A stretch of 64,000 nt of DNA, taken from NCBI GenBank assembly GCA_021781655.1, contig JAJXWJ010000003.1:1-64000 (forward strand), in the 5' to 3' direction. The translations under genes were made by a program, and so were the position numbers. A model generated the notes under the pieces. The model ran no database searches, was not told the DNA's origin, and saw only the letters and a program-made list of their open reading frames with translations. This DNA comes from Bacillota bacterium (GTDB lineage Bacteria; Bacillota; Clostridia; Clostridiales; Clostridiaceae). Below are positions 1 to 64,000 of this stretch, piece after piece; positions within the stretch are counted from its first letter, which is position 1, and each line of letters opens with the position of its first letter.

Positions 1-2
1 CT

Positions 3-536
3 TGGGATAGAATATTAAGATCTTGTTTTATAAAACAAGCAGATGTGTTGCAAGGATTATATTTTCTTCAAGACAGGTATGATCTAGATACAATTAAGAG
101 AAATTTTGAATTTTATGAGCCAAGAACTGTGCATGAATCCTCTTTGTCTCCTTGTATTCATTCAATACTTGCTGCTAAGCTTGGAATGAAAGATAAGGCA
201 TATGAAATGTATCTTAGAACAGCAAGATTGGATTTAGATAGTTACAATAACGATACAGAAGATGGATGTCATATTACAAGTATGGCAGGAACTTGGATGT
301 CTATTGTTGAAGGGTTTGCTGGACTTAGGGTAATAGAGGGTAAGTTGACTTTAAATCCATTTATTCCAGAAGTGTGGAAGTCTTTTTCTTTTAAAATCAT
401 GTTTAGAGAAGTACTACTAAATATAAAAATATCAAAAGACAATATAATCATTATGAATGAAGCGGATAGTGCTGTAGACATATTGATTAAAAATAAAGTA
501 TATACAATAGGTTGTAGAGAAAAAATTAGTATATAA
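3..536 (+). CDS. Glycoside hydrolase family 65 phosphorylase, C-terminal part
   Basis: This is the 3' end of a gene that begins before the window; the open frame reads through position 3 without a start. The visible protein matches the C-terminal half of the (alpha/alpha)6 barrel and jelly-roll tail of GH65 enzymes (maltose, kojibiose, nigerose or trehalose phosphorylases). The family-typical stretches KQADVLQG, TVHESSLSPCIHS and NDTEDGCHITSMAGTW are all present. Such enzymes cleave an alpha-glucosyl disaccharide with phosphate to give beta-glucose 1-phosphate in the cytoplasm. Substrate cannot be told from this part. Its context (sugar operons resume at 29 kb) suggests it belonged to the same alpha-glucoside locus. 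Confidence 0.93.
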   Translation, partial: WDRILRSCFIKQADVLQGLYFLQDRYDLDTIKRNFEFYEPRTVHESSLSPCIHSILAAKLGMKDKAYEMYLRTARLDLDSYNNDTEDGCHITSMAGTWMSIVEGFAGLRVIEGKLTLNPFIPEVWKSFSFKIMFREVLLNIKISKDNIIIMNEADSAVDILIKNKVYTIGCREKISI

Positions 537-661
537 AGAATAGTTAAGAGAGAATAGTTCAGGGTGTCTTTCCTCCACTTTAAGATGTAAAGAAAATAAT
601 AATAAATTTCATAATAATTTACAAAGTTGAAAAATAGAATTGATGAGAATTATTTTAATGT

Positions 662-1393
662 ATATAATGATTAAACCACAAAAAGCATGAAATTAATAAC
701 TTTTATAGTATTATCTGATCTAATTAACTTAGGTAAATCACTATGGAAGGCGACAATTAAAATGTTTTGCAGAAATAATGTTCAACAAATTTCATTAACA
801 GACCCAATAAATAATATGCCAAAGTATTTGAAAGATATATTAGAAAAAAGTTGGGATAATGGCTTTCAAAAGCATATGTTACCTAATATAAATGAGAAAC
901 GTTTTTCTGTAATTTACAGTGTTAATTATGCTTCAAGACCTAATTCACCTGTAAATATTATTATTGGTCTTTTGATTTTAAAAGAAATATTCCAATTATC
1001 TGATGTAGAATTAATTGGATCTCTTCATTTTGACATCATATATCAGTATGTTTTAATAATAACAAGTTATGAAAAGAAGCCTATTTCAATAAATACATTA
1101 ATAAACTTCAGAAATAGATTAGTTGAATATGAAAAATCAACAGGTATAGATTTGATTCAAATAGAAGTTGAATCTCAAGCTGATTATATAACTAAATTTC
1201 TTAAAGTTGATAATAAAAAAGTTAGAATGGACTCTCTTATGGTAAGTTCATCCTGCAAAAAATCAACTCGATTAGAGTCGGTTTATAATGTAAATGCTAA
1301 ATCTCATAATTCCCTAAATTTATAAAAGAACTAAATAAAATAGATGCTGACCTTATTCCGGAGGAATGTAAAGTTTATCTTGAAAAAGGTCAA
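662..1393 (+). mobile_element. IS1182-family transposase remnant, copy 1
   Basis: The reading frame from 687 to 1325 gives about 212 residues of the N-terminal part of an IS1182-type transposase (SRPNSPVNIIIGLLILKE and following). It then hits a stop, while the family sequence continues in another frame (DADLIPEECKVYLEKG). The DDE catalytic half is missing, so it cannot transpose. A near-identical stretch lies in the same orientation at 28122-28851, with the same frame break at the same place. The homology ends at about 1393, where IS110 debris begins. Confidence 0.85.
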
Positions 1394-1474
1394 GGCTGAA
1401 AATCAAAGTATAAATTGGCACTAAAGTAAAAGTGCATAGCAAACAAACCATCAAAGGGTGGTTTCAAAAAAAAT

Positions 1475-1775
1475 TTAATATAGATGTGAAAGTATAATTA
1501 GACAGCTGACTTGATTTTGTATCCTTGATGCTGTGCAATGTCTAATATCCGTAGGAGGCATAAAGCTACCGGCAACAAGATCATGCTTAAACAGCTCAGC
1601 AATCCATTTCTCATCTTTCTTATCAGTTTTTTTACCACGAATAGCTTTAACATATTTAGGATGTGCAAGTACGATAGTACAAGATTTTTCTAGTACATTA
1701 TAAACTGGAATCCAATACTTACCTGTTGATTCCATACAAACATCCTTGCAATTATTATCCAAAAGCCATTAGCGT
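1475..1775 (-). pseudogene. IS110-family transposase fragment
   Basis: On the minus strand this encodes about 80 residues of the N-terminal DEDD nuclease domain of an IS110-type transposase, including DVCMESTGKYW (catalytic Glu) and TDKKDEKWIAELF (catalytic Asp). The first catalytic Asp and the whole C-terminal half are missing. It is related to, but clearly different from, the larger IS110 pseudogene next door, so it is a remnant of another element rather than a duplicate. Confidence 0.8.
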
Positions 1776-1878
1776 GAAAAATACTTACGATCTGGCAAAA
1801 AAGTGCGAATTTAATAGAGATTCTTAAAGACTTTTTTAAAAAGAGTCCAGAACCTTGAATTAAACTAACAATATATGA

Positions 1879-3141
1879 TTACAATGTTAAATGGGAAATA
1901 TCAGAAGCTTTTATTAAGCCTTCAGCAATCAGAAATTTTAAAGCTTGTTTAACTGCTTTTTCTTTTTGCTTATCCTGTATTTCCTGAGGTATATCAATTT
2001 TATAAAGATCGCAGGGGGTTGAATTCTTCACCACTAATAAACATATAGTATATGGCGGTAAGAATCATCCTTGCGATAGCAATGATGGCTCTCTTTTTAC
2101 CTCTGCGTTTATAAATACGTTCGTATTTGTTTTTGTAGTAAGGAAATTTATCCGATTTCACGGTTGCATGAGCAACTTGTACTAATGCAGATTTGAGGTA
2201 AACACCGGCACGTGTTATACGGACTGATTTTTTCTTACCAGCAGATTCATTATTACCTGGCGTTAAACCCGCCCAGCAACACAAACGCTTGGAATTTGAA
2301 AATTGAGACATATCAGTGCCAATCTCGGAAATGATAGTAATCGCAGAGCTTTTGTCTACTCCGGGAATGGTACAAAGAAGTTTAATCGAGTTTTCATAAG
2401 ATTTGGTCATATTATTAAGCATTTCATCCAATCTAGAAATTGAATTGTTTATAAATTCAAGATGAGAACGAACCATTACTATACGATCTTTCTGTTCCTG
2501 TGTCATTTGATATCCTTCTATAGATTCAACCACAGTATCTGCTTTTTTCTTTAGTGATTTCTGAAGAAGAGTTGTACAGTATTCAGGATCAAATGTATCA
2601 GAAGTAACCAAGTAGTCTGTGATGGAACTGGCAGAGTTGCCAAACATGTCAGAAACGACAGCATCAAGGGCTACATTGCATACAGTAAAAGCATTTTGAA
2701 ATCTGTTCTTTTCACTGCTTTTACAAGCAACAAGTTTTGATCGATAGCGAGTGTATTCACGAAGAATACGTATAGGTTTTGGGGAATATAGCTTCCAGGA
2801 ACTAGTCCTAGACGAAATAGATCTCCAATCCATTTAGAATCTTTCGTATCATCCTTGTTACCTTTAACAGCTTTAACCCATTTGGGGTTAGCGATGGTTG
2901 TGTGGATAGTACTTTCCAAAAGATTGTGGACAGGAACCCAGTATTTCCCTGTAGATTCCATACACACGTCAAAGCAGTTATTATCGACTAGCCACTGCTT
3001 GAACTGAAGAATAGAATTGTTAAAGGTTGAGAATCTCTTTTTAGAGTAATGTGGTGTAAAGCCCTGTGAAGTAATAATTGTGGCAACGAGAAAAGTCTTA
3101 TGCACATCGACACCACAACAGATAGGGTAAACAACTTTCAT
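1879..3141 (-). pseudogene. IS110-family transposase with two frameshifts
   Basis: The minus strand encodes a full-length IS110-type transposase of about 420 residues, split over three frames. The first part (3141 to about 2785) has CGVDVHK, VCMESTGKYW and TKDSKWIGDL, the DEDD nuclease motifs. The second part (about 2780 to 2020) has the C-terminal domain with TIPGVDKSSAITIISEIG and LCCWAGLTPGNNESAGKKK. The third part ends at 1879. The first break is a lost C in the run at 2781-2784; the second is an extra base in the run at 2014-2018. Both lie in homopolymers, so sequencing error should be excluded, but as written the gene is dead. Confidence 0.85.
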
Positions 3142-3364
3142 AGTAAAGCCTCCTAAAATAAATATTTAGAGGAGAAGACATTGACTGAATCATCACACAT
3201 TTAACTAAGAGCTAAAACAATGATTAGCGTTCGGTCTAATAGAACCACTTATTTGTGCTTGAAAGATGATTCTTACACTGGTTAATATACTGTTTTGAAC
3301 TGAGTTAGTAATCTACGACTCACCTCGCCGTGCTTTGTAGTATATCTTTCCTCAGTTTAATTAT

Positions 3365-3393
3365 TGACAAGTAGTGGAAATCGCACACTATTT
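3365..3393 (+). promoter_or_regulatory. Possible promoter for the aminotransferase operon
   Basis: The 301-base stretch between the IS110 pseudogene and the aminotransferase contains TTGACA (3365-3370) followed after 17 bases by ACTATT (3388-3393), or after 19 bases by TATTTT. It lies about 50 bases before the start codon at 3443. The -10 match is weak. The rest of the stretch (3142-3364) is probably the IS110 upstream end; I see no gene in it. Confidence 0.35.
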
Positions 3394-3442
3394 TTTCATT
3401 ACTATTTGTGTCGCAAGCGATAGCGGCGAAATGGAGGTTAAT

Positions 3443-4687
3443 ATGAAATTATCAAATGAGTTGGAGGTAGATAAGCCGATTTTTGACAAGTGGCCTTACT
3501 ATGATGAAAATGAAGTAATAGCGTTAAAAAATGTTTTGGAAAGTAAACGATGGGGAGGTATATTTGATAATTCTCAGAATGAATGTTTTGAGAGAGAATT
3601 TGCAGATTATAATGGGAGTTCATATTGTATGTCTGTCTGTAATGGAACATCAGCTTTGTATATTGCCTTAATTGCTGCAGGAATTAGGGCAGGTGATGAA
3701 GTTATAGTTCCTTCGTTATCATTTATTTCTACTGCTACAGCAGTAACATGGTGTGGAGCAGTACCGGTATTTGTTGATGTGGATCCTAAAACATTGTGTA
3801 TAGATATATCAAGCATTGTAGACGCAGTAAGTGAAAAAACACGTGCAATAATACCAGTTCATCTATGGGGAAATGTCTGTGACATGGAGAAAGTTTCAAA
3901 GATTGCAAATCAGCATAATTTAATTATAATTGAAGACTGTTGTCAAGCTATAGGGGCATCTCTTAAAGATAAAAAGGTGGGGACGTATGGTATAGCAGGA
4001 GTTTTTAGTTTTGCTTTTAATAAAAGTGCAAGCTGTGGAGAGGGTGGAGCGCTAATTACTAATGATTATGAGTTATATTTGAAATTATCAAGATTGCGGA
4101 ATCATGGACGATTAAAATCGGAATCAAATGTTCATCCACATATTGGTTGGAACTTTAGGATGTCAGAATTTGCAGCAGCTATATTAAGATGTCAATTAAA
4201 AAGATTAGAATTTCAAATATTAATGAAGAATAAAAATATTGAGTACATTTATAAGAATATTAAAGAAAATAAAATTGAATGGATAGAGCCGATAGAGACA
4301 ATTGAGGAATCAGTATCTAGTCCATTTGGATTGATATTTAAATTTATACCAACAAAAAGTGATTTTATACATAGAGAAGAAATTATAAAGTTATTAAAAG
4401 CAAAAGGTATTCCCATAGGCGAAAGAACGGTAATACAGTTACAAAGTAATCCAATATATGCAAACGAAAATATAGATGATTACTGCATAAATCGTTCAAT
4501 ATGTAGAAGAAATGGAGATATAGATGTATTTGTTATTGGGCAACCATTAGGTTATGAGGTATTATTAGCAGAAAAAGAGAAAATTGACTATCTAATTAAT
4601 AGTTTAATCGAAGTTAACAAAATGATTATAGAGAATAATAGTGAGATGGGAGGAAAAAATAATGGCGTATGTATTGGGGATATGTAG
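3443..4687 (+). CDS. DegT/DnrJ/EryC1/StrS-family PLP aminotransferase
   Basis: 414 residues, the usual length for this fold-type I family, which aminates keto-sugars, scyllo-inosose-type cyclitols or related carbonyls in antibiotic and surface-sugar pathways. Visible family features are SVCNGTSALYIALIAAG near the N-terminus, PVHLWG, IIEDCCQAIGA and the likely PLP lysine K194 in FAFNKSASCGEGGAL. The ATG at 3443 was chosen because GGAGG sits five bases upstream; a longer reading from 3374 lacks such a site. The gene overlaps the next one by 26 bases, so they are probably translated together. The sugar or cyclitol substrate cannot be named from sequence; butirosin-type BtrS/BtrR are functional relatives. 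Confidence 0.88.
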   Translation: MKLSNELEVDKPIFDKWPYYDENEVIALKNVLESKRWGGIFDNSQNECFEREFADYNGSSYCMSVCNGTSALYIALIAAGIRAGDEVIVPSLSFISTATAVTWCGAVPVFVDVDPKTLCIDISSIVDAVSEKTRAIIPVHLWGNVCDMEKVSKIANQHNLIIIEDCCQAIGASLKDKKVGTYGIAGVFSFAFNKSASCGEGGALITNDYELYLKLSRLRNHGRLKSESNVHPHIGWNFRMSEFAAAILRCQLKRLEFQILMKNKNIEYIYKNIKENKIEWIEPIETIEESVSSPFGLIFKFIPTKSDFIHREEIIKLLKAKGIPIGERTVIQLQSNPIYANENIDDYCINRSICRRNGDIDVFVIGQPLGYEVLLAEKEKIDYLINSLIEVNKMIIENNSEMGGKNNGVCIGDM

Positions 4688-6368
4688 CAATGTTCATATG
4701 GCTTCGGCAGCACTATGCTATGATGGGGATATTGTTGCAGCAATTGCTGAGGAGAGATTAACACGAGAAAAAAATTCTCGTAAATTTCCTAAAAATAGCA
4801 TTGAATACTGTTTGAAAGAAGCTGGAATTAAAATGAATGATATATCATGTGTATATATTGCTAATGATCCAGGTGTACCATTAAATATGTATGATTACCG
4901 ATATGTAGATGTGTTAAGGTGGTATCCTGAAATTATATATCAAATTCCTATGGAATTAGCCCCTTTTTATAAAAGTGAGTATATTGGACCACTTGAGCAA
5001 AAATTAAACTATGATAATTGCCATTTAAAGGTAAACTATATCAGTCATCATCTTTCACATATGGCTAATGCATTCTATCTTTCTCCTTTTAAAGATGCGG
5101 CTATTCTAACTGTTGATGGATGTGGAGAGGACGGGACCGCGATATTTGGGCTTGGCACTAATAAAGAAATGATGAAAATTAGGACTCAGATATATCCTCA
5201 TTCTTTAGGATTATTCTATGGAACCATAACTGAGTTTTTAGGATATAGACATGATAGAGATGAATGGAAAGTAATGGGGATGTCTGCATATGGGCATAAA
5301 AATAATGAGTTTTACTACAAGTTAAGAAAACTAATTGAAATTAAAGATGATGGTACTTTTGAGTTAAATTTAAAATATTTTAATTTTTACCTTGAATATA
5401 GTAGTAGCATGTATAGTGATGCTTTAGTTGAATTAATTGGATGTCCTCCTGTAGCTAATAATAAATTAGAAGCTGTTCATTTTGAAATAGCAGCGGCCAT
5501 ACAACAAATTATAGAAGAAATTTTAACACATATGCTTGAAGTATTATACAAAGAGACAAAATGCTCAAATGTTGTTCTTGGTGGTGGAGTTTTTATGAAT
5601 TCATTATTTAATGGTAAATTATTAAAGACAACACCATTTGAAGATATGTTTATTTCTAGTTGCCCTGATGATAGTGGTTTAGCAATAGGTGCAGCTTTAT
5701 ATGGGTACTACAACAATTACAATGGAGTAAGGTTAGGAAAACAGATTCAAAACTATTATGGACCAAGTTTTTCAATGGATGATATTGAAAGAGAATTAAG
5801 AAAAGCTAAATTACAAATAAGAAAGGTAGAAGATATTGAAAGATATATTGCGGAGAAACTAGCGGATGGTAAGGTTGTGGGATGGTTCCAGGGAAGAATG
5901 GAGCTTGGACAAAGGGCATTAGGAAATAGATCAATATTAGCAGATCCAAGAAAAGAACATATGAAAGATCACGTTAACAGCAGTATAAAATTTCGTGAGA
6001 AATATAGACCATTTGCATCATCGGTTATTGCAGAAGATTTTTCACTGTATTTTGATGAAGATTATGCAGAATACACTAAATTCATGTCTTTGGCATTAAA
6101 AGTAAAAGATGATAAGAAAAAAGATATACCAGCAGTAATTCATGAAGATGGTACAACAAGAGTTCAAGCGGTAAAGAAAGAAGAAAATTTTAAATTATAC
6201 AAATTATTAACAGAGTTTAAAAAAATCACACAAATTGGAGTGCTATTAAATACTTCATTTAATATTCAAAATGAGCCAATTGTTTGTAATCCTCAAGATG
6301 CTATACGAACTTTTTATTCTTCAGGTTTAGATATATTAGTTATTGAAAACTATGTGATTGAGAAATAA
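4662..6368 (+). CDS. NodU/CmcH-family carbamoyltransferase
   Basis: 568 residues with both halves of the family: an N-terminal Kae1-like ATPase-fold domain with SHHLSHMANAF (histidines 129, 130 and 133, likely metal ligands), LTVDGCGEDG and LGGGVFMNSLFNGKLL, and a C-terminal Carbamoyltrans_C domain with GRMELGQRALGNRSILADPR. Relatives (NodU, TobZ, CmcH, NovN) move a carbamoyl group from carbamoyl phosphate, through a carbamoyl-AMP intermediate, to a hydroxyl of a sugar or antibiotic. ATG at 4662 follows GGGAGG; an upstream GTG at 4641 is a poorer choice. It overlaps the genes on both sides. The acceptor is unknown, but coupling to the aminotransferase suggests a carbamoylated amino sugar or similar unit. 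Confidence 0.9.
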   Translation: MAYVLGICSNVHMASAALCYDGDIVAAIAEERLTREKNSRKFPKNSIEYCLKEAGIKMNDISCVYIANDPGVPLNMYDYRYVDVLRWYPEIIYQIPMELAPFYKSEYIGPLEQKLNYDNCHLKVNYISHHLSHMANAFYLSPFKDAAILTVDGCGEDGTAIFGLGTNKEMMKIRTQIYPHSLGLFYGTITEFLGYRHDRDEWKVMGMSAYGHKNNEFYYKLRKLIEIKDDGTFELNLKYFNFYLEYSSSMYSDALVELIGCPPVANNKLEAVHFEIAAAIQQIIEEILTHMLEVLYKETKCSNVVLGGGVFMNSLFNGKLLKTTPFEDMFISSCPDDSGLAIGAALYGYYNNYNGVRLGKQIQNYYGPSFSMDDIERELRKAKLQIRKVEDIERYIAEKLADGKVVGWFQGRMELGQRALGNRSILADPRKEHMKDHVNSSIKFREKYRPFASSVIAEDFSLYFDEDYAEYTKFMSLALKVKDDKKKDIPAVIHEDGTTRVQAVKKEENFKLYKLLTEFKKITQIGVLLNTSFNIQNEPIVCNPQDAIRTFYSSGLDILVIENYVIEK

Positions 6369-7338
6369 AAAAGTGTTAAATTATAAAACAATACAAGATA
6401 ATTGGAATATAAAAATAGTTGATGAGCTTGAATTAGTAAAAAATCAAGGATATATGAGTAGGGTTTGGAAATGTAAGGATAATTCAAAAGAATATATATT
6501 GAAAGAATTTGCAATCAGATTTGATGAAAGAAGTATTTATCCAGCATGTGAATGTCAAAAATACTTAGCTTTATTTGGATTAGCGCCTAATGTCTACTAT
6601 ACAAAAGACATGATGTTATACTGCAAGATTGATAAACATTTTTATTTTTTATCAGATAAAATTGAAGGTACAAATATAAAAAGCAGAAATTTATCAAAAG
6701 AGATTATAAGTTGTTTAGGTAAGTTTGTCGCCAGTATTCATTTAAGATTAAGTACAATGAACATACATTTAGAAGATTATCATACATGGTTTGAAGTTCC
6801 TAACGTTGAAAGAAAAAAAATAGAGTTTAAGGATCTGATTGCTTCTGATATAAGTGGATATAGTTTTTTAGAAGAACAATACTATTATTTTTTAAAATTC
6901 GTAAGCAACAAGCATCTGAATTTTAAATTTCCATTTCAATTTATACATGGGGATATGCATTTGAATAATATAATCATGAGCTTGCAGAATAACGACTTAA
7001 AAATAATAGACTTTGATCAGGTCTCATTTTTCCCACGTGTTTATGAAATAGGGAGATTTTTATTAACTATAATCAATTTGGAAAAGGATTTTCATGGGAA
7101 TATCAAAATTTTTCAAATATTTTTTCATGCATATACAAGTATATATCCTCTTAGTAAAGATGAAAAGTCGGGAATGTTTGATTATTATTATTTTTGTTTA
7201 ATTTCAAATGTTATTTGCTATTATAAAGAGTATGAGGTAAAAGATAATCTTAAATTTGTTCTTGAACGGTTACAAAAAATGAGGTGGATTAATGAAAATA
7301 TAAATCTAATTAAGGAATTTTTAAATAGTGACTTTTGA
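6358..7338 (+). CDS. Aminoglycoside-phosphotransferase-fold protein
   Basis: 326 residues of the APH/choline-kinase fold. The catalytic loop FIHGDMHLNNII (histidine about residue 197, Asp two later, Asn downstream) and the metal-binding KIIDFDQVSFFPRVYEIGRFL are intact, so it is probably an active kinase. The start appears to be TTG at 6358, overlapping the carbamoyltransferase by 11 bases; GTG at 6373 is an alternative. Members phosphorylate small-molecule hydroxyls (aminoglycosides, macrolides, homoserine, choline). In this operon it may phosphorylate a pathway intermediate or give self-resistance. The gene ends the first operon; the next 330 bases are non-coding. Confidence 0.8.
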   Translation: MRNKKVLNYKTIQDNWNIKIVDELELVKNQGYMSRVWKCKDNSKEYILKEFAIRFDERSIYPACECQKYLALFGLAPNVYYTKDMMLYCKIDKHFYFLSDKIEGTNIKSRNLSKEIISCLGKFVASIHLRLSTMNIHLEDYHTWFEVPNVERKKIEFKDLIASDISGYSFLEEQYYYFLKFVSNKHLNFKFPFQFIHGDMHLNNIIMSLQNNDLKIIDFDQVSFFPRVYEIGRFLLTIINLEKDFHGNIKIFQIFFHAYTSIYPLSKDEKSGMFDYYYFCLISNVICYYKEYEVKDNLKFVLERLQKMRWINENINLIKEFLNSDF

Positions 7339-7484
7339 TTAAGAAAATATCTAGCAGTAAGATTTAAGGTATAATAAAAATTTTTGTAACAGCAATAATG
7401 TTAATTTTGTTTTTTAATAAGTGTTTCAAGTTATTATTTTTTTGCAAAGTTCTATAGAAAATTAGATATTTAATATAATGAATG

Positions 7485-7513
7485 TTGACATAAAATATGA
7501 AAATTTGTATTTT
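7485..7513 (+). promoter_or_regulatory. Possible promoter in the 7339-7669 gap
   Basis: The 331-base gap between the APH-like and HPrK-like genes is strongly AT-rich and has no convincing gene. It contains TTGACA (7485-7490), a 17-base spacer and TATTTT (7508-7513). If real, it would drive the HPrK-like gene, with a leader of about 150 bases. AT-richness makes such matches common. Confidence 0.35.
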
Positions 7514-7669
7514 ATTTAAAATATAATGTATTTGGGAAGCATTATACAAATGTCACATGCTTGTGTAAACAACTTAATGTAAGATGATTAGGAAGGTTTA
7601 ATAGAAAAAGACTATGTTATAGATGATAGGTAGTGTAAGTGAGAATTTTATTGGATATGGGAGGATTAA

Positions 7670-8815
7670 ATGGAACATACAGGAAAACAATTGAACTCAG
7701 AAATTAAAACCGAATTTAATCAAAAAATATATTACTTGAAAATTTATTTAGATGAGATAGTTATTGGAATTCAACTTAATGACTTAATATATTACAATTG
7801 GATTCTTAAATATTTTCAAAATTATTTTAATGAAATTACATGTTATAAAGAAGAGTACAAATATGATAAAGACATTATAAATATTGAGGTTTATAATTAT
7901 AATGATTTGATTGCTCTTAGAAATCAAGTTTTAAATGATAATAATTATATACCCGAAATAATAACTTATCATTCATATTTTTCTAGTAATCGCAAATGTG
8001 AACATGAATATTGTGTTATAAACGATATAAATGGAGAAAGTAAGAAAATAATTGTTTTTATTCCTAATAAATGTGAGGAAGCTAAATATACAGTTATAAG
8101 AATAATTAGAAATATACTTATTCATTTATCGTGTAATTCTGGATTATTATATTTACATGCGGCAGCGGTTGAGAAAAATGGGAGTGGAATAGCTATAGTA
8201 GGAAATAAATATGCTGGCAAAACAACGACCTTGATTAATTTGATAACTTACGGAGACTGTTCCTTTATTACAAACGATAAATTGTTGTTAAATGGATGTA
8301 AAGAAACATACATATATGGTCTTCCAATATCTATAGGAATAAGAAGCGGAACTATTTTGAAAAATAAAATTTTGTTTGATAAAATTTGGTTTAATCGAAG
8401 AAAATTCGAACATTATTTATGTCAGAGAGAATTAGATGGGCTAGATAGTGAAGAAGAATATATAAAATACCTAAAAGAAAATCTGGGAAAAATATTTCTA
8501 CTACCTTATGAATTGTGTAATCTTTTAGACACTAATATCGTATCTAAATCACCGCTTAAAATAATAATAATACCTGAATATAATATAAACTGTGTTAAAC
8601 CTGAAATAAACAAAGTCTCAAAAAAGGAGTCCCAGAAGGTTATAGAAAATAATGTTTTAGAGTACGATGGGTTTCGAAATAAAATTTTAAATAACAATAA
8701 GACAATAATAGCTAAGTTCCTTGATTCAGTAGAAGTTTTTAAAATAGAATATAATGAAAATTTAGTTAAAAGTTTAATTGAAATAGTAGACAATTTATTA
8801 AAATCTAATTTGTAA
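7670..8815 (+). CDS. HPr-kinase-like P-loop protein
   Basis: 381 residues. The N-terminal 150 residues are not recognisable. The C-terminal part resembles HPr serine kinase: LHAAAVEKNGSGIAIVG leads into a P-loop GNKYAGKTTT (about residues 178-187), followed by FITNDKLLLNG. The upstream half of a true HPr kinase is absent, as in the HPrK-like proteins found beside lasso-peptide and PqqD-type systems, where some phosphorylate the product peptide. ATG follows GGGAGG. No lasso cyclase or leader peptidase is present, so its substrate here is open. It stands alone between two non-coding gaps. Confidence 0.75.
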   Translation: MEHTGKQLNSEIKTEFNQKIYYLKIYLDEIVIGIQLNDLIYYNWILKYFQNYFNEITCYKEEYKYDKDIINIEVYNYNDLIALRNQVLNDNNYIPEIITYHSYFSSNRKCEHEYCVINDINGESKKIIVFIPNKCEEAKYTVIRIIRNILIHLSCNSGLLYLHAAAVEKNGSGIAIVGNKYAGKTTTLINLITYGDCSFITNDKLLLNGCKETYIYGLPISIGIRSGTILKNKILFDKIWFNRRKFEHYLCQRELDGLDSEEEYIKYLKENLGKIFLLPYELCNLLDTNIVSKSPLKIIIIPEYNINCVKPEINKVSKKESQKVIENNVLEYDGFRNKILNNNKTIIAKFLDSVEVFKIEYNENLVKSLIEIVDNLLKSNL

Positions 8816-8883
8816 ACATAATGAATACTCTCGGAAACTAAATAATAAATAACAAAAATTTATGCAGTTTAAAGTATGCCTGA

Positions 8884-9090
8884 TTAAGGTTTATTTAAAG
8901 CAGGTCGTCTGCCAGTTTTTGAGTAGTAATGTTCTAAAGCAGAATGAAGCGAATCAAGATTAAGGAAAGTAAGCTTTTTTATTGAATCAGAGAAAGAAGA
9001 AAGTTTTTTACGTAAGGAATCATCTAAAGATGATTCAGTGTTAGAAAGAAAGTCAATGTATTTCTTGTGTGAAGTCCAAAATTTTAACAT
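8884..9090 (-). pseudogene. Probable transposase N-terminal fragment
   Basis: A minus-strand frame of 68 residues ending in EHYYSKTGRRPALNKP, with a good ribosome site upstream (AGGAGGTG on the minus strand). The ending resembles the N-terminal region of DDE transposases just before the conserved 'LRSL' helix, where it stops. I could not assign a family. The surrounding gap (8816-9297) otherwise holds a small inverted repeat CGAG-TTTA-CTCG around 9235-9247 and no other gene. Confidence 0.4.
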
Positions 9091-9297
9091 GTGTGAGCAC
9101 CTCCTAAAAAATGTATTGTAATTAAGAGGCTACGCCACAAATTTCTATCACATCGTCAAGTATATTATACAGAAAAGTTAAAAAATATGCATAAATTTTG
9201 GAGGAAACAGAAAGGAATGCTAATAATAAAAATCGAGTAAACTCGGGCTTTTCAGAGTTTCTGAGAGTACTCATAATTAATTTGGAGGGAAAAAATT

Positions 9298-10473
9298 ATG
9301 AATTTATTGGAAGAGAAAATCAGAAGAGACATACCAGAAATTTTTAATGAAAAAAAACTAATCAAACAACATCTTGATCGTTTGATTTGTATAATAAATA
9401 ACACAATTATTCCACCATACGAGATAATAATACAACCGTCAAGTGTATGTAATTTAAGATGCATGTGGTGTATAGGTAAGAATATTGATGAATATACAAA
9501 TAAATTAATGGATCAAAGATTAAGTAATGTTGATTCTATGTTAAAAATGATAAAGGGAATAATAGACTATAAAAAAGATATTCGGTATGAGGATAATGAA
9601 ATCAGAAATTATAAAGTGGAAAAAATTCAATTTTCTGGGCTTACAGGTGAACCGCTTGTATGCAAAGAACCTATTTTAGCAGCGATGAGAGAACTAGTAA
9701 AAAATGATAGACAAGTTGGTATGTTTACTAATGGAATTCTAATGGATGAAAGCACATGGGAAACATTAATTGATACAAATTATGTACTAGTTAGTGTTGA
9801 TGCAGGGCAAGGAGCTACGTATAATTCTATGAAGTATCCAGATTCAAATGATGATATTATAGGAAAAGTTCATAGTAATATTAATGGATTAATTAAACTT
9901 AGGAATCGTAGACAAAGTAATTTAGATGTTAATGCAGGGTTTGTTATTAATCCAGATAATTATAAAGAACTATATATGGCAGCTAAAAATTTAAAAGATA
10001 TAGGTATTCATTATCTTAGAATAAAAACAGACATATCATCCACGTATAATTTGAGTAGTGATCAGATAAAAGAATCAGAGGAAATTTTACAAGAAACAAA
10101 GCTAAAATTAGAAGATGATTATTTTAAGATTATTGAAATCCATAAAATATATGATAATGACGCTAAGAAGCGTAATTTCAGTAAATGTTATATGAATTCA
10201 ATTATGTCAGCAATTTCAGCTGATGGTGAGATGTATCCTTGTAATTATCAAACAAAAATTGGTAGACAACCTTATGGGAATGTAATTGATAAACCTTTTG
10301 GAGATGTCTTTGAAATGAAAATTGAGCGTGATTTACGTTATAAAATACCTGAAAATTGTCCCAAAGTATGCGATCCATTTAAAAACCGTTCTAATAGATT
10401 ATTTGAGATTGTTGAAGGAATATATCATGAATATGGGTTAGAAGCCCTTAAGGCATATATAAGAGAATTATAA
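9298..10473 (+). CDS. Radical SAM protein with SPASM-like C-terminus
   Basis: 391 residues. The CX3CX2C cluster motif is at C51, C55 and C58 (CNLRCMWC), followed by a typical SAM TIM barrel (FSGLTGEPLVCKEPI, the GGEP-like loop). The C-terminal third has further cysteines in CYMNSIMSAISADGEMYPC and NCPKVCDPF, the pattern of SPASM or twitch domains that hold auxiliary 4Fe-4S clusters. Such enzymes modify peptides or small amines by radical chemistry (anSME-like, or BtrN-like dehydrogenation in butirosin). ATG follows TTGGAGGGA. It is 17 bases from the Nudix gene, implying a shared transcript. No peptide substrate gene was found nearby. Confidence 0.85.
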   Translation: MNLLEEKIRRDIPEIFNEKKLIKQHLDRLICIINNTIIPPYEIIIQPSSVCNLRCMWCIGKNIDEYTNKLMDQRLSNVDSMLKMIKGIIDYKKDIRYEDNEIRNYKVEKIQFSGLTGEPLVCKEPILAAMRELVKNDRQVGMFTNGILMDESTWETLIDTNYVLVSVDAGQGATYNSMKYPDSNDDIIGKVHSNINGLIKLRNRRQSNLDVNAGFVINPDNYKELYMAAKNLKDIGIHYLRIKTDISSTYNLSSDQIKESEEILQETKLKLEDDYFKIIEIHKIYDNDAKKRNFSKCYMNSIMSAISADGEMYPCNYQTKIGRQPYGNVIDKPFGDVFEMKIERDLRYKIPENCPKVCDPFKNRSNRLFEIVEGIYHEYGLEALKAYIREL

Positions 10474-10490
10474 AAAGGAGAACTGAAAAT

Positions 10491-10988
10491 ATGGAGAAAA
10501 ATGATGCACGTCAAATTCTTATCTTGCCTTATTATATTGATAAAAGTGAAGATAAATTATATTATGCATTGTTTAAAAGCAAGGATACAGAAGTGTGGAT
10601 GGGCGTATCAGGAGGTTGTCATTTTGGCGAAGATTATGAAAAAGCAGCCATTCGTGAGGCAGAAGAGGAAATTGGATTTAGCGGAGATATACTACAATTA
10701 GATACTGTAGCATATATAAGAAAAGATATTTTTTATAACTTCAAAGATTGGAATGATGATATATTGGTTATTCCCCAAGTGTATTTTGGAATGCAATTAA
10801 AGAAGAAATTAATAGCATTAAATGACGAATTCATTGAATTTATATGGGTAGATTTTGAATCAGCATATAAGATGTTGTTTTTTCAAAACAATAAGACTGC
10901 TATTTGGGAATTAAATGCAAGATTATTAAAAAAATTAAAAGGTAAGGATTTCTTAAATTATAGGGTTTTTTCTATTGATTGCGTATAA
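10491..10988 (+). CDS. Nudix hydrolase with intact Nudix box
   Basis: 165 residues. The box GX5EX7REUXEEXGU is complete in GGCHFGEDYEKAAIREAEEE plus IGF. Nudix enzymes hydrolyse nucleoside diphosphates linked to another group, such as dNTPs, NDP-sugars, ADP-ribose or CoA. It closely follows the radical SAM gene, so it may act in the island pathway, for example on an NDP-sugar or nucleotide intermediate, but this is inference. A second, related Nudix gene follows after a gap of about 190 bases. Confidence 0.85.
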   Translation: MEKNDARQILILPYYIDKSEDKLYYALFKSKDTEVWMGVSGGCHFGEDYEKAAIREAEEEIGFSGDILQLDTVAYIRKDIFYNFKDWNDDILVIPQVYFGMQLKKKLIALNDEFIEFIWVDFESAYKMLFFQNNKTAIWELNARLLKKLKGKDFLNYRVFSIDCV

Positions 10989-11182
10989 ACCAAATGTAGA
11001 AAATTTCAAAACATTGAGTGTTAATAAGGGGACAGAGAATCTACAATAGTTTATTATTTTTAAAATGTAGAGCATAATATAATAAAATGATGATATAGAT
11101 AGTTACAAGTTTGAAAGATATAGAAGTAAATTTTATGCAAATTTAACGTATAATTAAGTAATATTACAGGAGGATGTTGTAT

Positions 11183-11638
11183 ATGGCAAGAGCAAAATTT
11201 CAGATATTATTAATACCTTACTTAAAAAAAAATGAAGTCATTGAATATTGCATTTTTAAGAGAAAGGATTTAGGTATATGGCAGTTTATTGCAGGCGGAG
11301 GAGAAGATGATGAAATACCACTAGAGGCTGCTAAGAGAGAAGGATATGAAGAAGCTAAGATTGATATTAATAGTAAATATGTTCAACTAAAATCGATAAC
11401 TAGTATCTCAACGGAATTTTTTACAGAAAAGCATAGGGAAATTTGGGGAAAGGAAACTTTGGTTATTCCGGAATATTCCTTTTCAGTTGAATTACGTAGT
11501 AAAGAGATTATTATAGCGGAAGAGCATACAGAGTTTATATGGGTTACTTATGAAGAAGCCAAGAACCTACTTAAATGGGATAGTAATAAAACAGCATTGT
11601 GGGAACTAGACAATATTATTAAAATGAGTCTCTTATAA
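11183..11638 (+). CDS. Second Nudix-family protein, altered box
   Basis: 151 residues, related to the preceding Nudix protein (both share LLIPYL/ILPYY openings, VIPEYSF/VIPQVYF and EFIWV near the end). The Nudix box is GGGEDDEIPLEAAKREGYEE followed by AKI: the catalytic Glu residues are kept, but the box glycine is replaced by Lys. Activity is therefore likely but not certain. ATG at 11183 is preferred over 11174 because AGGAGG at 11168-11173 is spaced nine bases from it. A tandem duplication followed by divergence is the simplest origin. Confidence 0.8.
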   Translation: MARAKFQILLIPYLKKNEVIEYCIFKRKDLGIWQFIAGGGEDDEIPLEAAKREGYEEAKIDINSKYVQLKSITSISTEFFTEKHREIWGKETLVIPEYSFSVELRSKEIIIAEEHTEFIWVTYEEAKNLLKWDSNKTALWELDNIIKMSLL

Positions 11639-12301
11639 ATAATTTAATAAAATGAGTTATAGAGCATAGCATTAGAATTTAAATTAGCAGACAGGTCACT
11701 TATGTATTCTTATTGTTTTAAATTTCTGAGCTAAGATTATATCTAAAATATTAGTAAATGTTCTGGGAACCTCTATTAATAAGAAATTATACTGAATATT
11801 TGCTAAAAATATTCAAATACCAGAAACAATAGAAAGAGAGAATGATGGGAATATAATTCTAGGAGATTATATGATTAAGTAAAGTATATTCTTATATATC
11901 AAGAATTGATGTTAGCTGCAATTAAGTTATTATATTTAACTGCTGACACTACAATTATAACTAAGAAAGTATGAAAATTATGATGGCAAACTCTGTTGTT
12001 TCAACTCAGGAAATTAGTAAACTATTAAATTTCAAAATCAAATCTATAATATTAAGGATATTGATTTATTAAATAGAGAAAGTGCAAATTTTTAAAAGAT
12101 ATGTATAGAAAAACAAACTTTTTCCTATAGGAATTTCAGTTCAAAGTAAATTCAAAAAAGAAGATATACTTGTTGAAACTGAAATTGTTTATCTTTTGAT
12201 AATTATTTAAACAAACCAAAGTTTTAATGACTACTAATACTAGAAATAAAAAAGTGATTGACGGAATTATTATTAAATTATTGTTTAGGAGGATGTGAAG
12301 A
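11639..12301 (+). other. Non-coding gap with decayed coding-like sequence
   Basis: These 663 bases have no intact gene. Short stretches translate into plausible protein (for example around 11990-12050 and 12110-12210, in changing frames), as expected from a decayed gene, but I could not identify the family. The last 30 bases carry a good GGAGGA ribosome site for the dehydrogenase pseudogene. Confidence 0.4.
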
Positions 12302-13322
12302 ATGGTAATAGGAGTATTTGGGTGCGGATATGTTGGCTTAACAACTGCAGTTTCTCTGGCTAATTTTGGGTATAAGGTTATGTGTTGTGATACTGATGTT
12401 AATAAAATTGAGCTATTAAATCAATATAAAAGCCCAATTTATGAAAAAAATTGGATTTTATTTTGAGAAACGTTGCAAAAAAGGAATTACTACAATTTGC
12501 AACCAATGCAGAATATATGATTTTGAAAGCAGACGTACTATTAGTTTCAGTAGGTACACCATGCAGAGAAGATGGGCAAGCAGACTTGCAAATTGTGGTA
12601 AAGGTTGCTAATAACATTGGTAAATATATGCAAAATACAAGGTTGTTGTGACAAAAAGCACAGTACCAGTTGGTACTGGTAAAATTATAAAATCAATAAT
12701 AAATAATGGATTAAAAGAAAGAAATGCAAAAATTAAGTTTGATATTGTATCAAATCCTGAATTTTTGAGAGAAGGTAGAGCTATAGAGGATTTTGAAAAG
12801 CCAGAACGAATTGTTATTGGTTACGAAAATGAAGTGGCATTAAAAATTATGAAGAATGTATATAAAAGACAGATTATTCAAGGAATTTGTTTATACAAAT
12901 ATTGAAACTGCAGAGTTAATTAAATATGCTTGTAACACTTTCTTAGCAATGAAAATTTCATATATAAATTAAACATCATGCCTTTGCGATAAGGTTGGAG
13001 CAAATGTGTTACAAGTTGCAGAAGCAATGGGGGAGGATAGTAGAATAGGAAGAAAATTTTTAGAGCCTGGACCAGGATATGGTGGAAGCTGTTTTTCAAA
13101 GGACAATAAGACATTCGTTAATATGGGAAAAGATTACGATTGTGAAATGCTATATGGAAAAACAACTATAGAAGTCAATGAAAGACAAAAGGAAATGATG
13201 TTTTTGAAAATTAAACAAACTTTTGATAAATTAAGAGGTAAGGTTATAGCTATTTTAGGACTCACATTTAAGTCAGAGACAGATGATATTAGAGATGCTG
13301 TTTCAGTTTATTTAATAAATAA

Positions 13323-14849
13323 ACTCAACTTTCGCATGAGAAAAACACTAGTTTTTCCTTTAAAAAAGTAGGTAATGTTGATATAAAATAATCCAAAAAC
13401 AAGTTAATCTGCTCTTTTGTTAAAGAAAGTTTTTCTTGTAATGCGTTTTCAAGTAATTCTAAAATAATTTTAATTGCTTCTAAAAATTGTATATCTTCAA
13501 GTTCATCACAACAATTAAAAAATAAGCCGCCTATAGTACGTAAATCTTCATTGTTGCGACTTTGTGTAGATAGCATAATATATCGAGTAAATACAATAGT
13601 AGTATGTGCAACCATTGATTCATAAGAACGTCCTTGAAATTCTTTTGCAAGATTTAAAAATGATTTGTTCATTTTGAAGAAAACTTCGATGTCCCAACGT
13701 TTTCCGTATATTCGTATGATTTCTTTATCGCTTAATGAAATATCTGTTGAAATTAGTGCTAACCAATTTTTTGACTTATTTTTATCTTTAACAAAGACTA
13801 TTTTTGCCTTTATAGGCGTAGCCTGTGAGTCTTCACCTATTTCAACAATTATAGATGCTTTAACTTTAGCTTTGCCACGTTTTTTCTTTAGCGTAGCATA
13901 TAAGGATTTTAGATTTAGCCTTCTATTTTCATAAGTATAAAAAACTTTTGGCATAGCTTTAACCATAGCTATTGTATGAAATTTAAGTTCTAAAATTCTT
14001 ATTAAAGTTTTTGGATAAGTAAACCAACTATCAAATAAAACATAAGTTCCAGGTATAGCATAAGCTGTTGCTTGTTTTAGTAGAACAATCATTGCATCTG
14101 GTAATTTTTTTATAGATTCAGTCTTTATTTTATAGCTATTGCTTCGCTTATCTACATTTGGGTTAATTGGGCATATACGATTTTCTTCTTTTTCTGAGCT
14201 TAATAATGTAAAAGCTAAAGTTAAAAAAGTATTTCCATCAGACCACCCTAAAGTAAGCATTCTGAAGCCTTTTTTATATTTACGATCTACGTGGTCAAAG
14301 ACCTTTGCAAGAAGCTCTACGGATTTACTTCTTGTTTTACTATAGAACGAATCATCAACAATTAGAACATTCACTCTGTACTTGGATGTTAATGGCTCAA
14401 TATCATTTTTAATTATTGATGATGATAATAAAAACAAGAACTTTCTCCAATTAAAATGTGTAGCATTTAAAAAACCTGTATACAGTATCTTTGGCAAAGC
14501 AAGTATCTGTATTTTTAGAATCAAGAGTACGAAATAAGTTTTTACCTGTAAATACTAACAAGAAAATGAATTTAAATATTGAACCACAAGGGAATCCTTT
14601 TTATTTAGAAAAGTTCGATTGCTTTAAAAGAGAATTAATTATATTTTTCTTGAAAAATATATCAATAGTAGATTTAAACTGTTTTTCAGTATCATTTTTT
14701 GTTATAATTGTATCCATGAAGAACATCCCCTTTGGTTTTTGTTTGTCGTGATTCAATTATACCAAATAAGGGAATGTTCTTCATTTATTTTGCTTCTAAA
14801 TACTGAAATTACAGGCTACGCCTAAAAAAATCATATGCGAAAGTTGAGT
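13323..14849 (-). mobile_element. IS4-family insertion sequence, 1527 bases
   Basis: The element has near-perfect terminal inverted repeats: ACTCAACTTTCGCAT at 13323 and its complement ATGCGAAAGTTGAGT ending at 14849. It is inserted in the dehydrogenase gene with a short target duplication and carries one transposase gene on the minus strand. The last 288 bases (14562-14849) are almost identical to a solitary fragment at 27628-27915. Confidence 0.9.
13325..14717 (-). pseudogene. IS4-family transposase, one frameshift
   Basis: The protein has the DDE core: VLIVDDSFYSKT, YVLFDSWFTYP and the YREK signature in YGKRWDIEVFFKMNK with correct spacing. The N-terminal 80 residues (from ATG at 14717, MDTIITKNDTEKQF) are in another frame, because of one extra A/T in the run at 14469-14474. 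A single homopolymer change separates it from a functional 460-residue enzyme, so it was disabled recently or the break is a sequencing artefact. Confidence 0.88.
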
Positions 14850-15226
14850 AAATAAACTAATAAATAATGGTGCTCATGTTAAGACTTTTGATCCTATGGG
14901 GATTGAAAATGCAAAAATAATTTTTAAGGATGAAAAAGATAATGTTAAATTTTGTGAAAATATTGAACAAGCAATGCAGGATGCTAATGCAGTAGTTATT
15001 ATGACTGGATGGCATCAATTTAAAAATATTGATCTACTAAATGCAAAGAAAATATTAAAAATCCTATTATTTTCGATTATCGGAATTTATATTCGAAAGA
15101 ATGTGTTGAAAGGATTGGGTTTAGATATACTGGGATTGGAATTTAATTTCAATTCGCATGGTTTAAATACACTGTCTTTAGACGATATAATCTTATAGCC
15201 ATTTAAGAAACTATAAATATGACAAT

Positions 15227-15252
15227 ACTAATTACTAAGGATGGTGATTAGT
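15227..15252 (+). repeat. IS200-type left-end hairpin
   Basis: ACTAATTAC (15227-15235) pairs with GTGATTAGT (15244-15252) around an 8-base loop, immediately before the TnpA start. Subterminal hairpins at this place are what TnpA of IS200/IS605 elements binds. Confidence 0.6.
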
Positions 15253-15681
15253 ATGAGGGAATACAATAAAAGAAGTCACACTGTATTTGACATAAAATAT
15301 CATGTCATATGGGTAACAAAATATAGATATTAAGTATTGAATAAACTAATAGCTTCAAGGTTACGAGAACTAATCAGACAAGGTTGCAAATCAAGAAATA
15401 TTACAATTGTTAGAGGAAGAATTGGAAAAGACCACGCTCATATATTAATAGGACGTTCTCAGAACATTGCTCCAAGTAAGATTGTACGGTATCTTAAGTG
15501 GAGGTCATCAAGATTGATACAAAAGATCTTCTCAAAATTAAAGAAAAGATACTAGGGGCAACATTTGTGGGCAAGAGGATATTTTTGTGCAACGGGTGGT
15601 AGTGTTACAGAAGAAACTATTGAAAGGTATATAGAATGTCAAGCACTTAGTGATAAAGAAGATATATTCAAGAGAAGTATA
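15253..15681 (+). pseudogene. IS200/IS605 TnpA (Y1 transposase) with two stop codons
   Basis: Read through, this frame gives a nearly complete TnpA: SHTVFDIKYHVIWVTKYRY, then GRIGKDHAHILIG, SKIVRYLKWRSSRL and WARGYFCATGGSVTEETI with the family order. Two in-frame stops interrupt it: TAA at 15331-15333 (where Lys is usual, AAA to TAA) and TAG at 15553-15555 (where Trp is usual, TGG to TAG). The HUH histidine pair is reduced to HAHILIG. The frame runs without a stop into the following nucleotidyltransferase gene, so the right end of the element is unclear. Confidence 0.85.
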
Positions 15682-15720
15682 TGCAAAGAATTTGAGAGTT
15701 TATTAATGGAGGTTTTCAAT

Positions 15721-16794
15721 TTGAAAAAAGAAATTAGATTGATACTATTAGCTGTGTTAAAAAAAAGAAGTAAATTAGAAGAAGAAGAATTGGATACACT
15801 GATTAAATCTAAACAAGATTGGGGATTTATAGCTGGACAACTTCTTAATCACAGATTATCAGGTTATTTTTATGAAGGTCTAAACAGTGAACAAAGATAT
15901 TATATGTTGCCAGAGTTTAGGAGAACAATAAACCTTTTGCTAAAGGGGCAAAGGAAGTTAGCAATTGAAACAGTAAATACTTTACAGCCTATTTTAAATG
16001 AATTTGACAATCAAGGTATAAGGTATGCAGCATTGAAAGGATTGGTATTTCATGCTAATATTTATAAAATTGGAGAAAGAAGGTCTAATGATTGTGATAT
16101 TTTAGTGTTGGAAGAAGATTTAGAAAAGCTAGATAAAGTTCTTAGAAAATTTGGATTTATTCAAGCTTTGGGGAATAGTAATACTGAAGCTACAAGAAAA
16201 GAAAAGATAATACAGCGATTAAATTATCACGATTTAGTTCCTTATGTCAAAGAATTTAATCTAGATTTTCTTGAAAAATTAAGAGTAGACATAAACTTCC
16301 ATTTTGATTCCAAAGATCATGATATTACTAAGCAAATAATTGATTACGGTACTACTATATATTCTAATGATAAATATAAAATTAAAGGATTAAAGTGGGA
16401 AACACATCTTGCACATTTATGTGTTCATTTTCACCGAGAAGGTAGTAATAATATATGGGTGGATGATAAAAGAGATGTAACCTTGTACAAAATTGTAGAT
16501 ATAATTAATACACTTAGATTGCATAGTAGTAAAGAACAATTATATAATTGGTTAAAATTAATGAAAGATTTTGGTTTAGAACAACAGTGTTATTTCACTT
16601 TATATCACTTAATGGAATTTTATCCAAATGAAATAAGTGAAGATATTGTTGATTTAATTAGACCTAGTGAGGTTTCTTTTGTTAATGAGGTAAAAATAAA
16701 TAATAATATAATTAAAACCAGAGAAGTAAGCTTCTTTGATCAAACGTTTAATCTAGTTTTTTCTAAAGATTTTAGAAAGCAAAAGCAAGACTAA
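15721..16794 (+). CDS. Nucleotidyltransferase-family protein (PF14907 type)
   Basis: About 358 residues. The core AALKGLVFHANIYKIGERRSNDCDILVLEEDLEKL is the 'GxxL ... R ... DxD' nucleotidyltransferase signature of the uncharacterised NTP_transf_5 family; the Asp pair D-x-D (NDCDILV) should bind metal. The start is probably TTG at 15721, eight bases after GGAGG; the open frame upstream belongs to the dead IS200 TnpA. In known systems such proteins stand beside HPrK-like kinases and lasso-peptide genes, where they extend phosphate tails, or in surface-sugar loci. Here an HPrK-like gene is 7 kb upstream. The substrate is unknown. Confidence 0.75.
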   Translation: MKKEIRLILLAVLKKRSKLEEEELDTLIKSKQDWGFIAGQLLNHRLSGYFYEGLNSEQRYYMLPEFRRTINLLLKGQRKLAIETVNTLQPILNEFDNQGIRYAALKGLVFHANIYKIGERRSNDCDILVLEEDLEKLDKVLRKFGFIQALGNSNTEATRKEKIIQRLNYHDLVPYVKEFNLDFLEKLRVDINFHFDSKDHDITKQIIDYGTTIYSNDKYKIKGLKWETHLAHLCVHFHREGSNNIWVDDKRDVTLYKIVDIINTLRLHSSKEQLYNWLKLMKDFGLEQQCYFTLYHLMEFYPNEISEDIVDLIRPSEVSFVNEVKINNNIIKTREVSFFDQTFNLVFSKDFRKQKQD

Positions 16795-16836
16795 TAAATA
16801 ATGATGATTAAAATTTAAAATTGTAGAGGGAGATTT

Positions 16837-17679
16837 ATGGACAAATATATAGATCTACATACACATACTACTTCTTCTGATGGATTGTTAGAACCAGCAG
16901 AACTTATAAAAACAGCTGCTTCTATTGGTTTAAGTGCGATTGCTATAACTGATCATGATACTATAGATGGTATCTATAAAGCAAAAGAAGAAGCTTTAAA
17001 ATATAATATTGAGCTAATTAATGGCATTGAGCTAAGTGCTGAATCTTCATATAATTCACATATATTGGGATATTTTGTTGATATTGAAAATAATATTTTT
17101 AAGAGTAAACTAAAAACAATAAGTGATAAAAGACTTAGCGAAATAATAAAAGTTTTTTCTTGCCTAAGGAAACTAGATATTAAAATTTCTCCAAATGAAG
17201 TTGTTAAACAATTTGGGGCACTAAGTATTAATGGAATAGCAAAAACTATGTGTTTAAAAGGGTACACTGATTCTACTGATGAAGCTTTTCATAAGTATTT
17301 ATCAGTTAATAGACCGGCTTATGTAAAGAAGTCAAATTTAACACCTAAAGAGGCTATAGAATTAATTAAAATAGCTAATGGCATAGCTGTTCTGGCACAT
17401 CCTTGTAGATTAGGAGTTGAAGAGTCAAAATTTTTAGAAATATTAGAAGAATTAATAAGTTACGGATTAGATGGTATAGAAGTATTTCATTGCGATCAAA
17501 AAAATTATGGTTACTATAAAAAGATAGCAACTCAATATGATCTTATTCTGTCTGGAGGAAGTGATTTTCATGGGGATGGTACTTCTGCATTAGGAGAAGC
17601 TAACAACAATAAAAAAATAATGTATGAAATATTAAATAGTTTAAAAAAGTATTATAGATTACATTATCACATCAAATAA
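16837..17679 (+). CDS. PHP-domain phosphoesterase
   Basis: 280 residues with all four PHP motifs: DLHTHTTSSDG (HxH), ITDHDTIDG, VLAHPCR and GGSDFHG. The family binds three metals and hydrolyses phosphoesters; close relatives of this size (YciV/TrpH type) remove phosphate from nucleoside 3',5'-bisphosphates or trim short RNAs. It follows the nucleotidyltransferase by 42 bases and is likely co-transcribed. A role in the island pathway, such as removing a phosphate from an intermediate or recycling PAP after carrier-protein priming, is possible but is inference. Confidence 0.82.
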   Translation: MDKYIDLHTHTTSSDGLLEPAELIKTAASIGLSAIAITDHDTIDGIYKAKEEALKYNIELINGIELSAESSYNSHILGYFVDIENNIFKSKLKTISDKRLSEIIKVFSCLRKLDIKISPNEVVKQFGALSINGIAKTMCLKGYTDSTDEAFHKYLSVNRPAYVKKSNLTPKEAIELIKIANGIAVLAHPCRLGVEESKFLEILEELISYGLDGIEVFHCDQKNYGYYKKIATQYDLILSGGSDFHGDGTSALGEANNNKKIMYEILNSLKKYYRLHYHIK

Positions 17680-17833
17680 TAAAATAAGTAAAATCAATAT
17701 TGGTTTTAGATGATTATTATTGAAAAATTTAAAAACTTTTATTATCAATATCTAGCATAAACATTGTATGTTTTAAGATATTCCAAGTAATAAAGTCTAT
17801 AATTTTATTGAATAATTTAATATAATTAACCAC

Positions 17834-17893
17834 ATAGCCAATAACTGCTTTTGGTTTTGTTGTAATTATATTAAATCAAAGGTTACTGGCTAT
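17834..17893 (+). terminator. Hairpin in the 17680-18118 gap, possible terminator
   Basis: ATAGCCAATAAC (17834-17845) pairs with GTTACTGGCTAT (17882-17893), a 12-base stem with one mismatch and a 36-base loop. The tail is TTATAT rather than a clean T-run, so termination is uncertain. The rest of the 439-base gap is AT-rich and shows no gene. The hairpin separates the PHP gene from the carrier-protein operon. Confidence 0.45.
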
Positions 17894-18118
17894 TTATATG
17901 TATATATTTATGGACATATGAGAAATAGGACCTAAATGCAATTTTAATCAATGCACAAATAGAAGTAATAAATTATATTCTTAGATAAGTGTGGGGATTT
18001 GATTATAATATGAAATTATGGGGATATTGTCTTTTGCACAAAAAATGTTGAGTTCCTTAATATAAAGAAAAATAGTGTTAATGATTTTATTTAAAGTAAT
18101 ATCAAGGGAAGTGATTGA

Positions 18119-19255
18119 GTGAAAATACTAGAAGTTAATATTGATAAAAGTATCGACCATGATGAATTTAGAAAGATAGTGAGTTTTATATCAGAAGATA
18201 TTACATCATATTCTATGGAAGAAGGAAAAATAATATTAAGGTTAGTGAATGAAGCTGATAATGTTCAAATTAAAAATGAAGTGATTCGCATGGCTAGTAA
18301 GTTTGTTTCAACTTCAGAGCTAAATCGTGAAGTATTTGTAAATAAAGTTGAGAGGGATTATCATAGTTTGTATGAAACGAAAATAGTCCATGTTTTTGAA
18401 AATGGAATGATTTCTCTTCAAAAAGAAGCACTATTTTTATATAAATATTTCGAAAATATTTTTAGAAACATTGCAATATTTATAGATGATCAATGTATTG
18501 AAAAATCATATCCGGTTATTTTACCTATTAATCAATACAAAAAAACTGGATACTTAACAAATTCACCTCAATACTCAATGTTTTGTTGTTCAGCTTGTGA
18601 GAATATTCAGATGTTAGAGCAATTGGATAAATACGCAGACAGTGAAGCTATTGAGAAATATTTAAATAGACCTGCATATGCATTATCTCCTTCTGCATGT
18701 TTTCATACATATCTAGAATATGAAAATCAGATTCTGGATAAGAATCAAACTGTTACTTTTACCCAAAGCGTATTCCGGAATGAAGGAAGATTTAATTATA
18801 CTGATTTTGGAAGACTTCGAGATTATCATGTGCGTGAAATTGTGTTATTAGGGAATATGGAGTATGTAATAGAAAAACGTAAAAAAATAGTTGACCAAAT
18901 AATTACATTTATAAAAGAAATAAATCTTTGTGGAGATATTTCAATAGCATCTGATCCTTTTATTATGCCAAAAATGCAGAAATTTAAAAAAATACAGGTT
19001 ACTGAAGCGAGTAAATATGAAATGCATTTGAATTATGAAAAAGAACAAAAACTATCAGTGGCATCTTTCAATCTACATGGAACTGCCTTTACTCATCCAT
19101 TTAATATTAAGATTAAAGAATGCCAAGAAGCAGTAACAGGCTGTGTGGGATTTGGATTAGAAAGATGGGTGCTAGCGTTCTTAAAGCAATATGGTGTAAA
19201 TGTTAAAAATTGGCCACAAAAAATAAAGGAGGTGTACTATAATGAAAAACGTTAA
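18119..19255 (+). CDS. Aminoacyl:carrier-protein ligase (class II synthetase-like)
   Basis: 378 residues resembling the catalytic core of atypical seryl-tRNA synthetases without a tRNA-binding arm. Motif 2 is FRNEGRFNYTDFGRLRDYHVRE (around residues 219-240) and motif 3 is GFGLERWVLAFL (from about residue 343). Cys-rich MFCCSACENIQ (about residue 155) and the Cys before motif 3 are candidates for the Cys/Glu/Cys zinc site that binds the amino acid amine. Family members activate glycine or alanine with ATP and load it on the phosphopantetheine of a small carrier protein. The next gene is exactly such a carrier and overlaps this one by 14 bases. GTG start; the ribosome site AAGGGA is 11 bases upstream. 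Confidence 0.88.
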   Translation: MKILEVNIDKSIDHDEFRKIVSFISEDITSYSMEEGKIILRLVNEADNVQIKNEVIRMASKFVSTSELNREVFVNKVERDYHSLYETKIVHVFENGMISLQKEALFLYKYFENIFRNIAIFIDDQCIEKSYPVILPINQYKKTGYLTNSPQYSMFCCSACENIQMLEQLDKYADSEAIEKYLNRPAYALSPSACFHTYLEYENQILDKNQTVTFTQSVFRNEGRFNYTDFGRLRDYHVREIVLLGNMEYVIEKRKKIVDQIITFIKEINLCGDISIASDPFIMPKMQKFKKIQVTEASKYEMHLNYEKEQKLSVASFNLHGTAFTHPFNIKIKECQEAVTGCVGFGLERWVLAFLKQYGVNVKNWPQKIKEVYYNEKR

Positions 19256-19490
19256 AGATGTAGTTTTGCAATGTCATAATGCACTATTAAAAGAGAAAGG
19301 AATTAATAAAATATCTAGTCCGGATATGGATATGACTAGAGAAAATGGTATTGATTCTTTAGGAATTGTTTCGTTAGTTCTAGAAATTGAGGAAGAATTA
19401 GGGGTTGAGTTGGACTCAGTGTTGGCAATGATTAGAAAAAGTAAAAAAATCGCTGAATTTATTGAGGTTATTGAGAATGCAATTGGATAG
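19242..19490 (+). CDS. Acyl/aminoacyl carrier protein
   Basis: 82 residues with the phosphopantetheine site GIDSLGIVSL (Ser39) in the usual four-helix setting and acidic helix 2 (LEIEEELGVEL). It overlaps the ligase gene upstream and the BtrH-CYTH gene downstream (14 bases each), so its partner relations are clear: charged by the ligase, primed by the Sfp-type transferase at 25709, unloaded by the BtrH-type protein. AAGGAGGTG provides a strong ribosome site inside the ligase gene. Confidence 0.92.
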   Translation: MKNVKDVVLQCHNALLKEKGINKISSPDMDMTRENGIDSLGIVSLVLEIEEELGVELDSVLAMIRKSKKIAEFIEVIENAIG

Positions 19491-21066
19491 AAAATATATA
19501 CACGAAATATATAATCAAGAACAGAATTTTTATGATGGATATGAATCATTCTGTTTTCAGAATTGTTTACGTATTCTTCTGGAATCAAAAGGATTCAGGA
19601 GTGCTGCTCTATACATTAATTCATCATTGTCTTTAATATATGATGAAAATGAGGACGTTTGTAAGTTCCGTACACATGAAAATGTAAGGGGGTTACTACC
19701 TTCTCTTAATGATTATGTAAAAAGATATTATTATGATAGCCCAAATAAAGAAGAAATTTTTTATGAAAACATTAAATACATGTTTACCCATAATGAGCCA
19801 ATTATTGTGGGTGTAGATACATATTATTTACCATATGCAATAAATTATATGAAGAATCATGCTGTTCATACTCTAATATTGGCCGGATATGATTTGGATA
19901 GAAATGAAGTGAACTTAATTGATTGGTATGAGCCTTGGCTTTTTAAAGGTACCATAGATATAGATATTTTCTTGCAGGCAAGGAATTCAGAAAATCCATA
20001 TGATGGTACGGTATTCAGTGGAGTTCCTATTCAAAATAATTGGGCATATATAGAGAAATTCGATCAGAAAGAAACTAGAAAATTATTTAAAGAAGTTATT
20101 CAGTATACAATGAAACAGTATTATGTAGACTACGACAACGTAGGACCACAGGCTTTATGCAAAATGTATAATTATTTTAAGAGTTGTAAAAGTGAATCAG
20201 GATATATTGGTATATATAAAGATATATATACCGGAATAAAGCGACACAAGTTATTCTTATTATATTTAAGTATATATTTAACTATCGAAGATATAAAGTT
20301 GTTAGCTAATGCTATTGAATTGTTAAAAGAAGTTGTTAAAAAATGGGATATTATGTTAATGCTTTTAATGAAGCAAGCAAAAAATCCTACAGAGAGAACT
20401 AAAACTCGTGCTTTAAATAAGTTCCAAGAAATAATAGAGGATGAAAGCAAATTATATACATGCATAAATCAAATTAATGATTTTCTAAACACAACTGAAC
20501 TTGAAAAGGAAGTGAAGATACTTTTAAATAAACAGGAGTATGAAAGGCTTAATAATGTATTTTTATGGAACGATAAGTTTCAACAGATAAACTACTATTA
20601 TTTAGACCGAGAAAAAATGCTACAAAAAAATAATATTACTGTGCGAGTAAGGAAAAAAAGAGACACTTATAAGTTACAAATCAAAATTCCAGTCAAAATT
20701 GAAAGGGAATTACATATCAAGTCTGAATATGAGGAAGATGTAGATAATGATCTAAGTTTTATTCCAGCAAATAAGATTGAAAAAGTTTGTAACATTTCTG
20801 TTGGTGATGCTTCAAAGATTGGAGAACTAGTTACAGAGAGACAAGTTTGTCAGTGGAATGATGATATTAAAATATGCTTAGATAGAAATACATTTTTAGG
20901 AATGGAAGATTATGAGCTTGAAATTGAATACACTAATCGATTAGATAAACAGATTATAGACAAAATCAAGCAGTGTAATATATCTGTAGGAAACTCGACA
21001 AAAGGGAAGTATGGAAGGTTTTCTGAAAGATACTTTTCTATTAAAAGTGAGGAGGAATTAGGTTGA
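19477..21066 (+). CDS. BtrH-type acyltransferase fused to a CYTH domain
   Basis: 529 residues from ATG 19477 (GAGG nine bases upstream; overlaps the carrier gene). Residues 1 to about 200 match the BtrH_N fold: Cys26/Cys30 in FCFQNCLRILLE, His131 in HAVHTLILAGYD and Asp149 in NLIDWYEPW form the expected Cys-His-Asp triad. In butirosin, BtrH moves an acyl group from a carrier protein to an amine. A helical linker follows. Residues 341-529 are a CYTH/triphosphate-tunnel domain with the ExExK signature EKEVK (343-347), TVRVRKKRDTYKLQIKI, the TERQ strand and LDRNTFLGMEDYELEIEY. I know of no characterised BtrH-CYTH fusion. The tunnel may bind or hydrolyse a polyphosphate or nucleotide, or bind a phosphate-bearing acceptor. 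Confidence 0.85.
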   Translation: MQLDRKYIHEIYNQEQNFYDGYESFCFQNCLRILLESKGFRSAALYINSSLSLIYDENEDVCKFRTHENVRGLLPSLNDYVKRYYYDSPNKEEIFYENIKYMFTHNEPIIVGVDTYYLPYAINYMKNHAVHTLILAGYDLDRNEVNLIDWYEPWLFKGTIDIDIFLQARNSENPYDGTVFSGVPIQNNWAYIEKFDQKETRKLFKEVIQYTMKQYYVDYDNVGPQALCKMYNYFKSCKSESGYIGIYKDIYTGIKRHKLFLLYLSIYLTIEDIKLLANAIELLKEVVKKWDIMLMLLMKQAKNPTERTKTRALNKFQEIIEDESKLYTCINQINDFLNTTELEKEVKILLNKQEYERLNNVFLWNDKFQQINYYYLDREKMLQKNNITVRVRKKRDTYKLQIKIPVKIERELHIKSEYEEDVDNDLSFIPANKIEKVCNISVGDASKIGELVTERQVCQWNDDIKICLDRNTFLGMEDYELEIEYTNRLDKQIIDKIKQCNISVGNSTKGKYGRFSERYFSIKSEEELG

Positions 21067-22058
21067 AAGATACCTTGATTAAAGTAGATAATATAAAAAA
21101 GTCATTTAAAATTAACAAGAGAGCGAATGGACTTCCAGGACATATCGCTAATCTTTTTGTACCAAAGTATGAAATGAGAAAAGCTGTAGATGGTATTAAT
21201 TTTGAAATTAAAAAGGGTGAAGCAGTAGGATTTATAGGTTCTAATGGTGCGGGAAAATCAACAACGATAAAAATGTTGTCAGGAATCTTATATCCAGATG
21301 AAGGGAATATAGAGATAGCTGGATTTATTCCATATAAGCAAAGAAAGGCATATGTGTCCAATATTGGGGTTGTATTTGGACAAAAATCACAATTATCTTG
21401 GGACTTGCCCATTATAGATAGTTATGAACTATTAAAGCATATTTATAAAATTCCATATGAAACATATGAAAAAAATCTAAAACAATTTACAGAACTTTTA
21501 GATATGTCTTCCTTTATTGAGCAACCGGTAAGACAGCTTTCGTTAGGTCAGAGAATGAGGGCTGATATAGCTGCATCGTTATTACATTCGCCTAATTTAG
21601 TTTTCTTTGATGAACCAACCATCGGATTAGATGTTGTGGCAAAAGAAAGGATTAGAGAATTTATTCGTTATATTAATCGGGAAAAAGGAATTACGATAAT
21701 ATTTACTACACATGATATGCAGGATATAGAAAAGACCTGTAGCAGGCTAATATTAATTGATAAAGGCAAAAAGTTATATGATGACAGCGTAAATGGATTA
21801 TTAGAAAAATATTCAACTCAGAGAAAATTGAAAGTTGAATTTGAGGTGGATTATAATATAGAACCAATTGAAAATGTTGTTATAGAAAACAAGGAAAATA
21901 ATAAGAAAGTCTTTTCTTTTAGTAATCAAAATGTATCTATTAAAAGTCTTATTTCTGATTTAATGGGAAGGTATGAAATAAAAGACATGTCTATTGAGGA
22001 AATGGATATTGAAAGTGTAGTAAGGAAGATATATGAAGGAGGAATCAAGATTTCATGA
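21063..22058 (+). CDS. ABC-2 type exporter, ATP-binding protein
   Basis: 331 residues. Walker A GSNGAGKSTT (about 58-67), signature LSLGQRMR (about 158) and Walker B LVFFDEPTIGLD (about 178-189) are intact. A C-terminal extension of about 100 residues follows, as in drug and polysaccharide exporters of the ABC-2 class. TTG start preceded by GAGGAGG; overlaps the BtrH-CYTH gene by four bases and the first permease by four (ATGA). It should power export of the island product and possibly give self-resistance. Confidence 0.93.
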   Translation: MKDTLIKVDNIKKSFKINKRANGLPGHIANLFVPKYEMRKAVDGINFEIKKGEAVGFIGSNGAGKSTTIKMLSGILYPDEGNIEIAGFIPYKQRKAYVSNIGVVFGQKSQLSWDLPIIDSYELLKHIYKIPYETYEKNLKQFTELLDMSSFIEQPVRQLSLGQRMRADIAASLLHSPNLVFFDEPTIGLDVVAKERIREFIRYINREKGITIIFTTHDMQDIEKTCSRLILIDKGKKLYDDSVNGLLEKYSTQRKLKVEFEVDYNIEPIENVVIENKENNKKVFSFSNQNVSIKSLISDLMGRYEIKDMSIEEMDIESVVRKIYEGGIKIS

Positions 22059-22843
22059 GTACATATTTAGGGTATTTTAAGATAGCATTTCATAATAATA
22101 CTGTGTATAGGGTGGAATACTTACTTGGAATATTAAACACATGTCTTCAAATCTTTATTTCATGTACAATATGGAAAGTTTTATACGGAGGTCAACCAGA
22201 GGTAAAAGGAATTACGTATGCTGCAGTTGCAACTAATCTAATAATTGCGCTTGGACTTAGTAATGCATTTTCACTAAATGACTTTTCAATCCAGCAAAAA
22301 ATTGGCGACGGTTCTATTGCAATGGAACTACTAAAGCCCATTGATTTAAGGATTAGTTTGCTTGCTGGAAACCTTGGAGAGATTATATTCAAATTATTAA
22401 CTAATTTTATTCCATCTGTGATATTTGCGGCATTGTTTATAGGTATTCTGCCGCCTGCGGGAGTTGTGGCAGTAATCTTTTTCGTGATTAGTGTTGTATT
22501 GGGTTTTGCGATACTATGGACAATTAGTACAATTATTCAGATGACTGCTTTTTGGATAATAAATGTGTGGAGTGTATCTACAATTAAAAATGTAATCATA
22601 AATATTTTAGCAGGTGCTTCCTTACCACTATGGTTTATGCCAGAATATATTAAAAAATTTATTCAATACACTCCATTTGATTCCATTTATTTTGTGCCAG
22701 TAAAAATATATATGGGAAAGATAAGCGATGGCGATATACTTTTCTATTATGGTAAGCAGATTATGTGGTTTGTTTTGTTATATACTATAGGTTTTCTTAT
22801 GTGGCAGAGAGGAAAAAGAAGAATTGTGGTACAAGGAGGATGA
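22055..22843 (+). CDS. ABC-2 family permease (first)
   Basis: 262 residues with about six hydrophobic segments (for example LLGILNTCLQIFISCTIW, FFVISVVLGFAILWTI, MWFVLLYTIGFLMW). The pattern and the pairing with a second, similar-sized permease fit the ABC2_membrane_6 (DUF990) group of exporters. It lies in the tight operon 18119-25399, overlapping the ATPase gene and ending two bases before the next permease. Confidence 0.85.
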   Translation: MSTYLGYFKIAFHNNTVYRVEYLLGILNTCLQIFISCTIWKVLYGGQPEVKGITYAAVATNLIIALGLSNAFSLNDFSIQQKIGDGSIAMELLKPIDLRISLLAGNLGEIIFKLLTNFIPSVIFAALFIGILPPAGVVAVIFFVISVVLGFAILWTISTIIQMTAFWIINVWSVSTIKNVIINILAGASLPLWFMPEYIKKFIQYTPFDSIYFVPVKIYMGKISDGDILFYYGKQIMWFVLLYTIGFLMWQRGKRRIVVQGG

Positions 22844-22845
22844 TT

Positions 22846-23667
22846 ATGGATAATAATAGTAATGATAACTCATTTTATATGTTTCTTTATTATGCAAAGA
22901 ATACAATAAAATCATGGTTTCAATATAAAGTAGATGCCTGTATGCGATCTCTAGCAGTGTTCTTAAGGGAAGCTGCAGGTATAGTAGTTATTTACCTTAC
23001 ACTTATGACTTTTGATAATATAAATGGGTGGAAGCCAAATGAATTATTATTCTTATTTAGTTTGCTTTTCTTGACATATGGTGTACTGATTATATTTTTC
23101 ACTGGTTTACGAGATTTTGAGAATATGATAAACAATGGAGGGTTTGATAGATTTATTTTGCGTCCAAGAGGTTTGCTATTTCAGGTAATAGCTAGTAATG
23201 CAGATTGGTTTGCAGCCATTGGGCATGGTGGATTGGGTATTACTTTATTTATTATTTCAGCAGGGGAAATAGGTATATCGTGGAATTTGAAAACTATTTT
23301 GTACTATATTGCAGTGGTTATCGGTGGAGTATTAATTCAGGGAGCAATTTTTTTAGTAATGGCATCACTAAGCTTTTACTTTATCAAGTCTAGGAATATA
23401 AGTGAGGTCTTTTATTGGAATGTTAGAAAATTTGCTGGTTATCCAATAAGTATTTTTCCAAAGATTATTCAGTATATTATGATGTATATTGTCCCATTTG
23501 CATTTGTAAACTATTTTCCAGCTCAATATTTCCTTAGAAAGAGCGACATGAATCAGTATCCACTTTTATTTATGTATATAACGCCTGTAGTAGGTATAGT
23601 ATTGTATTTGTCTGCTTATGTATTTTGGAGGAAAAGTTTATTTCATTACAAAAGTACAGGAAACTAG
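22846..23667 (+). CDS. ABC-2 family permease (second)
   Basis: 273 residues, about six membrane segments (VFLREAAGIVVIYLTL, LLFLFSLLFLTYGVLII, ILYYIAVVIGGVLIQGAIFL and others). ATG at 22846 is set by GGAGG six bases upstream; a longer frame from 22765 overlaps the first permease without a ribosome site. With the first permease and the ATPase it forms a three-component exporter. Confidence 0.85.
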   Translation: MDNNSNDNSFYMFLYYAKNTIKSWFQYKVDACMRSLAVFLREAAGIVVIYLTLMTFDNINGWKPNELLFLFSLLFLTYGVLIIFFTGLRDFENMINNGGFDRFILRPRGLLFQVIASNADWFAAIGHGGLGITLFIISAGEIGISWNLKTILYYIAVVIGGVLIQGAIFLVMASLSFYFIKSRNISEVFYWNVRKFAGYPISIFPKIIQYIMMYIVPFAFVNYFPAQYFLRKSDMNQYPLLFMYITPVVGIVLYLSAYVFWRKSLFHYKSTGN

Positions 23668-23689
23668 AAAATCATAGTGGAGGGATAAG

Positions 23690-25399
23690 ATGTTTTACGA
23701 TAAAGTAGTACAAGGTACTTTGATTCAAGGTGAAAATGTGTATCCGGCGGAAACTTTAAAAGAACAAATTGAAAGAATAAAAATAATCCTTAATAGTTTA
23801 AATTTGAAAGAGCCTTTAGTTGCATTGGCTTTACCCCGAAATGTTTATCTTATAGCATCAATGTTTGCATCACTAGAAAGCAATATTACATTTTTGCCTA
23901 TAGATACAGGACAGCCAAAAGAACGGATACAATATATGCTAGAATTTGCTCAAGTAAGCTATGTGCTTACCTTAACTGAAAATGTTTTTGACTTTGGAGG
24001 CATTAATACAATATATTTGGATAATCATGAATATAATACTGATATATGTATACAAAATGATAATATTAAAAACAACATAGCTTACATTTTATATACTTCT
24101 GGTACAACAGGGAAACCTAAAGCTGTAGAAATTACAAGGGAAGGTTTGAATAATTTTATCGAAGGAATCCCTTCATTAATCGAATTTAATGAGGGAAAAA
24201 GATTGGCATGTTTCACAAGTGCAACATTTGATATATTCTTTTTAGAAACAGTGGTGGCACTTTATAAAGGTGTGAATGTAGTTTTGGCGAATGAAGATGA
24301 ACAGAATAATCCTAAGAAAATGATTAAAATATTAGATGATTATTCTATTAATATGATACAGATGACACCATCTCGCTTGAAGATAATACAAGCATTTGAT
24401 AATGAATTTGAATGTTTAAAAAATATTCATACCATAATGATTGGTGGAGAAAAACTCCATTATGAAATTTTTAAAAGCTTACAAAACAAAACAAAGGCCA
24501 AAATATACAATATGTATGGTCCAACAGAAACTACTATATGGTCTACAGTAAGTGAACTTACAAAAAAAAACAAAATAGATATTGGACAACCGATTCTTAA
24601 TACAAGAGTATACTTACTTTCTGATGATATGAAAGAAGTTACTAATGGAAACATTGGGGAAATTTGCATTAGTGGTAGCGGTTTGGCAAGGGGTTATTTG
24701 AATAGTGAAATACAAACAGAAAAATCATTTTGTAACTTATCTTTTTATCCATACGAAAGAATTTATAGAACTGGAGATTTAGGAAGATATGATGAAGATG
24801 GTGATTTATTATGTTTGGGTAGGAAAGATGAACAGATAAAATTACGGGGACACAGAATTGAGTTAGAGGATATTGATACTAATATGCTAAAAGTTACAGG
24901 AATAAAGATGATAGCATCTTGTTTCGACACTGAAAAAGAACAGTTGATTTCATTTTATATAAGTGATACTAATTTAGATGATAAAGTTATACATAAGCAG
25001 GCTAAATTATATTTACCAGAATATATGATACCAGATAAGTTTTGCAGAGTGGAACATATGATGTATACATCAAGTGGTAAAATGGATCGAAGAGCACTTC
25101 TTAGTGCTAACAAGGATGTTGAGAAGATAGCCAGTGAAATGCATGAAGTTGACTCAAAAATAAAAGATGAAGTTCTGGAAGTTGTAACTAACACCATCAG
25201 AACTGTAACAGAAAGTACAATAACTTTACTAGATGGAAAAACAAAGATTGAGGAATTAGCACTAAATTCAATTAGCTATATCAATATGATAGTTGAATTA
25301 GAGAGCATATTTGATATTGAATTTGAAGATGAAAAATTGGGAGTTACAGCGTTTGAAAGTGTTGATTATATTGTGAAATATATTAAAGAACTAATGTAA
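23690..25399 (+). CDS. NRPS adenylation-PCP didomain
   Basis: 569 residues. Adenylation motifs are ILYTSGTTGKPKAV (A3), YNMYGPTETTIWS (A5), YRTGDLGRYDEDGD (A7), GRKDEQIKLRGHRIE (A8) and SSGKMDRRAL with the catalytic Lys (A10). A carrier domain follows from about residue 490, with Ser527 in LALNSISYI as phosphopantetheine site. No condensation, epimerisation or thioesterase domain is present. By position, the specificity residues read D-I-L-Q-M-G-M-I-W-K, very near the glycine code D-I-L-Q-L-G-L-I-W-K as I remember it, so glycine or another small amino acid is my prediction. It is the last gene of the operon begun at 18119. Confidence 0.92.
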   Translation: MFYDKVVQGTLIQGENVYPAETLKEQIERIKIILNSLNLKEPLVALALPRNVYLIASMFASLESNITFLPIDTGQPKERIQYMLEFAQVSYVLTLTENVFDFGGINTIYLDNHEYNTDICIQNDNIKNNIAYILYTSGTTGKPKAVEITREGLNNFIEGIPSLIEFNEGKRLACFTSATFDIFFLETVVALYKGVNVVLANEDEQNNPKKMIKILDDYSINMIQMTPSRLKIIQAFDNEFECLKNIHTIMIGGEKLHYEIFKSLQNKTKAKIYNMYGPTETTIWSTVSELTKKNKIDIGQPILNTRVYLLSDDMKEVTNGNIGEICISGSGLARGYLNSEIQTEKSFCNLSFYPYERIYRTGDLGRYDEDGDLLCLGRKDEQIKLRGHRIELEDIDTNMLKVTGIKMIASCFDTEKEQLISFYISDTNLDDKVIHKQAKLYLPEYMIPDKFCRVEHMMYTSSGKMDRRALLSANKDVEKIASEMHEVDSKIKDEVLEVVTNTIRTVTESTITLLDGKTKIEELALNSISYINMIVELESIFDIEFEDEKLGVTAFESVDYIVKYIKELM

Positions 25400-25708
25400 G
25401 AACTTCATTTCGTTACTTAGTTTAATATTAATGCTTAGTTCAATGAATAAAAATATCATCTCAAATAGCTACTTCTAAAAGTAATTGTTTTACTATGTTT
25501 CTAGTATATTTTTGATGTATAAAGTTCCATAATGTCATATTCAATCCAAAATGGTAGTTGCCAATAATTTGGTTTAAATAAGGTTTTGTTACAATACCAG
25601 CTTCATAAATAAATATTTCATGGTAGTATATTAGTAAAATATAGATATAGAAAGAGGTGAATATAGATAGATATATATATAATATGTAGGTCGGAAGTTG
25701 GGCAGAAT
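25400..25708 (+). other. Non-coding gap after the adenylation gene
   Basis: 309 AT-rich bases with no gene or clear terminator hairpin that I can support. The last 50 bases include purine-rich GAAAGAGGTG but no well-spaced start for the phosphopantetheinyl transferase, whose true N-terminus may lie slightly upstream. Confidence 0.4.
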
Positions 25709-26272
25709 ATGTGTGGAAATTCTACAGAAATTTCTGAAGTATTAAATAAGAGAGATTCACAACACCTTATTAGGATGTTTCTTAATCAGATGCAAATCAA
25801 TAAAGATGATTTTAAATTTGAACGAGGAAATTTTGGGAAACCATATCTATTGGAAAGTGTGATTTTTTTTAATCTCTCATATAGTGATAATTATATTGCG
25901 GTAGTATTTTCTAGACAGGAAGTTGGAATTGATATCGAAGAAATATCAAATTGTAAGTTCAAAATAATGGATAGATTTTTTACAAGTAATGAACAAAGTT
26001 ATATAAAGAATTCAAACAACTTAAATATGACCAATCAGAGATTTTATGAAATTTGGACAAGAAAAGAAGCATTTATTAAAAGAGATGGTCGAGGACTAAA
26101 TATACCACTTAGGAGTTTTGATGTTTTAATTAATGAAAATGTACCGTATTTTAATACAATATTCTATAATAATCACATAATTAGTATTTGTGTAGATAAA
26201 AAAGAGGAGTATGAAATACATAATCTGCAATTAGATAAATTGGATATGTTTGAATGCTGTATCAATAATTAA
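25709..26272 (+). CDS. Sfp-type 4'-phosphopantetheinyl transferase
   Basis: 187 residues, shorter than Sfp (about 224) because the N-terminal segment is short. Signature motifs are present: NFGKPYL, FNLSYSDNYIAVVFS, VGIDIEEI (Mg-binding Asp) and FYEIWTRKEAFIKRDGRGL (W-x-x-KEA). It primes the Ser of carrier domains with phosphopantetheine from CoA; clients here are the ACP (19242) and the PCP of the adenylation protein. The start is uncertain: no good ribosome site stands before ATG 25709. Confidence 0.9.
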   Translation: MCGNSTEISEVLNKRDSQHLIRMFLNQMQINKDDFKFERGNFGKPYLLESVIFFNLSYSDNYIAVVFSRQEVGIDIEEISNCKFKIMDRFFTSNEQSYIKNSNNLNMTNQRFYEIWTRKEAFIKRDGRGLNIPLRSFDVLINENVPYFNTIFYNNHIISICVDKKEEYEIHNLQLDKLDMFECCINN

Positions 26273-26537
26273 ATATAAATATAAATATAAATATATATCT
26301 TCTAACTGAAATATATAGTGGCAGAAACATGACTATCTTCGTATACTCTAGTGTTTCATACTTGAGCCAATTCAATATATGCATCTGAAGTTTACATTTA
26401 GGTAATAGAAGTATACTACTTTTATGTAAGGTATATTGGCATTAACAAGCGACTTGATTTTATTATAAGGAGTTATAGTAAAAAATGCTTTGAAATTTGT
26501 GAATATGTGTTTAAAAAATAGAAAAGGGGTATAATGA

Positions 26538-27581
26538 ATGAAGATTAAAGAGTTACCATTTAAATTACCAAACAAATTTATTGCTTATAAACCATTTGAT
26601 GCATCTCGTATATCTATTTTACTGGCTCAAGAATCATTATGCAAAGAGATATATGAAAATTTTTTACATTTTCGTATTGAAAAAGAAATTGAAAAAGAAA
26701 ATATAAAATTAGATTGTCATTTTAATGAAGAGTTTTCAAGCATAGGTGTAAAAAAAGTACCTATTGATATAATAACAGATTTAGGAATCGATTTTATAAC
26801 ATTTTGCAGGACAGCCATAGAAAAGGATTTTTATATTTTCTTACCGATCGAGACATTTGAAGTAAGTAACTATATAAATTATAAAAAAAAATATAGACCA
26901 CACCATATATTTATATATGGATATAATAATGAAAAGGAAGTATTTTATTGTTCAGAATTTTTTTCATTTGATAAGGGTATTTATTCATCAGAAACAGTTA
27001 CATATAGAGAAATGGAGGAGGCATATTATAAATTACAAACTGAATTAGAAAGTAAAGTGATGCTTAATGAATGGGCTCAGTGGATGAAAGATATTCAGCT
27101 TCTCCATAGTTTTAGAGAGTATAACGATAAATTTAATATTAAAAGATTAATTTTAGGATTACAGAATTTTCTTGAAGAGAATGATTGTTATGGGAATAAA
27201 AATTATATAAAAGATGTATTTTACGGTTTTGCTATTTATGATTTGATTATTGAATATATAAACAATATTTTGAAAAGTAGTAAAAGTAATTTTGATATAA
27301 AGAGTCTATCATTAATTTTTTACAGATTTCGTTATATGAAATTGCAAGCACAATTTATTCAAGAAAATTATTCAAAGTATAATCAAAGTATACAGTCAAT
27401 TATAGATAGCTATTGGGAAATGGAAGAAAAGTCCTATAATGCATTAAAATTGGCTATCAAGTTTTCGATAAGTCATGAAAAAAATATATTGAATAAAGTT
27501 ATAAATTTGATAGAAGAGCTTAAGAAAAATGATTATATTGTAACAATAAATTACATCGAATGTTTAAAAAATATCATTTAG
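26538..27581 (+). CDS. BtrH/C39-like protein lacking an evident catalytic Cys
   Basis: 347 residues. The segment YRPHHIFIYGYNNEKEVFYCSEFFSFDKG (H122/H123 near its start) resembles the second half of the BtrH/C39-like fold, where His is followed by a beta-hairpin and an acidic residue; compare HAVHTLILAGYDLDRNEVNLIDWYE in the BtrH-CYTH protein. The N-terminal part has no matching Cys in the expected place, only Cys35 in QESLCKEIYENF. The C-terminal 170 residues are helical and unrecognised. It may be a second acyl acceptor-binding or transferase subunit. AAAAGGGG precedes ATG by eight bases. I am fairly unsure of the family. Confidence 0.55.
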   Translation: MKIKELPFKLPNKFIAYKPFDASRISILLAQESLCKEIYENFLHFRIEKEIEKENIKLDCHFNEEFSSIGVKKVPIDIITDLGIDFITFCRTAIEKDFYIFLPIETFEVSNYINYKKKYRPHHIFIYGYNNEKEVFYCSEFFSFDKGIYSSETVTYREMEEAYYKLQTELESKVMLNEWAQWMKDIQLLHSFREYNDKFNIKRLILGLQNFLEENDCYGNKNYIKDVFYGFAIYDLIIEYINNILKSSKSNFDIKSLSLIFYRFRYMKLQAQFIQENYSKYNQSIQSIIDSYWEMEEKSYNALKLAIKFSISHEKNILNKVINLIEELKKNDYIVTINYIECLKNII

Positions 27582-27627
27582 TTTTTTTCATGATAATATA
27601 TTTTCATATTCTTTAGAGAGATGATAT

Positions 27628-27915
27628 GAAAATGAATTTAAATATTGAACCACAAGGGAATCCTTTTTCTTTAGAAAAGTTCGATTGCTTTAAAAGAGAA
27701 TTAATTATATTTTTCTTGAAAAATATATCAATAGTAGATTTAAACTGTTTTTCAGTATCATTTTTTGTTATAATTGTATCTATGAAGAACATACCCTTTG
27801 GTTTTTGTTTGTCGTGATTCAATTATACCAAATAAGGGAATGTTCTTCATTTATTTTGCTTCTAAATACTGAAATTACAGGCTACGCCTAAAAAAATCAT
27901 GTGCGAAAGTTGAGT
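27628..27915 (-). mobile_element. IS4-family fragment, right end only
   Basis: 288 bases, nearly identical to 14562-14849 of the IS4 element and ending in the same terminal repeat (GCGAAAGTTGAGT). It holds the first 50-60 codons of the transposase on the minus strand (IITKNDTEKQFKSTIDIFF) and nothing else. It marks the right edge of the island next to the IS1182 remnant. Confidence 0.9.
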
Positions 27916-28121
27916 TAGAGTTCTATTAAAATAAAATATTCATGATTTTGCCTGGATTCAAGAAGAGTATATATGTTTGGTGTAAATCAAAGAATATATT
28001 TACAAAGTTCATAAATGATGTTAATATGAGCGTATTATAAGAAAATGTATTCGAATTTATAATTTTGAAACTATTTAAAAACATATTCTATATGATTAGA
28101 ATTACAGTTATATTTTTTATA

Positions 28122-28904
28122 TAATGATTAAACCACAAAAAGCATGAAATTAATAACTTTTATAGTATTATCTGATATAATTAACTTAGATAAATCACTA
28201 TGGAAGGCGACAATTACAATGTTTTGCAGAAATAATGTTCAACAAATTTCATTAACAGACCCAATAAATAATAATCCAAAGTATTTGAAAGATATATTAG
28301 AAAAAAGTTGGAATAATGGCTTTCAAAAGCATATGTTACCTAATATAAATGAGGAACGTTTTTCTGTAATTTACAGTGCTAATTATATTTCAAGACCTAA
28401 TTCACCTGTAAATATTATTATTGTTTTTTTGATTTTAAAAGAAATATTCCAATTATCTGATGAAGAATTAATTGGATCTCTTCATTTTGACATCAGATAT
28501 CAGTATGTTTTAAGAACAACAAGTTATGAAAAGAAGCCTATTTCAATAAATACATTAATCAACTTCAGAAATAGATTAGTTGAATATGAAAAATCAACAG
28601 GTATAGATTTGATTCAACTAGAAGTTGAATCTCAAGCTGATTATATAGCTAAATTTCTTAAAGTTGATAATAAAAAAGTTAGAATGGACTCTCTTATGGT
28701 AAGTTCATCATGCAAAAAATCAACTCGATTAGAGTCGGTTTATAATGTAAATGCTAAATCTCATAAGCCCTTAAATTTGTAAAAGAACTAAATAAAATAG
28801 ATGCTGACCTTATTCCGGAGGAATGTAAAGTTTATCTTGAAAAAGGTCATAAAAATGAAATTATTTATAGGACAAGAGATGTTGAAACAGCTCTTGAAAG
28901 ATAG
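28122..28904 (+). mobile_element. IS1182-family transposase remnant, copy 2
   Basis: Same orientation and nearly the same sequence as copy 1 at 662-1393, including the frame break after KSHKPLNL. It extends further: HKNEIIYRTRDVETALER and a stop at 28902. The catalytic region is missing in both. The rest of the gap to 29108 shows no gene. Confidence 0.87.
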
Positions 28905-29108
28905 TAATTATAAAACATCAGAATTATTTTTATTGGCAATTAACACATTCTGTAATATATTTTCTCATTTTTTTTATGAAAGTGAAAAATTTAATACACA
29001 TTCTAACGGATAAACGATTACTTTTTGGGGCTTAATCATATTATAATAAATATAAATGGTAAATTAGTGTATACAACTAAAATAATAAACGGATTGAGTT
29101 GAGGATAT

Positions 29109-30086
29109 ATGGCAAATATAAAGGATGTAGCAGAAAGGGCAGGAGTAACAGTTACCACAGTATCGAGAGTTTTAAATAATAGAGGTTATATAAGTGAAAA
29201 GACTAGAAATAAAGTACAAGTTGCTATAGATGAGCTTAACTATCAGCCAAATGAAATAGCAAGAGCACTTTTAAAAAGAAAGTCAAACATTATTGGTCTT
29301 ATTTTACCTGATGTAGCACATCCATTTTTCTCTAATCTTTCTAAATACATTGAGTATTTTGCTTATGAAAATGGATATAAAATATTACTGTGTAATTCTT
29401 ATCAAGATAGTAAAAAGGAAAAAGAGTATATTGAAATGTTAAAAAGAAATCAAGTAGATGGAATTATCATGGGAAGTCATACACTTGAAATTTCAGAATA
29501 CCTTGATTTAAAATTTCCTATAGTAGCGTTTGATAGATTTTTATCAGAAGATATACCTTATATTACATCTGATAACTATAGTGGTGGAGCCATGGCAACA
29601 CAATTGCTAATAGATAAAGGCTGTAAAAAGCTAGCTCATATTAGTGGACCTTTAATATTAAATACGCCTGCTAACAAAAGATGTGAATCTTTTATAGATG
29701 TTGCAACTAAAAATAATATGCCTTATGTTATAGTTGAAACTGAACTAAATAGTTTTAATATTGAAGCATATGAAAACATTATATATTCATTATTTAAAGA
29801 ACATCCAGATGTGGATGGAATATTTGCAAGTAGTGATTTTATAGCAGCTTGCATAGTTCATGCATCCAGTAGTCTAAATAAAAAGATTCCAGAAGATTTG
29901 AAAATTGTTGGATATGATGATACCTTAATTGCGCCATTAATTGTTCCAGCGTTGACTACAATAAAGCAGCCCATAGAGAAAATTGGAAAGCTTGCTATTG
30001 AAACTATAATCAATCAAATAAACGGTATAGAAGTTGAGAAAGAAAATATTTTACCTATTGAACTTATCTTACGTAAAACAACATAA
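29109..30086 (+). CDS. LacI-family regulator of the sucrose-type operon
   Basis: 325 residues: N-terminal helix-turn-helix NIKDVAERAGVTVTTVSRVLNNRGYIS and hinge, then a periplasmic-binding-like effector domain (KSNIIGLILPDVAHPFFSNL onward). The recognition pair is Val-Thr, unlike Pro-Ser in the second LacI at 37869. It lies just upstream of a sugar-uptake operon whose promoter carries palindromes of the LacI type, so it is the likely repressor, released by the transported sugar or a product. Confidence 0.92.
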   Translation: MANIKDVAERAGVTVTTVSRVLNNRGYISEKTRNKVQVAIDELNYQPNEIARALLKRKSNIIGLILPDVAHPFFSNLSKYIEYFAYENGYKILLCNSYQDSKKEKEYIEMLKRNQVDGIIMGSHTLEISEYLDLKFPIVAFDRFLSEDIPYITSDNYSGGAMATQLLIDKGCKKLAHISGPLILNTPANKRCESFIDVATKNNMPYVIVETELNSFNIEAYENIIYSLFKEHPDVDGIFASSDFIAACIVHASSSLNKKIPEDLKIVGYDDTLIAPLIVPALTTIKQPIEKIGKLAIETIINQINGIEVEKENILPIELILRKTT

Positions 30087-30095
30087 AAGAATAGT

Positions 30096-30137
30096 AAAAA
30101 GCTGTTGATATGAATAAATGTCAGCAGCTTTTTTGAT
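30096..30137 (+). terminator. Terminator after the first LacI gene
   Basis: AAAAAGCTGTTGA (from 30096) pairs with TCAGCAGCTTTTTT (30121-30134), with a T-rich tail TTTTGATTTTTCTT. It separates the regulator from the uptake operon. Confidence 0.8.
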
Positions 30138-30204
30138 TTTTCTTATAAAAATTTATGGTATTAAGGAAATATTTCAATATGTAAAGAAAAATAAAAAATA
30201 TATA

Positions 30205-30265
30205 TGTAAACGATTGACACATTAACTAAAGTAGTATATACTCAAGATATGTCAAACGATTGACA
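30205..30265 (+). promoter_or_regulatory. Sucrose-operon promoter with two LacI operators
   Basis: TTGACA (30214-30219), 17 bases, TATACT (30237-30242) form a near-consensus sigma-A promoter. One operator-like palindrome, TGTAAACGATTGACA (30205-30219), covers the -35. A second, the perfect palindrome TGTCAA-ACGA-TTGACA (30250-30265), covers the transcript start. Both have the CG centre of LacI/GalR sites. Repression by the adjacent LacI is inferred. Confidence 0.8.
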
Positions 30266-30348
30266 TATTGTAAAAATACATTTTTACTTGCGTACAGACC
30301 AACAAGGTCTTACATAGATAAAAACAATATATGGAGGGGAAATTTATT

Positions 30349-31641
30349 ATGAACAAAAAGTTAAAGGTATTGACATCTGCACTTACTGTATTATTAGTTT
30401 CAGTTACATTAGCTGGTTGCGGCAATTCATCAGCACAAGCTAGTAATCCATCTGAAAAGGTTACAATTATCGTAACAAATGGGAAAGGTGAAATAGCATC
30501 TCAATTTGATGCAGCTGCTAAGGAATTTACTAAAGAAAATCCTAATATTAATGTTGAAACACATTCGGTAGCTGTTGGAGACACAGTAAATATCAATGAT
30601 AAGCTTGCTGCATCAGGTAAAGTTGTTACGCTGGCAATGGTGGAGCCAAGTGACGTAAATTCAAAATATAAAAATTTTGCAGCAGATCTTTCAGGAGAAA
30701 AATGGACAAGTGAAACTTCATATGCATTTAAAAATGATGCTGGTAAAGTAGTTGGTTTCCCATTTGCTATTGAAGGTTTTGGTCTTATTTATAACCAAAA
30801 AGTTGTTGATAAAGCAGTTGGTGGAACTTTTGATCCTTCAACAATAAATACAAGAGATAAACTTAAAGCTTTACTTGATAAGATAAAAGCATCAGGAGTA
30901 CAATATCCAGTGGCATTTGAGACTGAAGATTGGTCAATGGCAAATCACTATAGCTCTCAATTTATAGATCAAACAAAAGATCCAAATACTACAGTAGCAA
31001 AATTAAAAAATGGAACTTTTGATTATATTAATAATCCTACTTGGAATGGATACTATGATACATTAGATTTACTTACTTCTAAAGAGTACAACAAATACGG
31101 AGACCGTCCATTAGGAAAATATTATGATGATGCTCACTTATCAGTAGGTAGTGGTCAATCTGCTATGTTATTTAATGGTGACTGGGCTTATGATTCACTT
31201 AAAGCTGTTGCAGGTGATAATTTTGGATTTATTCCAGTACCAGTTGATAACAATCCAAATAATCCAATGAACAACGATTTAGTTGTAGGACCTACACAAG
31301 TATTTTTAGTAAATAAAAATGCTACTCAAGCTCAACAGGATGCTGCTAAGAAATTTTTAAATTGGTTAGTATTTAATAAAACAGGACAAGATTTCATAGT
31401 AAATAAGTGTCAAATAGTTTCTGCATTTAAAAATAATCCTTACAAGGTTACAAATCCTTTAGGTGTTTCTATTGAAAATTATATGTCAAAGGATAAGACT
31501 ATGCCATTCTCCACTAACTATGTAAGTGCAAATGATTACCAGACTATTATTGCACCAGATGTTCAAAAATATATTGCAAAACAAGAATCTCGTGCAGATT
31601 TAGCTAAAGCATTTCAAAATTATTATGCCTCAAAGAAATAA
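30349..31641 (+). CDS. Sugar-binding lipoprotein of an ABC importer (sucrose type)
   Basis: 430 residues from ATG 30349, set by GGAGGGG about nine bases upstream. A lipoprotein signal ends in LAGC (Cys about residue 24), so the protein is anchored outside the membrane. The rest is an MalE-type family 1 binding protein. The first 28 residues are nearly identical to those of the other binding protein at 41237, while the mature parts differ. The downstream permeases and sucrose phosphorylase suggest sucrose or a related alpha-glucoside as ligand. Confidence 0.88.
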   Translation: MNKKLKVLTSALTVLLVSVTLAGCGNSSAQASNPSEKVTIIVTNGKGEIASQFDAAAKEFTKENPNINVETHSVAVGDTVNINDKLAASGKVVTLAMVEPSDVNSKYKNFAADLSGEKWTSETSYAFKNDAGKVVGFPFAIEGFGLIYNQKVVDKAVGGTFDPSTINTRDKLKALLDKIKASGVQYPVAFETEDWSMANHYSSQFIDQTKDPNTTVAKLKNGTFDYINNPTWNGYYDTLDLLTSKEYNKYGDRPLGKYYDDAHLSVGSGQSAMLFNGDWAYDSLKAVAGDNFGFIPVPVDNNPNNPMNNDLVVGPTQVFLVNKNATQAQQDAAKKFLNWLVFNKTGQDFIVNKCQIVSAFKNNPYKVTNPLGVSIENYMSKDKTMPFSTNYVSANDYQTIIAPDVQKYIAKQESRADLAKAFQNYYASKK

Positions 31642-31673
31642 ATAAAATATCAAAGTGAAAAGATGATGCACAC

Positions 31674-31735
31674 TTTTGGGGCTTTTGTAGATGCAACTTG
31701 CGTCGCAATTTTAAAACATTACGAAAGCCCCAAAT
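31674..31735 (+). terminator. Intercistronic hairpin between binding protein and permease
   Basis: TTTTGGGGCTTTTGTA (31674 on) pairs with TTACGAAAGCCCCAAA (ending near 31735), a 15-16 base stem with G-U pairs. No T-run follows, so it is more likely a message-stabilising or partial stop structure than a full terminator. It would keep the binding protein more abundant than the permeases. Confidence 0.6.
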
Positions 31736-31800
31736 TATAATAATATAATTCGAATATTTCATTAGAACAAGTTTTTAATTCTCAACAATGGAGGTTTATT

Positions 31801-32685
31801 ATGCTAAATAGAAAAAATCGTTTAAAAAAGTTTGGGAATCAAATGTTCTTTACATTTCCAACTATTTTTGCTTTTTTAATTACACTATTAATTCCGTTTG
31901 TTTATGGTATTTATCTAACGTTTATGAAAATGGATACAGTTTTTGATATACCTACATTCACAGGGCTTTCAAATTATGTAACAGCTTTTCATGATGCAAA
32001 GTTTTGGGAATCGATTTTATTAACTATTAAATATTCAGTTATCTCAATTGTACTTGTTAATGCTTTAGGGTTTGCCATGGCTTACCTTGTTACCTCAGGT
32101 ATTAAGGGACAAAATTTTTTTAGAACAACTTTATTTACTCCAAACCTTATAGGAGGATTAGTTCTTGGCTACATATGGCAGTTTGTTTTTGTTCAATCAT
32201 TACCAACTATCGGAAAAGGTTTTGATATTGCTGTATTAAAATTAGGTTGGTTAGGAGATCCGAATCTTGCCTTTTGGGCTGTCATAATTGTTACAGTATG
32301 GCAATATTCTGGTTATATGATGCTTATTTTTATAGCTGGTTTGGTAGGGTTACCCAATGATGTTCTTGAAGCAGCAAAAATTGATGGTGCTAATGGATAT
32401 CATCGTCTAGTGCATATTATATTACCACTAATGAGACCGGCATTTGTAATTACAATGTTTATGACCTTAAAAAGTACATTTATGGTTTATGATTTAAACT
32501 ATTCACTAACAGCTGGAGGTCCATATGATAGCACAACAATGGCAACTATGAGTATTGTTAATAAAGCATTTGTTCAAAACCAATATAGTCTTGGGCAAGC
32601 AGAAGCAATTATACTTTTTGTAATTGTTGCAGTACTTTCAGGTATACAAGTTTATATTGGCAAGAGGGGGGAGCTCAGAGCATAA
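31801..32685 (+). CDS. Sugar ABC permease, MalF/UgpA type
   Basis: 294 residues, six membrane segments, with the cytoplasmic EAA loop EAAKIDGANGYHRLVHIILPL that contacts the ATPase. No ATPase gene is in the operon, so a shared MsmK/UgpC-type ATPase elsewhere in the genome is expected. GGAGG precedes ATG; the stop overlaps the next start (TAATG). Confidence 0.92.
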   Translation: MLNRKNRLKKFGNQMFFTFPTIFAFLITLLIPFVYGIYLTFMKMDTVFDIPTFTGLSNYVTAFHDAKFWESILLTIKYSVISIVLVNALGFAMAYLVTSGIKGQNFFRTTLFTPNLIGGLVLGYIWQFVFVQSLPTIGKGFDIAVLKLGWLGDPNLAFWAVIIVTVWQYSGYMMLIFIAGLVGLPNDVLEAAKIDGANGYHRLVHIILPLMRPAFVITMFMTLKSTFMVYDLNYSLTAGGPYDSTTMATMSIVNKAFVQNQYSLGQAEAIILFVIVAVLSGIQVYIGKRGELRA

Positions 32686-33518
32686 TGAAAGGTAAATTGA
32701 TTAAAAAATTTTTTATCTACTTTTTTCTAATAGTTACTGTTATAATTTTTGTTTTCCCATTTTTAATAATAATAATAAACTCCTTTAAAACTAATGGAGA
32801 AATATTGGAAAATCCATTCTCATTACCACACAGTATAAATTTTAGCCATTTTATTGAAGTAATAAATAAGATGAACTTTAGTGTAACCTTCACTAATAGT
32901 TTGATAATAACGGCTGTTAGTACAATATTAATAATATTATTTTCATCAATGACAGCACATTACTTAGTAAGAAATCCAAACAAATTTAGCAATATGTTTT
33001 TTTCATCCTTAGTAGTTGCAATGATAATTCCATTTCAATCATTAATGATTCCGCTTATGTATATATATGGTGCAAAACTAAATTTAATAGATAACATCCC
33101 AATACCGCTTCTAATTGTGTTTTATATTGGGTTTGGAACGCCGCTATCAGTATTTATATTCCATGGCTTTATTAAATCTATTCCGTTAGAACTGGAAGAA
33201 GCTGCATTAATAGATGGTTGCGGTCGTATAAAGACATTTTTTAAAATAGTATTTCCAATGCTTGGGCCAACATCCACAACTATAGCTATATTAAATATAA
33301 TGTGGATATGGAATGATTATTTACTTCCATCTTTAGTTTTAAATAAGCAGAGCGATTACACTATGCCAATACAGATGAAGGTGTTTAATGGAACGTATAT
33401 GAATAATTGGGAGCTTCTTATACCAGCACTGCTGCTTACAATTCTTCCAATACTAGTAGTATACTTCATTTCTCAGAAACGGGTTGTTGAAGGTGTAATG
33501 TCTGGGTCTATAAAATAA
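32685..33518 (+). CDS. Sugar ABC permease, MalG/UgpE type
   Basis: 277 residues, six membrane segments, EAA loop EEAALIDGCGRIKTFFKIVFP. Start overlaps the MalF-type stop by one base, so translation is coupled. It pairs with the preceding permease to form the channel. Confidence 0.92.
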   Translation: MKGKLIKKFFIYFFLIVTVIIFVFPFLIIIINSFKTNGEILENPFSLPHSINFSHFIEVINKMNFSVTFTNSLIITAVSTILIILFSSMTAHYLVRNPNKFSNMFFSSLVVAMIIPFQSLMIPLMYIYGAKLNLIDNIPIPLLIVFYIGFGTPLSVFIFHGFIKSIPLELEEAALIDGCGRIKTFFKIVFPMLGPTSTTIAILNIMWIWNDYLLPSLVLNKQSDYTMPIQMKVFNGTYMNNWELLIPALLLTILPILVVYFISQKRVVEGVMSGSIK

Positions 33519-33543
33519 TAAATGGTAAAGAGGTATAAAAGTA

Positions 33544-35223
33544 ATGAATAATAAAAATACAGATTGGAAAGAGAGTGTAATTTATCAAATTTATCCTCGA
33601 AGTTTTCAAGACTCAAATGGAGATGGAGTAGGAGATTTAAAAGGAATAATAAGTAGGTTACCTTATTTAGAGGAATTAGGAGTTAATATGATTTGGTTGT
33701 GTCCTGTTTACGATTCCCCTAATGATGATAATGGATATGATATTCGTGATTACTTTAGTATAATGAAAGAATTTGGAACTATTGAACATATGTTGGAACT
33801 TATAAATGAGGCAAAAAAGCGTAATATATCTATTATTATGGATTTAGTTGCTAACCATACATCAGATGAACATCCTTGGTTTTTAGAATCAAGAAGCAAA
33901 AAGGATAGTGATAAGCGTAATTGGTATATTTGGAAGCCTGAAAAGAATGGAAAAGAGCCAACTAATTGGGAATCGATATTCGGTGGATCGGCTTGGGAAT
34001 ATGACAAAGCTACTAAAGAGTATTATCTTCATGCTTTTTCTAAAAAGCAACCTGATTTAAATTGGGAAAATCCCGAGGTACGTGAAGCTATTTACTTTAT
34101 TATGAATTGGTGGCTGGATAAAGGAATAGCCGGATTTAGGTTAGATGCTATTACTTTTTTAAAGAAAAATCAGCAATATCCGGAACTTGTTACTATAGAG
34201 AATCGTCCATATTCTCCTGCTAGCAATGTATGGCTAAATCAGCCTGGAATTATGGAATTTTTACAGGAAATGAAAGAAAGGGTGCTAAAGCCACGAGGAG
34301 TTGTAACAGTAGCAGAAGCACCTGGAGTACCAGTAAATATGGTAAAAGAATATCTTGATGAAGAAAATGGAGTATTTAATATGATATTTCAGTTTGATCA
34401 TACTGAAGTTGACATAAAAGATATGAATAGAGGCCAATTAAGACAATGGAAGCTTACTGAATTTAAGGATGCATTATCACAATGGCAGATGGAAACTGAA
34501 GATTTTGGATGGATGGCTTTATTTTTAGAAAATCATGATTCTGTGAGATCTGTATCAAAATACGGAAATGATAAAGAGTATAGAATAGAGGCTTCTAAAA
34601 TGCTAGCTTCATACTATATGCTTATGAGAGGTACTCCATTCATATATCAAGGTCAAGAAATAGGAATGACAAACTGTGTTTTTAATAATATAGATGAATA
34701 TAAAGATGTTGATAGTCATAATTTGTATAGGATTGAATGCTTAAATGGCAAAAATAAATCGGAAATTATGAATTATTTATCGAAAAGAGGAAGAGATCAT
34801 GGGAGAACTCCAATGCAGTGGGATAAGTCTCATATGGCAGGATTTACTTCTGGAAGCCCATGGATTAAGGTTAACCCAAATTATGAAACAATTAATGTTG
34901 AGCAAGCACTAATAGATGAAAATTCTATTTTAAATTATTATAAAAAACTTATTAAACTTCGAAAGGAAAACAAAGCATTAATTTATGGAAGTTATAAAGA
35001 TATATTTAAAACTTCTAATGAAATAGGTGGTTATGTAAGAAGTTATGAGAAAGAAAAGTGGGTAGTGATTTGTAATTTTACAGACCATGAAGTTAATATA
35101 ACAGAAATTGGAGAAGAATATTTAGTTCTATCTAATTATAAAAATAACGAAAAAACTAACCTTAAAGCATATGAATCAAGAATCTATAAAGTTCCAGTTA
35201 ATGCAAGAAGAAATTTAACATAA
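33544..35223 (+). CDS. GH13 alpha-glucosidase / oligo-1,6-glucosidase
   Basis: 559 residues, typical of GH13 subfamily 31-like enzymes. Catalytic barrel regions are DLVANHTSDEHP, GFRLDAITF (nucleophile Asp201), VAEAPG (acid/base Glu) and ENHDSVRS (transition-state Asp). The product acts in the cytoplasm on imported alpha-glucosides; isomaltose, sucrose or its isomers are possible. It is 25 bases after the permease gene and is followed by fructokinase, so a fructose-releasing substrate is likely. Confidence 0.9.
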   Translation: MNNKNTDWKESVIYQIYPRSFQDSNGDGVGDLKGIISRLPYLEELGVNMIWLCPVYDSPNDDNGYDIRDYFSIMKEFGTIEHMLELINEAKKRNISIIMDLVANHTSDEHPWFLESRSKKDSDKRNWYIWKPEKNGKEPTNWESIFGGSAWEYDKATKEYYLHAFSKKQPDLNWENPEVREAIYFIMNWWLDKGIAGFRLDAITFLKKNQQYPELVTIENRPYSPASNVWLNQPGIMEFLQEMKERVLKPRGVVTVAEAPGVPVNMVKEYLDEENGVFNMIFQFDHTEVDIKDMNRGQLRQWKLTEFKDALSQWQMETEDFGWMALFLENHDSVRSVSKYGNDKEYRIEASKMLASYYMLMRGTPFIYQGQEIGMTNCVFNNIDEYKDVDSHNLYRIECLNGKNKSEIMNYLSKRGRDHGRTPMQWDKSHMAGFTSGSPWIKVNPNYETINVEQALIDENSILNYYKKLIKLRKENKALIYGSYKDIFKTSNEIGGYVRSYEKEKWVVICNFTDHEVNITEIGEEYLVLSNYKNNEKTNLKAYESRIYKVPVNARRNLT

Positions 35224-35251
35224 AATATAAAAGACGAAATAGGAGATTATT

Positions 35252-36208
35252 ATGCTGAAATTTGATGATAGAATAAATTTTAACGAAAGTAAAAATGACG
35301 TATTAGCAGTTGGAGAATTGTTGATAGATATGATATCTTCAGAGTATGATGACAACTTTGAATGTAATAGTTATAATAAATTTTTTGGTGGTTCACCAGC
35401 TAATATAGCCATGAATGTAAAAAGATTAGGTATAAATTCATTAGTGGCTTCAGCAGTTGGACAGGATGGTTTAGGAGGCTTTTTGTTAAATAGTATTAGA
35501 AATTCAGGCATAGATACAAGCTGCATACAACAACTTGAATACTCAACCAGTTTAGTTCTTGTTACTAAAAGTAAAACTACTCCTACACCAATATTTTATA
35601 GAGAAGCAGATTACCACATGAGTTATACGTTAGAAATTGAAAAAGCAATTAAAAATTCTAAAATAATTCATTTTTCCTGCTGGCCAATCTCAAAGCTTCC
35701 TGTTAGAAATACTATTGAAAATATAATTAGGGTAGCTAAAAAAAATAATTTGTTGGTATGTTTTGATCCGAATTATCACCCTAAAATATGGGAAAAAGGT
35801 GAAAATGGAATCGAGTATATTAGGTCGATTATAGGAAAAGTAGATATTGTAAAACCATCAGAAGATGATGCTGAAAGGTTATTTGGTAAAGATTGTTATG
35901 AAAATCAAATAAATAAATTTATAAAATTAGGTGCTAAACTTGTGATAATGACTTTAGGAAGTGAAGGAGCCATAATTTCAAATGGTAAAGAAGTTATAAA
36001 AATTGATACTATGGCAAAAGAAATTGTAGATACTACAGGAGCTGGAGATGCTTTTTGGTCAGGTTTCTATACAGGAATTGTGAAACAATATACTATAAGA
36101 CAATCGATTATGTTAGGTTTTGCAGTAAGTGCATATAAATTAAAATATGTTGGAGCTGTAGTTGATTTACCTAAAATAGAAGAAATTAAAAAGCTTTATA
36201 ATTTGTAA
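35252..36208 (+). CDS. PfkB-family carbohydrate kinase, probable fructokinase
   Basis: 318 residues of ribokinase fold. N-terminal FFGGSPANIAMNVKRLG and C-terminal DTTGAGDAFWSGFYTG (catalytic Asp in GAGD, anion hole) are intact. Between an alpha-glucosidase and a sucrose phosphorylase, phosphorylation of free fructose to fructose 6-phosphate is the obvious role. Confidence 0.88.
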   Translation: MLKFDDRINFNESKNDVLAVGELLIDMISSEYDDNFECNSYNKFFGGSPANIAMNVKRLGINSLVASAVGQDGLGGFLLNSIRNSGIDTSCIQQLEYSTSLVLVTKSKTTPTPIFYREADYHMSYTLEIEKAIKNSKIIHFSCWPISKLPVRNTIENIIRVAKKNNLLVCFDPNYHPKIWEKGENGIEYIRSIIGKVDIVKPSEDDAERLFGKDCYENQINKFIKLGAKLVIMTLGSEGAIISNGKEVIKIDTMAKEIVDTTGAGDAFWSGFYTGIVKQYTIRQSIMLGFAVSAYKLKYVGAVVDLPKIEEIKKLYNL

Positions 36209-36234
36209 AAGATACGAGTAAAGGAGGTCATTTT

Positions 36235-37704
36235 GTGGCAATTAAGAACAAAGTTCAGCTTATTACTTATCCTGATTCCTTAGGGGGAGATTTAAAAACA
36301 CTTAACGACATTTTGCTAAAATACTTTTCTGATATTTTTCAAGGAGGAGTACATATACTACCTCCATTTCCGTCCTCTGGTGATAGAGGCTTTGCTCCAC
36401 TTACTTATCTAGAGATAGAACCTCGCTTTGGTACTTTTGAAGATATGAGAGCAATTGGAGAAAAATTTGATTTGATAGTAGATTTAATGATAAATCATAT
36501 TTCTAAACAATCCAAATATTTTCAAGACTTTTTAGAACATGGCAGAAAATCAGAATTTGCAGATCTGTTTATAACTTTAGATAAGCTTTTTGAAGATGGC
36601 AAACCAATACAAGAAGATATTGATAAGATGTTTTTAAGAAGACCCATTCCATATTCCACTTTTACAATAAAAGATACTGGTGAGGAAGAGAAGGTTTGGA
36701 CTACCTTTGGTAAAGATAATCCTTCAGAACAGATAGATTTGGATATAAATTCTGAAAAAGTAAAACAACTTATAAAACAGTTTTTTGTTAATTTTAGTGA
36801 AAATAATGTGAAAATAGTTAGATTGGATGCTGTTGGATATGTGATTAAGAAGTTAGGAACAAGTTGCTTTTTTGTAGAACCTGAAATTTATGAATATCTT
36901 GATTATATAATGGAAATAGCAAATTCACTAGGAATTGAACTATTACCAGAGGTTCATTCACATTATTCTATTCAATATAAGTTAGCACAACATGGATTTT
37001 GGATTTATGATTTTATTCTTCCCTATACAATTTTAGATGCTTTAGTTAACAGAAACAGTGATAGACTTATTGAGTATTTAAGAACACGTCCAGCAAAACA
37101 GTTTACAATGCTTGATTGTCATGATGGAATTCCAGTTAAACCGGATATGGATGGCTTAGTTGACACAAAGGAAGCTAGAAAACTTGTAGATGTTTGTTTA
37201 GAAAGAGGAGCTAATTTAAGTTTAATATTATCAGATGAACATAAAGCTGAAGATGGCTTTGATGTTCATCAAATTAGATGTTCATATTATTCAGTACTTA
37301 ATTGTGATGATGATGCATATATTGCTGCTAGAGCCATACAGTTTTTTGTGCCAGGAGTACCACAAGTATATTATGTAGGACTTTTAGCTGGAGAAAATGA
37401 TATAGAAGCAGTAAAAGCTACTGGTGAAGGTCGTGAAATTAATCGTCACAACTTTAGTATAGAGGAGATTGAACAAGCTATTGAAAAAAAAGTAGTTCAA
37501 AGATTGCTTAAATTAATTAGATTTAGGAATGAATATGAAGCTTTTAATGGTAAGTTTTCAGTTAAGGATAGCAGTAAAGATAAAATTAATCTTTTATGGG
37601 AAAAAGGTGAGAAGGTTTGTGAGCTTAATATAGATTTAAAAACTTATAAAGCATCAATAAAATATATTGATGCTGAAAATAAGAAATTGGAATATGTATT
37701 ATAA
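36235..37704 (+). CDS. Sucrose phosphorylase (GH13 subfamily 18)
   Basis: 489 residues, the size of known sucrose phosphorylases. N-terminal QLITYPDSLGGDLKTLNDIL, HILPPFPSSGDRGFAPLTY and DLMINHISKQSKYFQDF are characteristic. The nucleophile lies in VRLDAVGYV and the acid/base in LLPEVHSHY. Sucrose plus phosphate gives glucose 1-phosphate and fructose. GTG start with strong AAGGAGGT site. LDCHDGIPV replaces the usual LDTHDGIGV, so related substrates (sucrose 6'-phosphate, glucosylglycerol) are not excluded. Confidence 0.9.
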   Translation: MAIKNKVQLITYPDSLGGDLKTLNDILLKYFSDIFQGGVHILPPFPSSGDRGFAPLTYLEIEPRFGTFEDMRAIGEKFDLIVDLMINHISKQSKYFQDFLEHGRKSEFADLFITLDKLFEDGKPIQEDIDKMFLRRPIPYSTFTIKDTGEEEKVWTTFGKDNPSEQIDLDINSEKVKQLIKQFFVNFSENNVKIVRLDAVGYVIKKLGTSCFFVEPEIYEYLDYIMEIANSLGIELLPEVHSHYSIQYKLAQHGFWIYDFILPYTILDALVNRNSDRLIEYLRTRPAKQFTMLDCHDGIPVKPDMDGLVDTKEARKLVDVCLERGANLSLILSDEHKAEDGFDVHQIRCSYYSVLNCDDDAYIAARAIQFFVPGVPQVYYVGLLAGENDIEAVKATGEGREINRHNFSIEEIEQAIEKKVVQRLLKLIRFRNEYEAFNGKFSVKDSSKDKINLLWEKGEKVCELNIDLKTYKASIKYIDAENKKLEYVL

Positions 37705-37868
37705 AATCAGCAAATTACTTTGTTTAAAAGATATACAAAAAATATAGAGTAATGTTATGATATTTTACAAAGTTAAAAAATATAGAATCTAATCATTGAT
37801 TTAGAAAAAAATGATAGTATATAATATAAATGTACTTTAAAATTTATTTTATATTAGGATGTGAAGAG

Positions 37869-38858
37869 ATGGGTGTAACAATTAAAGATGTAGCAGAGGA
37901 ATGTAATGTATCTCCATCAACGGTTTCGAGAGTTATTGCAGGCAACCCAAGAATTAGTCAAGAAACAAAGGAAAAAGTACAAGCAGCTATTAAAAAGCTG
38001 AATTATCATCCAAATATTATTGCTAGAAGTTTAGCTAATAAAGCTACTAAGGTTATTGGTTTGATTTTGCCAAGAGAAGTGGATAATTTGTTTAAAAATC
38101 CATTTTTTATTCAAGTTATGACAGGGATAAGCTCTTATGCTCAAAAATATGGATATTATATTATGTATACATTTTGTAAAACAGAAGAGGAAGAAGAGAA
38201 GTCTATTAAAGATTATATTAATAGTAATTTAGTAGACGGAATAATTTTAACAGTGGCTCGTTCAAAGGATAATTGCATAAAATATCTTCAAGAAATAAAT
38301 TTTCCTTTTGTAGTAATTGGAAGACCTGAAGATACTAAAAATGTTTTATGGGTAGATAATGATAATTTTCAAGCTATGTATAACGTTGTCAATAAACTTT
38401 TTCTAAATGGGCATACGGAAATTGCCTTTATTGGAGCTAGTGGCGATTTGAACGTTACTAAAGATAGATTGAATGGTTACATACAGGCCCATAAGGTGCA
38501 TGGAATAGAAATTAATGAACAAATAATTATGGAGGTAGAGGACTTTAAAGAAGATTTAGGTTATAAAGCTATGAAGGAAATATTGAAAAATGATGTACCG
38601 ACAGCTGTTGTAACTACAGACGACCTTCTTGCTTTTGGTGCAAGAAGTTATTTAACAGATAAAAATGTTGATGGAATACTCATGGTGGGCTTTAATAACA
38701 CACCTTTAGTAGAATACCAAAAGCCAGCCTTAACCTCTGTAGATATTAATGCTAGAAAAGTAGGATACTATGCTTCCAAGTTATTAATAGATAAGCTTGA
38801 AAATAAATTAAAAGAAACTCACTACATAATTGATACAAATTTAGTTGAAAGATGGTAG
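37869..38858 (+). CDS. Second LacI-family regulator, probable MalR
   Basis: 329 residues from ATG 37869. Helix-turn-helix TIKDVAEECNVSPSTVSRVIAGNPRIS, then effector domain (VIGLILPREVDNLFKNPFF). Recognition residues Pro-Ser differ from the first LacI. It precedes the glucosidase at 39107 and the maltodextrin operon at 41237, whose promoters carry GCAA-n-CG-n-TTGC type operators. It is a good candidate repressor for these. Confidence 0.9.
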   Translation: MGVTIKDVAEECNVSPSTVSRVIAGNPRISQETKEKVQAAIKKLNYHPNIIARSLANKATKVIGLILPREVDNLFKNPFFIQVMTGISSYAQKYGYYIMYTFCKTEEEEEKSIKDYINSNLVDGIILTVARSKDNCIKYLQEINFPFVVIGRPEDTKNVLWVDNDNFQAMYNVVNKLFLNGHTEIAFIGASGDLNVTKDRLNGYIQAHKVHGIEINEQIIMEVEDFKEDLGYKAMKEILKNDVPTAVVTTDDLLAFGARSYLTDKNVDGILMVGFNNTPLVEYQKPALTSVDINARKVGYYASKLLIDKLENKLKETHYIIDTNLVERW

Positions 38859-38898
38859 AAAAATTATATTATTTAAGTTTTTTTGTAAGCGTTTAAGA

Positions 38899-38950
38899 GT
38901 GCTGTTGATTTTTATGTGTCAGAAAACATATAAATCAACAGTATTTTTTT
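38899..38950 (+). terminator. Terminator after the second LacI gene
   Basis: GTGCTGTTGATTT (38899 on) pairs with AAATCAACAGTAT (38933-38945), followed by a seven-base T-run. A cre-like sequence TTGTAAGCGTTTAAG lies just before it (38884-38898) but lacks the last conserved CA. Confidence 0.8.
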
Positions 38951-39001
38951 GCCTAAATTTCTTAATATTATTTGAATAGCTATTTTATATATGAAACATT
39001 A

Positions 39002-39059
39002 TTGACATTATAATAAGGGGAAAATATAATAAAAGTATGATTGTACAATCGTTTGCACA
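39002..39059 (+). promoter_or_regulatory. Consensus promoter with LacI operator
   Basis: TTGACA (39002-39007), a 17-base spacer and TATAAT (39025-39030) form a perfect sigma-A promoter. TGTACAATCGTTTGCACA (39042-39059) covers the start site and is a LacI/GalR-type palindrome around CG. This should make the following glucosidase gene strongly inducible. Confidence 0.85.
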
Positions 39060-39106
39060 ACATGCTTTTATTTTATGAAAAAATCGATGGAGAGAAAGGT
39101 ACAGTT

Positions 39107-40801
39107 ATGGAAAATTATATTGATAAGAAATGGTGGAAAGAAGGAGTAGCATATCAAATTTATGTAAGAAGCTTTATGGATTCCAATGGAGATGGTGTTG
39201 GAGATTTGAGAGGAATTATTGAAAGATTAGATTATTTGAAGCATTTAGGAATAGATATTATATATTTAAATCCTATAAATAAATCACCAAATGATGATAA
39301 TGGGTATGATATTAGTGATTTTAGAGATATTATGGACGAGTTTGGAACTATTTCTGATTTTGAAGAGCTTATAGCAGAATCTCATAAGAGGAATATGAAA
39401 ATAATAATGGATTTAGTTATAAACCACAGTTCTGATGAGCATCCTTGGTTTGTAGAAAGTAGAAAAAACAAACAAAATCCATATAGAGATTATTATATTT
39501 GGCAGCCTGGTAAAGATAATGGTCCGCCCAATAATTGGGGTTCATTTTTTGGTGGAAGTGCTTGGGAATATGATAAAACAACTAATGAGTATTATTTACA
39601 TATATTCTCGAAAAAACAACCAGATTTTAATTGGAGAAATGAAAATTTAAGAAGAGAATTAAAAGCTATAATAAAGTTTTGGATAAATAAAGGTGTAGAT
39701 GGTTTTAGAATGGACGCAATAAATCATATTGAAAAGGACTTCAGCTTTGCAGATGGCGTAGTTAAAAATGGAGAAGTTTATGGTGATTTTATAAAATATG
39801 TTCAAAATTTACCTGAAGTACATGGGTATATAAAAGAAATACGAAAAGAGCTATTTTCTTCTGGTGAACATACGCTTATAGGGGAAACTGGTGGTATAAA
39901 TTATGAAAATGCGTTTATATATACTGGGTCAGATAGAAAAGAGCTAGATATGATATTTCATTTTGATATGCATAGTGTAGGCAAGGGTGAAAAAGATTGG
40001 GAAAGAAAACCTATTGATTTAATTAAAGATATAAAAGAAAAAATGAGTGGCTGGCAAATGAGAAAGGAAGAGGAAGGTTGGTGCCCATTATTTTATTCAA
40101 ATCATGATACTACAAGAACTTTATCGAGACTTGGGAATGATCAAAAATATTGGGCACAATCCGCAAAAATGCTTGCTACCTTGCAGTTTACACAAAGAGG
40201 GACTCCATTTATTTATTATGGAGATGAAATAGGGATGACAAATGCTAAAGATTTTAAATTAGAGGATTATAGAGATGTAGCAGTTTTCAATAAATATAAA
40301 GATTTAGTTGACACAAAAATAGTTACAGAAGAGAAATATTTGATTGGCTTAAGCTACACCTCAAGGGATAATTCAAGGACACCTATGCAATGGGATGATA
40401 GTAAAAATTCAGGATTTACTTCTGGTACAAGCTGGATAAAAACAAACTCAAATTACAATGAAATAAATGTTGAAAATCAATTAGAAGATGAACAATCAAT
40501 TCTAAATTATTATAGGAAACTTATAGCTTTGAGAAATGAAAAAGAAGTTTTGGTTTATGGTAATTTTAATGAAATTAATGGTGAAGATAAAGAAATATAT
40601 TCTTATATTCGTGAACTTAATGGGGAGAGAGTTTTAATAATAGTAAATTTTTTTGGAAATGAACCTACATTTAAAGCTCCAATAGAAATAGATATTGAAA
40701 AAGCACGGCTAGTTTTATCAAATTATAAACTAGAAGAGATGCGAAAGGAAACAAAAGAAATTGTACTTAAGCCATATGAAGCAAGGATATATAGTTTATA
40801 A
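39107..40801 (+). CDS. GH13 oligo-1,6-glucosidase / alpha-glucosidase
   Basis: 564 residues from ATG 39107 (GAAAGG eight bases upstream). The upstream frame from 39041 lies in the operator and is not coding. Barrel motifs: DLVINHSSDEHP, GFRMDAINHI (nucleophile Asp), LIGETGG (acid/base Glu), SNHDTTRTLSRLG. About half identical by eye to the GH13 enzyme at 33544. Probably splits isomaltose or maltose-type products inside the cell. Single-gene unit with its own promoter. Confidence 0.9.
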   Translation: MENYIDKKWWKEGVAYQIYVRSFMDSNGDGVGDLRGIIERLDYLKHLGIDIIYLNPINKSPNDDNGYDISDFRDIMDEFGTISDFEELIAESHKRNMKIIMDLVINHSSDEHPWFVESRKNKQNPYRDYYIWQPGKDNGPPNNWGSFFGGSAWEYDKTTNEYYLHIFSKKQPDFNWRNENLRRELKAIIKFWINKGVDGFRMDAINHIEKDFSFADGVVKNGEVYGDFIKYVQNLPEVHGYIKEIRKELFSSGEHTLIGETGGINYENAFIYTGSDRKELDMIFHFDMHSVGKGEKDWERKPIDLIKDIKEKMSGWQMRKEEEGWCPLFYSNHDTTRTLSRLGNDQKYWAQSAKMLATLQFTQRGTPFIYYGDEIGMTNAKDFKLEDYRDVAVFNKYKDLVDTKIVTEEKYLIGLSYTSRDNSRTPMQWDDSKNSGFTSGTSWIKTNSNYNEINVENQLEDEQSILNYYRKLIALRNEKEVLVYGNFNEINGEDKEIYSYIRELNGERVLIIVNFFGNEPTFKAPIEIDIEKARLVLSNYKLEEMRKETKEIVLKPYEARIYSL

Positions 40802-40820
40802 TTTATAGTTGTGCACTATG

Positions 40821-41032
40821 ATTCAATCGATTGCACTTCAAATATACGATTTTTAAGCTGTTGTTCTTAGCAATTGATTTATGATATATTACATTAAGGT
40901 GCAATTAAATTCACATACCTATTTTGAAAAATAAAAAACAATGCAAAAAATCATAAAATTAAATAGATTATAATATTGACAACCTTTACAAATTGAATTA
41001 TAATAAGTTTATGTTAAGGCAAACGGTTGCAC
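40821..41032 (+). promoter_or_regulatory. Maltodextrin-operon promoter and paired operators
   Basis: In the 435-base gap 40802-41236: TTGACA (40976-40981), 17 bases, TATAAT (40999-41004), a perfect promoter. GGCAAACGGTTGCAC (41018-41032) covers the start site. A second site, ATTCAATCGATTGCA (40821-40835), lies about 197 bases upstream. Each fits the cre consensus in 14 of 15 positions as well, so CcpA could bind; a LacI dimer pair forming a loop is the other reading. The leader of about 190 bases shows no recognisable riboswitch. Confidence 0.75.
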
Positions 41033-41236
41033 AAACATAAGTGCAAGAAATTTTAACTTTGTCATATATTATTGAAAAGATTATGAAAAGGTAATGAATT
41101 TCTTGAAATCGATTTTAGAACTATTAATTGGCTTCAATAAAAATAATTTCTAAAATTAAGCAAAAACATTTAATTTTTAAATTAAATGCGGAACTTGATT
41201 TATATATAATAATTACCTAAGGGGGAGAAATCTATT

Positions 41237-42454
41237 ATGAACAAAAAATTAAAGGTATTAGCATCTGCATTATCATTACTATTAGTTTCAGCAACCTTAG
41301 CTGGTTGTGGTAACAGTAGCTCTAGCGGCACTACTCAAGGTGGAAAACTACCTACAGGAAAAACAATAACCATATCTACATATTGGACAGAAGAAATTCC
41401 GCAATTAACAAAAGAAGCACAAGCTTGGGCAAAAGAAACTGGGAATAGTGTAAAGGTTATAAAAGATACAGACAGTGATTTTAGTAAGTTAATTGTAGCT
41501 GCTAAAAGTGCAGAAGCTCCAGATGTAGTTATAGGTGTACCACATGACCGTATAGGATCTTTTGCAAAAGCTGGTATATTACAAGCAGCACCAGCAGGAC
41601 AAATAAATGCTAGTGACTATATTAGCAATGAAGTAGTACAAGCAGGTGAATACGACGGTAAACAATATGGAGTTCCATTTTTTACAGAAACATATGCTTT
41701 GTTCTACAATAAAGATAAAGTTAAAGATGTACCAAAAACTTGGGATGATCTTTTAACAGATGCAAAAGCAGATGGAGGATTTGAATACGATTTAAATACG
41801 CTTTATTTCTCTTATCCACTATTAGCAAACAATGGGGCGTATATATTTAAAAATGATAATGGTAAACTTGACCCTAAAAATATAGGTTTAGATAAATCTG
41901 CTCCAGGTTTCCAAATGATGCAAGACATCATTAACAAAGGAATAATGACAGCAAGTGTAACAGGAGATATCGCTAAAGGTGATTTCCAAAGCGGTAAAAC
42001 TGCATTTTATATAAGCGGACCATGGGATGTTGACTCTTTAAGAAAAGCTGGAGTTAACTTTGGAATAGCTAAGTTACCAAATATAAACGGAAACCCTGCT
42101 CAATCCTTTATGGGTGTTCAAACAGGTGTAGTTTTAAAGAATACTAAAAATTCAGCATTAGATTGGGATTTAATGAAATACTTATCTCAAAATGATAATA
42201 TAGCTGCAATCGGAAAGGTTGGTAATAGAATACCGGCTAAAAAAGGAATAACAGTTCCAGATGCATCTTTACAAGGTTTTGCTGACCAAATGAAGAGTGC
42301 TGTTCCAATGCCAAATATTCCAGAAATGTCTCCAGTATGGACAGCAGCATCAAGTGTATTACAATTAGTAACAACTGAAAAAATGACACCAGCAGCAGCT
42401 GCTGCAAAATTCCAATCAGATGTAAAGAGTGGAATAAATACGATGTCAAATTAA
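41237..42454 (+). CDS. Maltodextrin-type sugar-binding lipoprotein
   Basis: 405 residues. Lipoprotein signal ends in TLAGC (Cys about residue 23). The mature part is MalE-like (FYNKDKVKDVPKTWDDLL, FYISGPWDV). Followed by MalF/MalG-type permeases and a neopullulanase-like enzyme, which points to maltodextrins as ligand. Strong GGGGGAGAAA ribosome site. Confidence 0.9.
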   Translation: MNKKLKVLASALSLLLVSATLAGCGNSSSSGTTQGGKLPTGKTITISTYWTEEIPQLTKEAQAWAKETGNSVKVIKDTDSDFSKLIVAAKSAEAPDVVIGVPHDRIGSFAKAGILQAAPAGQINASDYISNEVVQAGEYDGKQYGVPFFTETYALFYNKDKVKDVPKTWDDLLTDAKADGGFEYDLNTLYFSYPLLANNGAYIFKNDNGKLDPKNIGLDKSAPGFQMMQDIINKGIMTASVTGDIAKGDFQSGKTAFYISGPWDVDSLRKAGVNFGIAKLPNINGNPAQSFMGVQTGVVLKNTKNSALDWDLMKYLSQNDNIAAIGKVGNRIPAKKGITVPDASLQGFADQMKSAVPMPNIPEMSPVWTAASSVLQLVTTEKMTPAAAAAKFQSDVKSGINTMSN

Positions 42455-42477
42455 TTAGAGTAAAATTTAAAAAAGGC

Positions 42478-42540
42478 AAGAGATAAGAGAATGCCGCAAA
42501 AGGATAACTTTGCAGCATACTCTTTACTCTTAACTTTTTT
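42478..42540 (+). terminator. Long intercistronic hairpin with T-run
   Basis: About 23 bases from 42478 (AAGAGATAAGAGAATGCCGC...) pair imperfectly with the stretch ending at 42531, and six Ts follow. It lies between the binding-protein gene and the MalF gene, so it probably acts as a leaky terminator that lowers permease expression. Confidence 0.75.
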
Positions 42541-42576
42541 CTGCAAAGAATTACGTTTTTTAAGGAGGTTAAGTAA

Positions 42577-43500
42577 GTGGCAAAGAATAAAAAAATTATG
42601 GAAAAAGCAAGACCCTATGTATATTTATCACCTGCATTAATTTCGATATTTATTTTGACCTTCATACCTATTGTTTATACTGTAGTATTAGCATTTACAA
42701 ATAAAAGTTTATATCATATGGATGATTATTCATTTGTTGGATTTAGAAATTTTATCGAAGTATTTACTGGGGACTTAAGGCCGATTTTGTTACCTGTGTT
42801 TTTATGGACATTTATATTTGCTGCTGCAATTTGCTTAGGTGGATATATTATTGGTCTTTTGTTAGCAATATTGTTAAACAATAAGCATATGAAGGAAAAA
42901 GGCATTTATAAGGCAATACTTGTTTTGCCTTGGGCACTTCCAGCTACAATAGCAACATTATCTTGGCAAGGACTTTTAAATCAAAACGATGGCGGAGTAA
43001 ACAAGCTTCTAAAGGCAATGCATATAATAAATACCAATATTCCTTGGCTTTCAGATACAAACTTAGCAAGAATTTCAGTAATTTTAGTTAGTGTATGGTT
43101 TACTGTTCCGTTCATGCTCAATACTTGTCTTGGAGCTTTAACAGCTATTCCAGACAGTTATTATGAAGCAGCAAAATTAGATGGTGCTTCTAAATGGCAA
43201 ATGTTTATTAAGATAACATTACCATCTTTAACTTCATCTTCTTTTCCGCTACTAATTGGTTCCTTTGCTTTAAACTTTAATAACTTTAATGGAATATACC
43301 TACTTACAAAAGGTAATCCAGCAAGTGTTTCTCAATACGCAGGTGGAACCGATATTTTAGTTAGTGCTGGTTATAAAATGACTATGAACTTATATAGGTA
43401 TGATTTAGCTGGAGCACTCTCAGTAATAATATTTATAATAATAGGAACTATATCTTTCGTTCAAATGAAAGTAAGTGGACAATTTGAGGAGGTTGATTAA
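42577..43500 (+). CDS. MalF-type maltodextrin permease
   Basis: 307 residues with the longer N-terminal part of MalF proteins, six or more membrane segments and EAA loop EAAKLDGASKWQMFIKITLP. GTG start behind AAGGAGG. Ends three bases before the MalG gene. No ATPase is encoded nearby. Confidence 0.92.
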   Translation: MAKNKKIMEKARPYVYLSPALISIFILTFIPIVYTVVLAFTNKSLYHMDDYSFVGFRNFIEVFTGDLRPILLPVFLWTFIFAAAICLGGYIIGLLLAILLNNKHMKEKGIYKAILVLPWALPATIATLSWQGLLNQNDGGVNKLLKAMHIINTNIPWLSDTNLARISVILVSVWFTVPFMLNTCLGALTAIPDSYYEAAKLDGASKWQMFIKITLPSLTSSSFPLLIGSFALNFNNFNGIYLLTKGNPASVSQYAGGTDILVSAGYKMTMNLYRYDLAGALSVIIFIIIGTISFVQMKVSGQFEEVD

Positions 43501-43503
43501 CAA

Positions 43504-44379
43504 ATGGAACAAAGTAATATTAAATATAAAAAAAGAATTAGACCTTCTGAAAGAAGAGATTTATGGATAAGCAGAATTATTATTTGGATATTTCTTATAT
43601 TGGCTATTTATCCTATATTTTTCATAGTAACAGCCTCCCTATCAAAAGGAGATGCGTTCTTTAGTAATTCATTATTACCAAAAGCAATTACCTTTGGAAA
43701 CTATAAATCTCTTTTCGATGGCTCACTTGGCCCAGATTTGAATTTCACAAAATGTCTTGAAAATAGTCTTATTTTATGTACTACAGTTTGTATAATTCAG
43801 TTAATCATGACTGGAACGGCAGCATATGCTTTTTCAAGAATGAGATTTAAAGGCAGAAAATATGGACTTATGGCACTTTTACTATTACAAATGTTTCCTG
43901 GAATAATGACAGTTTCAGCTGTATATATTATGCTTTATTCTTTACAAGCTACAGATAATTTATTTGCTTTGGCTTTATTTATAGCTGGCGGTAGCGCATT
44001 TAATATTTGGCTTATGAAAGGTTTTATGGATAGCATCCCAAAAGAATTAGATGAAGCTGCTATGATTGATGGAGCATCACATTGGCAGATATTCACTAAA
44101 ATAATAGTTCCACTTGCTATGCCTATGTTTGCTGTAATTTTATTATTTACCTTCTTTGGCGCATATAGTGAGTTTGTATTTTCAAGTGCAGCACTTACAG
44201 ATCCAAATAACTACACTGTAGCAATTGCATTGGAGCACTTTATAGATAATGCATTTAACAAGCACTGGACACAGTTCGCAGCAGCAGCAGTTGTAGGTTC
44301 ATTGCCACAAGTAATAATATTCATAGCATTACAAAAGTTTTTACAAAAGGGATTAGTAGCTGGCTCTATAAAGGGTTAA
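43504..44379 (+). CDS. MalG-type maltodextrin permease
   Basis: 291 residues, six membrane segments, EAA loop DEAAMIDGASHWQIFTKIIVP and the usual C-terminal LVAGSIKG. Partner of the MalF-type protein three bases upstream. Confidence 0.93.
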   Translation: MEQSNIKYKKRIRPSERRDLWISRIIIWIFLILAIYPIFFIVTASLSKGDAFFSNSLLPKAITFGNYKSLFDGSLGPDLNFTKCLENSLILCTTVCIIQLIMTGTAAYAFSRMRFKGRKYGLMALLLLQMFPGIMTVSAVYIMLYSLQATDNLFALALFIAGGSAFNIWLMKGFMDSIPKELDEAAMIDGASHWQIFTKIIVPLAMPMFAVILLFTFFGAYSEFVFSSAALTDPNNYTVAIALEHFIDNAFNKHWTQFAAAAVVGSLPQVIIFIALQKFLQKGLVAGSIKG

Positions 44380-44414
44380 GTTAAGCAAATTATATAAGTT
44401 TCGGAGGGTAAGTC

Positions 44415-46154
44415 ATGATAAAAGAAGCAATATACCATAAAGTTGATTCTGACTATAGTTATGGAATCAATAAAAATGAATTTATAATTAAAATCCGAAC
44501 AAAAAAGGATAATATAGATAACGTAAATTTGATATATGCAGATAAGTATAAGAACATGGAAAATAAAGAAACCATATGTGTAAAAATGAACAAGGTGGCT
44601 ACAGATGGTATTTTTGATTATTATGAAAAATTAATAAATATAGAAATGATATGCCTTGTTTATATATTCGAATTGTCAAAAGGAGAAGAAAAAATTTATT
44701 ATGGTAATTATAATTTCTTTGAAGAAATACCAGAAGAAAATGTTCCTTTTTTTAGCAAACCATCTATGGCAGAAAAAGACTTATTTATAGTTCCAGAATG
44801 GGCTAAAAAAGCTATTGTATATCAAATTTTTCCAGAAAGATTTTGCAATGGAGATAAAACTATCAGTCCTAAAAATGTGATGCCTTGGTATTCTAAGGTT
44901 GATCGTGAAATCATGCTTGGAGGAGATTTAAGAGGTATAATTAATAAGCTTTCATATTTAGAAAAGTTAGGAATTAATACTTTATATTTAACTCCAGTTT
45001 TTGAAGCAGGCTCCAATCATAAGTATGATACCTTTAATTATTTTAAAATAGACCCACAGTTTGGTGATTTAGAAGTTTTAAAAGAATTAGTTAAAAAGGC
45101 ACATGATAAAGGTATTAGAGTTATTTTAGATGCTGTATTTAATCATAGCGGCATAGATTTTCATCCTTTTAAAGATGTTATAGAAAAAGGTGAACAATCG
45201 GAATATAAGGATTGGTTTCAAGTTAAAAGTTTTCCAATAGAAATTAAAGAAGATCCAGATTATGCAACCTTTGCATATCATGGCTACATGCCAAAGCTAA
45301 TGACTAAAAATCCAAAGGTGAAGGACTACTTAATAAGTGTTGCTACATATTGGATTGAAGAAGCAGATATAGATGGCTGGAGACTGGATGTGGCAGATGA
45401 AATCGACCATGATTTTTGGAGAGCCTTTAGAAAAGCTGTAAAAAAAGCAAAAAGTGATGCACTAATAATTGGTGAGGTATGGTATGATTCAAGCTCCTGG
45501 CTAAAAGGTGATCAATTTGATTCAGTAATGAATTATGAATTTCAAAAAGCGGTTAGTGATTTTGTTATAAATGAAGAATATACACCAAAGCAATTTGAAA
45601 ATAAATTAGGTTTTATAAGAGGACTTTATATGCTTCCTGCATATAAAACACTTTGGAATTTAATTGATAGCCATGATACACCAAGATTTCTTTACAAGGC
45701 TGGAGAAGATAAAGAAAAATTAAAATTGGCTGCATTTTTACAATTTACAATGCCAGGTGCTCCTATGATATTTTATGGAGATGAAGTTGGTATGACAGGA
45801 GAAGATGATCCTGATTGTAGAAGAGGAATGCTTTGGGATGAAGAAAAACAAGACAAAGTAATGTTTGAATATTATCAAAGGCTTATTGTTCTTAGAAAAG
45901 AATATGATGCTTTAAGCATTGGTGAATATATAACTATTTATACAGATGAAAATTTATATGGTTATAGAAGAAAATATGAGAAATGCATTCTAGATATTTA
46001 TGTGAATAAGGGGAATGAGCCGGCAAATCTAACATTAACTGAAGCAGGAAAAGCAGTTGTTGATATTTTCACTAATGAAAAATATGAGGCTAAAGACGGA
46101 AAAATAGTAATAGACATAGCTCCAAAAAAAGGAATTATATTGAAAACAATATAA
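44415..46154 (+). CDS. Neopullulanase / cyclomaltodextrinase-like GH13 enzyme
   Basis: 579 residues. A non-catalytic N-terminal domain (about 1-125, CBM34-like) precedes the barrel with [30 protein letters not shown] (nucleophile Asp), [13 protein letters not shown] (acid/base Glu) and [11 protein letters not shown]. Such enzymes split cyclodextrins, pullulan or maltodextrins in the cytoplasm. Last gene of the maltodextrin operon, 35 bases after MalG. Confidence 0.9.
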
Positions 46155-46185
46155 TTTAATCATTACCGAAGATGGTGGGGATAAA

Positions 46186-48315
46186 ATGAACTTGAAATTT
46201 TTGGTTAAAGACAAGAAAAATAAAAGAAAAATAAATTTTGATATATTAAGGAATTTAAAAGAAATATTACCCGAACTTAAAATTAGAAATGGTCTTTTAA
46301 GAAAGTTACTTTTTAATTTCACCTTGATTATAGTTTTGTCACTTTTCATATTAGCTTTAATTACATTTTTCGTAATTAAGGAAAAGACAACTTCTGATTT
46401 TAAATCTTCAACAATGGAAATACTAAATCAAAATAAAAATTATATTGAACTTATTAATTCTGAAGTTGAAAATTCATCATATGAATTGATTTCAAATAAA
46501 AATCTAGAAGATTTATTAGGGACAAAAACTAATGATTACTATCAAATAAGTACAATTACTACAGGTATAAAACAGGACTATTTAGATCCTATAACAGGAT
46601 TGAATTCATTAATTCAAAGTGCTACAATTTTTAATACAAATGGTCTTTCAACTACTACTTTAGTACATAACACTTTTAGTAAAGATACTATGAATAGTTT
46701 AGAGGAGCAGTCGTGGTACAAAGAAGCTATTGCATTAAATGGAAAATCATTTTGGCTGCCACCACATAAAATAAATTATCCTCCACAACAAAGTGATAAT
46801 TTGGTTATTTCATTAGTAAGATCCATTCAAAGCTCTGATGGATATAATAATGTGGGGGTAGTACAACTAGATTTAGATCCTAATATAATCACTTCAAAAC
46901 TTCAAAATGCAAAGATTGGAAAAAATGGCTACATATTAGTTATTGCTCCAGATGGTACTATTATCTCTGATAAAAATACAAAGTTAATTGGAACTAAGAT
47001 AACCGATGCTTACTTTAATAGCATTAAAAATAAAACTTCAGGCGATTTCCAATTTAAAGCGGGAAATGTAGATATGTATGGAGTTTTTGCAACAACAAAT
47101 ACCACTGGATGGAAAATAGTTGGTGTAGTTCCACAATCAGAACTTTCGTCTACAGCATATACAATAGGGTTCATAATATTACTTATATCTATTTTATGTA
47201 TTTTGGTTTCTATGATTATTGCTGCAGCGGTAACACTTAGTATAACAAAACCTATAAAAAGTATAATTTCTGTAGCTAAAGTTGTTGCTACTGGTGATTT
47301 TACTAAAAAGTGTAGTGAAGATTATAATATTTTAGAAATAAATAATTTAAGCAGCGTATTTAATATAATGATAGATCAATTAAAGGAAATACTTAAAAAT
47401 GCTATAACACTTGCTGAAGATAGTGAAAAAACTTCAGATGAGCTATTAAAAATTACAAATAGTTTGAAAGATTCATCTTTTGGAGTTACAGAAGCAGTTC
47501 AAAATATATCTTCAGATTCAGTAGAACAAACAAAAGAAATTTTTAATTGTGTTGAAGTTTCAAACAAGTTAAATGATGAAATAAGTAAAGCGATTAACCA
47601 CTTAATGAGTATTAATATATATACAGATAAATCTATGGAACTTTTAAATGAAGGTAATTATAAAATAAGTGAATTAAATAATACTTCCATAAATAATTCT
47701 AAAACTATGGCATCCTTAATGGATACTATTAAAAAATTGAGTAATGATACAAAAAATATCATTATAATATTAGATAAAATAAATAAAATTAACGAACAAA
47801 CTAACCTTCTTGCCTTAAATGCGTCTATTGAAGCAGCTAGAGCAGGTGAAGCCGGAAAAGGTTTTTCAGTAGTAGCAGATGAAATAAGAAAATTGGCTGA
47901 ACAGTCAAAGGTTTCATCATTTGAAATATCTAAAGTTATCGATATTATAAATGCCTCAATAAAAGATTCCATAGATATATCAATAAAAACCCAAACTGCT
48001 TTTCAAGTTGAACTTGATCAAGTTTCTGAAAATCTTCAATCCTTTGGTGAAATTAAAAATTCTATTGAAGATATACAGCAGTCAGTAAAAACAAGCATTA
48101 CAGCAATTAATGTAATCGATGAGGACAAACAAATACTTAGTAATAACATTACTGAAATAGCTTTGATTTCAGAAAAAAATAGTGCTACCACAGAAGAAGC
48201 TTCTGCAGCCTTGCAGGAACAAATGTCTTCAAATGAATATTTGTTTAATTTGTCTAAAAGTTTAAATACAAAATCAAATGATTTAAAAAAATTGATTTTT
48301 AGATTCAAGTTTTAA
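46186..48315 (+). CDS. Methyl-accepting chemotaxis protein with Cache domain
   Basis: 709 residues. An N-terminal membrane segment (about 45-65), a dCache-type extracellular domain (about 70-320, with [14 protein letters not shown] and [14 protein letters not shown]), a second membrane segment (about 325-350), HAMP, and the cytoplasmic signalling tip [19 protein letters not shown] near residue 537. It lies 31 bases after the neopullulanase gene, so it may share its transcript and sense sugars or their binding protein; that is inference. Confidence 0.93.
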
Positions 48316-48378
48316 CATTCAATAGTATTTTGATATAGTTATGTTAGTTCCCCCATTTACTATATTGAAAATAAAAAA

Positions 48379-48420
48379 TGCTGCCTAGTAATAAAAAATG
48401 TTTGCTAGGCAGTATTTTTT
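48379..48420 (+). terminator. Terminator after the chemoreceptor gene
   Basis: TGCTGCCTAGTAA (48379-48391) pairs with TTTGCTAGGCAGTA (48401-48414), followed by six Ts. A strong stop for the maltodextrin-chemoreceptor unit. Confidence 0.88.
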
Positions 48421-48518
48421 ATTTTTCTTTAATCAATTATTAACATGTGCTTTAACAAAATAAAATAAAAGATGATATAATTATTTATGAAATAAAAGGT
48501 TAGAATTGAGGAGATAAA

Positions 48519-49223
48519 ATGAATAACGAAATAGTAAAATTATATTTTATGAGACATGGACAAACTATCATAAATAAGGCTAATAGAGTTCAAGGTTGGT
48601 GTGATGGAGTTCTTACAGAAGAAGGTTTAAAGATAGCAGAACTGACAGCTAAAGGTTTAAGAGACATCGAATTCAAGGCAGTCTATAGCAGCGATCTTGG
48701 ACGAGCTAGTAAAACGGCAAAAATAGTTATAAATGCAAATAGAGCTAGCAAAAATATAAAATTAAAAGAAATGTCAGAATTAAGAGAAATGTGTTTTGGA
48801 AAATATGAAGGTGAGCTAGAAGCTGTATTCGCTAAAGATTTGATGACTTATTTGAAAGTAAGTTCTTTTAAGGAAGCCATGGAAAAGTATCCTGACTTTG
48901 GAAGAGCTTTTGCAGATACTTGTGCAGCACTTGATGATACAGGAATTGCTGAAAATTATGAAAGTCTAATAAGAAGAATAAAAAGTGGAATTGATAAAAT
49001 AATTGAAGAAGTTTTAGAGTTAGGCGGTGGAAATGTACTTATTGTAGTGCATGGGGGAATGCTTATGAATCTTCTTAATTTTATAGATGAAAATTTAGAT
49101 ATTAATTTTATAGAAAATTCCAGCATTTCTTTAGTTGAATATGAAAATAAAAAATATAAAATAATATCAGTTAGCGATATGAGTTATAAAATAGCAGGAG
49201 AAAAAATAGAGGCTATAAATTAG
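48519..49223 (+). CDS. Histidine phosphatase / phosphoglycerate-mutase family
   Basis: 234 residues. Catalytic YFMRHGQTIINKANRVQGWCD (phospho-histidine in RHG), SSDLGRASKTA, LREMCFGKYEGE and VVHGGMLMNLL. Members remove phosphate from sugar phosphates, cofactors or proteins; the specific substrate is not visible. Single gene with GAGGAG ribosome site. Confidence 0.9.
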   Translation: MNNEIVKLYFMRHGQTIINKANRVQGWCDGVLTEEGLKIAELTAKGLRDIEFKAVYSSDLGRASKTAKIVINANRASKNIKLKEMSELREMCFGKYEGELEAVFAKDLMTYLKVSSFKEAMEKYPDFGRAFADTCAALDDTGIAENYESLIRRIKSGIDKIIEEVLELGGGNVLIVVHGGMLMNLLNFIDENLDINFIENSSISLVEYENKKYKIISVSDMSYKIAGEKIEAIN

Positions 49224-49292
49224 TGTCCACTATTAAAATGTATCAATACAGCATTTTTTTTAACAGGAACTATATGGGTAATTAACCATGGA

Positions 49293-49475
49293 ATGAAAAA
49301 TCACTTGATTTTTCAGAGTGGGAGAGTTTGGATAGATATGTCTTGGTCTGCTGCTATTGGTGTTTTTGTAGCTTCACTAGTATTAGGTGGTAAAGTAAAA
49401 AGATCATTTAAAAACATAGGCGCAGCTGTTGTAGCAGGAATTTTGAGTGGAATAGTTTTATGGCTTTTGAGTTAA
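49293..49475 (+). CDS. Small hydrophobic protein, possibly 5'-truncated
   Basis: 60 residues with two hydrophobic stretches (SWSAAIGVFVASLVLGG and NIGAAVVAGILSGIVLWLLS). The frame is open back to 49224 and reads as another hydrophobic helix (INTAFFLTGTIWVINHG), but without a start codon. There is no good ribosome site at 49293. It may be the remains of a longer membrane protein. It ends convergently, overlapping the MocR gene end by four bases. Confidence 0.4.
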   Translation: MKNHLIFQSGRVWIDMSWSAAIGVFVASLVLGGKVKRSFKNIGAAVVAGILSGIVLWLLS

Positions 49476-50830
49476 AAGCTATAATTATATAGTTTATCTA
49501 ATTCTTCAACAATTATATCCATACCTTTCTTTATTTCCTGAGTGCTGACGCAGGCTATGCTTAGTCTTATTCCCTTTTTATAGTTTTCCTTGTCATAATA
49601 ATATCTATCTCCTGGTGACACAAGTACCTTTCGATTTTTTAAAGCTTCTACCAATTTTTTTTCATCAATATAATCTGGAAGCAAAAGATAAAAGTAGAAA
49701 CAGTTTTTTCCTCCAATTGGTTTAATGTCAAATCGTTTAAGCCTCTTTAGATTTTGCTGCAAAAGGATACTTTTTTCTTTTATTTCTTTTTTCATAGATG
49801 CAGTGTGCTTAAATAATATACCGCTTCTAATATAAATTTCAAAGGTTGCTTGGGATATAAGTGAAGCAGTAAAGTAAGAGGTGTAATATGACAATTCAAT
49901 TTGGTACTTAAAGCTTTCTAAAAGGCAGTCTGGCATAATAGAAAGACCAAGCCTAATCCATGGAAGTATTTTAGAAAAACTTTTTAAATAAATAAAATGC
50001 TTTCTATCTCCAAAAGAAAAAATAGGGTCATATTTTGTATCGGTACTTAAATCTCCAAAATAGTCGTCTTCTACGATAAAAACATCATGTTTAATTGCAA
50101 GCTTTGCTATTTCTTTATTTTGTTTTGTACTGTAAGAGGTTCCTAATGGGTTATGGTTTCTAGGTACAGTATAAAAAAATTTAATGGAGTTATTTTTAAA
50201 AATTTGTTCTAATATTTTTAAATCTATGCCTTTTTCATCTCGCTTAATAGTAATTACCTCTAAATTAGAATATCTCAAAAATTCACTGAAAAATCTATAT
50301 GTAGGGTCCTCTATTAAAATTTTTATTTTACCATTTGGGAAATCCATTTTACTTATAATGCTTAATACTTGCTGAATGCCTAAATTTATAAAAATATTAT
50401 GTGACGATGTAAAAATTTGAAAGTTGGATAAATAATTTGGTAATACATTTTTTAATGATTCTACTCCGCCTCCAGAAGTATTAATAAGAGAATTATTTGT
50501 ATAAATATCTACAGCTCTGTCGAGACAATGCTTAAGATCTGGAGTATTCATATTTCCTATTATTAAGTTTCCTGTAGAGAAATTAATGATATCTGACATT
50601 TTATGATTGTTTGAAATGTGGTTTTCAACTATATAAAATCCGCTTTGAGGAATAGAATAAATTATATGTTTATTCTTTAAGGAGTCAAAAGCCTTTACTA
50701 TAGTATTATTTGAACAATTATATATTTTGCTTAGTTCTCTTACAGAAGGAAGTTTTTTTCCGGCAGCATAAACTTTGTTTTCAATATCTTTAATTAATTC
50801 ATCAGCCACTAATTCATATGTATAACTCAA
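49472..50830 (-). CDS. MocR-type GntR/aminotransferase regulator
   Basis: 452 residues on the minus strand: N-terminal GntR helix-turn-helix (about 1-75, KLPSVRELSKIYNCSNNTIVKAF), then an aminotransferase fold I domain with the PLP lysine likely in YLKSFSKILPWIRLG. MocR proteins regulate vitamin B6, GABA, taurine or cell-wall genes. The target is not evident; it is divergent from the response regulator gene at 50969, which is a candidate. Confidence 0.9.
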   Translation of the reverse strand: MSYTYELVADELIKDIENKVYAAGKKLPSVRELSKIYNCSNNTIVKAFDSLKNKHIIYSIPQSGFYIVENHISNNHKMSDIINFSTGNLIIGNMNTPDLKHCLDRAVDIYTNNSLINTSGGGVESLKNVLPNYLSNFQIFTSSHNIFINLGIQQVLSIISKMDFPNGKIKILIEDPTYRFFSEFLRYSNLEVITIKRDEKGIDLKILEQIFKNNSIKFFYTVPRNHNPLGTSYSTKQNKEIAKLAIKHDVFIVEDDYFGDLSTDTKYDPIFSFGDRKHFIYLKSFSKILPWIRLGLSIMPDCLLESFKYQIELSYYTSYFTASLISQATFEIYIRSGILFKHTASMKKEIKEKSILLQQNLKRLKRFDIKPIGGKNCFYFYLLLPDYIDEKKLVEALKNRKVLVSPGDRYYYDKENYKKGIRLSIACVSTQEIKKGMDIIVEELDKLYNYSF

Positions 50831-50968
50831 AAAATATCACCTCATGAAATTTAAATATAAACAGTTTATAATTATAGTAACATCATTATTGTTATTTTTC
50901 TATGAAATGTATTGATTTTTATATAATAAGTATGCTTTAATTAGCTAAAACTAAAATGAGGTGGTAAA

Positions 50969-51661
50969 ATGCCTGTTTTGTCAAAAGATAAAGTAAATAT
51001 TTTGGTAGTAGATGATGAGATTAACATAACAGAATTTATAAAAATGGGATTAGAAGCAGAAGGCTTTGCGGTATATATAGCTTATGATGGTAACGAAGCA
51101 ATAGAACTTTCAAAAAAAATCAAACCACAAATTGTAATTTTAGATATAATGCTCCCGGGCATTAATGGATATGATGTTTGCTCCATTTTAAAAACTATAA
51201 TTGATACTTCTGTAATAATGCTTTCTGCTAAGGATGAAATAGACGATAGGGTTAAAGGTTTAAATTTAGGTGCAGATGACTATATGGTAAAACCTTTTAG
51301 TTTTAAAGAGTTACTTGCAAGGATAAATGCTAGACTAAGAAATAATAGTTTAGATGTAACCTCAGCAAATTTTGTGGCAGGCGACTTTGTACTTAAAGAT
51401 GAAGCCCATGAAATACTTTACAAAAATGTGCTTTTAGAGCTTTCACCAACAGAATATAATCTTCTCAAGCTTTTAATAATAAATAAAGGCATAGTTTTAA
51501 GCAAGTCTTCTATTTTAGAAAAGGTTTGGGGTTATGACTTTAATGGAGAAGAAAATATAGTTGAGGTCTATATTAGATATATAAGAGATAAAATTGGTGA
51601 TAAAGAGCACAATATAATTCGTACTATTAGAGGTGCTGGGTATAAGGTGGTAGAAAAGTGA
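50969..51661 (+). CDS. OmpR/PhoB-type response regulator
   Basis: 230 residues. Receiver domain with ILVVDDEINITEF, phospho-Asp in IVILDIMLPG, and the KPF motif; C-terminal winged helix ending in RTIRGAGYKV. Overlaps the histidine kinase gene by four bases (GTGA). Confidence 0.95.
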   Translation: MPVLSKDKVNILVVDDEINITEFIKMGLEAEGFAVYIAYDGNEAIELSKKIKPQIVILDIMLPGINGYDVCSILKTIIDTSVIMLSAKDEIDDRVKGLNLGADDYMVKPFSFKELLARINARLRNNSLDVTSANFVAGDFVLKDEAHEILYKNVLLELSPTEYNLLKLLIINKGIVLSKSSILEKVWGYDFNGEENIVEVYIRYIRDKIGDKEHNIIRTIRGAGYKVVEK

Positions 51662-53175
51662 AAAGGTTAAAGGAATTAGTACAATTTAAAAGTCTTAGAT
51701 GGAAATTGCTATCTAGATTCATTTTAATTTTAATTTTCCTACTCGTTATAATCGAAGTTTTTCAATATGTAACACTAAAGAATTTTCTTTATTCCAGTAA
51801 AGAACAAATATTAGATGCGAGGTTTTACAATTTAATTCCTTATAGTTCTAATATAAAGAAAGAAGCAGATGTAAAAAATGATGCTTCTGAACTAATTAAT
51901 TTGACTTTAGATGAAAATATGACTGCTGCTATTATTAATAGCGATGGCAATATTGTAGAAGCAAAAAACAATTCTCTTTTAACGCTTCAAAATAAAAATG
52001 CTATAGGTAATGGTCCTATACATAATGATGAAAAGGATATAGAAGTTTTACAAGTACCTAAGCTTTCAGCTACACAATATAAGAATTTATTAAAGCAGCC
52101 TGGAACTTTAGAAGGCTATACATTGATAAAGGACAGTAATGGGAACACTCAGATTGTTGGATTTAGAAAGATAGGAAATTTGAATTCCCCATTGGGTTTA
52201 GTACAGTTAAGTACTTCTTCAAGTTCAGTTGAGGATATAATTTTTAGGCAAATATATATTTTTATTATTGCTGCCTTTATAGTACTTATTATTGGATCAA
52301 TAATAGCAGGTAAAGCATTTAAAATTACGTTAAAGCCGCTTTATAAGATGACAGATACAGTGGGAGACATAGATGCAAATCAGCTAAATTTAAGGTTACC
52401 AATAAACAATAATCAGATTGAAATAGATAGACTTTCAGTAGCCTTCAATAACATGATGGAAAGAATAGAAATTTCCTTTAACAAAGAGCAAGAGACTAGA
52501 GAAAGAATGAGACAATTTCTTTCTGATGCCTCTCATGAACTCAGAACCCCCTTAACTTCTATTCATGGCTTTGTTGAAGTGCTTTTAAGAGGTGCGGCAA
52601 AAAATGAAGAACAGCTAGATTTAGCACTTAACAGCATTTTGATGGAAAGCGATAGATTAACTAAGCTAGTTAATGATTTGCTCTTATTAAACAGGTTAGA
52701 TCAACACCTGTCACAGGAAATGAAGCTTGAAAGCTTACAAGATATAATAAATGAAATTTATCCACAACTTGAAATTTTATGCGGTAAGCGAAGCTTGAAG
52801 CTTGATTTTGAAAAAAACTTAAAAATAATCGCTAATAGAAATCAAATTAAACAGGTAGTTTTCAATCTTGTACAAAATTCAGTTAACCATACACTAGAAA
52901 AGGATGGACAAATTGAAATTTCCGTTGAGAACGCTAACAAATTTGCAGTAATTAAAGTTACGGATAACGGTTCAGGAATACAAAAGGATCAATTAAATAA
53001 AATTTTTGATAGATTTTTTAGGAGCGAAGCCCATAGGTCTCGAAAGCAAGGAGGCTATGGATTAGGGTTATCTATAGTTAAATCCATAGTTGATGCTCAT
53101 AACGGAAAGATAGAAGTTATGAGTGAATACGGCAAAGGAACTACAATTTTAGTTTGTTTTAAAAGGGAAAAATGA
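51658..53175 (+). CDS. Membrane sensor histidine kinase
   Basis: 505 residues. Membrane segments near residues 15-38 and about 197-220 enclose an extracellular sensor domain of about 155 residues; then HAMP, H-box DASHELRTPLTSIHGF, and ATPase domain with NLVQNSVNHT and GGYGLGLSIVKSIV. Partner of the preceding regulator. The stimulus is unknown. Confidence 0.95.
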   Translation: MKRLKELVQFKSLRWKLLSRFILILIFLLVIIEVFQYVTLKNFLYSSKEQILDARFYNLIPYSSNIKKEADVKNDASELINLTLDENMTAAIINSDGNIVEAKNNSLLTLQNKNAIGNGPIHNDEKDIEVLQVPKLSATQYKNLLKQPGTLEGYTLIKDSNGNTQIVGFRKIGNLNSPLGLVQLSTSSSSVEDIIFRQIYIFIIAAFIVLIIGSIIAGKAFKITLKPLYKMTDTVGDIDANQLNLRLPINNNQIEIDRLSVAFNNMMERIEISFNKEQETRERMRQFLSDASHELRTPLTSIHGFVEVLLRGAAKNEEQLDLALNSILMESDRLTKLVNDLLLLNRLDQHLSQEMKLESLQDIINEIYPQLEILCGKRSLKLDFEKNLKIIANRNQIKQVVFNLVQNSVNHTLEKDGQIEISVENANKFAVIKVTDNGSGIQKDQLNKIFDRFFRSEAHRSRKQGGYGLGLSIVKSIVDAHNGKIEVMSEYGKGTTILVCFKREK

Positions 53176-53196
53176 TGATGTTTTTTCCTTTTTTTT
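53161..53196 (+). terminator. Weak A/T hairpin terminator
   Basis: AAAAGGGAAAAA (53161 on) pairs with TTTTTTCCTTTT (53181-53192), then more Ts. Stem is mostly A-T, so it is weak. It separates the two-component genes from the YesL gene. Confidence 0.5.
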
Positions 53197-53357
53197 AATA
53201 TAAAAATAGTTTTAAAATTATTGAAAATGTTTAACTAAGGTTGTAAAATTAAATTATATTGAAAATATTGTTATTTGATTACTTTAAAGCTAGAAATAAA
53301 AATATCGTATTATTATAATTCAAAATTAATGAAAAGTAAAAGGAATTGGAGGGTACT

Positions 53358-54089
53358 ATGGGTAAAAAGAAAGAGTTTGGAGATGGAGTTTTATTTACAA
53401 TTTTTAATTATATTTGGTGGTTTTTGCTGGCAAGCTTCTATTTTGCGCTAACTAACATACTGTTTATTTTTGTTTGGTTTATAACAAATGCTAATGGAGG
53501 TTCGATTTTTAATATTGTAACTGTTATAGCCCTACTTCCAGCAGGACCAGCATTAGTTGCCTTATTTAGTGTAATGGAGAAAATCGTACGAGAAAAAGAT
53601 ATTGAATTCACTAAGTCATTTTTTAAGGCCTACAAAGATAATTTTTTGGAAGTTTTATTTTATTGGACAATATTTATTGGGATTTTAAGCATAAGTTATG
53701 CTGATATTATTTACATAAATTCAAATGTAAAAAATTCATCCTTTGCGTATATTTTAGTTTCAGCTAAATTTATTTTATTAGCAGTAGATGTTATTTTAAT
53801 TTCCACAGCATTTTATCTTTTCCCAATTATATCTAGATTGTATTTTAAAAAGAAAGATGCTATTAAAGTTGCCATGTATTATGCAATAAAAAAACTTCAT
53901 ATAACAATATTAAATTGGTTTTATTTAATAGGATTAGCATACGTAGTAATAAATATATCAAGTCCGATTTTTATTTTTTTATTTTTTAGTGTATTGTGCT
54001 ATTTGATTATTACAAATGAAAAATCCATTATAAAAGGTCTTGTGGAAAAATGTGAAGGTTTTCAAGAAAACGTTGTAACTGTGGATTAA
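53358..54089 (+). CDS. yesL: YesL-family (DUF624) membrane protein
   Basis: 243 residues, five to six membrane segments (FNYIWWFLLASFYFALTNILFIFVWF and others) with the NxxWW-type start of the DUF624 family. These proteins regularly accompany YesM/YesN two-component systems and oligosaccharide ABC importers; their role is unproved. ATG at 53358 follows GGAGGG. The gene is 23 bases from the YesM-type kinase. Confidence 0.85.
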   Translation: MGKKKEFGDGVLFTIFNYIWWFLLASFYFALTNILFIFVWFITNANGGSIFNIVTVIALLPAGPALVALFSVMEKIVREKDIEFTKSFFKAYKDNFLEVLFYWTIFIGILSISYADIIYINSNVKNSSFAYILVSAKFILLAVDVILISTAFYLFPIISRLYFKKKDAIKVAMYYAIKKLHITILNWFYLIGLAYVVINISSPIFIFLFFSVLCYLIITNEKSIIKGLVEKCEGFQENVVTVD

Positions 54090-54112
54090 AAATAGAAATG
54101 AGGTAGAAGTAT

Positions 54113-55822
54113 TTGAAAATATCAACGAAAATTTTATTTTATTATTTAGTGATTTTTATATTTTCAATGTCTTGTATCCTTGTATTCTTCGTGGAAACCG
54201 ATAAGCAGACAATATATGACAAGGTAAAACAAATGTCTTTAGACGAAGTAAAATCAATTAGTTCAAAGATGGATTATATAATTAATATTACAGATAATCA
54301 GTCAAAAATATTAATTTCAAGTGATACAATTCAAGGTATTTTAAGAGATGGAAGTGAACAAATTAATTTTTCAAATCAACAAAAGATGGACAACTATATA
54401 GCAAACTTTATGAATTTTAATGACAATATTTCGTCAATTTATATTTTTGATAATTATGGAAATAAATATTCTGTTGATTATTTATCTCAAACAAAAGCTA
54501 TTAGCTTACAGTATATAAAAAAATCTAGTTGGTATGATAAACTTATTAAGTTACAAGGAGGATACTTGTTAAAGTTAAATTCTGGAGACGAAAATAGTAG
54601 CGGTTCACAAAATTATATATCTTTGATAAGGATAATCAATGACTTGAATACTCAAAAAACTATAGGCATAATGGTAATTAATGTTTCTGAGAAATATATT
54701 AAAGATACTTTATATAATGAGAATTCATCACAGCAAAATTTTATTTTACTAGATGAAAATAATCACAATATTATTAATGCAAATACAGACAATAATAAAA
54801 ATTTATTAAAGTATGTTAAATATAACAGCAATAGTTATTCAGCCATACAAGATATAAGTAATAAACCATACGTAATAACACAATTAAAAAATCAGTATGG
54901 CTGGAAGGTTATAAGCATAAATTTACTTAATGGTCTATACACTGGAAGTAAAAATTATGACTTATTGCTTTTATTTGCAATACTAATTAATGGGATTTTA
55001 TTTGTAGTAGGTCTCATTTTTACGTCTATAATTATAACTAAACCAATACAAAAGCTTACTGAAGCAATGAAAGAAGTTGAGCTTGGTGAATTTAAAGAGG
55101 TAAATATAAAAACTGGTAATGATGAAATAGGGGAACTTAAAAATATATACAATATAATGATTGTACAAATTAGAAATCTTTTTGAAGATGTCATTGAAGA
55201 AAATAAAAGAAAAAGAAAAGCAGAATTAGATGTACTTCAAACTCAAATTAAGCCTCATTTTCTATATAATTCACTAGATGCAATAAGTTCTTTAGTTTTA
55301 TCTAGAGAAAACGATTTAGCTTTTAATTTTGTTAAAGATTTAGGTCAATTTTATAGATTATTTTTAAGCAACGGCAAAGAAGAAATTACTATTAACGAAG
55401 AGATTACTATGGTAACTCATTATTTAGAAGTTCAAAAAATAAGATTTAGTGGGAAATTTACTACAGAGGTTGATGTTGATGAAAGAGTATTAGATATCAA
55501 AATTCCAAGATTAACCTTGCAGCCGCTTGTTGAAAATGCAATAAATCATGGAATAAGAGGGAAAATAGGAAAAAGCAAAATTATGATAACAGCTTATTAT
55601 TATGAAGAACACATAATTTTATCGATAGAAGATGATGGGATAGGTATTGATGATATGACTATGGAAAATATTAAAAAGGGTGTTTTTAATGGTGTAGGAC
55701 TTAGGGCAACAATAGAAAGGCTTAATATATATTATAACTCTTTAAATGCTATGGAAATTCAAAGTGAAAAAAATAAAGGTACCAAAATAGTAATTACGAT
55801 TCCAAATGTAAAGGGGGTTTAA
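54113..55822 (+). CDS. YesM-type sensor histidine kinase
   Basis: 569 residues: N-terminal membrane segment, extracellular dCache-like sensor to about residue 280, second membrane segment, HAMP, His_kinase domain with KPHFLYNSLDAISSL (phospho-His in the FLYN box) and LQPLVENAINHGI. TTG start. With the following regulator it probably senses extracellular xylo-oligosaccharides or similar. Confidence 0.93.
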   Translation: MKISTKILFYYLVIFIFSMSCILVFFVETDKQTIYDKVKQMSLDEVKSISSKMDYIINITDNQSKILISSDTIQGILRDGSEQINFSNQQKMDNYIANFMNFNDNISSIYIFDNYGNKYSVDYLSQTKAISLQYIKKSSWYDKLIKLQGGYLLKLNSGDENSSGSQNYISLIRIINDLNTQKTIGIMVINVSEKYIKDTLYNENSSQQNFILLDENNHNIINANTDNNKNLLKYVKYNSNSYSAIQDISNKPYVITQLKNQYGWKVISINLLNGLYTGSKNYDLLLLFAILINGILFVVGLIFTSIIITKPIQKLTEAMKEVELGEFKEVNIKTGNDEIGELKNIYNIMIVQIRNLFEDVIEENKRKRKAELDVLQTQIKPHFLYNSLDAISSLVLSRENDLAFNFVKDLGQFYRLFLSNGKEEITINEEITMVTHYLEVQKIRFSGKFTTEVDVDERVLDIKIPRLTLQPLVENAINHGIRGKIGKSKIMITAYYYEEHIILSIEDDGIGIDDMTMENIKKGVFNGVGLRATIERLNIYYNSLNAMEIQSEKNKGTKIVITIPNVKGV

Positions 55823-55824
55823 AA

Positions 55825-57489
55825 ATGTCAAATACAACAAAAAAAATCAAAGTAGTTGTAGTTGATGATGAACAGCTTGAAATAAACTTGATTAAAAATT
55901 GCATCAACTGGGATTTTTTAAATATGGAAATAGTAGGCGAAGCACAAGACGCTATTTCTGCATTAGAACTTGTTGAAGAAATATCTCCTGATATTATATT
56001 CACAGATATTAATATGCCTATAACTGATGGAATAAAATTTAGTGAGATGGTTATCAAAAGATATCCCAAAACTAAAATAGTAATATTGTCAGGGTATGAT
56101 AATTTTAATTATGTTCAAAAAAGTATGCATATTGGTGCTTCCGATTATATTTTAAAGCCAATTAATAATGACGAACTTTTTAAAGCAGCTTCAAAGCTTA
56201 AAAACATCATTGATTTTGAAAGGGAAAGTTCAAAGGAATACAATTTATTAAAAAAGGAATTGACAGATAATCTTCCTTATATAAAAGAAAAGTTTCTAAA
56301 TGAGCTTATTTGCAATAATCTTGATACAGAAAAAATAATTAATAAAGCTTTATTTTTAGGGTTACGCTTTAAATATCAATATATTCAAGTTGCAGCTATA
56401 GAAATTACTAGCTTAAGGGAAAATAATTATAATGGATTGAGTTTTAAGAGAAATACTATAGTAATGAATGTAGTAAAACAATTTTTTCAAATGGATGAAT
56501 ATACATATATTTTTTATGATATGCAAAATAGAATAATAATTTTAAATAATAATGAGAATATAGATTTATTAGAAAAATGTGAAGAGTTAAAGGTTAGTAT
56601 TGTGGATGAAACACAATTTTGTGTAAGTATAGGTATTGGAAGACAAATGAAGCATATATGGGAAATAGAAGCTTCTTATAAAGAGGCTTTAGCTGCTTTA
56701 AAATATAGAGTAACTGAAGGAAATAATTTAGTTATCCTTTATGATCATATAAGCATAGGTAATATAAATCAAAATGTATGCAATATAAATGAGCTAAATG
56801 AAAAGTTGAGTTTTTATTTAAGGTCAGCATTATATGACAAGGCCAGCTCAATAATTGAACAATATTTTAAAAATATAGATTTAGACGATAGAAATAACTT
56901 AAAAGAATTAAGAATAATGGCAATGAATATTGTTACTACAAGTTTTAAAACCTTAATAAGTATGGGGCTATATAATAGTGACGAATTATATAACATTCAA
57001 ATAAGGTTATTTAATGAATTAATTTTATTAGATACACTGCCGGATATAATTAAAGCTTTAAATGAAGTTATTTTGGAAGCGGTAAAAAAAGATAACATTA
57101 ATAAACCAAGTAAAATGGATGATATAATAATTAAGGCTAAGGAATATATTGATGCAAATTTGAGCGATTGTGAATTGTCTCTTTCTTTGACTGCAAAGCA
57201 TTTATATATAAATCCAAGCTATTTAAGCAGGATGTTTAAAAAAGAAATAGGAATAAGTTTTGTGGAGTATATTACTAAAACTCGTATGGAAAAAGCTATT
57301 GAGCTTTTAAGAAAAGGTGAATTGAAGGTTTTTGAAATCGCTGACTGTATAGGAATTTCAGATTCAAATTATTTTTCTACCTGCTTTAAAAAGTATTTTG
57401 GAGTTTCTGTAAGTGAGTATAAAAAATATATTAATAATAATTTGAAAGAAAATGAATATTGTAATATAAAATCTGCTAATTTAAATTAA
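55825..57489 (+). CDS. YesN-type response regulator with AraC domain
   Basis: 554 residues. Receiver domain KVVVVDDEQLEINL with phospho-Asp in IIFTDINMPITDG; middle region about 250 residues; C-terminal AraC helix-turn-helix pair with HLYINPSYLSRMFKKEIG and ISDSNYFSTCFKKYFG. Two bases after the YesM gene. Likely activates the xylo-oligosaccharide genes at 58-64 kb. Confidence 0.94.
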   Translation: MSNTTKKIKVVVVDDEQLEINLIKNCINWDFLNMEIVGEAQDAISALELVEEISPDIIFTDINMPITDGIKFSEMVIKRYPKTKIVILSGYDNFNYVQKSMHIGASDYILKPINNDELFKAASKLKNIIDFERESSKEYNLLKKELTDNLPYIKEKFLNELICNNLDTEKIINKALFLGLRFKYQYIQVAAIEITSLRENNYNGLSFKRNTIVMNVVKQFFQMDEYTYIFYDMQNRIIILNNNENIDLLEKCEELKVSIVDETQFCVSIGIGRQMKHIWEIEASYKEALAALKYRVTEGNNLVILYDHISIGNINQNVCNINELNEKLSFYLRSALYDKASSIIEQYFKNIDLDDRNNLKELRIMAMNIVTTSFKTLISMGLYNSDELYNIQIRLFNELILLDTLPDIIKALNEVILEAVKKDNINKPSKMDDIIIKAKEYIDANLSDCELSLSLTAKHLYINPSYLSRMFKKEIGISFVEYITKTRMEKAIELLRKGELKVFEIADCIGISDSNYFSTCFKKYFGVSVSEYKKYINNNLKENEYCNIKSANLN

Positions 57490-57589
57490 GAAGGGTCAAT
57501 TTGATCAAAATCAAGATTATATATATGGAAAAGGTAAAATTCGTGATAAAATAGAGTCACTATATATAGATGATTGTATGCATAATGTA

Positions 57590-57617
57590 TTTACAATTGC
57601 ACATAATTTGCTATAAT
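57590..57617 (+). promoter_or_regulatory. Promoter of the toxin-antitoxin pair
   Basis: TTTACA (57590-57595), 16 bases, TATAAT (57612-57617), about 30 bases before the antitoxin start. A loose palindrome TTGTA...TACAA (about 57574-57597) overlaps the -35 and could bind the antitoxin complex for autoregulation. Confidence 0.6.
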
Positions 57618-57648
57618 ATATATAATAGTAAGTAAAAGGAGTGATACT

Positions 57649-57915
57649 ATGGCTCTAAAAACAGTTAATATTCGTATAGATGAAGAATTAAAAAAACAAG
57701 CAGAAAGTCTATTTGCAGACTTCGGCATGAATACTACGACCGCATTTACTATTTTTGCTAAGGCAGTTGTTAGAGAAAGACGAATACCTTTTGAAATTAC
57801 TGCAGGTGAACTATTTTATTCTGAAGCTAACATGTCGCATTTAAAAAAATCTATTAAGCAGCTTGATCAAGGAAAAGTTAAATCGCATGATCTTATTGAG
57901 GTAGACGATGATTAA
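57649..57915 (+). CDS. RelB/DinJ-family antitoxin
   Basis: 88 residues: N-terminal ribbon-helix-helix KTVNIRIDEELKKQAESLF, GMNTTTAFTIFAKAVV, RRIPFEI, followed by a tail of about 35 residues that should wrap the toxin. AGGAGTG ribosome site. Overlaps the toxin gene by eight bases. Confidence 0.9.
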   Translation: MALKTVNIRIDEELKKQAESLFADFGMNTTTAFTIFAKAVVRERRIPFEITAGELFYSEANMSHLKKSIKQLDQGKVKSHDLIEVDDD

Positions 57916-58168
57916 GGTTTGGACAGATGAAGCTTGGAATGACTATATTTATTGGCAATCTCAAGATAAAAAAACTTTGAAAAGAATTAATAATCTGCTT
58001 AAAGACATTGATTGTAATGGCTATAATGGCATTGGTAAACCTGAACCATTAAAGCATGAGCTGCAAGGTTTTTGGAGTAGACGTATTGATGATACCAATC
58101 GGCTAGTTTATAGGATTCAAGATGAACAAATTGAAATAGTTCAATGTAAAACTCATTATGAAAAATAG
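57908..58168 (+). CDS. YoeB/Txe-family mRNA interferase toxin
   Basis: 86 residues, complete: WTDEAWNDYIYWQSQDKKTLKRI, GKPEPLKHELQGFWSRRIDDTNRLVYRI and IVQCKTHYEK, with the catalytic Glu, Arg and terminal His-Tyr of YoeB. Cleaves mRNA on the ribosome when free. Usual partner is YefM; here it is paired with a RelB/DinJ-type antitoxin. Confidence 0.92.
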   Translation: MIKVWTDEAWNDYIYWQSQDKKTLKRINNLLKDIDCNGYNGIGKPEPLKHELQGFWSRRIDDTNRLVYRIQDEQIEIVQCKTHYEK

Positions 58169-58175
58169 CAAATTT

Positions 58176-58204
58176 AAAGGACTAAGCTTATTTCTTAGTC
58201 CTTT
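58176..58204. terminator. Bidirectional terminator between toxin and binding protein
   Basis: Perfect 11-base stem AAAGGACTAAG / CTTAGTCCTTT (58176-58186 and 58194-58204) with T-rich flanks on both strands. It serves the convergent toxin and sugar-binding genes. Confidence 0.88.
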
Positions 58205-58222
58205 GTTTTGATTTGATTCTTT

Positions 58223-59518
58223 TTATTTATTTGCTCCAACTTGTGATTGCATTTGTTTTGCAAAGTCTTCTGGTGTTATTTGTCCACCAAAGATTTTAGC
58301 TACAAGGTCTTGATGATTTTGTGCATCTGCACCTTCAAGGTAAAGATCCCAAGCAGGTACACTTCCTTTTGCACCAGTTACTATATCTGACATGATTTGC
58401 TTTGAAAGTGGATCGATTTTTGATTGATCAACATCGCTATAATTCCATTCAGGAAGACCTGCACCTTGTAAATACATTTGTGAAGAAAGGTGTTGTGCTA
58501 AAAATTTAACAGCTTTAACAGCATCATCTTTATATTTGGTATTAGCATTTACTAGTAAACAGTCAGCACCACCACCAAGATATTCAGATGGATCTCCACT
58601 GCCATCACTAATAGAAGGGAATTTAACAGCAATTATTTTACCTTTCATTGGTGAACTATCGATTGTTCCAGCATCAAAGTTTCCTCCAAAGTACATAGGA
58701 ATTTTTCCTTGTGTAAGTTGTTGTATGGAATCATCTCTTGTAATACTCAATGCACTTGGGTCAAAGGCTTGTGCTTTTACAAGTTCTTGTAATTTTTCTG
58801 CAGCCTCAACAAATTTAGGATTATCAAAGGATGTTTTTTTATTTAAAGCATCTAAAGAAAGCTTTGATCCAGCTGTACGAAGAGCTATCATATCATAATA
58901 CCACATTCCAGGCCATTCATCTTTTTCTCCAACAGCCATTGGCGTTATTCCTTTTGCTCTAAAAGCTTTAACTGCTGCTAGAAGCTCGTCAAATGTAGTT
59001 GGAATTTTTATGCCGTTGCTATCAAACATATCTTTATTAACATACAATGCACCAGCTTGTTGATTATAAGTAAGTCCATAAACCTTACCATCATAGGTTA
59101 CATTTGTTAAAGCACCAGGAAGCATCTTATCTTTTGTTCCATCGTTTAGATAACTGTCTAAAGGAAGTATTTTTCCTGCATCAACAAAAGGCTTAGTAAA
59201 ACCACCAGCCCATGAGTATATTATGTCTGGAGCACTACCTGCAGCTACAGCTGCTTTGATTTTTGTTTTATACGCATTGTTTTCTGTAACATTAGTAACT
59301 ATTTGGATGTTTGGGTTTTCTTTATTCCATTCATTAACAACATTATTGAATACTGTTTTTCCAGGATCTGTTGTTGCAATGTTCCAGAAGGTTAAGGTTA
59401 CTTTTTGTGAAGAGGCTGAGGAGCCTCCACTATTACTAGATGATTGGCAGCCTGCTAGGCTGAACAGCATAGAGCCAACCAAAAGAGGAATTGTTAAAGT
59501 TTTTGAAAATCTTTTCAT
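58223..59518 (-). CDS. Sugar-binding lipoprotein of the xylo-oligosaccharide importer
   Basis: 431 residues on the minus strand. Lipoprotein signal ends in SLAGC (Cys about residue 24), followed by an Ser/Gly-rich linker and a family 1 binding-protein fold. Its permeases lie on the opposite strand at 59844, so it is transcribed divergently from them, unlike the other two binding proteins in the window, which head their operons. Ligand inferred from the GH52 gene as xylo-oligosaccharides. Confidence 0.88.
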   Translation of the reverse strand: MKRFSKTLTIPLLVGSMLFSLAGCQSSSNSGGSSASSQKVTLTFWNIATTDPGKTVFNNVVNEWNKENPNIQIVTNVTENNAYKTKIKAAVAAGSAPDIIYSWAGGFTKPFVDAGKILPLDSYLNDGTKDKMLPGALTNVTYDGKVYGLTYNQQAGALYVNKDMFDSNGIKIPTTFDELLAAVKAFRAKGITPMAVGEKDEWPGMWYYDMIALRTAGSKLSLDALNKKTSFDNPKFVEAAEKLQELVKAQAFDPSALSITRDDSIQQLTQGKIPMYFGGNFDAGTIDSSPMKGKIIAVKFPSISDGSGDPSEYLGGGADCLLVNANTKYKDDAVKAVKFLAQHLSSQMYLQGAGLPEWNYSDVDQSKIDPLSKQIMSDIVTGAKGSVPAWDLYLEGADAQNHQDLVAKIFGGQITPEDFAKQMQSQVGANK

Positions 59519-59843
59519 TTCTTTCCCACCTTTTTAATTATTGAATTTTGTGTTGAGTTCTTGTAAATCTTTACATACAATATAATAATTCAAAATTAAT
59601 TAAAAAAACATTCACATTTTTTACATACTTCTTTAAAATTTTTACTTTTAACATAGACAAAGTATAAAAAACAAATAATTATTAGGGTGAAAAAACTATA
59701 ATTTTTTATGTTTTTTTAAAAAATTAAAATTAATATTACAAAATTTCAAAGATTTTAGTAACGAAATTATATTAAAAATTTTATCAAAATAATTATCATA
59801 ATTAGTAGGGCAATTAAAAATATTTTTAGGAGTTGATACTTGT
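59519..59843. promoter_or_regulatory. Divergent promoter region of the xylo-oligosaccharide genes
   Basis: 325 very AT-rich bases between divergent genes. GGTGGG (minus strand) serves the binding-protein start and AGGAGTTG the permease. I could not choose a unique -35/-10 pair; no CG-centred LacI-type palindrome is visible. This is where the YesN-type regulator would be expected to bind. Confidence 0.5.
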
Positions 59844-60725
59844 ATGGAAAATTTATTAAGGGATAAAAAAGCAATATTCATTTTTGTTTTCCCTGCGTTT
59901 CTTATCTTTTTTGTAATCGTTTTGCTTCCAATCTTCTTTTCTTTTCAATATAGTTTGCTAAAGTGGGATGGTATAAGCAATGGAGTTTTTGTAGGACTTC
60001 AAAATTATAAAAACTTATTTATTCATAATTCCGATGGTTTTATGAAGTCTGTAGAAAATTCATTATTACTGGCTTTATTATCTGTTTGTATTCAATTGCC
60101 TATTTCACTTTTCTTTGCACTTGTTTTGGCAAGGGGAGTAAAGGGTGAAAAGTTTTTTAGAACAGTTTATTTTATACCAGTAATTTTAGCAACTGTTATT
60201 GTAGGTCAATTGTGGATGAAAATATATAATTCAGATTATGGTCTTTTAAATTTTATACTCTCAAAATTAGGATTAAAATTTCTTGAAAATCAATGGCTTG
60301 CTAATACAAAGACTGTTTTAGTGGCAGTTTTTATACCTATACTATGGCAATATATAGGATATCATATGCTTTTGATGTACGCATCAGCAAAGTCTATTTC
60401 GCCAGATATATATGAGGCTGCAAGAATAGATGGAGCTAGTGAAACAACTATAGCCTTTAGAATAACAATACCTCTAATTAAACCAATTTTACAGGTTTGT
60501 ACTGTATTTGCTGTAATAGGTTCATTTAAGTCTTTTGATTTAATTTATGTTCTTACAAATGGAGGACCTATGCATGCTAGTGAAGTCCCAACAACCCTTA
60601 TGTATACCGATATTTTTAATAAATATCAATATGGCTATGGAAGTGCTATAGCAGTTTTCATTGTAGTTGAATGCTTTATATGTACAATTTTAATCAACAA
60701 ACTTTTTGGTAAGACAAATGTATAG
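59844..60725 (+). CDS. Sugar ABC permease, UgpA/MalF type
   Basis: 293 residues, six membrane segments, EAA loop EAARIDGASETTIAFRITIP. First gene of the plus-strand unit with a second permease, GH52 and probably a xylulokinase. No ATPase gene is present in the window for any of the three importers. Confidence 0.92.
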   Translation: MENLLRDKKAIFIFVFPAFLIFFVIVLLPIFFSFQYSLLKWDGISNGVFVGLQNYKNLFIHNSDGFMKSVENSLLLALLSVCIQLPISLFFALVLARGVKGEKFFRTVYFIPVILATVIVGQLWMKIYNSDYGLLNFILSKLGLKFLENQWLANTKTVLVAVFIPILWQYIGYHMLLMYASAKSISPDIYEAARIDGASETTIAFRITIPLIKPILQVCTVFAVIGSFKSFDLIYVLTNGGPMHASEVPTTLMYTDIFNKYQYGYGSAIAVFIVVECFICTILINKLFGKTNV

Positions 60726-60744
60726 TTTAAGGAGTGTGTACTAA

Positions 60745-61632
60745 ATGAACAATAATATAATAGTCGCAAAACAATCAAAAAAAGTTTCTAAAGTTCGAAG
60801 TTTTTCTTTTAAGAAGATAGGACAAGTATTACTTTTAGTATTTTTATCAGTGTGGGCTTTTATACAATTATATCCACTTATTTGGCTCTTCCTTTTTTCA
60901 TTTAAAGACAACGGAGAAATTTTTGGCGGAAATATTATGGGACTACCACACCATTGGCTTATTTCAAATTATATAACTGCCTTGACTAGTGGTAATGTAA
61001 TGGTATATTTTTTTAATAGTGTACTTGTTACTGGTTTAACTATTATTATATCAAGCGTCTTAATAGCTTCAGCATCCTATGGAATAGTACGTATGAAATG
61101 GAAACTCAGCAAACCTGTTTTGCTAATATTTTTAATGGGAATGATGATACCAATAAATGCAACCTTATTGCCACTATTTATAATTCTTCAAAAGGTTAAG
61201 CTTTTTAATACCTATTTTGCGCTTATAATACCTTATGTTGCTTTTGCACTTCCTATGGGCATATTTATTTTAACAAGCTTTATGATTAGTATTCCAATTG
61301 AACTAGAAGAGGCAGCTTGTATCGATGGCTGCAATGTATATCAAATATTTTATAGAATAATAGTTCCAATTGTTAGACCAGCACTTGCTACCATTGCAAT
61401 TTTTACTTATCTTTCCTCTTGGAACGAATTGATGTTTGCAAATACTTTTATAAATGATGATGTTAAGAAAACCTTAACTGTTGGTATAATGTCTCTTTCA
61501 GGTCAATATTCAACTAACTGGGGACCTATTGGTGCTGGACTTGTTATTGCAACAGTTCCAACCTTAATTATATATGCTTTACTTAGCGAGCAAGTGCAGC
61601 AAAGCTTGGTTGCAGGAGCAGTAAAGGGTTAA
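60745..61632 (+). CDS. Sugar ABC permease, UgpE/MalG type
   Basis: 295 residues, six membrane segments, EAA loop EEAACIDGCNVYQIFYRIIVP and C-terminal SLVAGAVKG. Nineteen bases after the first permease and 42 before the GH52 gene. Confidence 0.92.
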   Translation: MNNNIIVAKQSKKVSKVRSFSFKKIGQVLLLVFLSVWAFIQLYPLIWLFLFSFKDNGEIFGGNIMGLPHHWLISNYITALTSGNVMVYFFNSVLVTGLTIIISSVLIASASYGIVRMKWKLSKPVLLIFLMGMMIPINATLLPLFIILQKVKLFNTYFALIIPYVAFALPMGIFILTSFMISIPIELEEAACIDGCNVYQIFYRIIVPIVRPALATIAIFTYLSSWNELMFANTFINDDVKKTLTVGIMSLSGQYSTNWGPIGAGLVIATVPTLIIYALLSEQVQQSLVAGAVKG

Positions 61633-61674
61633 CAATAAAGTTATAAATAAATTAATTGAAGGGATGATAAAATT

Positions 61675-63711
61675 ATGGAAAACAAATCATTTTATGTACA
61701 TCACAGTGCTTTTGGTGCTTTTTCTAGCTTTATGCTAGGAAAGCTAGGGAAAGGTGGAGGCTTTGTATTAAACGATGTTAGGCCACCTAAAGATAATATT
61801 TTTATAGGCTTTAAGCAAGACGAGAAAATAAATCTTCTTCCATTTTGCGAATTAGATAATAATGCTGAAGAAGAGTTCACAGGAGAAGTTGATGCTTCAA
61901 AGAAGGAAAAAGCAATTAAAATTTTTTCTGAAAAGGAAATTCAAAGACAAATAGGATGGGCTTCAGACACTTTTATAGCAGATAAACTAACATTTTCTAT
62001 AGTAACTCCTTTTGGAAATATAAAAAATCCTTTAGAAATGACACAGGAGGAAAAAAAGCTTGCTTTTGCCCCAGTAATTTTTGCACAGCTTACTTTTGAT
62101 AATAGAGATAAAGCTACTGATGCTGAAATGATATTTGGAATAGAAGGTCCAAAGAGAAGATTGTCAATAACTACTGAAGGAACATATGTGGGGGCAGCCT
62201 TAGAAAGAAAATATGGATTTGCAGCTATAAACTCCGATGAAATAAAGGAATTATCTAGGCTTGATATATTAACCTCATGGGCAAATGATAACTATCAAAA
62301 TCATGATTTGGGAAGGGCACCTTCTTTAATTTTTAAGGTTCCAAAAGGAACTATAAAAACTTTCACCATTGCACTTGCAACCTATCAGGAAGGCACTATT
62401 ACAACAGGTATAGATACGAAGTTTTATTATAGTGAGCTGTTTAATTCCCTTGAAGATGTAATTGCTTTTGGCCTTCAAAATTGTGACTACTATTTAAATT
62501 TAGCTAATAAAAGAGATAAAGAGCTTAAGGAAAGCAATTTGAATGAATATAGACAATTTCTTTTAGCTCATGCAACTCATAGCTACCATGCTAGTACCCA
62601 GTTAATGGTAAATAAAGATAACTTGCCCCTTTGGATTGTAAATGAAGGTGAATATATAATGATGAATACTTTTGATTTGACTGTAGATCATGTGTTTTTC
62701 GAATTAAGATTTCACCCATGGACAGTCACAAATTCTTTAGATTTATTTGTGGATAGATATAGTTACTATGATCAAGCTGGTTTAGCCTTTACCCATGATA
62801 TGGGAGTTTCCAATGGATTTTCTAAAAAAGAATATTCTTCTTATGAGCTTCCTAATTTACAAGGCTGTTTTAGTTACATGACTCACGAAGAACTTTTAAA
62901 CTGGATATTAACTGGAGCAGTATATGTATTAAAGACGAAGGATGAAACGTGGCTTAATAACAATAAAAAAATATTTTTAGAATGCTTTGAATCTTTAACT
63001 TCAAGAGATAAAAACTGTGATGGAATAATGGATGTAGACAGCAGTAGATGTGAAAATGGCTCTGAAATAACAACGTACGATAGCCTTGATACAAGTCTTG
63101 GACAAGCTAGAAATAACCTATACCTCGGTTTAAAAAGCTGGTCAGCTTATGTCCTCTTAGAAAAGATATTTAAAGAGGTTGGTTTTAGCGAACACTGTGA
63201 AAAGGCTGTAGAAAAAGCATTAGCGGCAGCAAATAAAATAGTAGGACAATTTGATGATAAAGAAAAGTATATTCCAGCTGTTTTTGAAAATGGAAATACT
63301 TCAAGAATAATACCAGCAGTTGAGGCTCTAGTATATCCATATATAATAGGGGACAAGGTATCTGTTAGTGAAGATGGGAAATATGGAGAATTAATTAAAA
63401 AATTAAAGCAGCATATACTTACAATAATGAAACCTGGAATATGTATAGATGAGGTTTCAGGGGGCTGGAAGCTATCTTCTACAAGTAAAAACACTTGGAA
63501 TAGCAAAATATTTTTATGTCAATACGTAATTAAGGAAATACTAAGGATAGATTTTCCTGATGAAGAAAATTGGGATAAAGTTCATGCTAATTGGCAAAAA
63601 TTAAGTTGCAGTGAAGAAGGTGCTACAGATCAAGTAAATAGTGATACCGGAACTGCCAGAGGAAGTAGGTTATATCCTAGACTAGTAACAAGTATTTTAT
63701 GGATGAAATAA
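61675..63711 (+). CDS. GH52 beta-xylosidase
   Basis: 678 residues, close to the 700 usual for GH52. The opening FYVHHSAFGAFSSFMLGKLGK and the rest follow the Geobacillus XynB2 pattern. The nucleophile Glu lies in WIVNEGEYIMMNTFDLTVD and the general acid Asp in TTYDSLDTSLGQARNNLYL. There is no signal peptide, so the enzyme is cytoplasmic and releases xylose from imported xylo-oligosaccharides. GH52 is a small family, limited largely to Firmicutes with few other members. Confidence 0.92.
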   Translation: MENKSFYVHHSAFGAFSSFMLGKLGKGGGFVLNDVRPPKDNIFIGFKQDEKINLLPFCELDNNAEEEFTGEVDASKKEKAIKIFSEKEIQRQIGWASDTFIADKLTFSIVTPFGNIKNPLEMTQEEKKLAFAPVIFAQLTFDNRDKATDAEMIFGIEGPKRRLSITTEGTYVGAALERKYGFAAINSDEIKELSRLDILTSWANDNYQNHDLGRAPSLIFKVPKGTIKTFTIALATYQEGTITTGIDTKFYYSELFNSLEDVIAFGLQNCDYYLNLANKRDKELKESNLNEYRQFLLAHATHSYHASTQLMVNKDNLPLWIVNEGEYIMMNTFDLTVDHVFFELRFHPWTVTNSLDLFVDRYSYYDQAGLAFTHDMGVSNGFSKKEYSSYELPNLQGCFSYMTHEELLNWILTGAVYVLKTKDETWLNNNKKIFLECFESLTSRDKNCDGIMDVDSSRCENGSEITTYDSLDTSLGQARNNLYLGLKSWSAYVLLEKIFKEVGFSEHCEKAVEKALAAANKIVGQFDDKEKYIPAVFENGNTSRIIPAVEALVYPYIIGDKVSVSEDGKYGELIKKLKQHILTIMKPGICIDEVSGGWKLSSTSKNTWNSKIFLCQYVIKEILRIDFPDEENWDKVHANWQKLSCSEEGATDQVNSDTGTARGSRLYPRLVTSILWMK

Positions 63712-63726
63712 GCTAGGTTTTTTATG

Positions 63727-63756
63727 GTGATAAGTGGCTTTATAAGCCCTTATCAC
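63727..63756 (+). terminator. Hairpin after the GH52 gene
   Basis: GTGATAAGTGGCTT pairs with AAGCCCTTATCAC (stem of 12-13 with one bulge). The tail is A-rich rather than a T-run, so it may stabilise the message or only partly stop transcription. Confidence 0.5.
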
Positions 63757-63782
63757 ATAATGAAAAAGTTTACTTATATGTA

Positions 63783-63811
63783 TTGACGTAAGCAATAAAA
63801 AATAGTATATT
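63783..63811 (+). promoter_or_regulatory. Promoter of the xylulokinase-type gene
   Basis: TTGACG (63783-63788), 17-base spacer, TATATT (63806-63811), about 78 bases before the kinase start. Suggests the kinase can be transcribed apart from the GH52 unit. Confidence 0.6.
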
Positions 63812-63888
63812 AATCTTATTAAATGTTTTTTAAAAAGTTATTTTAAAATAAAAATAAAAAGGTGTAGATTAAAATTAGGAGGCAGTTT

Positions 63889-64000
63889 ATGAGATATTTA
63901 CTAGGTCTTGATATCGGAACATCTGGTACAAAGACAGCTTTGTTTGATGAGTACGGAAATACTATTAAAACCGCTACATACGGATATGAACTATTTCAGC
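63889..64000 (+). CDS. xylB: FGGY-family kinase, probably xylulokinase (5' end)
   Basis: Only the first 37 codons are in the window. RYLLGLDIGTSGTKTALFDE is the ATP phosphate-binding loop of FGGY kinases; the SGTKT form and the position after a GH52 beta-xylosidase favour xylulokinase. ATG is preceded by TTAGGAGGC. The gene runs off the end of the window. Confidence 0.8.
   Translation, partial: MRYLLGLDIGTSGTKTALFDEYGNTIKTATYGYELFQ

Follow-up and report, generated by a model that had tools for sequence, protein, structure and literature searches.

An island of 18 intact genes, all on the same strand of a Clostridium-family (Clostridiaceae) Bacillota genome, appears to represent an undescribed pathway family whose core is shared with two distantly related bacteria. 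The island spans positions 3443-27581 of the window that we analyzed, the whole 64,000-nucleotide stretch at positions 1-64,000 of contig JAJXWJ010000003.1 (GCA_021781655.1). We consider it slightly better than an even call that this is a natural-product cluster with a conserved core that transfers aminoacyl groups without any condensation domain, a phosphorylated or nucleotidylated acceptor and export by an ABC-2 transporter. A preliminary description had listed the genes and domains of the island, and Pfam searches bore this list out, with NCBIfam identifying the HPrK-like gene and profile comparison the second BtrH-like gene. The right half (15.7-27.6 kb) contains the following genes, with those of the core marked.

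15706-16794, + strand, NTP_transf_5 nucleotidyltransferase (core; PF14907, 2e-25)
16837-17679, + strand, PHP phosphoesterase (PF02811, 1e-13)
18119-19255, + strand, putative SerRS-like amino acid:carrier-protein ligase (core; tRNA-synt_2b, 5e-6; PDB 3mey/4h2w)
19242-19490, + strand, acyl/aminoacyl carrier protein with GIDSLG (core; PF00550, PP-binding)
19462-21066, + strand, BtrH-like acyltransferase fused to a CYTH/triphosphate tunnel domain (core; PF14399, PF01928)
21063-22058, + strand, ABC exporter ATPase (PF00005; 70% to Ruminococcus bromii)
22055-22843, + strand, ABC-2 permease 1 (PF06182, ABC2_membrane_6; 60% to R. bromii)
22840-23667, + strand, ABC-2 permease 2 (PF06182, ABC2_membrane_6; 64% to R. 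bromii)
23690-25399, + strand, stand-alone A-PCP, code DILQMGMIWK (core; PF00501, TIGR01733, motifs)
25709-26272, + strand, 4'-phosphopantetheinyl transferase, PPTase (PF01648, ACPS)
26538-27581, + strand, second BtrH-like protein, BtrH2 (hhalign, 95% probability to the BtrH profile)

Co-occurrence in other genomes had been set beforehand as a test of the proposed cluster. The right half recurred in R. bromii and C. tepidiprofundi, but most of the left half did not. The recurring set comprises NTP_transf_5, the aaRS-like ligase, the carrier, BtrH, CYTH, the A-PCP and the second BtrH-like gene. R. bromii YE282 carries NTP_transf_5 (47%), CYTH, the ligase (46%), the carrier, BtrH (45%), the A-PCP (45%), BtrH2, the ABC ATPase (70% identical) and both permeases (60/64% identical), in nearly the same order as in the window. 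C. tepidiprofundi has, at one locus, the ligase (48%), carrier (49%), BtrH (37%), CYTH (35%), PPTase (34%), A-PCP (31%) and NTP_transf_5 (48%), with APH and Nudix genes at the edges of the core. This recurrence, together with the Pfam scan, in which no island gene matched a PKS, condensation or thioesterase domain, supports the original proposal of a natural-product-type cluster lacking these domains.

Such cassettes were rare and scattered across the genomes searched. Among 208 Clostridiaceae species, no genome but this one and that of C. tepidiprofundi matched the BtrH profile; they are also the two family members that have the ligase. A ligase search of genome contigs returned only three loci, and no further close cassette members were found in the phylum set (399 genomes) or among R. 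bromii relatives (148). The ligase, carrier and BtrH are also grouped in Priestia koreensis and Alkalihalophilus, and at locus L027 they accompany HPrK, NTP_transf_5, PqqD, rSAMs and an exporter of the same family. Elsewhere in this genome, locus G000:C65 groups HPrK with NTP_transf_5 and PHP. In a Lachnospiraceae MAG, the contig ends after the ligase, the best A-PCP matches were weak, and the remainder of the cluster was not found. Two candidates were rejected: genome G569, with a ligase at just 28% beside purine genes, and an HPrK match in G250, with neighbors that look like housekeeping genes.

The organization of the core does not reflect chance: from the ligase through ABC permease 2 (18119-23667) each gene overlaps the next, and the A-PCP gene lies 22 bp downstream. 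The carrier gene overlaps that of BtrH, placing a dedicated carrier beside the acyltransferase. In the ligase, C194, E240 and C342 are invariant in four homologues and align with the Zn ligands Cys131/Glu176/Cys279 of Bll0957. Because its best NCBIfam match is PRK07080 (below the cut-off of that model) and a carrier is adjacent, the ligase probably charges a carrier rather than a tRNA. The A-PCP combines an adenylation domain (Pfam/TIGR01733) with a C-terminal PCP serine motif found by inspection, and also matches DltA models. A literature search found DILQLGMIWK, a glycine code that is a one-residue variant of the standard one, and no paper giving the standard code; glycine is the predicted A-PCP substrate. 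For NTP_transf_5, the first codons of the listed reading frame are an IS200 remnant, which places the start near 15706, and no PDB relative was detectable. The PHP protein resembles a 3',5'-nucleoside bisphosphate phosphatase model, below its cut-off.

The BtrH-CYTH protein joins BtrH_N (1e-7; PF14399 above cut-off) and CYTH (1e-14) in a single 528-aa frame. The BtrH Cys-His-Asp residues (C25, H130, D148) are invariant across three loci, all of which have the CYTH ExExK motif. In an AlphaFold model of the fusion (mean pLDDT 57), the BtrH half is poor and only the CYTH half usable; the best Foldseek matches of this predicted half were CYTH and TTM (triphosphate tunnel) structures. CYTH enzymes can be general triphosphatases, and we know of no precedent for an aminoacyl transferase tied to a triphosphate-binding enzyme. 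The sister loci encode BtrH and CYTH in distinct but linked genes, and this arrangement together with the fusion in the island implies a shared step. BtrH2 matched no family, and profile comparison connects it to BtrH; it is 23-26% to its R. bromii counterpart and was modeled at a mean pLDDT of 43. Its catalytic Cys has apparently been lost, which would leave only one competent acyltransferase evident for two charged carriers.

These features suggest a pathway in which each catalytic assignment, the phosphate step and the product are predicted from sequence. The PPTase would activate both carriers, the SerRS-like ligase would load a small amino acid onto the free carrier, and the A-PCP would charge itself with an amino acid, probably glycine. 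BtrH would then take an aminoacyl group from a carrier onto Cys25 and pass it to an acceptor amine, as BtrH does in butirosin biosynthesis. The acceptor or an intermediate would bear a phosphate or nucleotide added by NTP_transf_5 and the kinases; the BtrH-linked CYTH domain could act with the Nudix and PHP enzymes to remove or trim it around export of the product by the ABC-2 transporter. Several points weigh against this scheme: a single evident competent BtrH for two carriers, the general triphosphatase activity that CYTH enzymes can have, an island with no glycosyltransferase or cyclitol synthase to supply the scaffold, left-half genes missing from the sister cassettes, the broken UDP-glucose dehydrogenase, and the weak AlphaFold models.

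The kinases and Nudix enzymes are among the left-half genes.

3443-4687, + strand, DegT/DnrJ/EryC1 aminotransferase (PF01041, 3e-92)
4662-6368, + strand, O-carbamoyltransferase, N and C domains (PF02543, 4e-55; PF16861, 2e-69)
6358-7338, + strand, APH-fold kinase (PF01636, 2e-10)
7670-8815, + strand, HPrK-related kinase, type B-like (TIGR04355, HprK_rel_B, 1.5e-14, far below cut-off)
9298-10473, + strand, radical SAM/SPASM-like protein (PF04055, Radical_SAM, 3e-8; SPASM weak)
10491-10988, + strand, Nudix hydrolase 1 (PF00293)
11174-11638, + strand, Nudix hydrolase 2 (PF00293)

The nearest solved structures to DegT in the PDB are perosamine synthetases and 2-deoxy-scyllo-inosose (2-DOI) aminotransferases, and the structural relatives of the O-carbamoyltransferase are NovN, GdmN and TobZ. 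In this strain the two enzymes probably modify a scaffold resembling a sugar or a cyclitol. The APH gene is matched best in NCBIfam by CotS/CotI spore-coat kinases, at scores below the cut-off. The HPrK-like protein has a Walker A motif, no Pfam match, and a FomB kinase match (1e-5) below cut-off. The initial guess of an amino sugar or cyclitol product draws solely on analogy to the DegT and carbamoyltransferase relatives, and no cyclitol synthase was found in the island. This guess overlooks a strong phosphate/nucleotide theme formed by CYTH, NTP_transf_5, HPrK, Nudix and PHP, and by nucleotide-kinase homologues in sister loci. It is seen in guanylate-kinase-like and Nudix genes in C. tepidiprofundi, an NDK-like gene in R. 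bromii, and thymidylate-kinase-like and 5'-nucleotidase genes at locus L014. On two plasmids, a thymidylate-kinase-like gene adjoins CYTH and the exporter.

The preliminary description had also treated the island as one unit of about 24 kb. Its genes do share a strand, but the 11.6-15.6 kb interval does not belong to an intact operon, and IS fragments both bracket and dot the island.

661-1392, + strand, truncated DUF772 transposase, left copy of a 732-bp direct repeat bracketing the island (PF05598)
12451-15198, + strand, UDP-glucose dehydrogenase pseudogene in four fragments (PF03721, PF00984, PF03720 pieces)
13325-14524, - strand, DDE transposase inserted in the pseudogene (PF13546/PF01609)
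28118-28849, + strand, right copy of the bracketing repeat (96.7% identical to 661-1392)

That all 24 kb form one pathway is not established, because both related cassettes lack DegT, the carbamoyltransferase and this rSAM, and 321 Clostridia genomes contain no close relative of the rSAM. These absences, the IS repeats and the 4 kb of pseudogene and transposase between the halves would fit two or more unrelated units, in which the pathway consists of the core at 15.7-27.6 kb, the genes from DegT to Nudix 2 being a different set that IS elements brought alongside. We regard this as possible but not probable: the left-half genes that recur elsewhere with parts of the core are limited to HPrK, Nudix, APH and rSAM types, yet left-half HPrK and right-half NTP_transf_5/PHP meet again at G000:C65, L027 unites HPrK and rSAMs with NTP_transf_5, exporter, ligase, carrier and BtrH, APH and Nudix flank the C. 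tepidiprofundi core, and one strand is used throughout.

The broken dehydrogenase, the IS200 remnant at the NTP_transf_5 start and the IS pieces in and around the island could also indicate a nonfunctional cluster degenerating under IS attack. This seems improbable, as all 18 genes have intact frames, the checked active-site residues are kept, and an intact UDP-glucose dehydrogenase is present elsewhere in the genome. Very doubtful is a role in cell-envelope glycan modification, with a sugar made by DegT and the carbamoyltransferase, carrier-borne aminoacyl groups as in D-alanylation, and glycan export by ABC-2. The nucleotide-sugar aminotransferases related to DegT, the dehydrogenase remnant and the DltA matches are compatible with such a role, but the island has no glycosyltransferase and, by Pfam scan, no polymerase or DltB-like acyltransferase, the cassettes are rare and scattered, and at the sister loci the place of sugar genes is taken by ThiS/ThiF, CysRS-like, NDK-like or PPDK-like ones. 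We prefer the natural-product cluster. A speculative extension, which we hold with considerable doubt, is an undescribed Bacillota family of nucleotide-linked, carrier-templated natural products, in which two enzyme classes would activate amino acids on separate carriers, BtrH would join these to a phosphorylated or nucleotidylated scaffold, and the fused CYTH domain would couple transfer to phosphate-chain removal before export.

Consistent with the initial claim that no described pathway has this set, the searchable literature held no pathway of such content combining BtrH with CYTH or with an aaRS-like ligase. The butirosin side-chain pathway uses the BtrI carrier, the BtrJ ATP-grasp ligase, the BtrK decarboxylase and the BtrH acyltransferase. 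The island likewise places a BtrH-family Cys acyltransferase beside a carrier, and by analogy aminoacyl transfer to an amine would be expected. In contrast to butirosin, it has a SerRS-like ligase and an A-PCP instead of an ATP-grasp ligase, no BtrJ-type ATP-grasp ligase or BtrK-type PLP decarboxylase among its Pfam matches, no cyclotransferase, and a BtrH fused to CYTH. Locus L026, in another genome, has an ATP-grasp and a decarboxylase and is closer to butirosin. The ligase shares with Bradyrhizobium Bll0957 its catalytic domain, three Zn ligands and an adjacent carrier, but an N-terminal part of ~120 residues is unmatched. A paralogous SerRS has been reported with a glycosidase/monooxygenase set (PMC2922099), whereas the island ligase is paired with BtrH.

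Like the closthioamide pathway, which is NRPS-independent and thiotemplated, the island is clostridial, has several stand-alone carriers and would be NRPS-independent. Closthioamide-type pathways are defined by a CtaC-like AANH thioamide synthetase (PMC6772006), which was not matched among the island genes by Pfam, whereas CYTH and a nucleotidyltransferase are present. Lasso-peptide clusters also combine an HPrK-related kinase, a nucleotidyltransferase and an ABC exporter, but here three inspected gap regions contained no convincing precursor peptide, the Pfam scan found no leader peptidase B or cyclase C, and carriers and BtrH are present instead. Adenylation and PCP domains are shared with NRPSs, without a condensation domain. 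Since genome mining for NRPS/PKS clusters normally looks for condensation or ketosynthase domains, carrier pathways of anaerobes that lack condensation domains are easily overlooked. R. bromii, which carries one sister cluster, is a gut species. The combination of SerRS-like ligase, carrier, BtrH, CYTH, NTP_transf_5 and A-PCP provides a marker set for finding more of them.

The preliminary description had read 3443-27581 as a unit, for which co-occurrence elsewhere is the decisive test, and the core of this island (15.7-27.6 kb) was found together in Clostridium tepidiprofundi DSM 19306 and Ruminococcus bromii YE282. In C. tepidiprofundi, the ligase, carrier, BtrH, CYTH, PPTase, A-PCP, second BtrH, and NTP_transf_5 genes lie within about 16 kb. 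R. bromii groups NTP_transf_5, CYTH, ligase, carrier, BtrH, ABC (70% identical to the window's protein), two permeases (60% and 64%), A-PCP (45%), and a second BtrH-like gene, in the same order as in the window except for CYTH. BtrH profile matches occurred in 2 of 208 Clostridiaceae species, the window's own and C. tepidiprofundi, and a class-wide ligase search found close homologues in these same two; profile searches detected no further close ligase members among 399 phylum genomes or 148 R. bromii relatives. This rare, scattered, yet syntenic occurrence suggests that a functional cassette has spread horizontally. Since plasmids of Priestia koreensis and Alkalihalophilus also carry ligase-carrier-BtrH trios, the trio is a recurring device, and the new element is its combination with CYTH, NTP_transf_5, and A-PCP. 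Upstream of the shared core, the R. bromii locus (L031, 2420-8243) encodes CysRS-like, NDK-like, ThiS, ThiF, phosphoribosyltransferase, class IV aminotransferase, and amidohydrolase proteins, hinting at sulfur incorporation.

The parent contig is 85.7 kb, from a 3.7-Mb genome in 168 contigs that shares its family with C. tepidiprofundi. Domain searches identified 18 intact plus-strand genes at 3443-27581, in agreement with the domains first listed, but the single-strand layout is interrupted at 11.64-15.56 kb by a UDP-glucose dehydrogenase gene in four fragments and a DDE transposase on the opposite strand. A second UDP-glucose dehydrogenase copy, free of internal stops, lies elsewhere in the genome. 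From the SerRS-like ligase through permease 2, the end of each gene overlaps the start of the next, and a gap of 22 bp precedes A-PCP. The island is bracketed within a sugar-utilisation region:

45-533, GH65 end, sugar-utilisation flank left of the island
661-1392 and 28118-28849, truncated transposase copies in direct orientation, 732 bp each, 96.7% identical
from 29109, LacI-type regulator, sugar ABC transporter, and alpha-amylase-like genes, read by eye

The direct insertion sequence fragments resemble a decayed composite transposon.

Ligase residues C194, E240, and C342 align with the Zn ligands of Bll0957, and are invariant in four homologues. BtrH retains C25, H130, and D148, its inferred catalytic residues by the BtrH/C39 pattern. 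At each of the three loci, CYTH preserves ExExK together with the paired charged strands, and a structural model of the domain finds its matches among triphosphate tunnel enzymes. Over its second part, the second BtrH-like protein can be aligned to BtrH; by inspection, Cys is absent from the nucleophile position in the window and R. bromii proteins and present in the C. tepidiprofundi paralogue. The window's A-domain code, read by eye from motifs, is D-I-L-Q-M-G-M-I-W-K, one residue from DILQLGMIWK, the code of four glycine-activating domains (PMC12283262). Because the code read likewise is identical in R. bromii but DVEQIGHVDK in C. tepidiprofundi, the second amino acid probably differs between loci.

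In the left half, the nearest relatives of DegT are perosamine synthetases and 2-deoxy-scyllo-inosose aminotransferases, and those of the carbamoyltransferase are NovN, GdmN, and TobZ, making a carbamoylated amino sugar or cyclitol a possible product. Its connection to the core is indirect, through gene groupings at two loci: L027 unites HPrK, rSAMs, and NTP_transf_5 with ligase, carrier, BtrH, and exporter, and a C65 locus in the window's own genome places HPrK alongside PHP and NTP_transf_5. No close relative of the window's radical SAM gene was detected among 321 genomes.

Phosphate-related genes recur throughout. The window encodes CYTH, NTP_transf_5, HPrK-like, APH, two Nudix, and PHP proteins; C. 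tepidiprofundi has guanylate-kinase-like, Nudix, and two PPDK-like proteins, and R. bromii has NDK-like and phosphoribosyltransferase-like proteins. Genome G114 combines thymidylate-kinase-like, 5'-nucleotidase, BtrH, AMP ligase, and NTP_transf_5 genes with a 55% identical exporter ATPase (L014, 2643-17817); a second BtrH, AMP-ligase, and NTP_transf_5 locus of this genome is L015 (8254-12958). On Streptococcus and Geobacillus plasmids, CYTH and an ABC-2 exporter lie beside thymidylate-kinase-like, thymidylate-synthase-like, PqqD, and APH genes. These plasmid clusters (S. salivarius pSaLI10, L010 9088-19869; Geobacillus pGeo12a, L011 5564-18177) also carry QueA-like genes and have the appearance of a nucleoside or peptide pathway not yet described. 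The C65 locus, which is without BtrH, adds Nudix and thymidylate-kinase-like genes; GHMP-kinase-like and two U32 proteins are also encoded there (L059, G000:C65:5001-25000). Collectively, these genes suggest that an intermediate is phosphorylated or nucleotidylated. This is the least tested element of our model, and the genes are not an unbiased sample because the CYTH match itself helped choose the sister loci. Such an intermediate could perhaps be self-protecting, comparable to the FomA/FomB case in fosfomycin producers; the HPrK-like protein weakly matches FomB.

We conclude that this condensation-free aminoacyl-carrier cluster family is real and conserved, with a mechanism plausible at the level of single steps. 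It is apparently undescribed: searches of open-access literature found no account of CYTH, NTP_transf_5, and A-PCP with the trio, which, given that scope, is not proof. A passage in PMC2922099 dates the description of carrier-charging stand-alone SerRS paralogues to 2010, and in butirosin biosynthesis BtrH is the acyl-carrier:aminoglycoside acyltransferase (PMC10318531). Nearer to butirosin side-chain logic is a cluster in genome G196 (L026, 1987-13770), with BtrH, two carriers, ATP-grasp, a LysA-like decarboxylase, a SerRS-like ligase, the exporter and, by eye, a ketosynthase III-like protein.

Follow-up and report, generated by a model that had tools for sequence, protein, structure and literature searches.

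A BtrH-type domain fused to a triphosphate-tunnel (CYTH) domain in an uncharacterised clostridial gene cluster family

The fusion gene and its neighbours

The window analyzed here, a stretch of 64,000 nucleotides from a member of the Clostridiaceae, contains an operon whose core consists, in this order, of a ligase-like synthetase, a carrier protein, a protein that unites a BtrH-type with a CYTH domain, and an ABC exporter (Table 1). Beyond the exporter, the operon continues with the adenylation protein, the phosphopantetheinyl transferase and a second BtrH-like protein. The gene for the fusion protein overlaps the carrier-protein gene upstream and the ABC ATPase gene downstream, and a GAGG stretch resembling a ribosome-binding site lies ahead of its start codon. 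Its open reading frame is intact, with the limits, frame and length given in a preliminary description of this DNA. The same description had read the product as a BtrH-type acyltransferase joined to a CYTH domain, and this reading was borne out, as both domains are real and score above their Pfam cut-offs. The junction between them is seamless, with BtrH homologues ending at about residues 335-340 and CYTH homologues starting at 341-343. A sequencing frameshift is thus an unlikely cause of the fusion, and an artefact of this kind was rejected. Note that the fused form was found in the genome of the window only; we consider the pairing of BtrH and CYTH as such to be real, because related clusters encode the two parts in genes of their own.

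Table 1. Features of the gene cluster in the window
Feature	Position	Strand	Remarks
DegT aminotransferase and carbamoyltransferase	3374..6368	+	probable left part of the cluster; membership putative
APH-type kinase (6358-7338) and weak HPr-kinase-like protein (7670-8815)	6358..8815	+	
Radical SAM/SPASM protein and two NUDIX proteins	9298..11638	+	domain matches
NTP_transf_5 nucleotidyltransferase	15565..16794	+	Pfam PF14907; in all five clusters, 40-48% identical
PHP-domain phosphoesterase	16837..17679	+	domain matches; also in G1104
Amino acid:[carrier protein] ligase-like class II synthetase	18119..19255	+	NCBIfam NF005479 (below curated cut-off); 46-48% identical in three related clusters
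Acyl carrier protein, DSL serine (GIDSLGIV)	19242..19490	+	Pfam PF00550 above cut-off; sequence
BtrH-CYTH fusion protein	19477..21066	+	529 aa; ATG at 19477, stop at 21066
BtrH_N domain with Cys26, His131, Asp149	19552..19923	+	aa 26-149; Pfam PF14399 above cut-off
CYTH domain	20500..20964	+	aa 342-496; Pfam PF01928; invariant residues; eight predicted strands; CYTH structure matches
ABC exporter ATPase	21063..22058	+	Pfam ABC_tran; 64-69% identical in R. bromii and G1104
ABC-2 permease 1	22055..22843	+	Pfam ABC2_membrane_6; homology
ABC-2 permease 2	22765..23667	+	homology; true start probably after 22843
Adenylation protein with C-terminal carrier-like domain	23690..25399	+	31-45% identical in three related clusters
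4'-phosphopantetheinyl transferase	25709..26272	+	domain match
Second, degenerate BtrH-like protein without aligned Cys	26538..27581	+	weak homology to R. bromii 16721-17797

The ligase-like synthetase shares class II synthetase homology and an adjacent carrier protein with the ligases of family NF005479 and matches their model with an E-value of 2.2e-37, but its score of 128.7 bits lies below the curated cut-off of 357. Upstream, the first ~50 residues of the NTP_transf_5 reading frame include an IS200 remnant, and the true start is probably near 15706-15721. A gene of the UDP-glucose/GDP-mannose dehydrogenase type is found in pieces at 12648-15198, around a minus-strand transposase-like gene (13325-14524), and the cluster may therefore be decaying in the window strain. 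At the other end, the second BtrH-like protein gave no Pfam match, and its Ruminococcus bromii homologue at 16721-17797 of locus L046 is itself a sub-threshold match to BtrH_N. The aligned cysteine is missing from both of these proteins, and it is present in the second BtrH-like proteins of Clostridium tepidiprofundi (L033 11055) and of genome G1104 (L066 1582).

Residues and folds of the two halves

In the N-terminal half, residues 26-149 match BtrH_N (PF14399) with 32.6 bits against a cut-off of 29.7. The Cys-His-Asp triad proposed in the preliminary description corresponds to C26, H131 and D149, all of which are present and invariant among the aligned BtrH-type sequences. As residues 1-227 mostly have a pLDDT below 50 in the structural model described below, the assignment of a putative triad rests on conservation rather than on geometry. 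The protein resembles BtrH, the acyl-carrier-protein:aminoglycoside acyltransferase of butirosin synthesis (PF14399), in its BtrH_N score above the cut-off, its Cys-His-Asp residues and the adjacent carrier gene, but differs in the fused CYTH domain and in having a carrier that would be charged by a synthetase-like ligase. AziU3/Azi29 of the azinomycin pathway catalyzes a reaction of a different kind from the acyl transfer by BtrH. It is the best match of the BtrH half among solved structures by sequence (PDB 7wuw, 8gs1; profile E 3e-7), where His and Asp align, but the aligned part is confined to profile positions after ~97, and the Cys region lies outside the comparison. A weak Foldseek match to AziU3 (E 3.5e-3) was obtained with this low-confidence part of the model, where a BtrH protein would be expected to show a papain-like fold. 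With the carrier gene directly adjacent, the BtrH half is a putative catalyst of acyl transfer from the carrier protein.

Domains of the CYTH type bind triphosphate chains and, as a rule, hydrolyze them. The CYTH domain (PF01928) is matched over residues 342-496 with 55.1 bits against a cut-off of 23.2 (E 1.1e-14). The ExExK signature was found where it had been described, at 343-347 (E343, E345, K347), and is followed by RxR at 390-392, K403, E419, R455 and ExE at 482-484, with a conserved K511 just past the end of the domain. The tunnel residues (ExExK, RxR, Lys, ExE) are invariant across five homologous clusters, which upholds the further claim that the later Arg, Lys and Glu residues of CYTH proteins are retained. 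Structure prediction from the single sequence of the fusion yielded no usable model (pLDDT 33). A model from five sequences, in which the window protein was joined by four incomplete homologous sequences of C. tepidiprofundi and R. bromii, places eight CYTH strands at residues 343-350, 366-375, 388-394, 397-407, 413-422, 448-461, 464-473 and 476-485, together with a C-terminal helix, at a pLDDT of 52-90 by block. The preliminary description had made its assignment depend on an eight-stranded tunnel in the C-terminal half, and such a fold is indeed predicted. CYTH/TTM structures occupy the top ranks of the Foldseek search, among them 2gfg (E 1.1e-9), SaTTM (target-normalised TM up to 0.68) and YgiF. 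By sequence, BH2851 (2gfg) and GBAA_1210 (3sy3) come closest among solved structures. All four proteins share the fold as well as ExExK, RxR, Lys and ExE with the CYTH half, but they either stand alone or are combined with other domains, and to our knowledge none of them comes from a cluster of this type.

Published motif rules separate class IV adenylyl cyclases, thiamine triphosphatases and triphosphatase types (PMC8233210). By these rules a class IV adenylyl cyclase was rejected, as no HF motif precedes ExExK (L337-N338) and the central arginine R390 is kept, and so was a thiamine triphosphatase, as WxRxR is absent and Thr388 stands in the place of Trp. Both arginines and ExE are kept, and the domain is thereby classed as one of the triphosphatase type (PMC8233210). 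In YgiF and AtTTM3, glutamates of an acidic patch bind a catalytic second metal and are needed for catalysis (PMC4641920). The window protein keeps these glutamates, so that residues of both metal sites are present. In combination, the motifs that speak against a cyclase or thiamine triphosphatase (PMC8233210) and the retained second-metal glutamates (PMC4641920) favor a working phosphohydrolase.

Distribution of the CYTH gene

The same core is found in four other genomes, C. tepidiprofundi, R. bromii YE282, and G1104 and G858, the latter two from the family of a Lachnospiraceae metagenome-assembled genome (MAG), and in all of them CYTH is a separate gene. In C. tepidiprofundi the order is ligase, carrier, BtrH and CYTH, with the start of CYTH overlapping the stop of BtrH; this arrangement corresponds to the fusion of the window in split form. 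By eye, the CYTH protein of this organism has a C-terminal extension resembling a membrane helix. R. bromii has the order NTP_transf_5, CYTH, ligase, carrier, BtrH, ABC, and G1104 the order carrier, ligase, CYTH, BtrH, ABC, with NTP_transf_5 at L078 3259-4359. G858 retains NTP_transf_5, a ligase with a broken frame, a carrier, a CYTH gene adjoining the ABC genes, and only a divergent BtrH-like protein. Its ligase is split over two frames (L067 8223-9448) and the nearby BtrH-like gene also looks broken, which may reflect sequencing errors or a decaying cluster. Upstream of the core in R. bromii (L046 2420-8243) lie genes for a short cysteinyl-tRNA-synthetase-like protein, an NDK-domain protein, ThiS- and ThiF-looking proteins, a phosphoribosyltransferase and an amidohydrolase, which suggests sulfur and nucleotide chemistry.

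As evidenced by whole-genome searches of the window genome and its four relatives, one CYTH protein was found in each, always inside the cluster, and a housekeeping CYTH gene placed there by chance was rejected on these grounds. In the tree, the CYTH homologues of the clusters and that of genome G009 fall into a single supported group (96/94). The five cluster CYTH proteins as a clade of their own were not rejected in the AU test (p 0.096), and the best tree puts G009 among them. A scan of genome contigs with the single fusion protein as query gave no match, as did scans of viral contigs, and an alignment of the ligase recovered three loci from the genome contigs. Wider ligase searches covered the order of the window organism (227 genomes), the family of R. 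bromii (250), that of the Lachnospiraceae MAG (348) and the phylum (399), and on this basis the cluster is rare. In G599 and G1031, which have close ligases, no CYTH gene was found in the genomes; both ligases are situated at the end of a contig or close to it, which precludes a judgement on their clusters.

The two parts also occur apart from each other. No CYTH gene was found at eight loci with more distant BtrH proteins or at four loci with more distant ligases, and a general need of BtrH proteins for CYTH was rejected on account of the former. At L036-L043 distant BtrH relatives stand in clusters with carrier and adenylation proteins, all lacking CYTH; several of these also contain NTP_transf_5 and ABC-2 exporters, and sometimes two BtrH genes per cluster. 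Conversely, plasmids of Streptococcus salivarius (pSaLI10, L073) and Geobacillus thermodenitrificans (pGeo12a, L074) bear clusters in which CYTH is accompanied by PqqD-family proteins, thymidylate synthases, a P-loop ATPase/kinase, a phosphotransferase and an ABC exporter. In the former, CYTH is fused to NUDIX (L073 7959-9044), and a related CYTH gene is present in the latter; the domain thus occurs in at least two fusions, with BtrH and with NUDIX. Beyond CYTH and the ABC genes no homologue of the window cluster was detected in the plasmid clusters, and neither BtrH nor ligase was found there. In a neighboring plasmid protein (L073 6305-6991, L074 5339-6112), a nucleotidyltransferase-like motif can be made out by eye, with no convincing Pfam match. 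A strict tie of CYTH to BtrH was rejected, given that G858 and the plasmid clusters have CYTH without this BtrH. Taken with the window-type clusters, the plasmid clusters mark CYTH as a component that recurs in small gene clusters of Bacillota with many phosphate and nucleotide enzymes.

Possible roles of the CYTH half

We infer two reactions, with their substrates and order, as follows. The fusion gene belongs to a small-molecule, antibiotic-like gene cluster in which the ligase-like synthetase, judging from its family, would load an amino acid onto the carrier protein. By means of Cys26-His131-Asp149, the N-terminal half would then accept the aminoacyl group from this carrier and transfer it to an acceptor amine, in the manner of BtrH in butirosin synthesis. 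The C-terminal half would bind, and probably hydrolyze, a group of polyphosphate or nucleotide type carried by an intermediate of this pathway. This phosphate step would be fused to the acyltransferase in the window and be left to a stand-alone or otherwise fused protein elsewhere. With moderate confidence, we regard the CYTH half as a metal-dependent triphosphate-tunnel enzyme that would carry out a separate step on a polyphosphorylated or nucleotide-linked intermediate and is fused to an aminoacyl transferase. The clusters contain several phosphate and nucleotide enzymes, NTP_transf_5 in all five and, in addition, APH-type kinases, HPr-kinase-like proteins, NUDIX, PHP and NDK proteins, and these fit a phosphorylated intermediate. 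Since those other than NTP_transf_5 differ between clusters, we infer rather than observe its polyphosphorylated nature. In pseudomycoidin lasso peptides (PsmK/PsmN), a kinase and a nucleotidyltransferase act on a phosphorylated or polyphosphorylated product (PMC9266682); this is an analogy and not a membership, and no lasso precursor or lasso-type enzymes were recognized among the annotated genes.

The preliminary description had proposed a functional coupling, in which the CYTH half either serves an acceptor that bears a di- or triphosphate or places acyl transfer under the control of a nucleotide. The split versions found in related clusters support a functional link between BtrH and CYTH, but an acceptor-holding or regulatory part is disfavored, as CYTH persists without this BtrH and keeps both metal sites. 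If the tunnel held the di- or triphosphate of the acceptor, for example a nucleotide or NDP-sugar, during transfer of the amino acid, the in-frame fusion, the direct adjacency of CYTH and BtrH in C. tepidiprofundi and G1104 and the nucleotidyltransferase and sugar-type genes of the cluster would all be accounted for. We nevertheless consider this unlikely, given that G858 retains CYTH without a BtrH of this group, that the two plasmid clusters have CYTH without a detectable BtrH, and that the glutamates of the second metal site, which binding alone does not require, are kept. The same persistence in G858 and on the plasmids, along with the intact metal sites, makes a separate catalytic step of the pathway the more likely role.

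A nucleotide sensor that switches acyl transfer on and off appears very improbable: CYTH is fused to the acyltransferase, and the tunnel of SaTTM closes upon ligand binding (PMC8233210), yet the other four clusters have CYTH as a gene of its own, no allosteric element was recognized in the protein and the set of catalytic residues is complete. It is also rather doubtful that the CYTH half clears pyrophosphate or tripolyphosphate released by the ligase, adenylation and nucleotidyltransferase enzymes and so pulls their reactions forward. Adenylating enzymes and a nucleotidyltransferase are present in the clusters, but the more distant ligase and BtrH clusters lack CYTH, and a pyrophosphatase is already present in ordinary cells. 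Inorganic tripolyphosphate is a common CYTH substrate (PMC8233210, PMC4641920), whereas pyrophosphate is an inhibitory product of SaTTM and not a substrate (PMC8233210). For the preferred role as a separate phosphate-processing step, note that binding alone could account for the conservation of the catalytic residues, and that CYTH often stands beside exporter genes (in the window, C. tepidiprofundi, G858 and the Geobacillus plasmid), so that it could instead have a role at export.

Both domains were known before, and their combination sits in an uncharacterised cluster family. In a literature search of incomplete coverage that included few subscription journals, no description of a BtrH-CYTH protein (PF14399 + PF01928) was found, and for CYTH domains in biosynthetic gene clusters only one apparently unrelated paper emerged. 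A more far-reaching and speculative possibility, which we think improbable, is that a family of clostridial carrier-protein-dependent pathways builds its product on a nucleotide or polyphosphate handle that CYTH, in the window joined to the aminoacyl transferase, would recognize and then remove, coupling acyl transfer to dephosphorylation; we know of no earlier description of such a coupling in natural-product synthesis. The clusters described here constitute a conserved clostridial biosynthetic family that includes R. bromii and has a triphosphate-tunnel enzyme as a core part. Triphosphate-tunnel enzymes have so far been discussed mostly as phosphatases and cyclases; a role in natural-product assembly, if true, would be a new kind of function for this large superfamily and could reveal a class of phosphorylated or nucleotide-tagged compounds.
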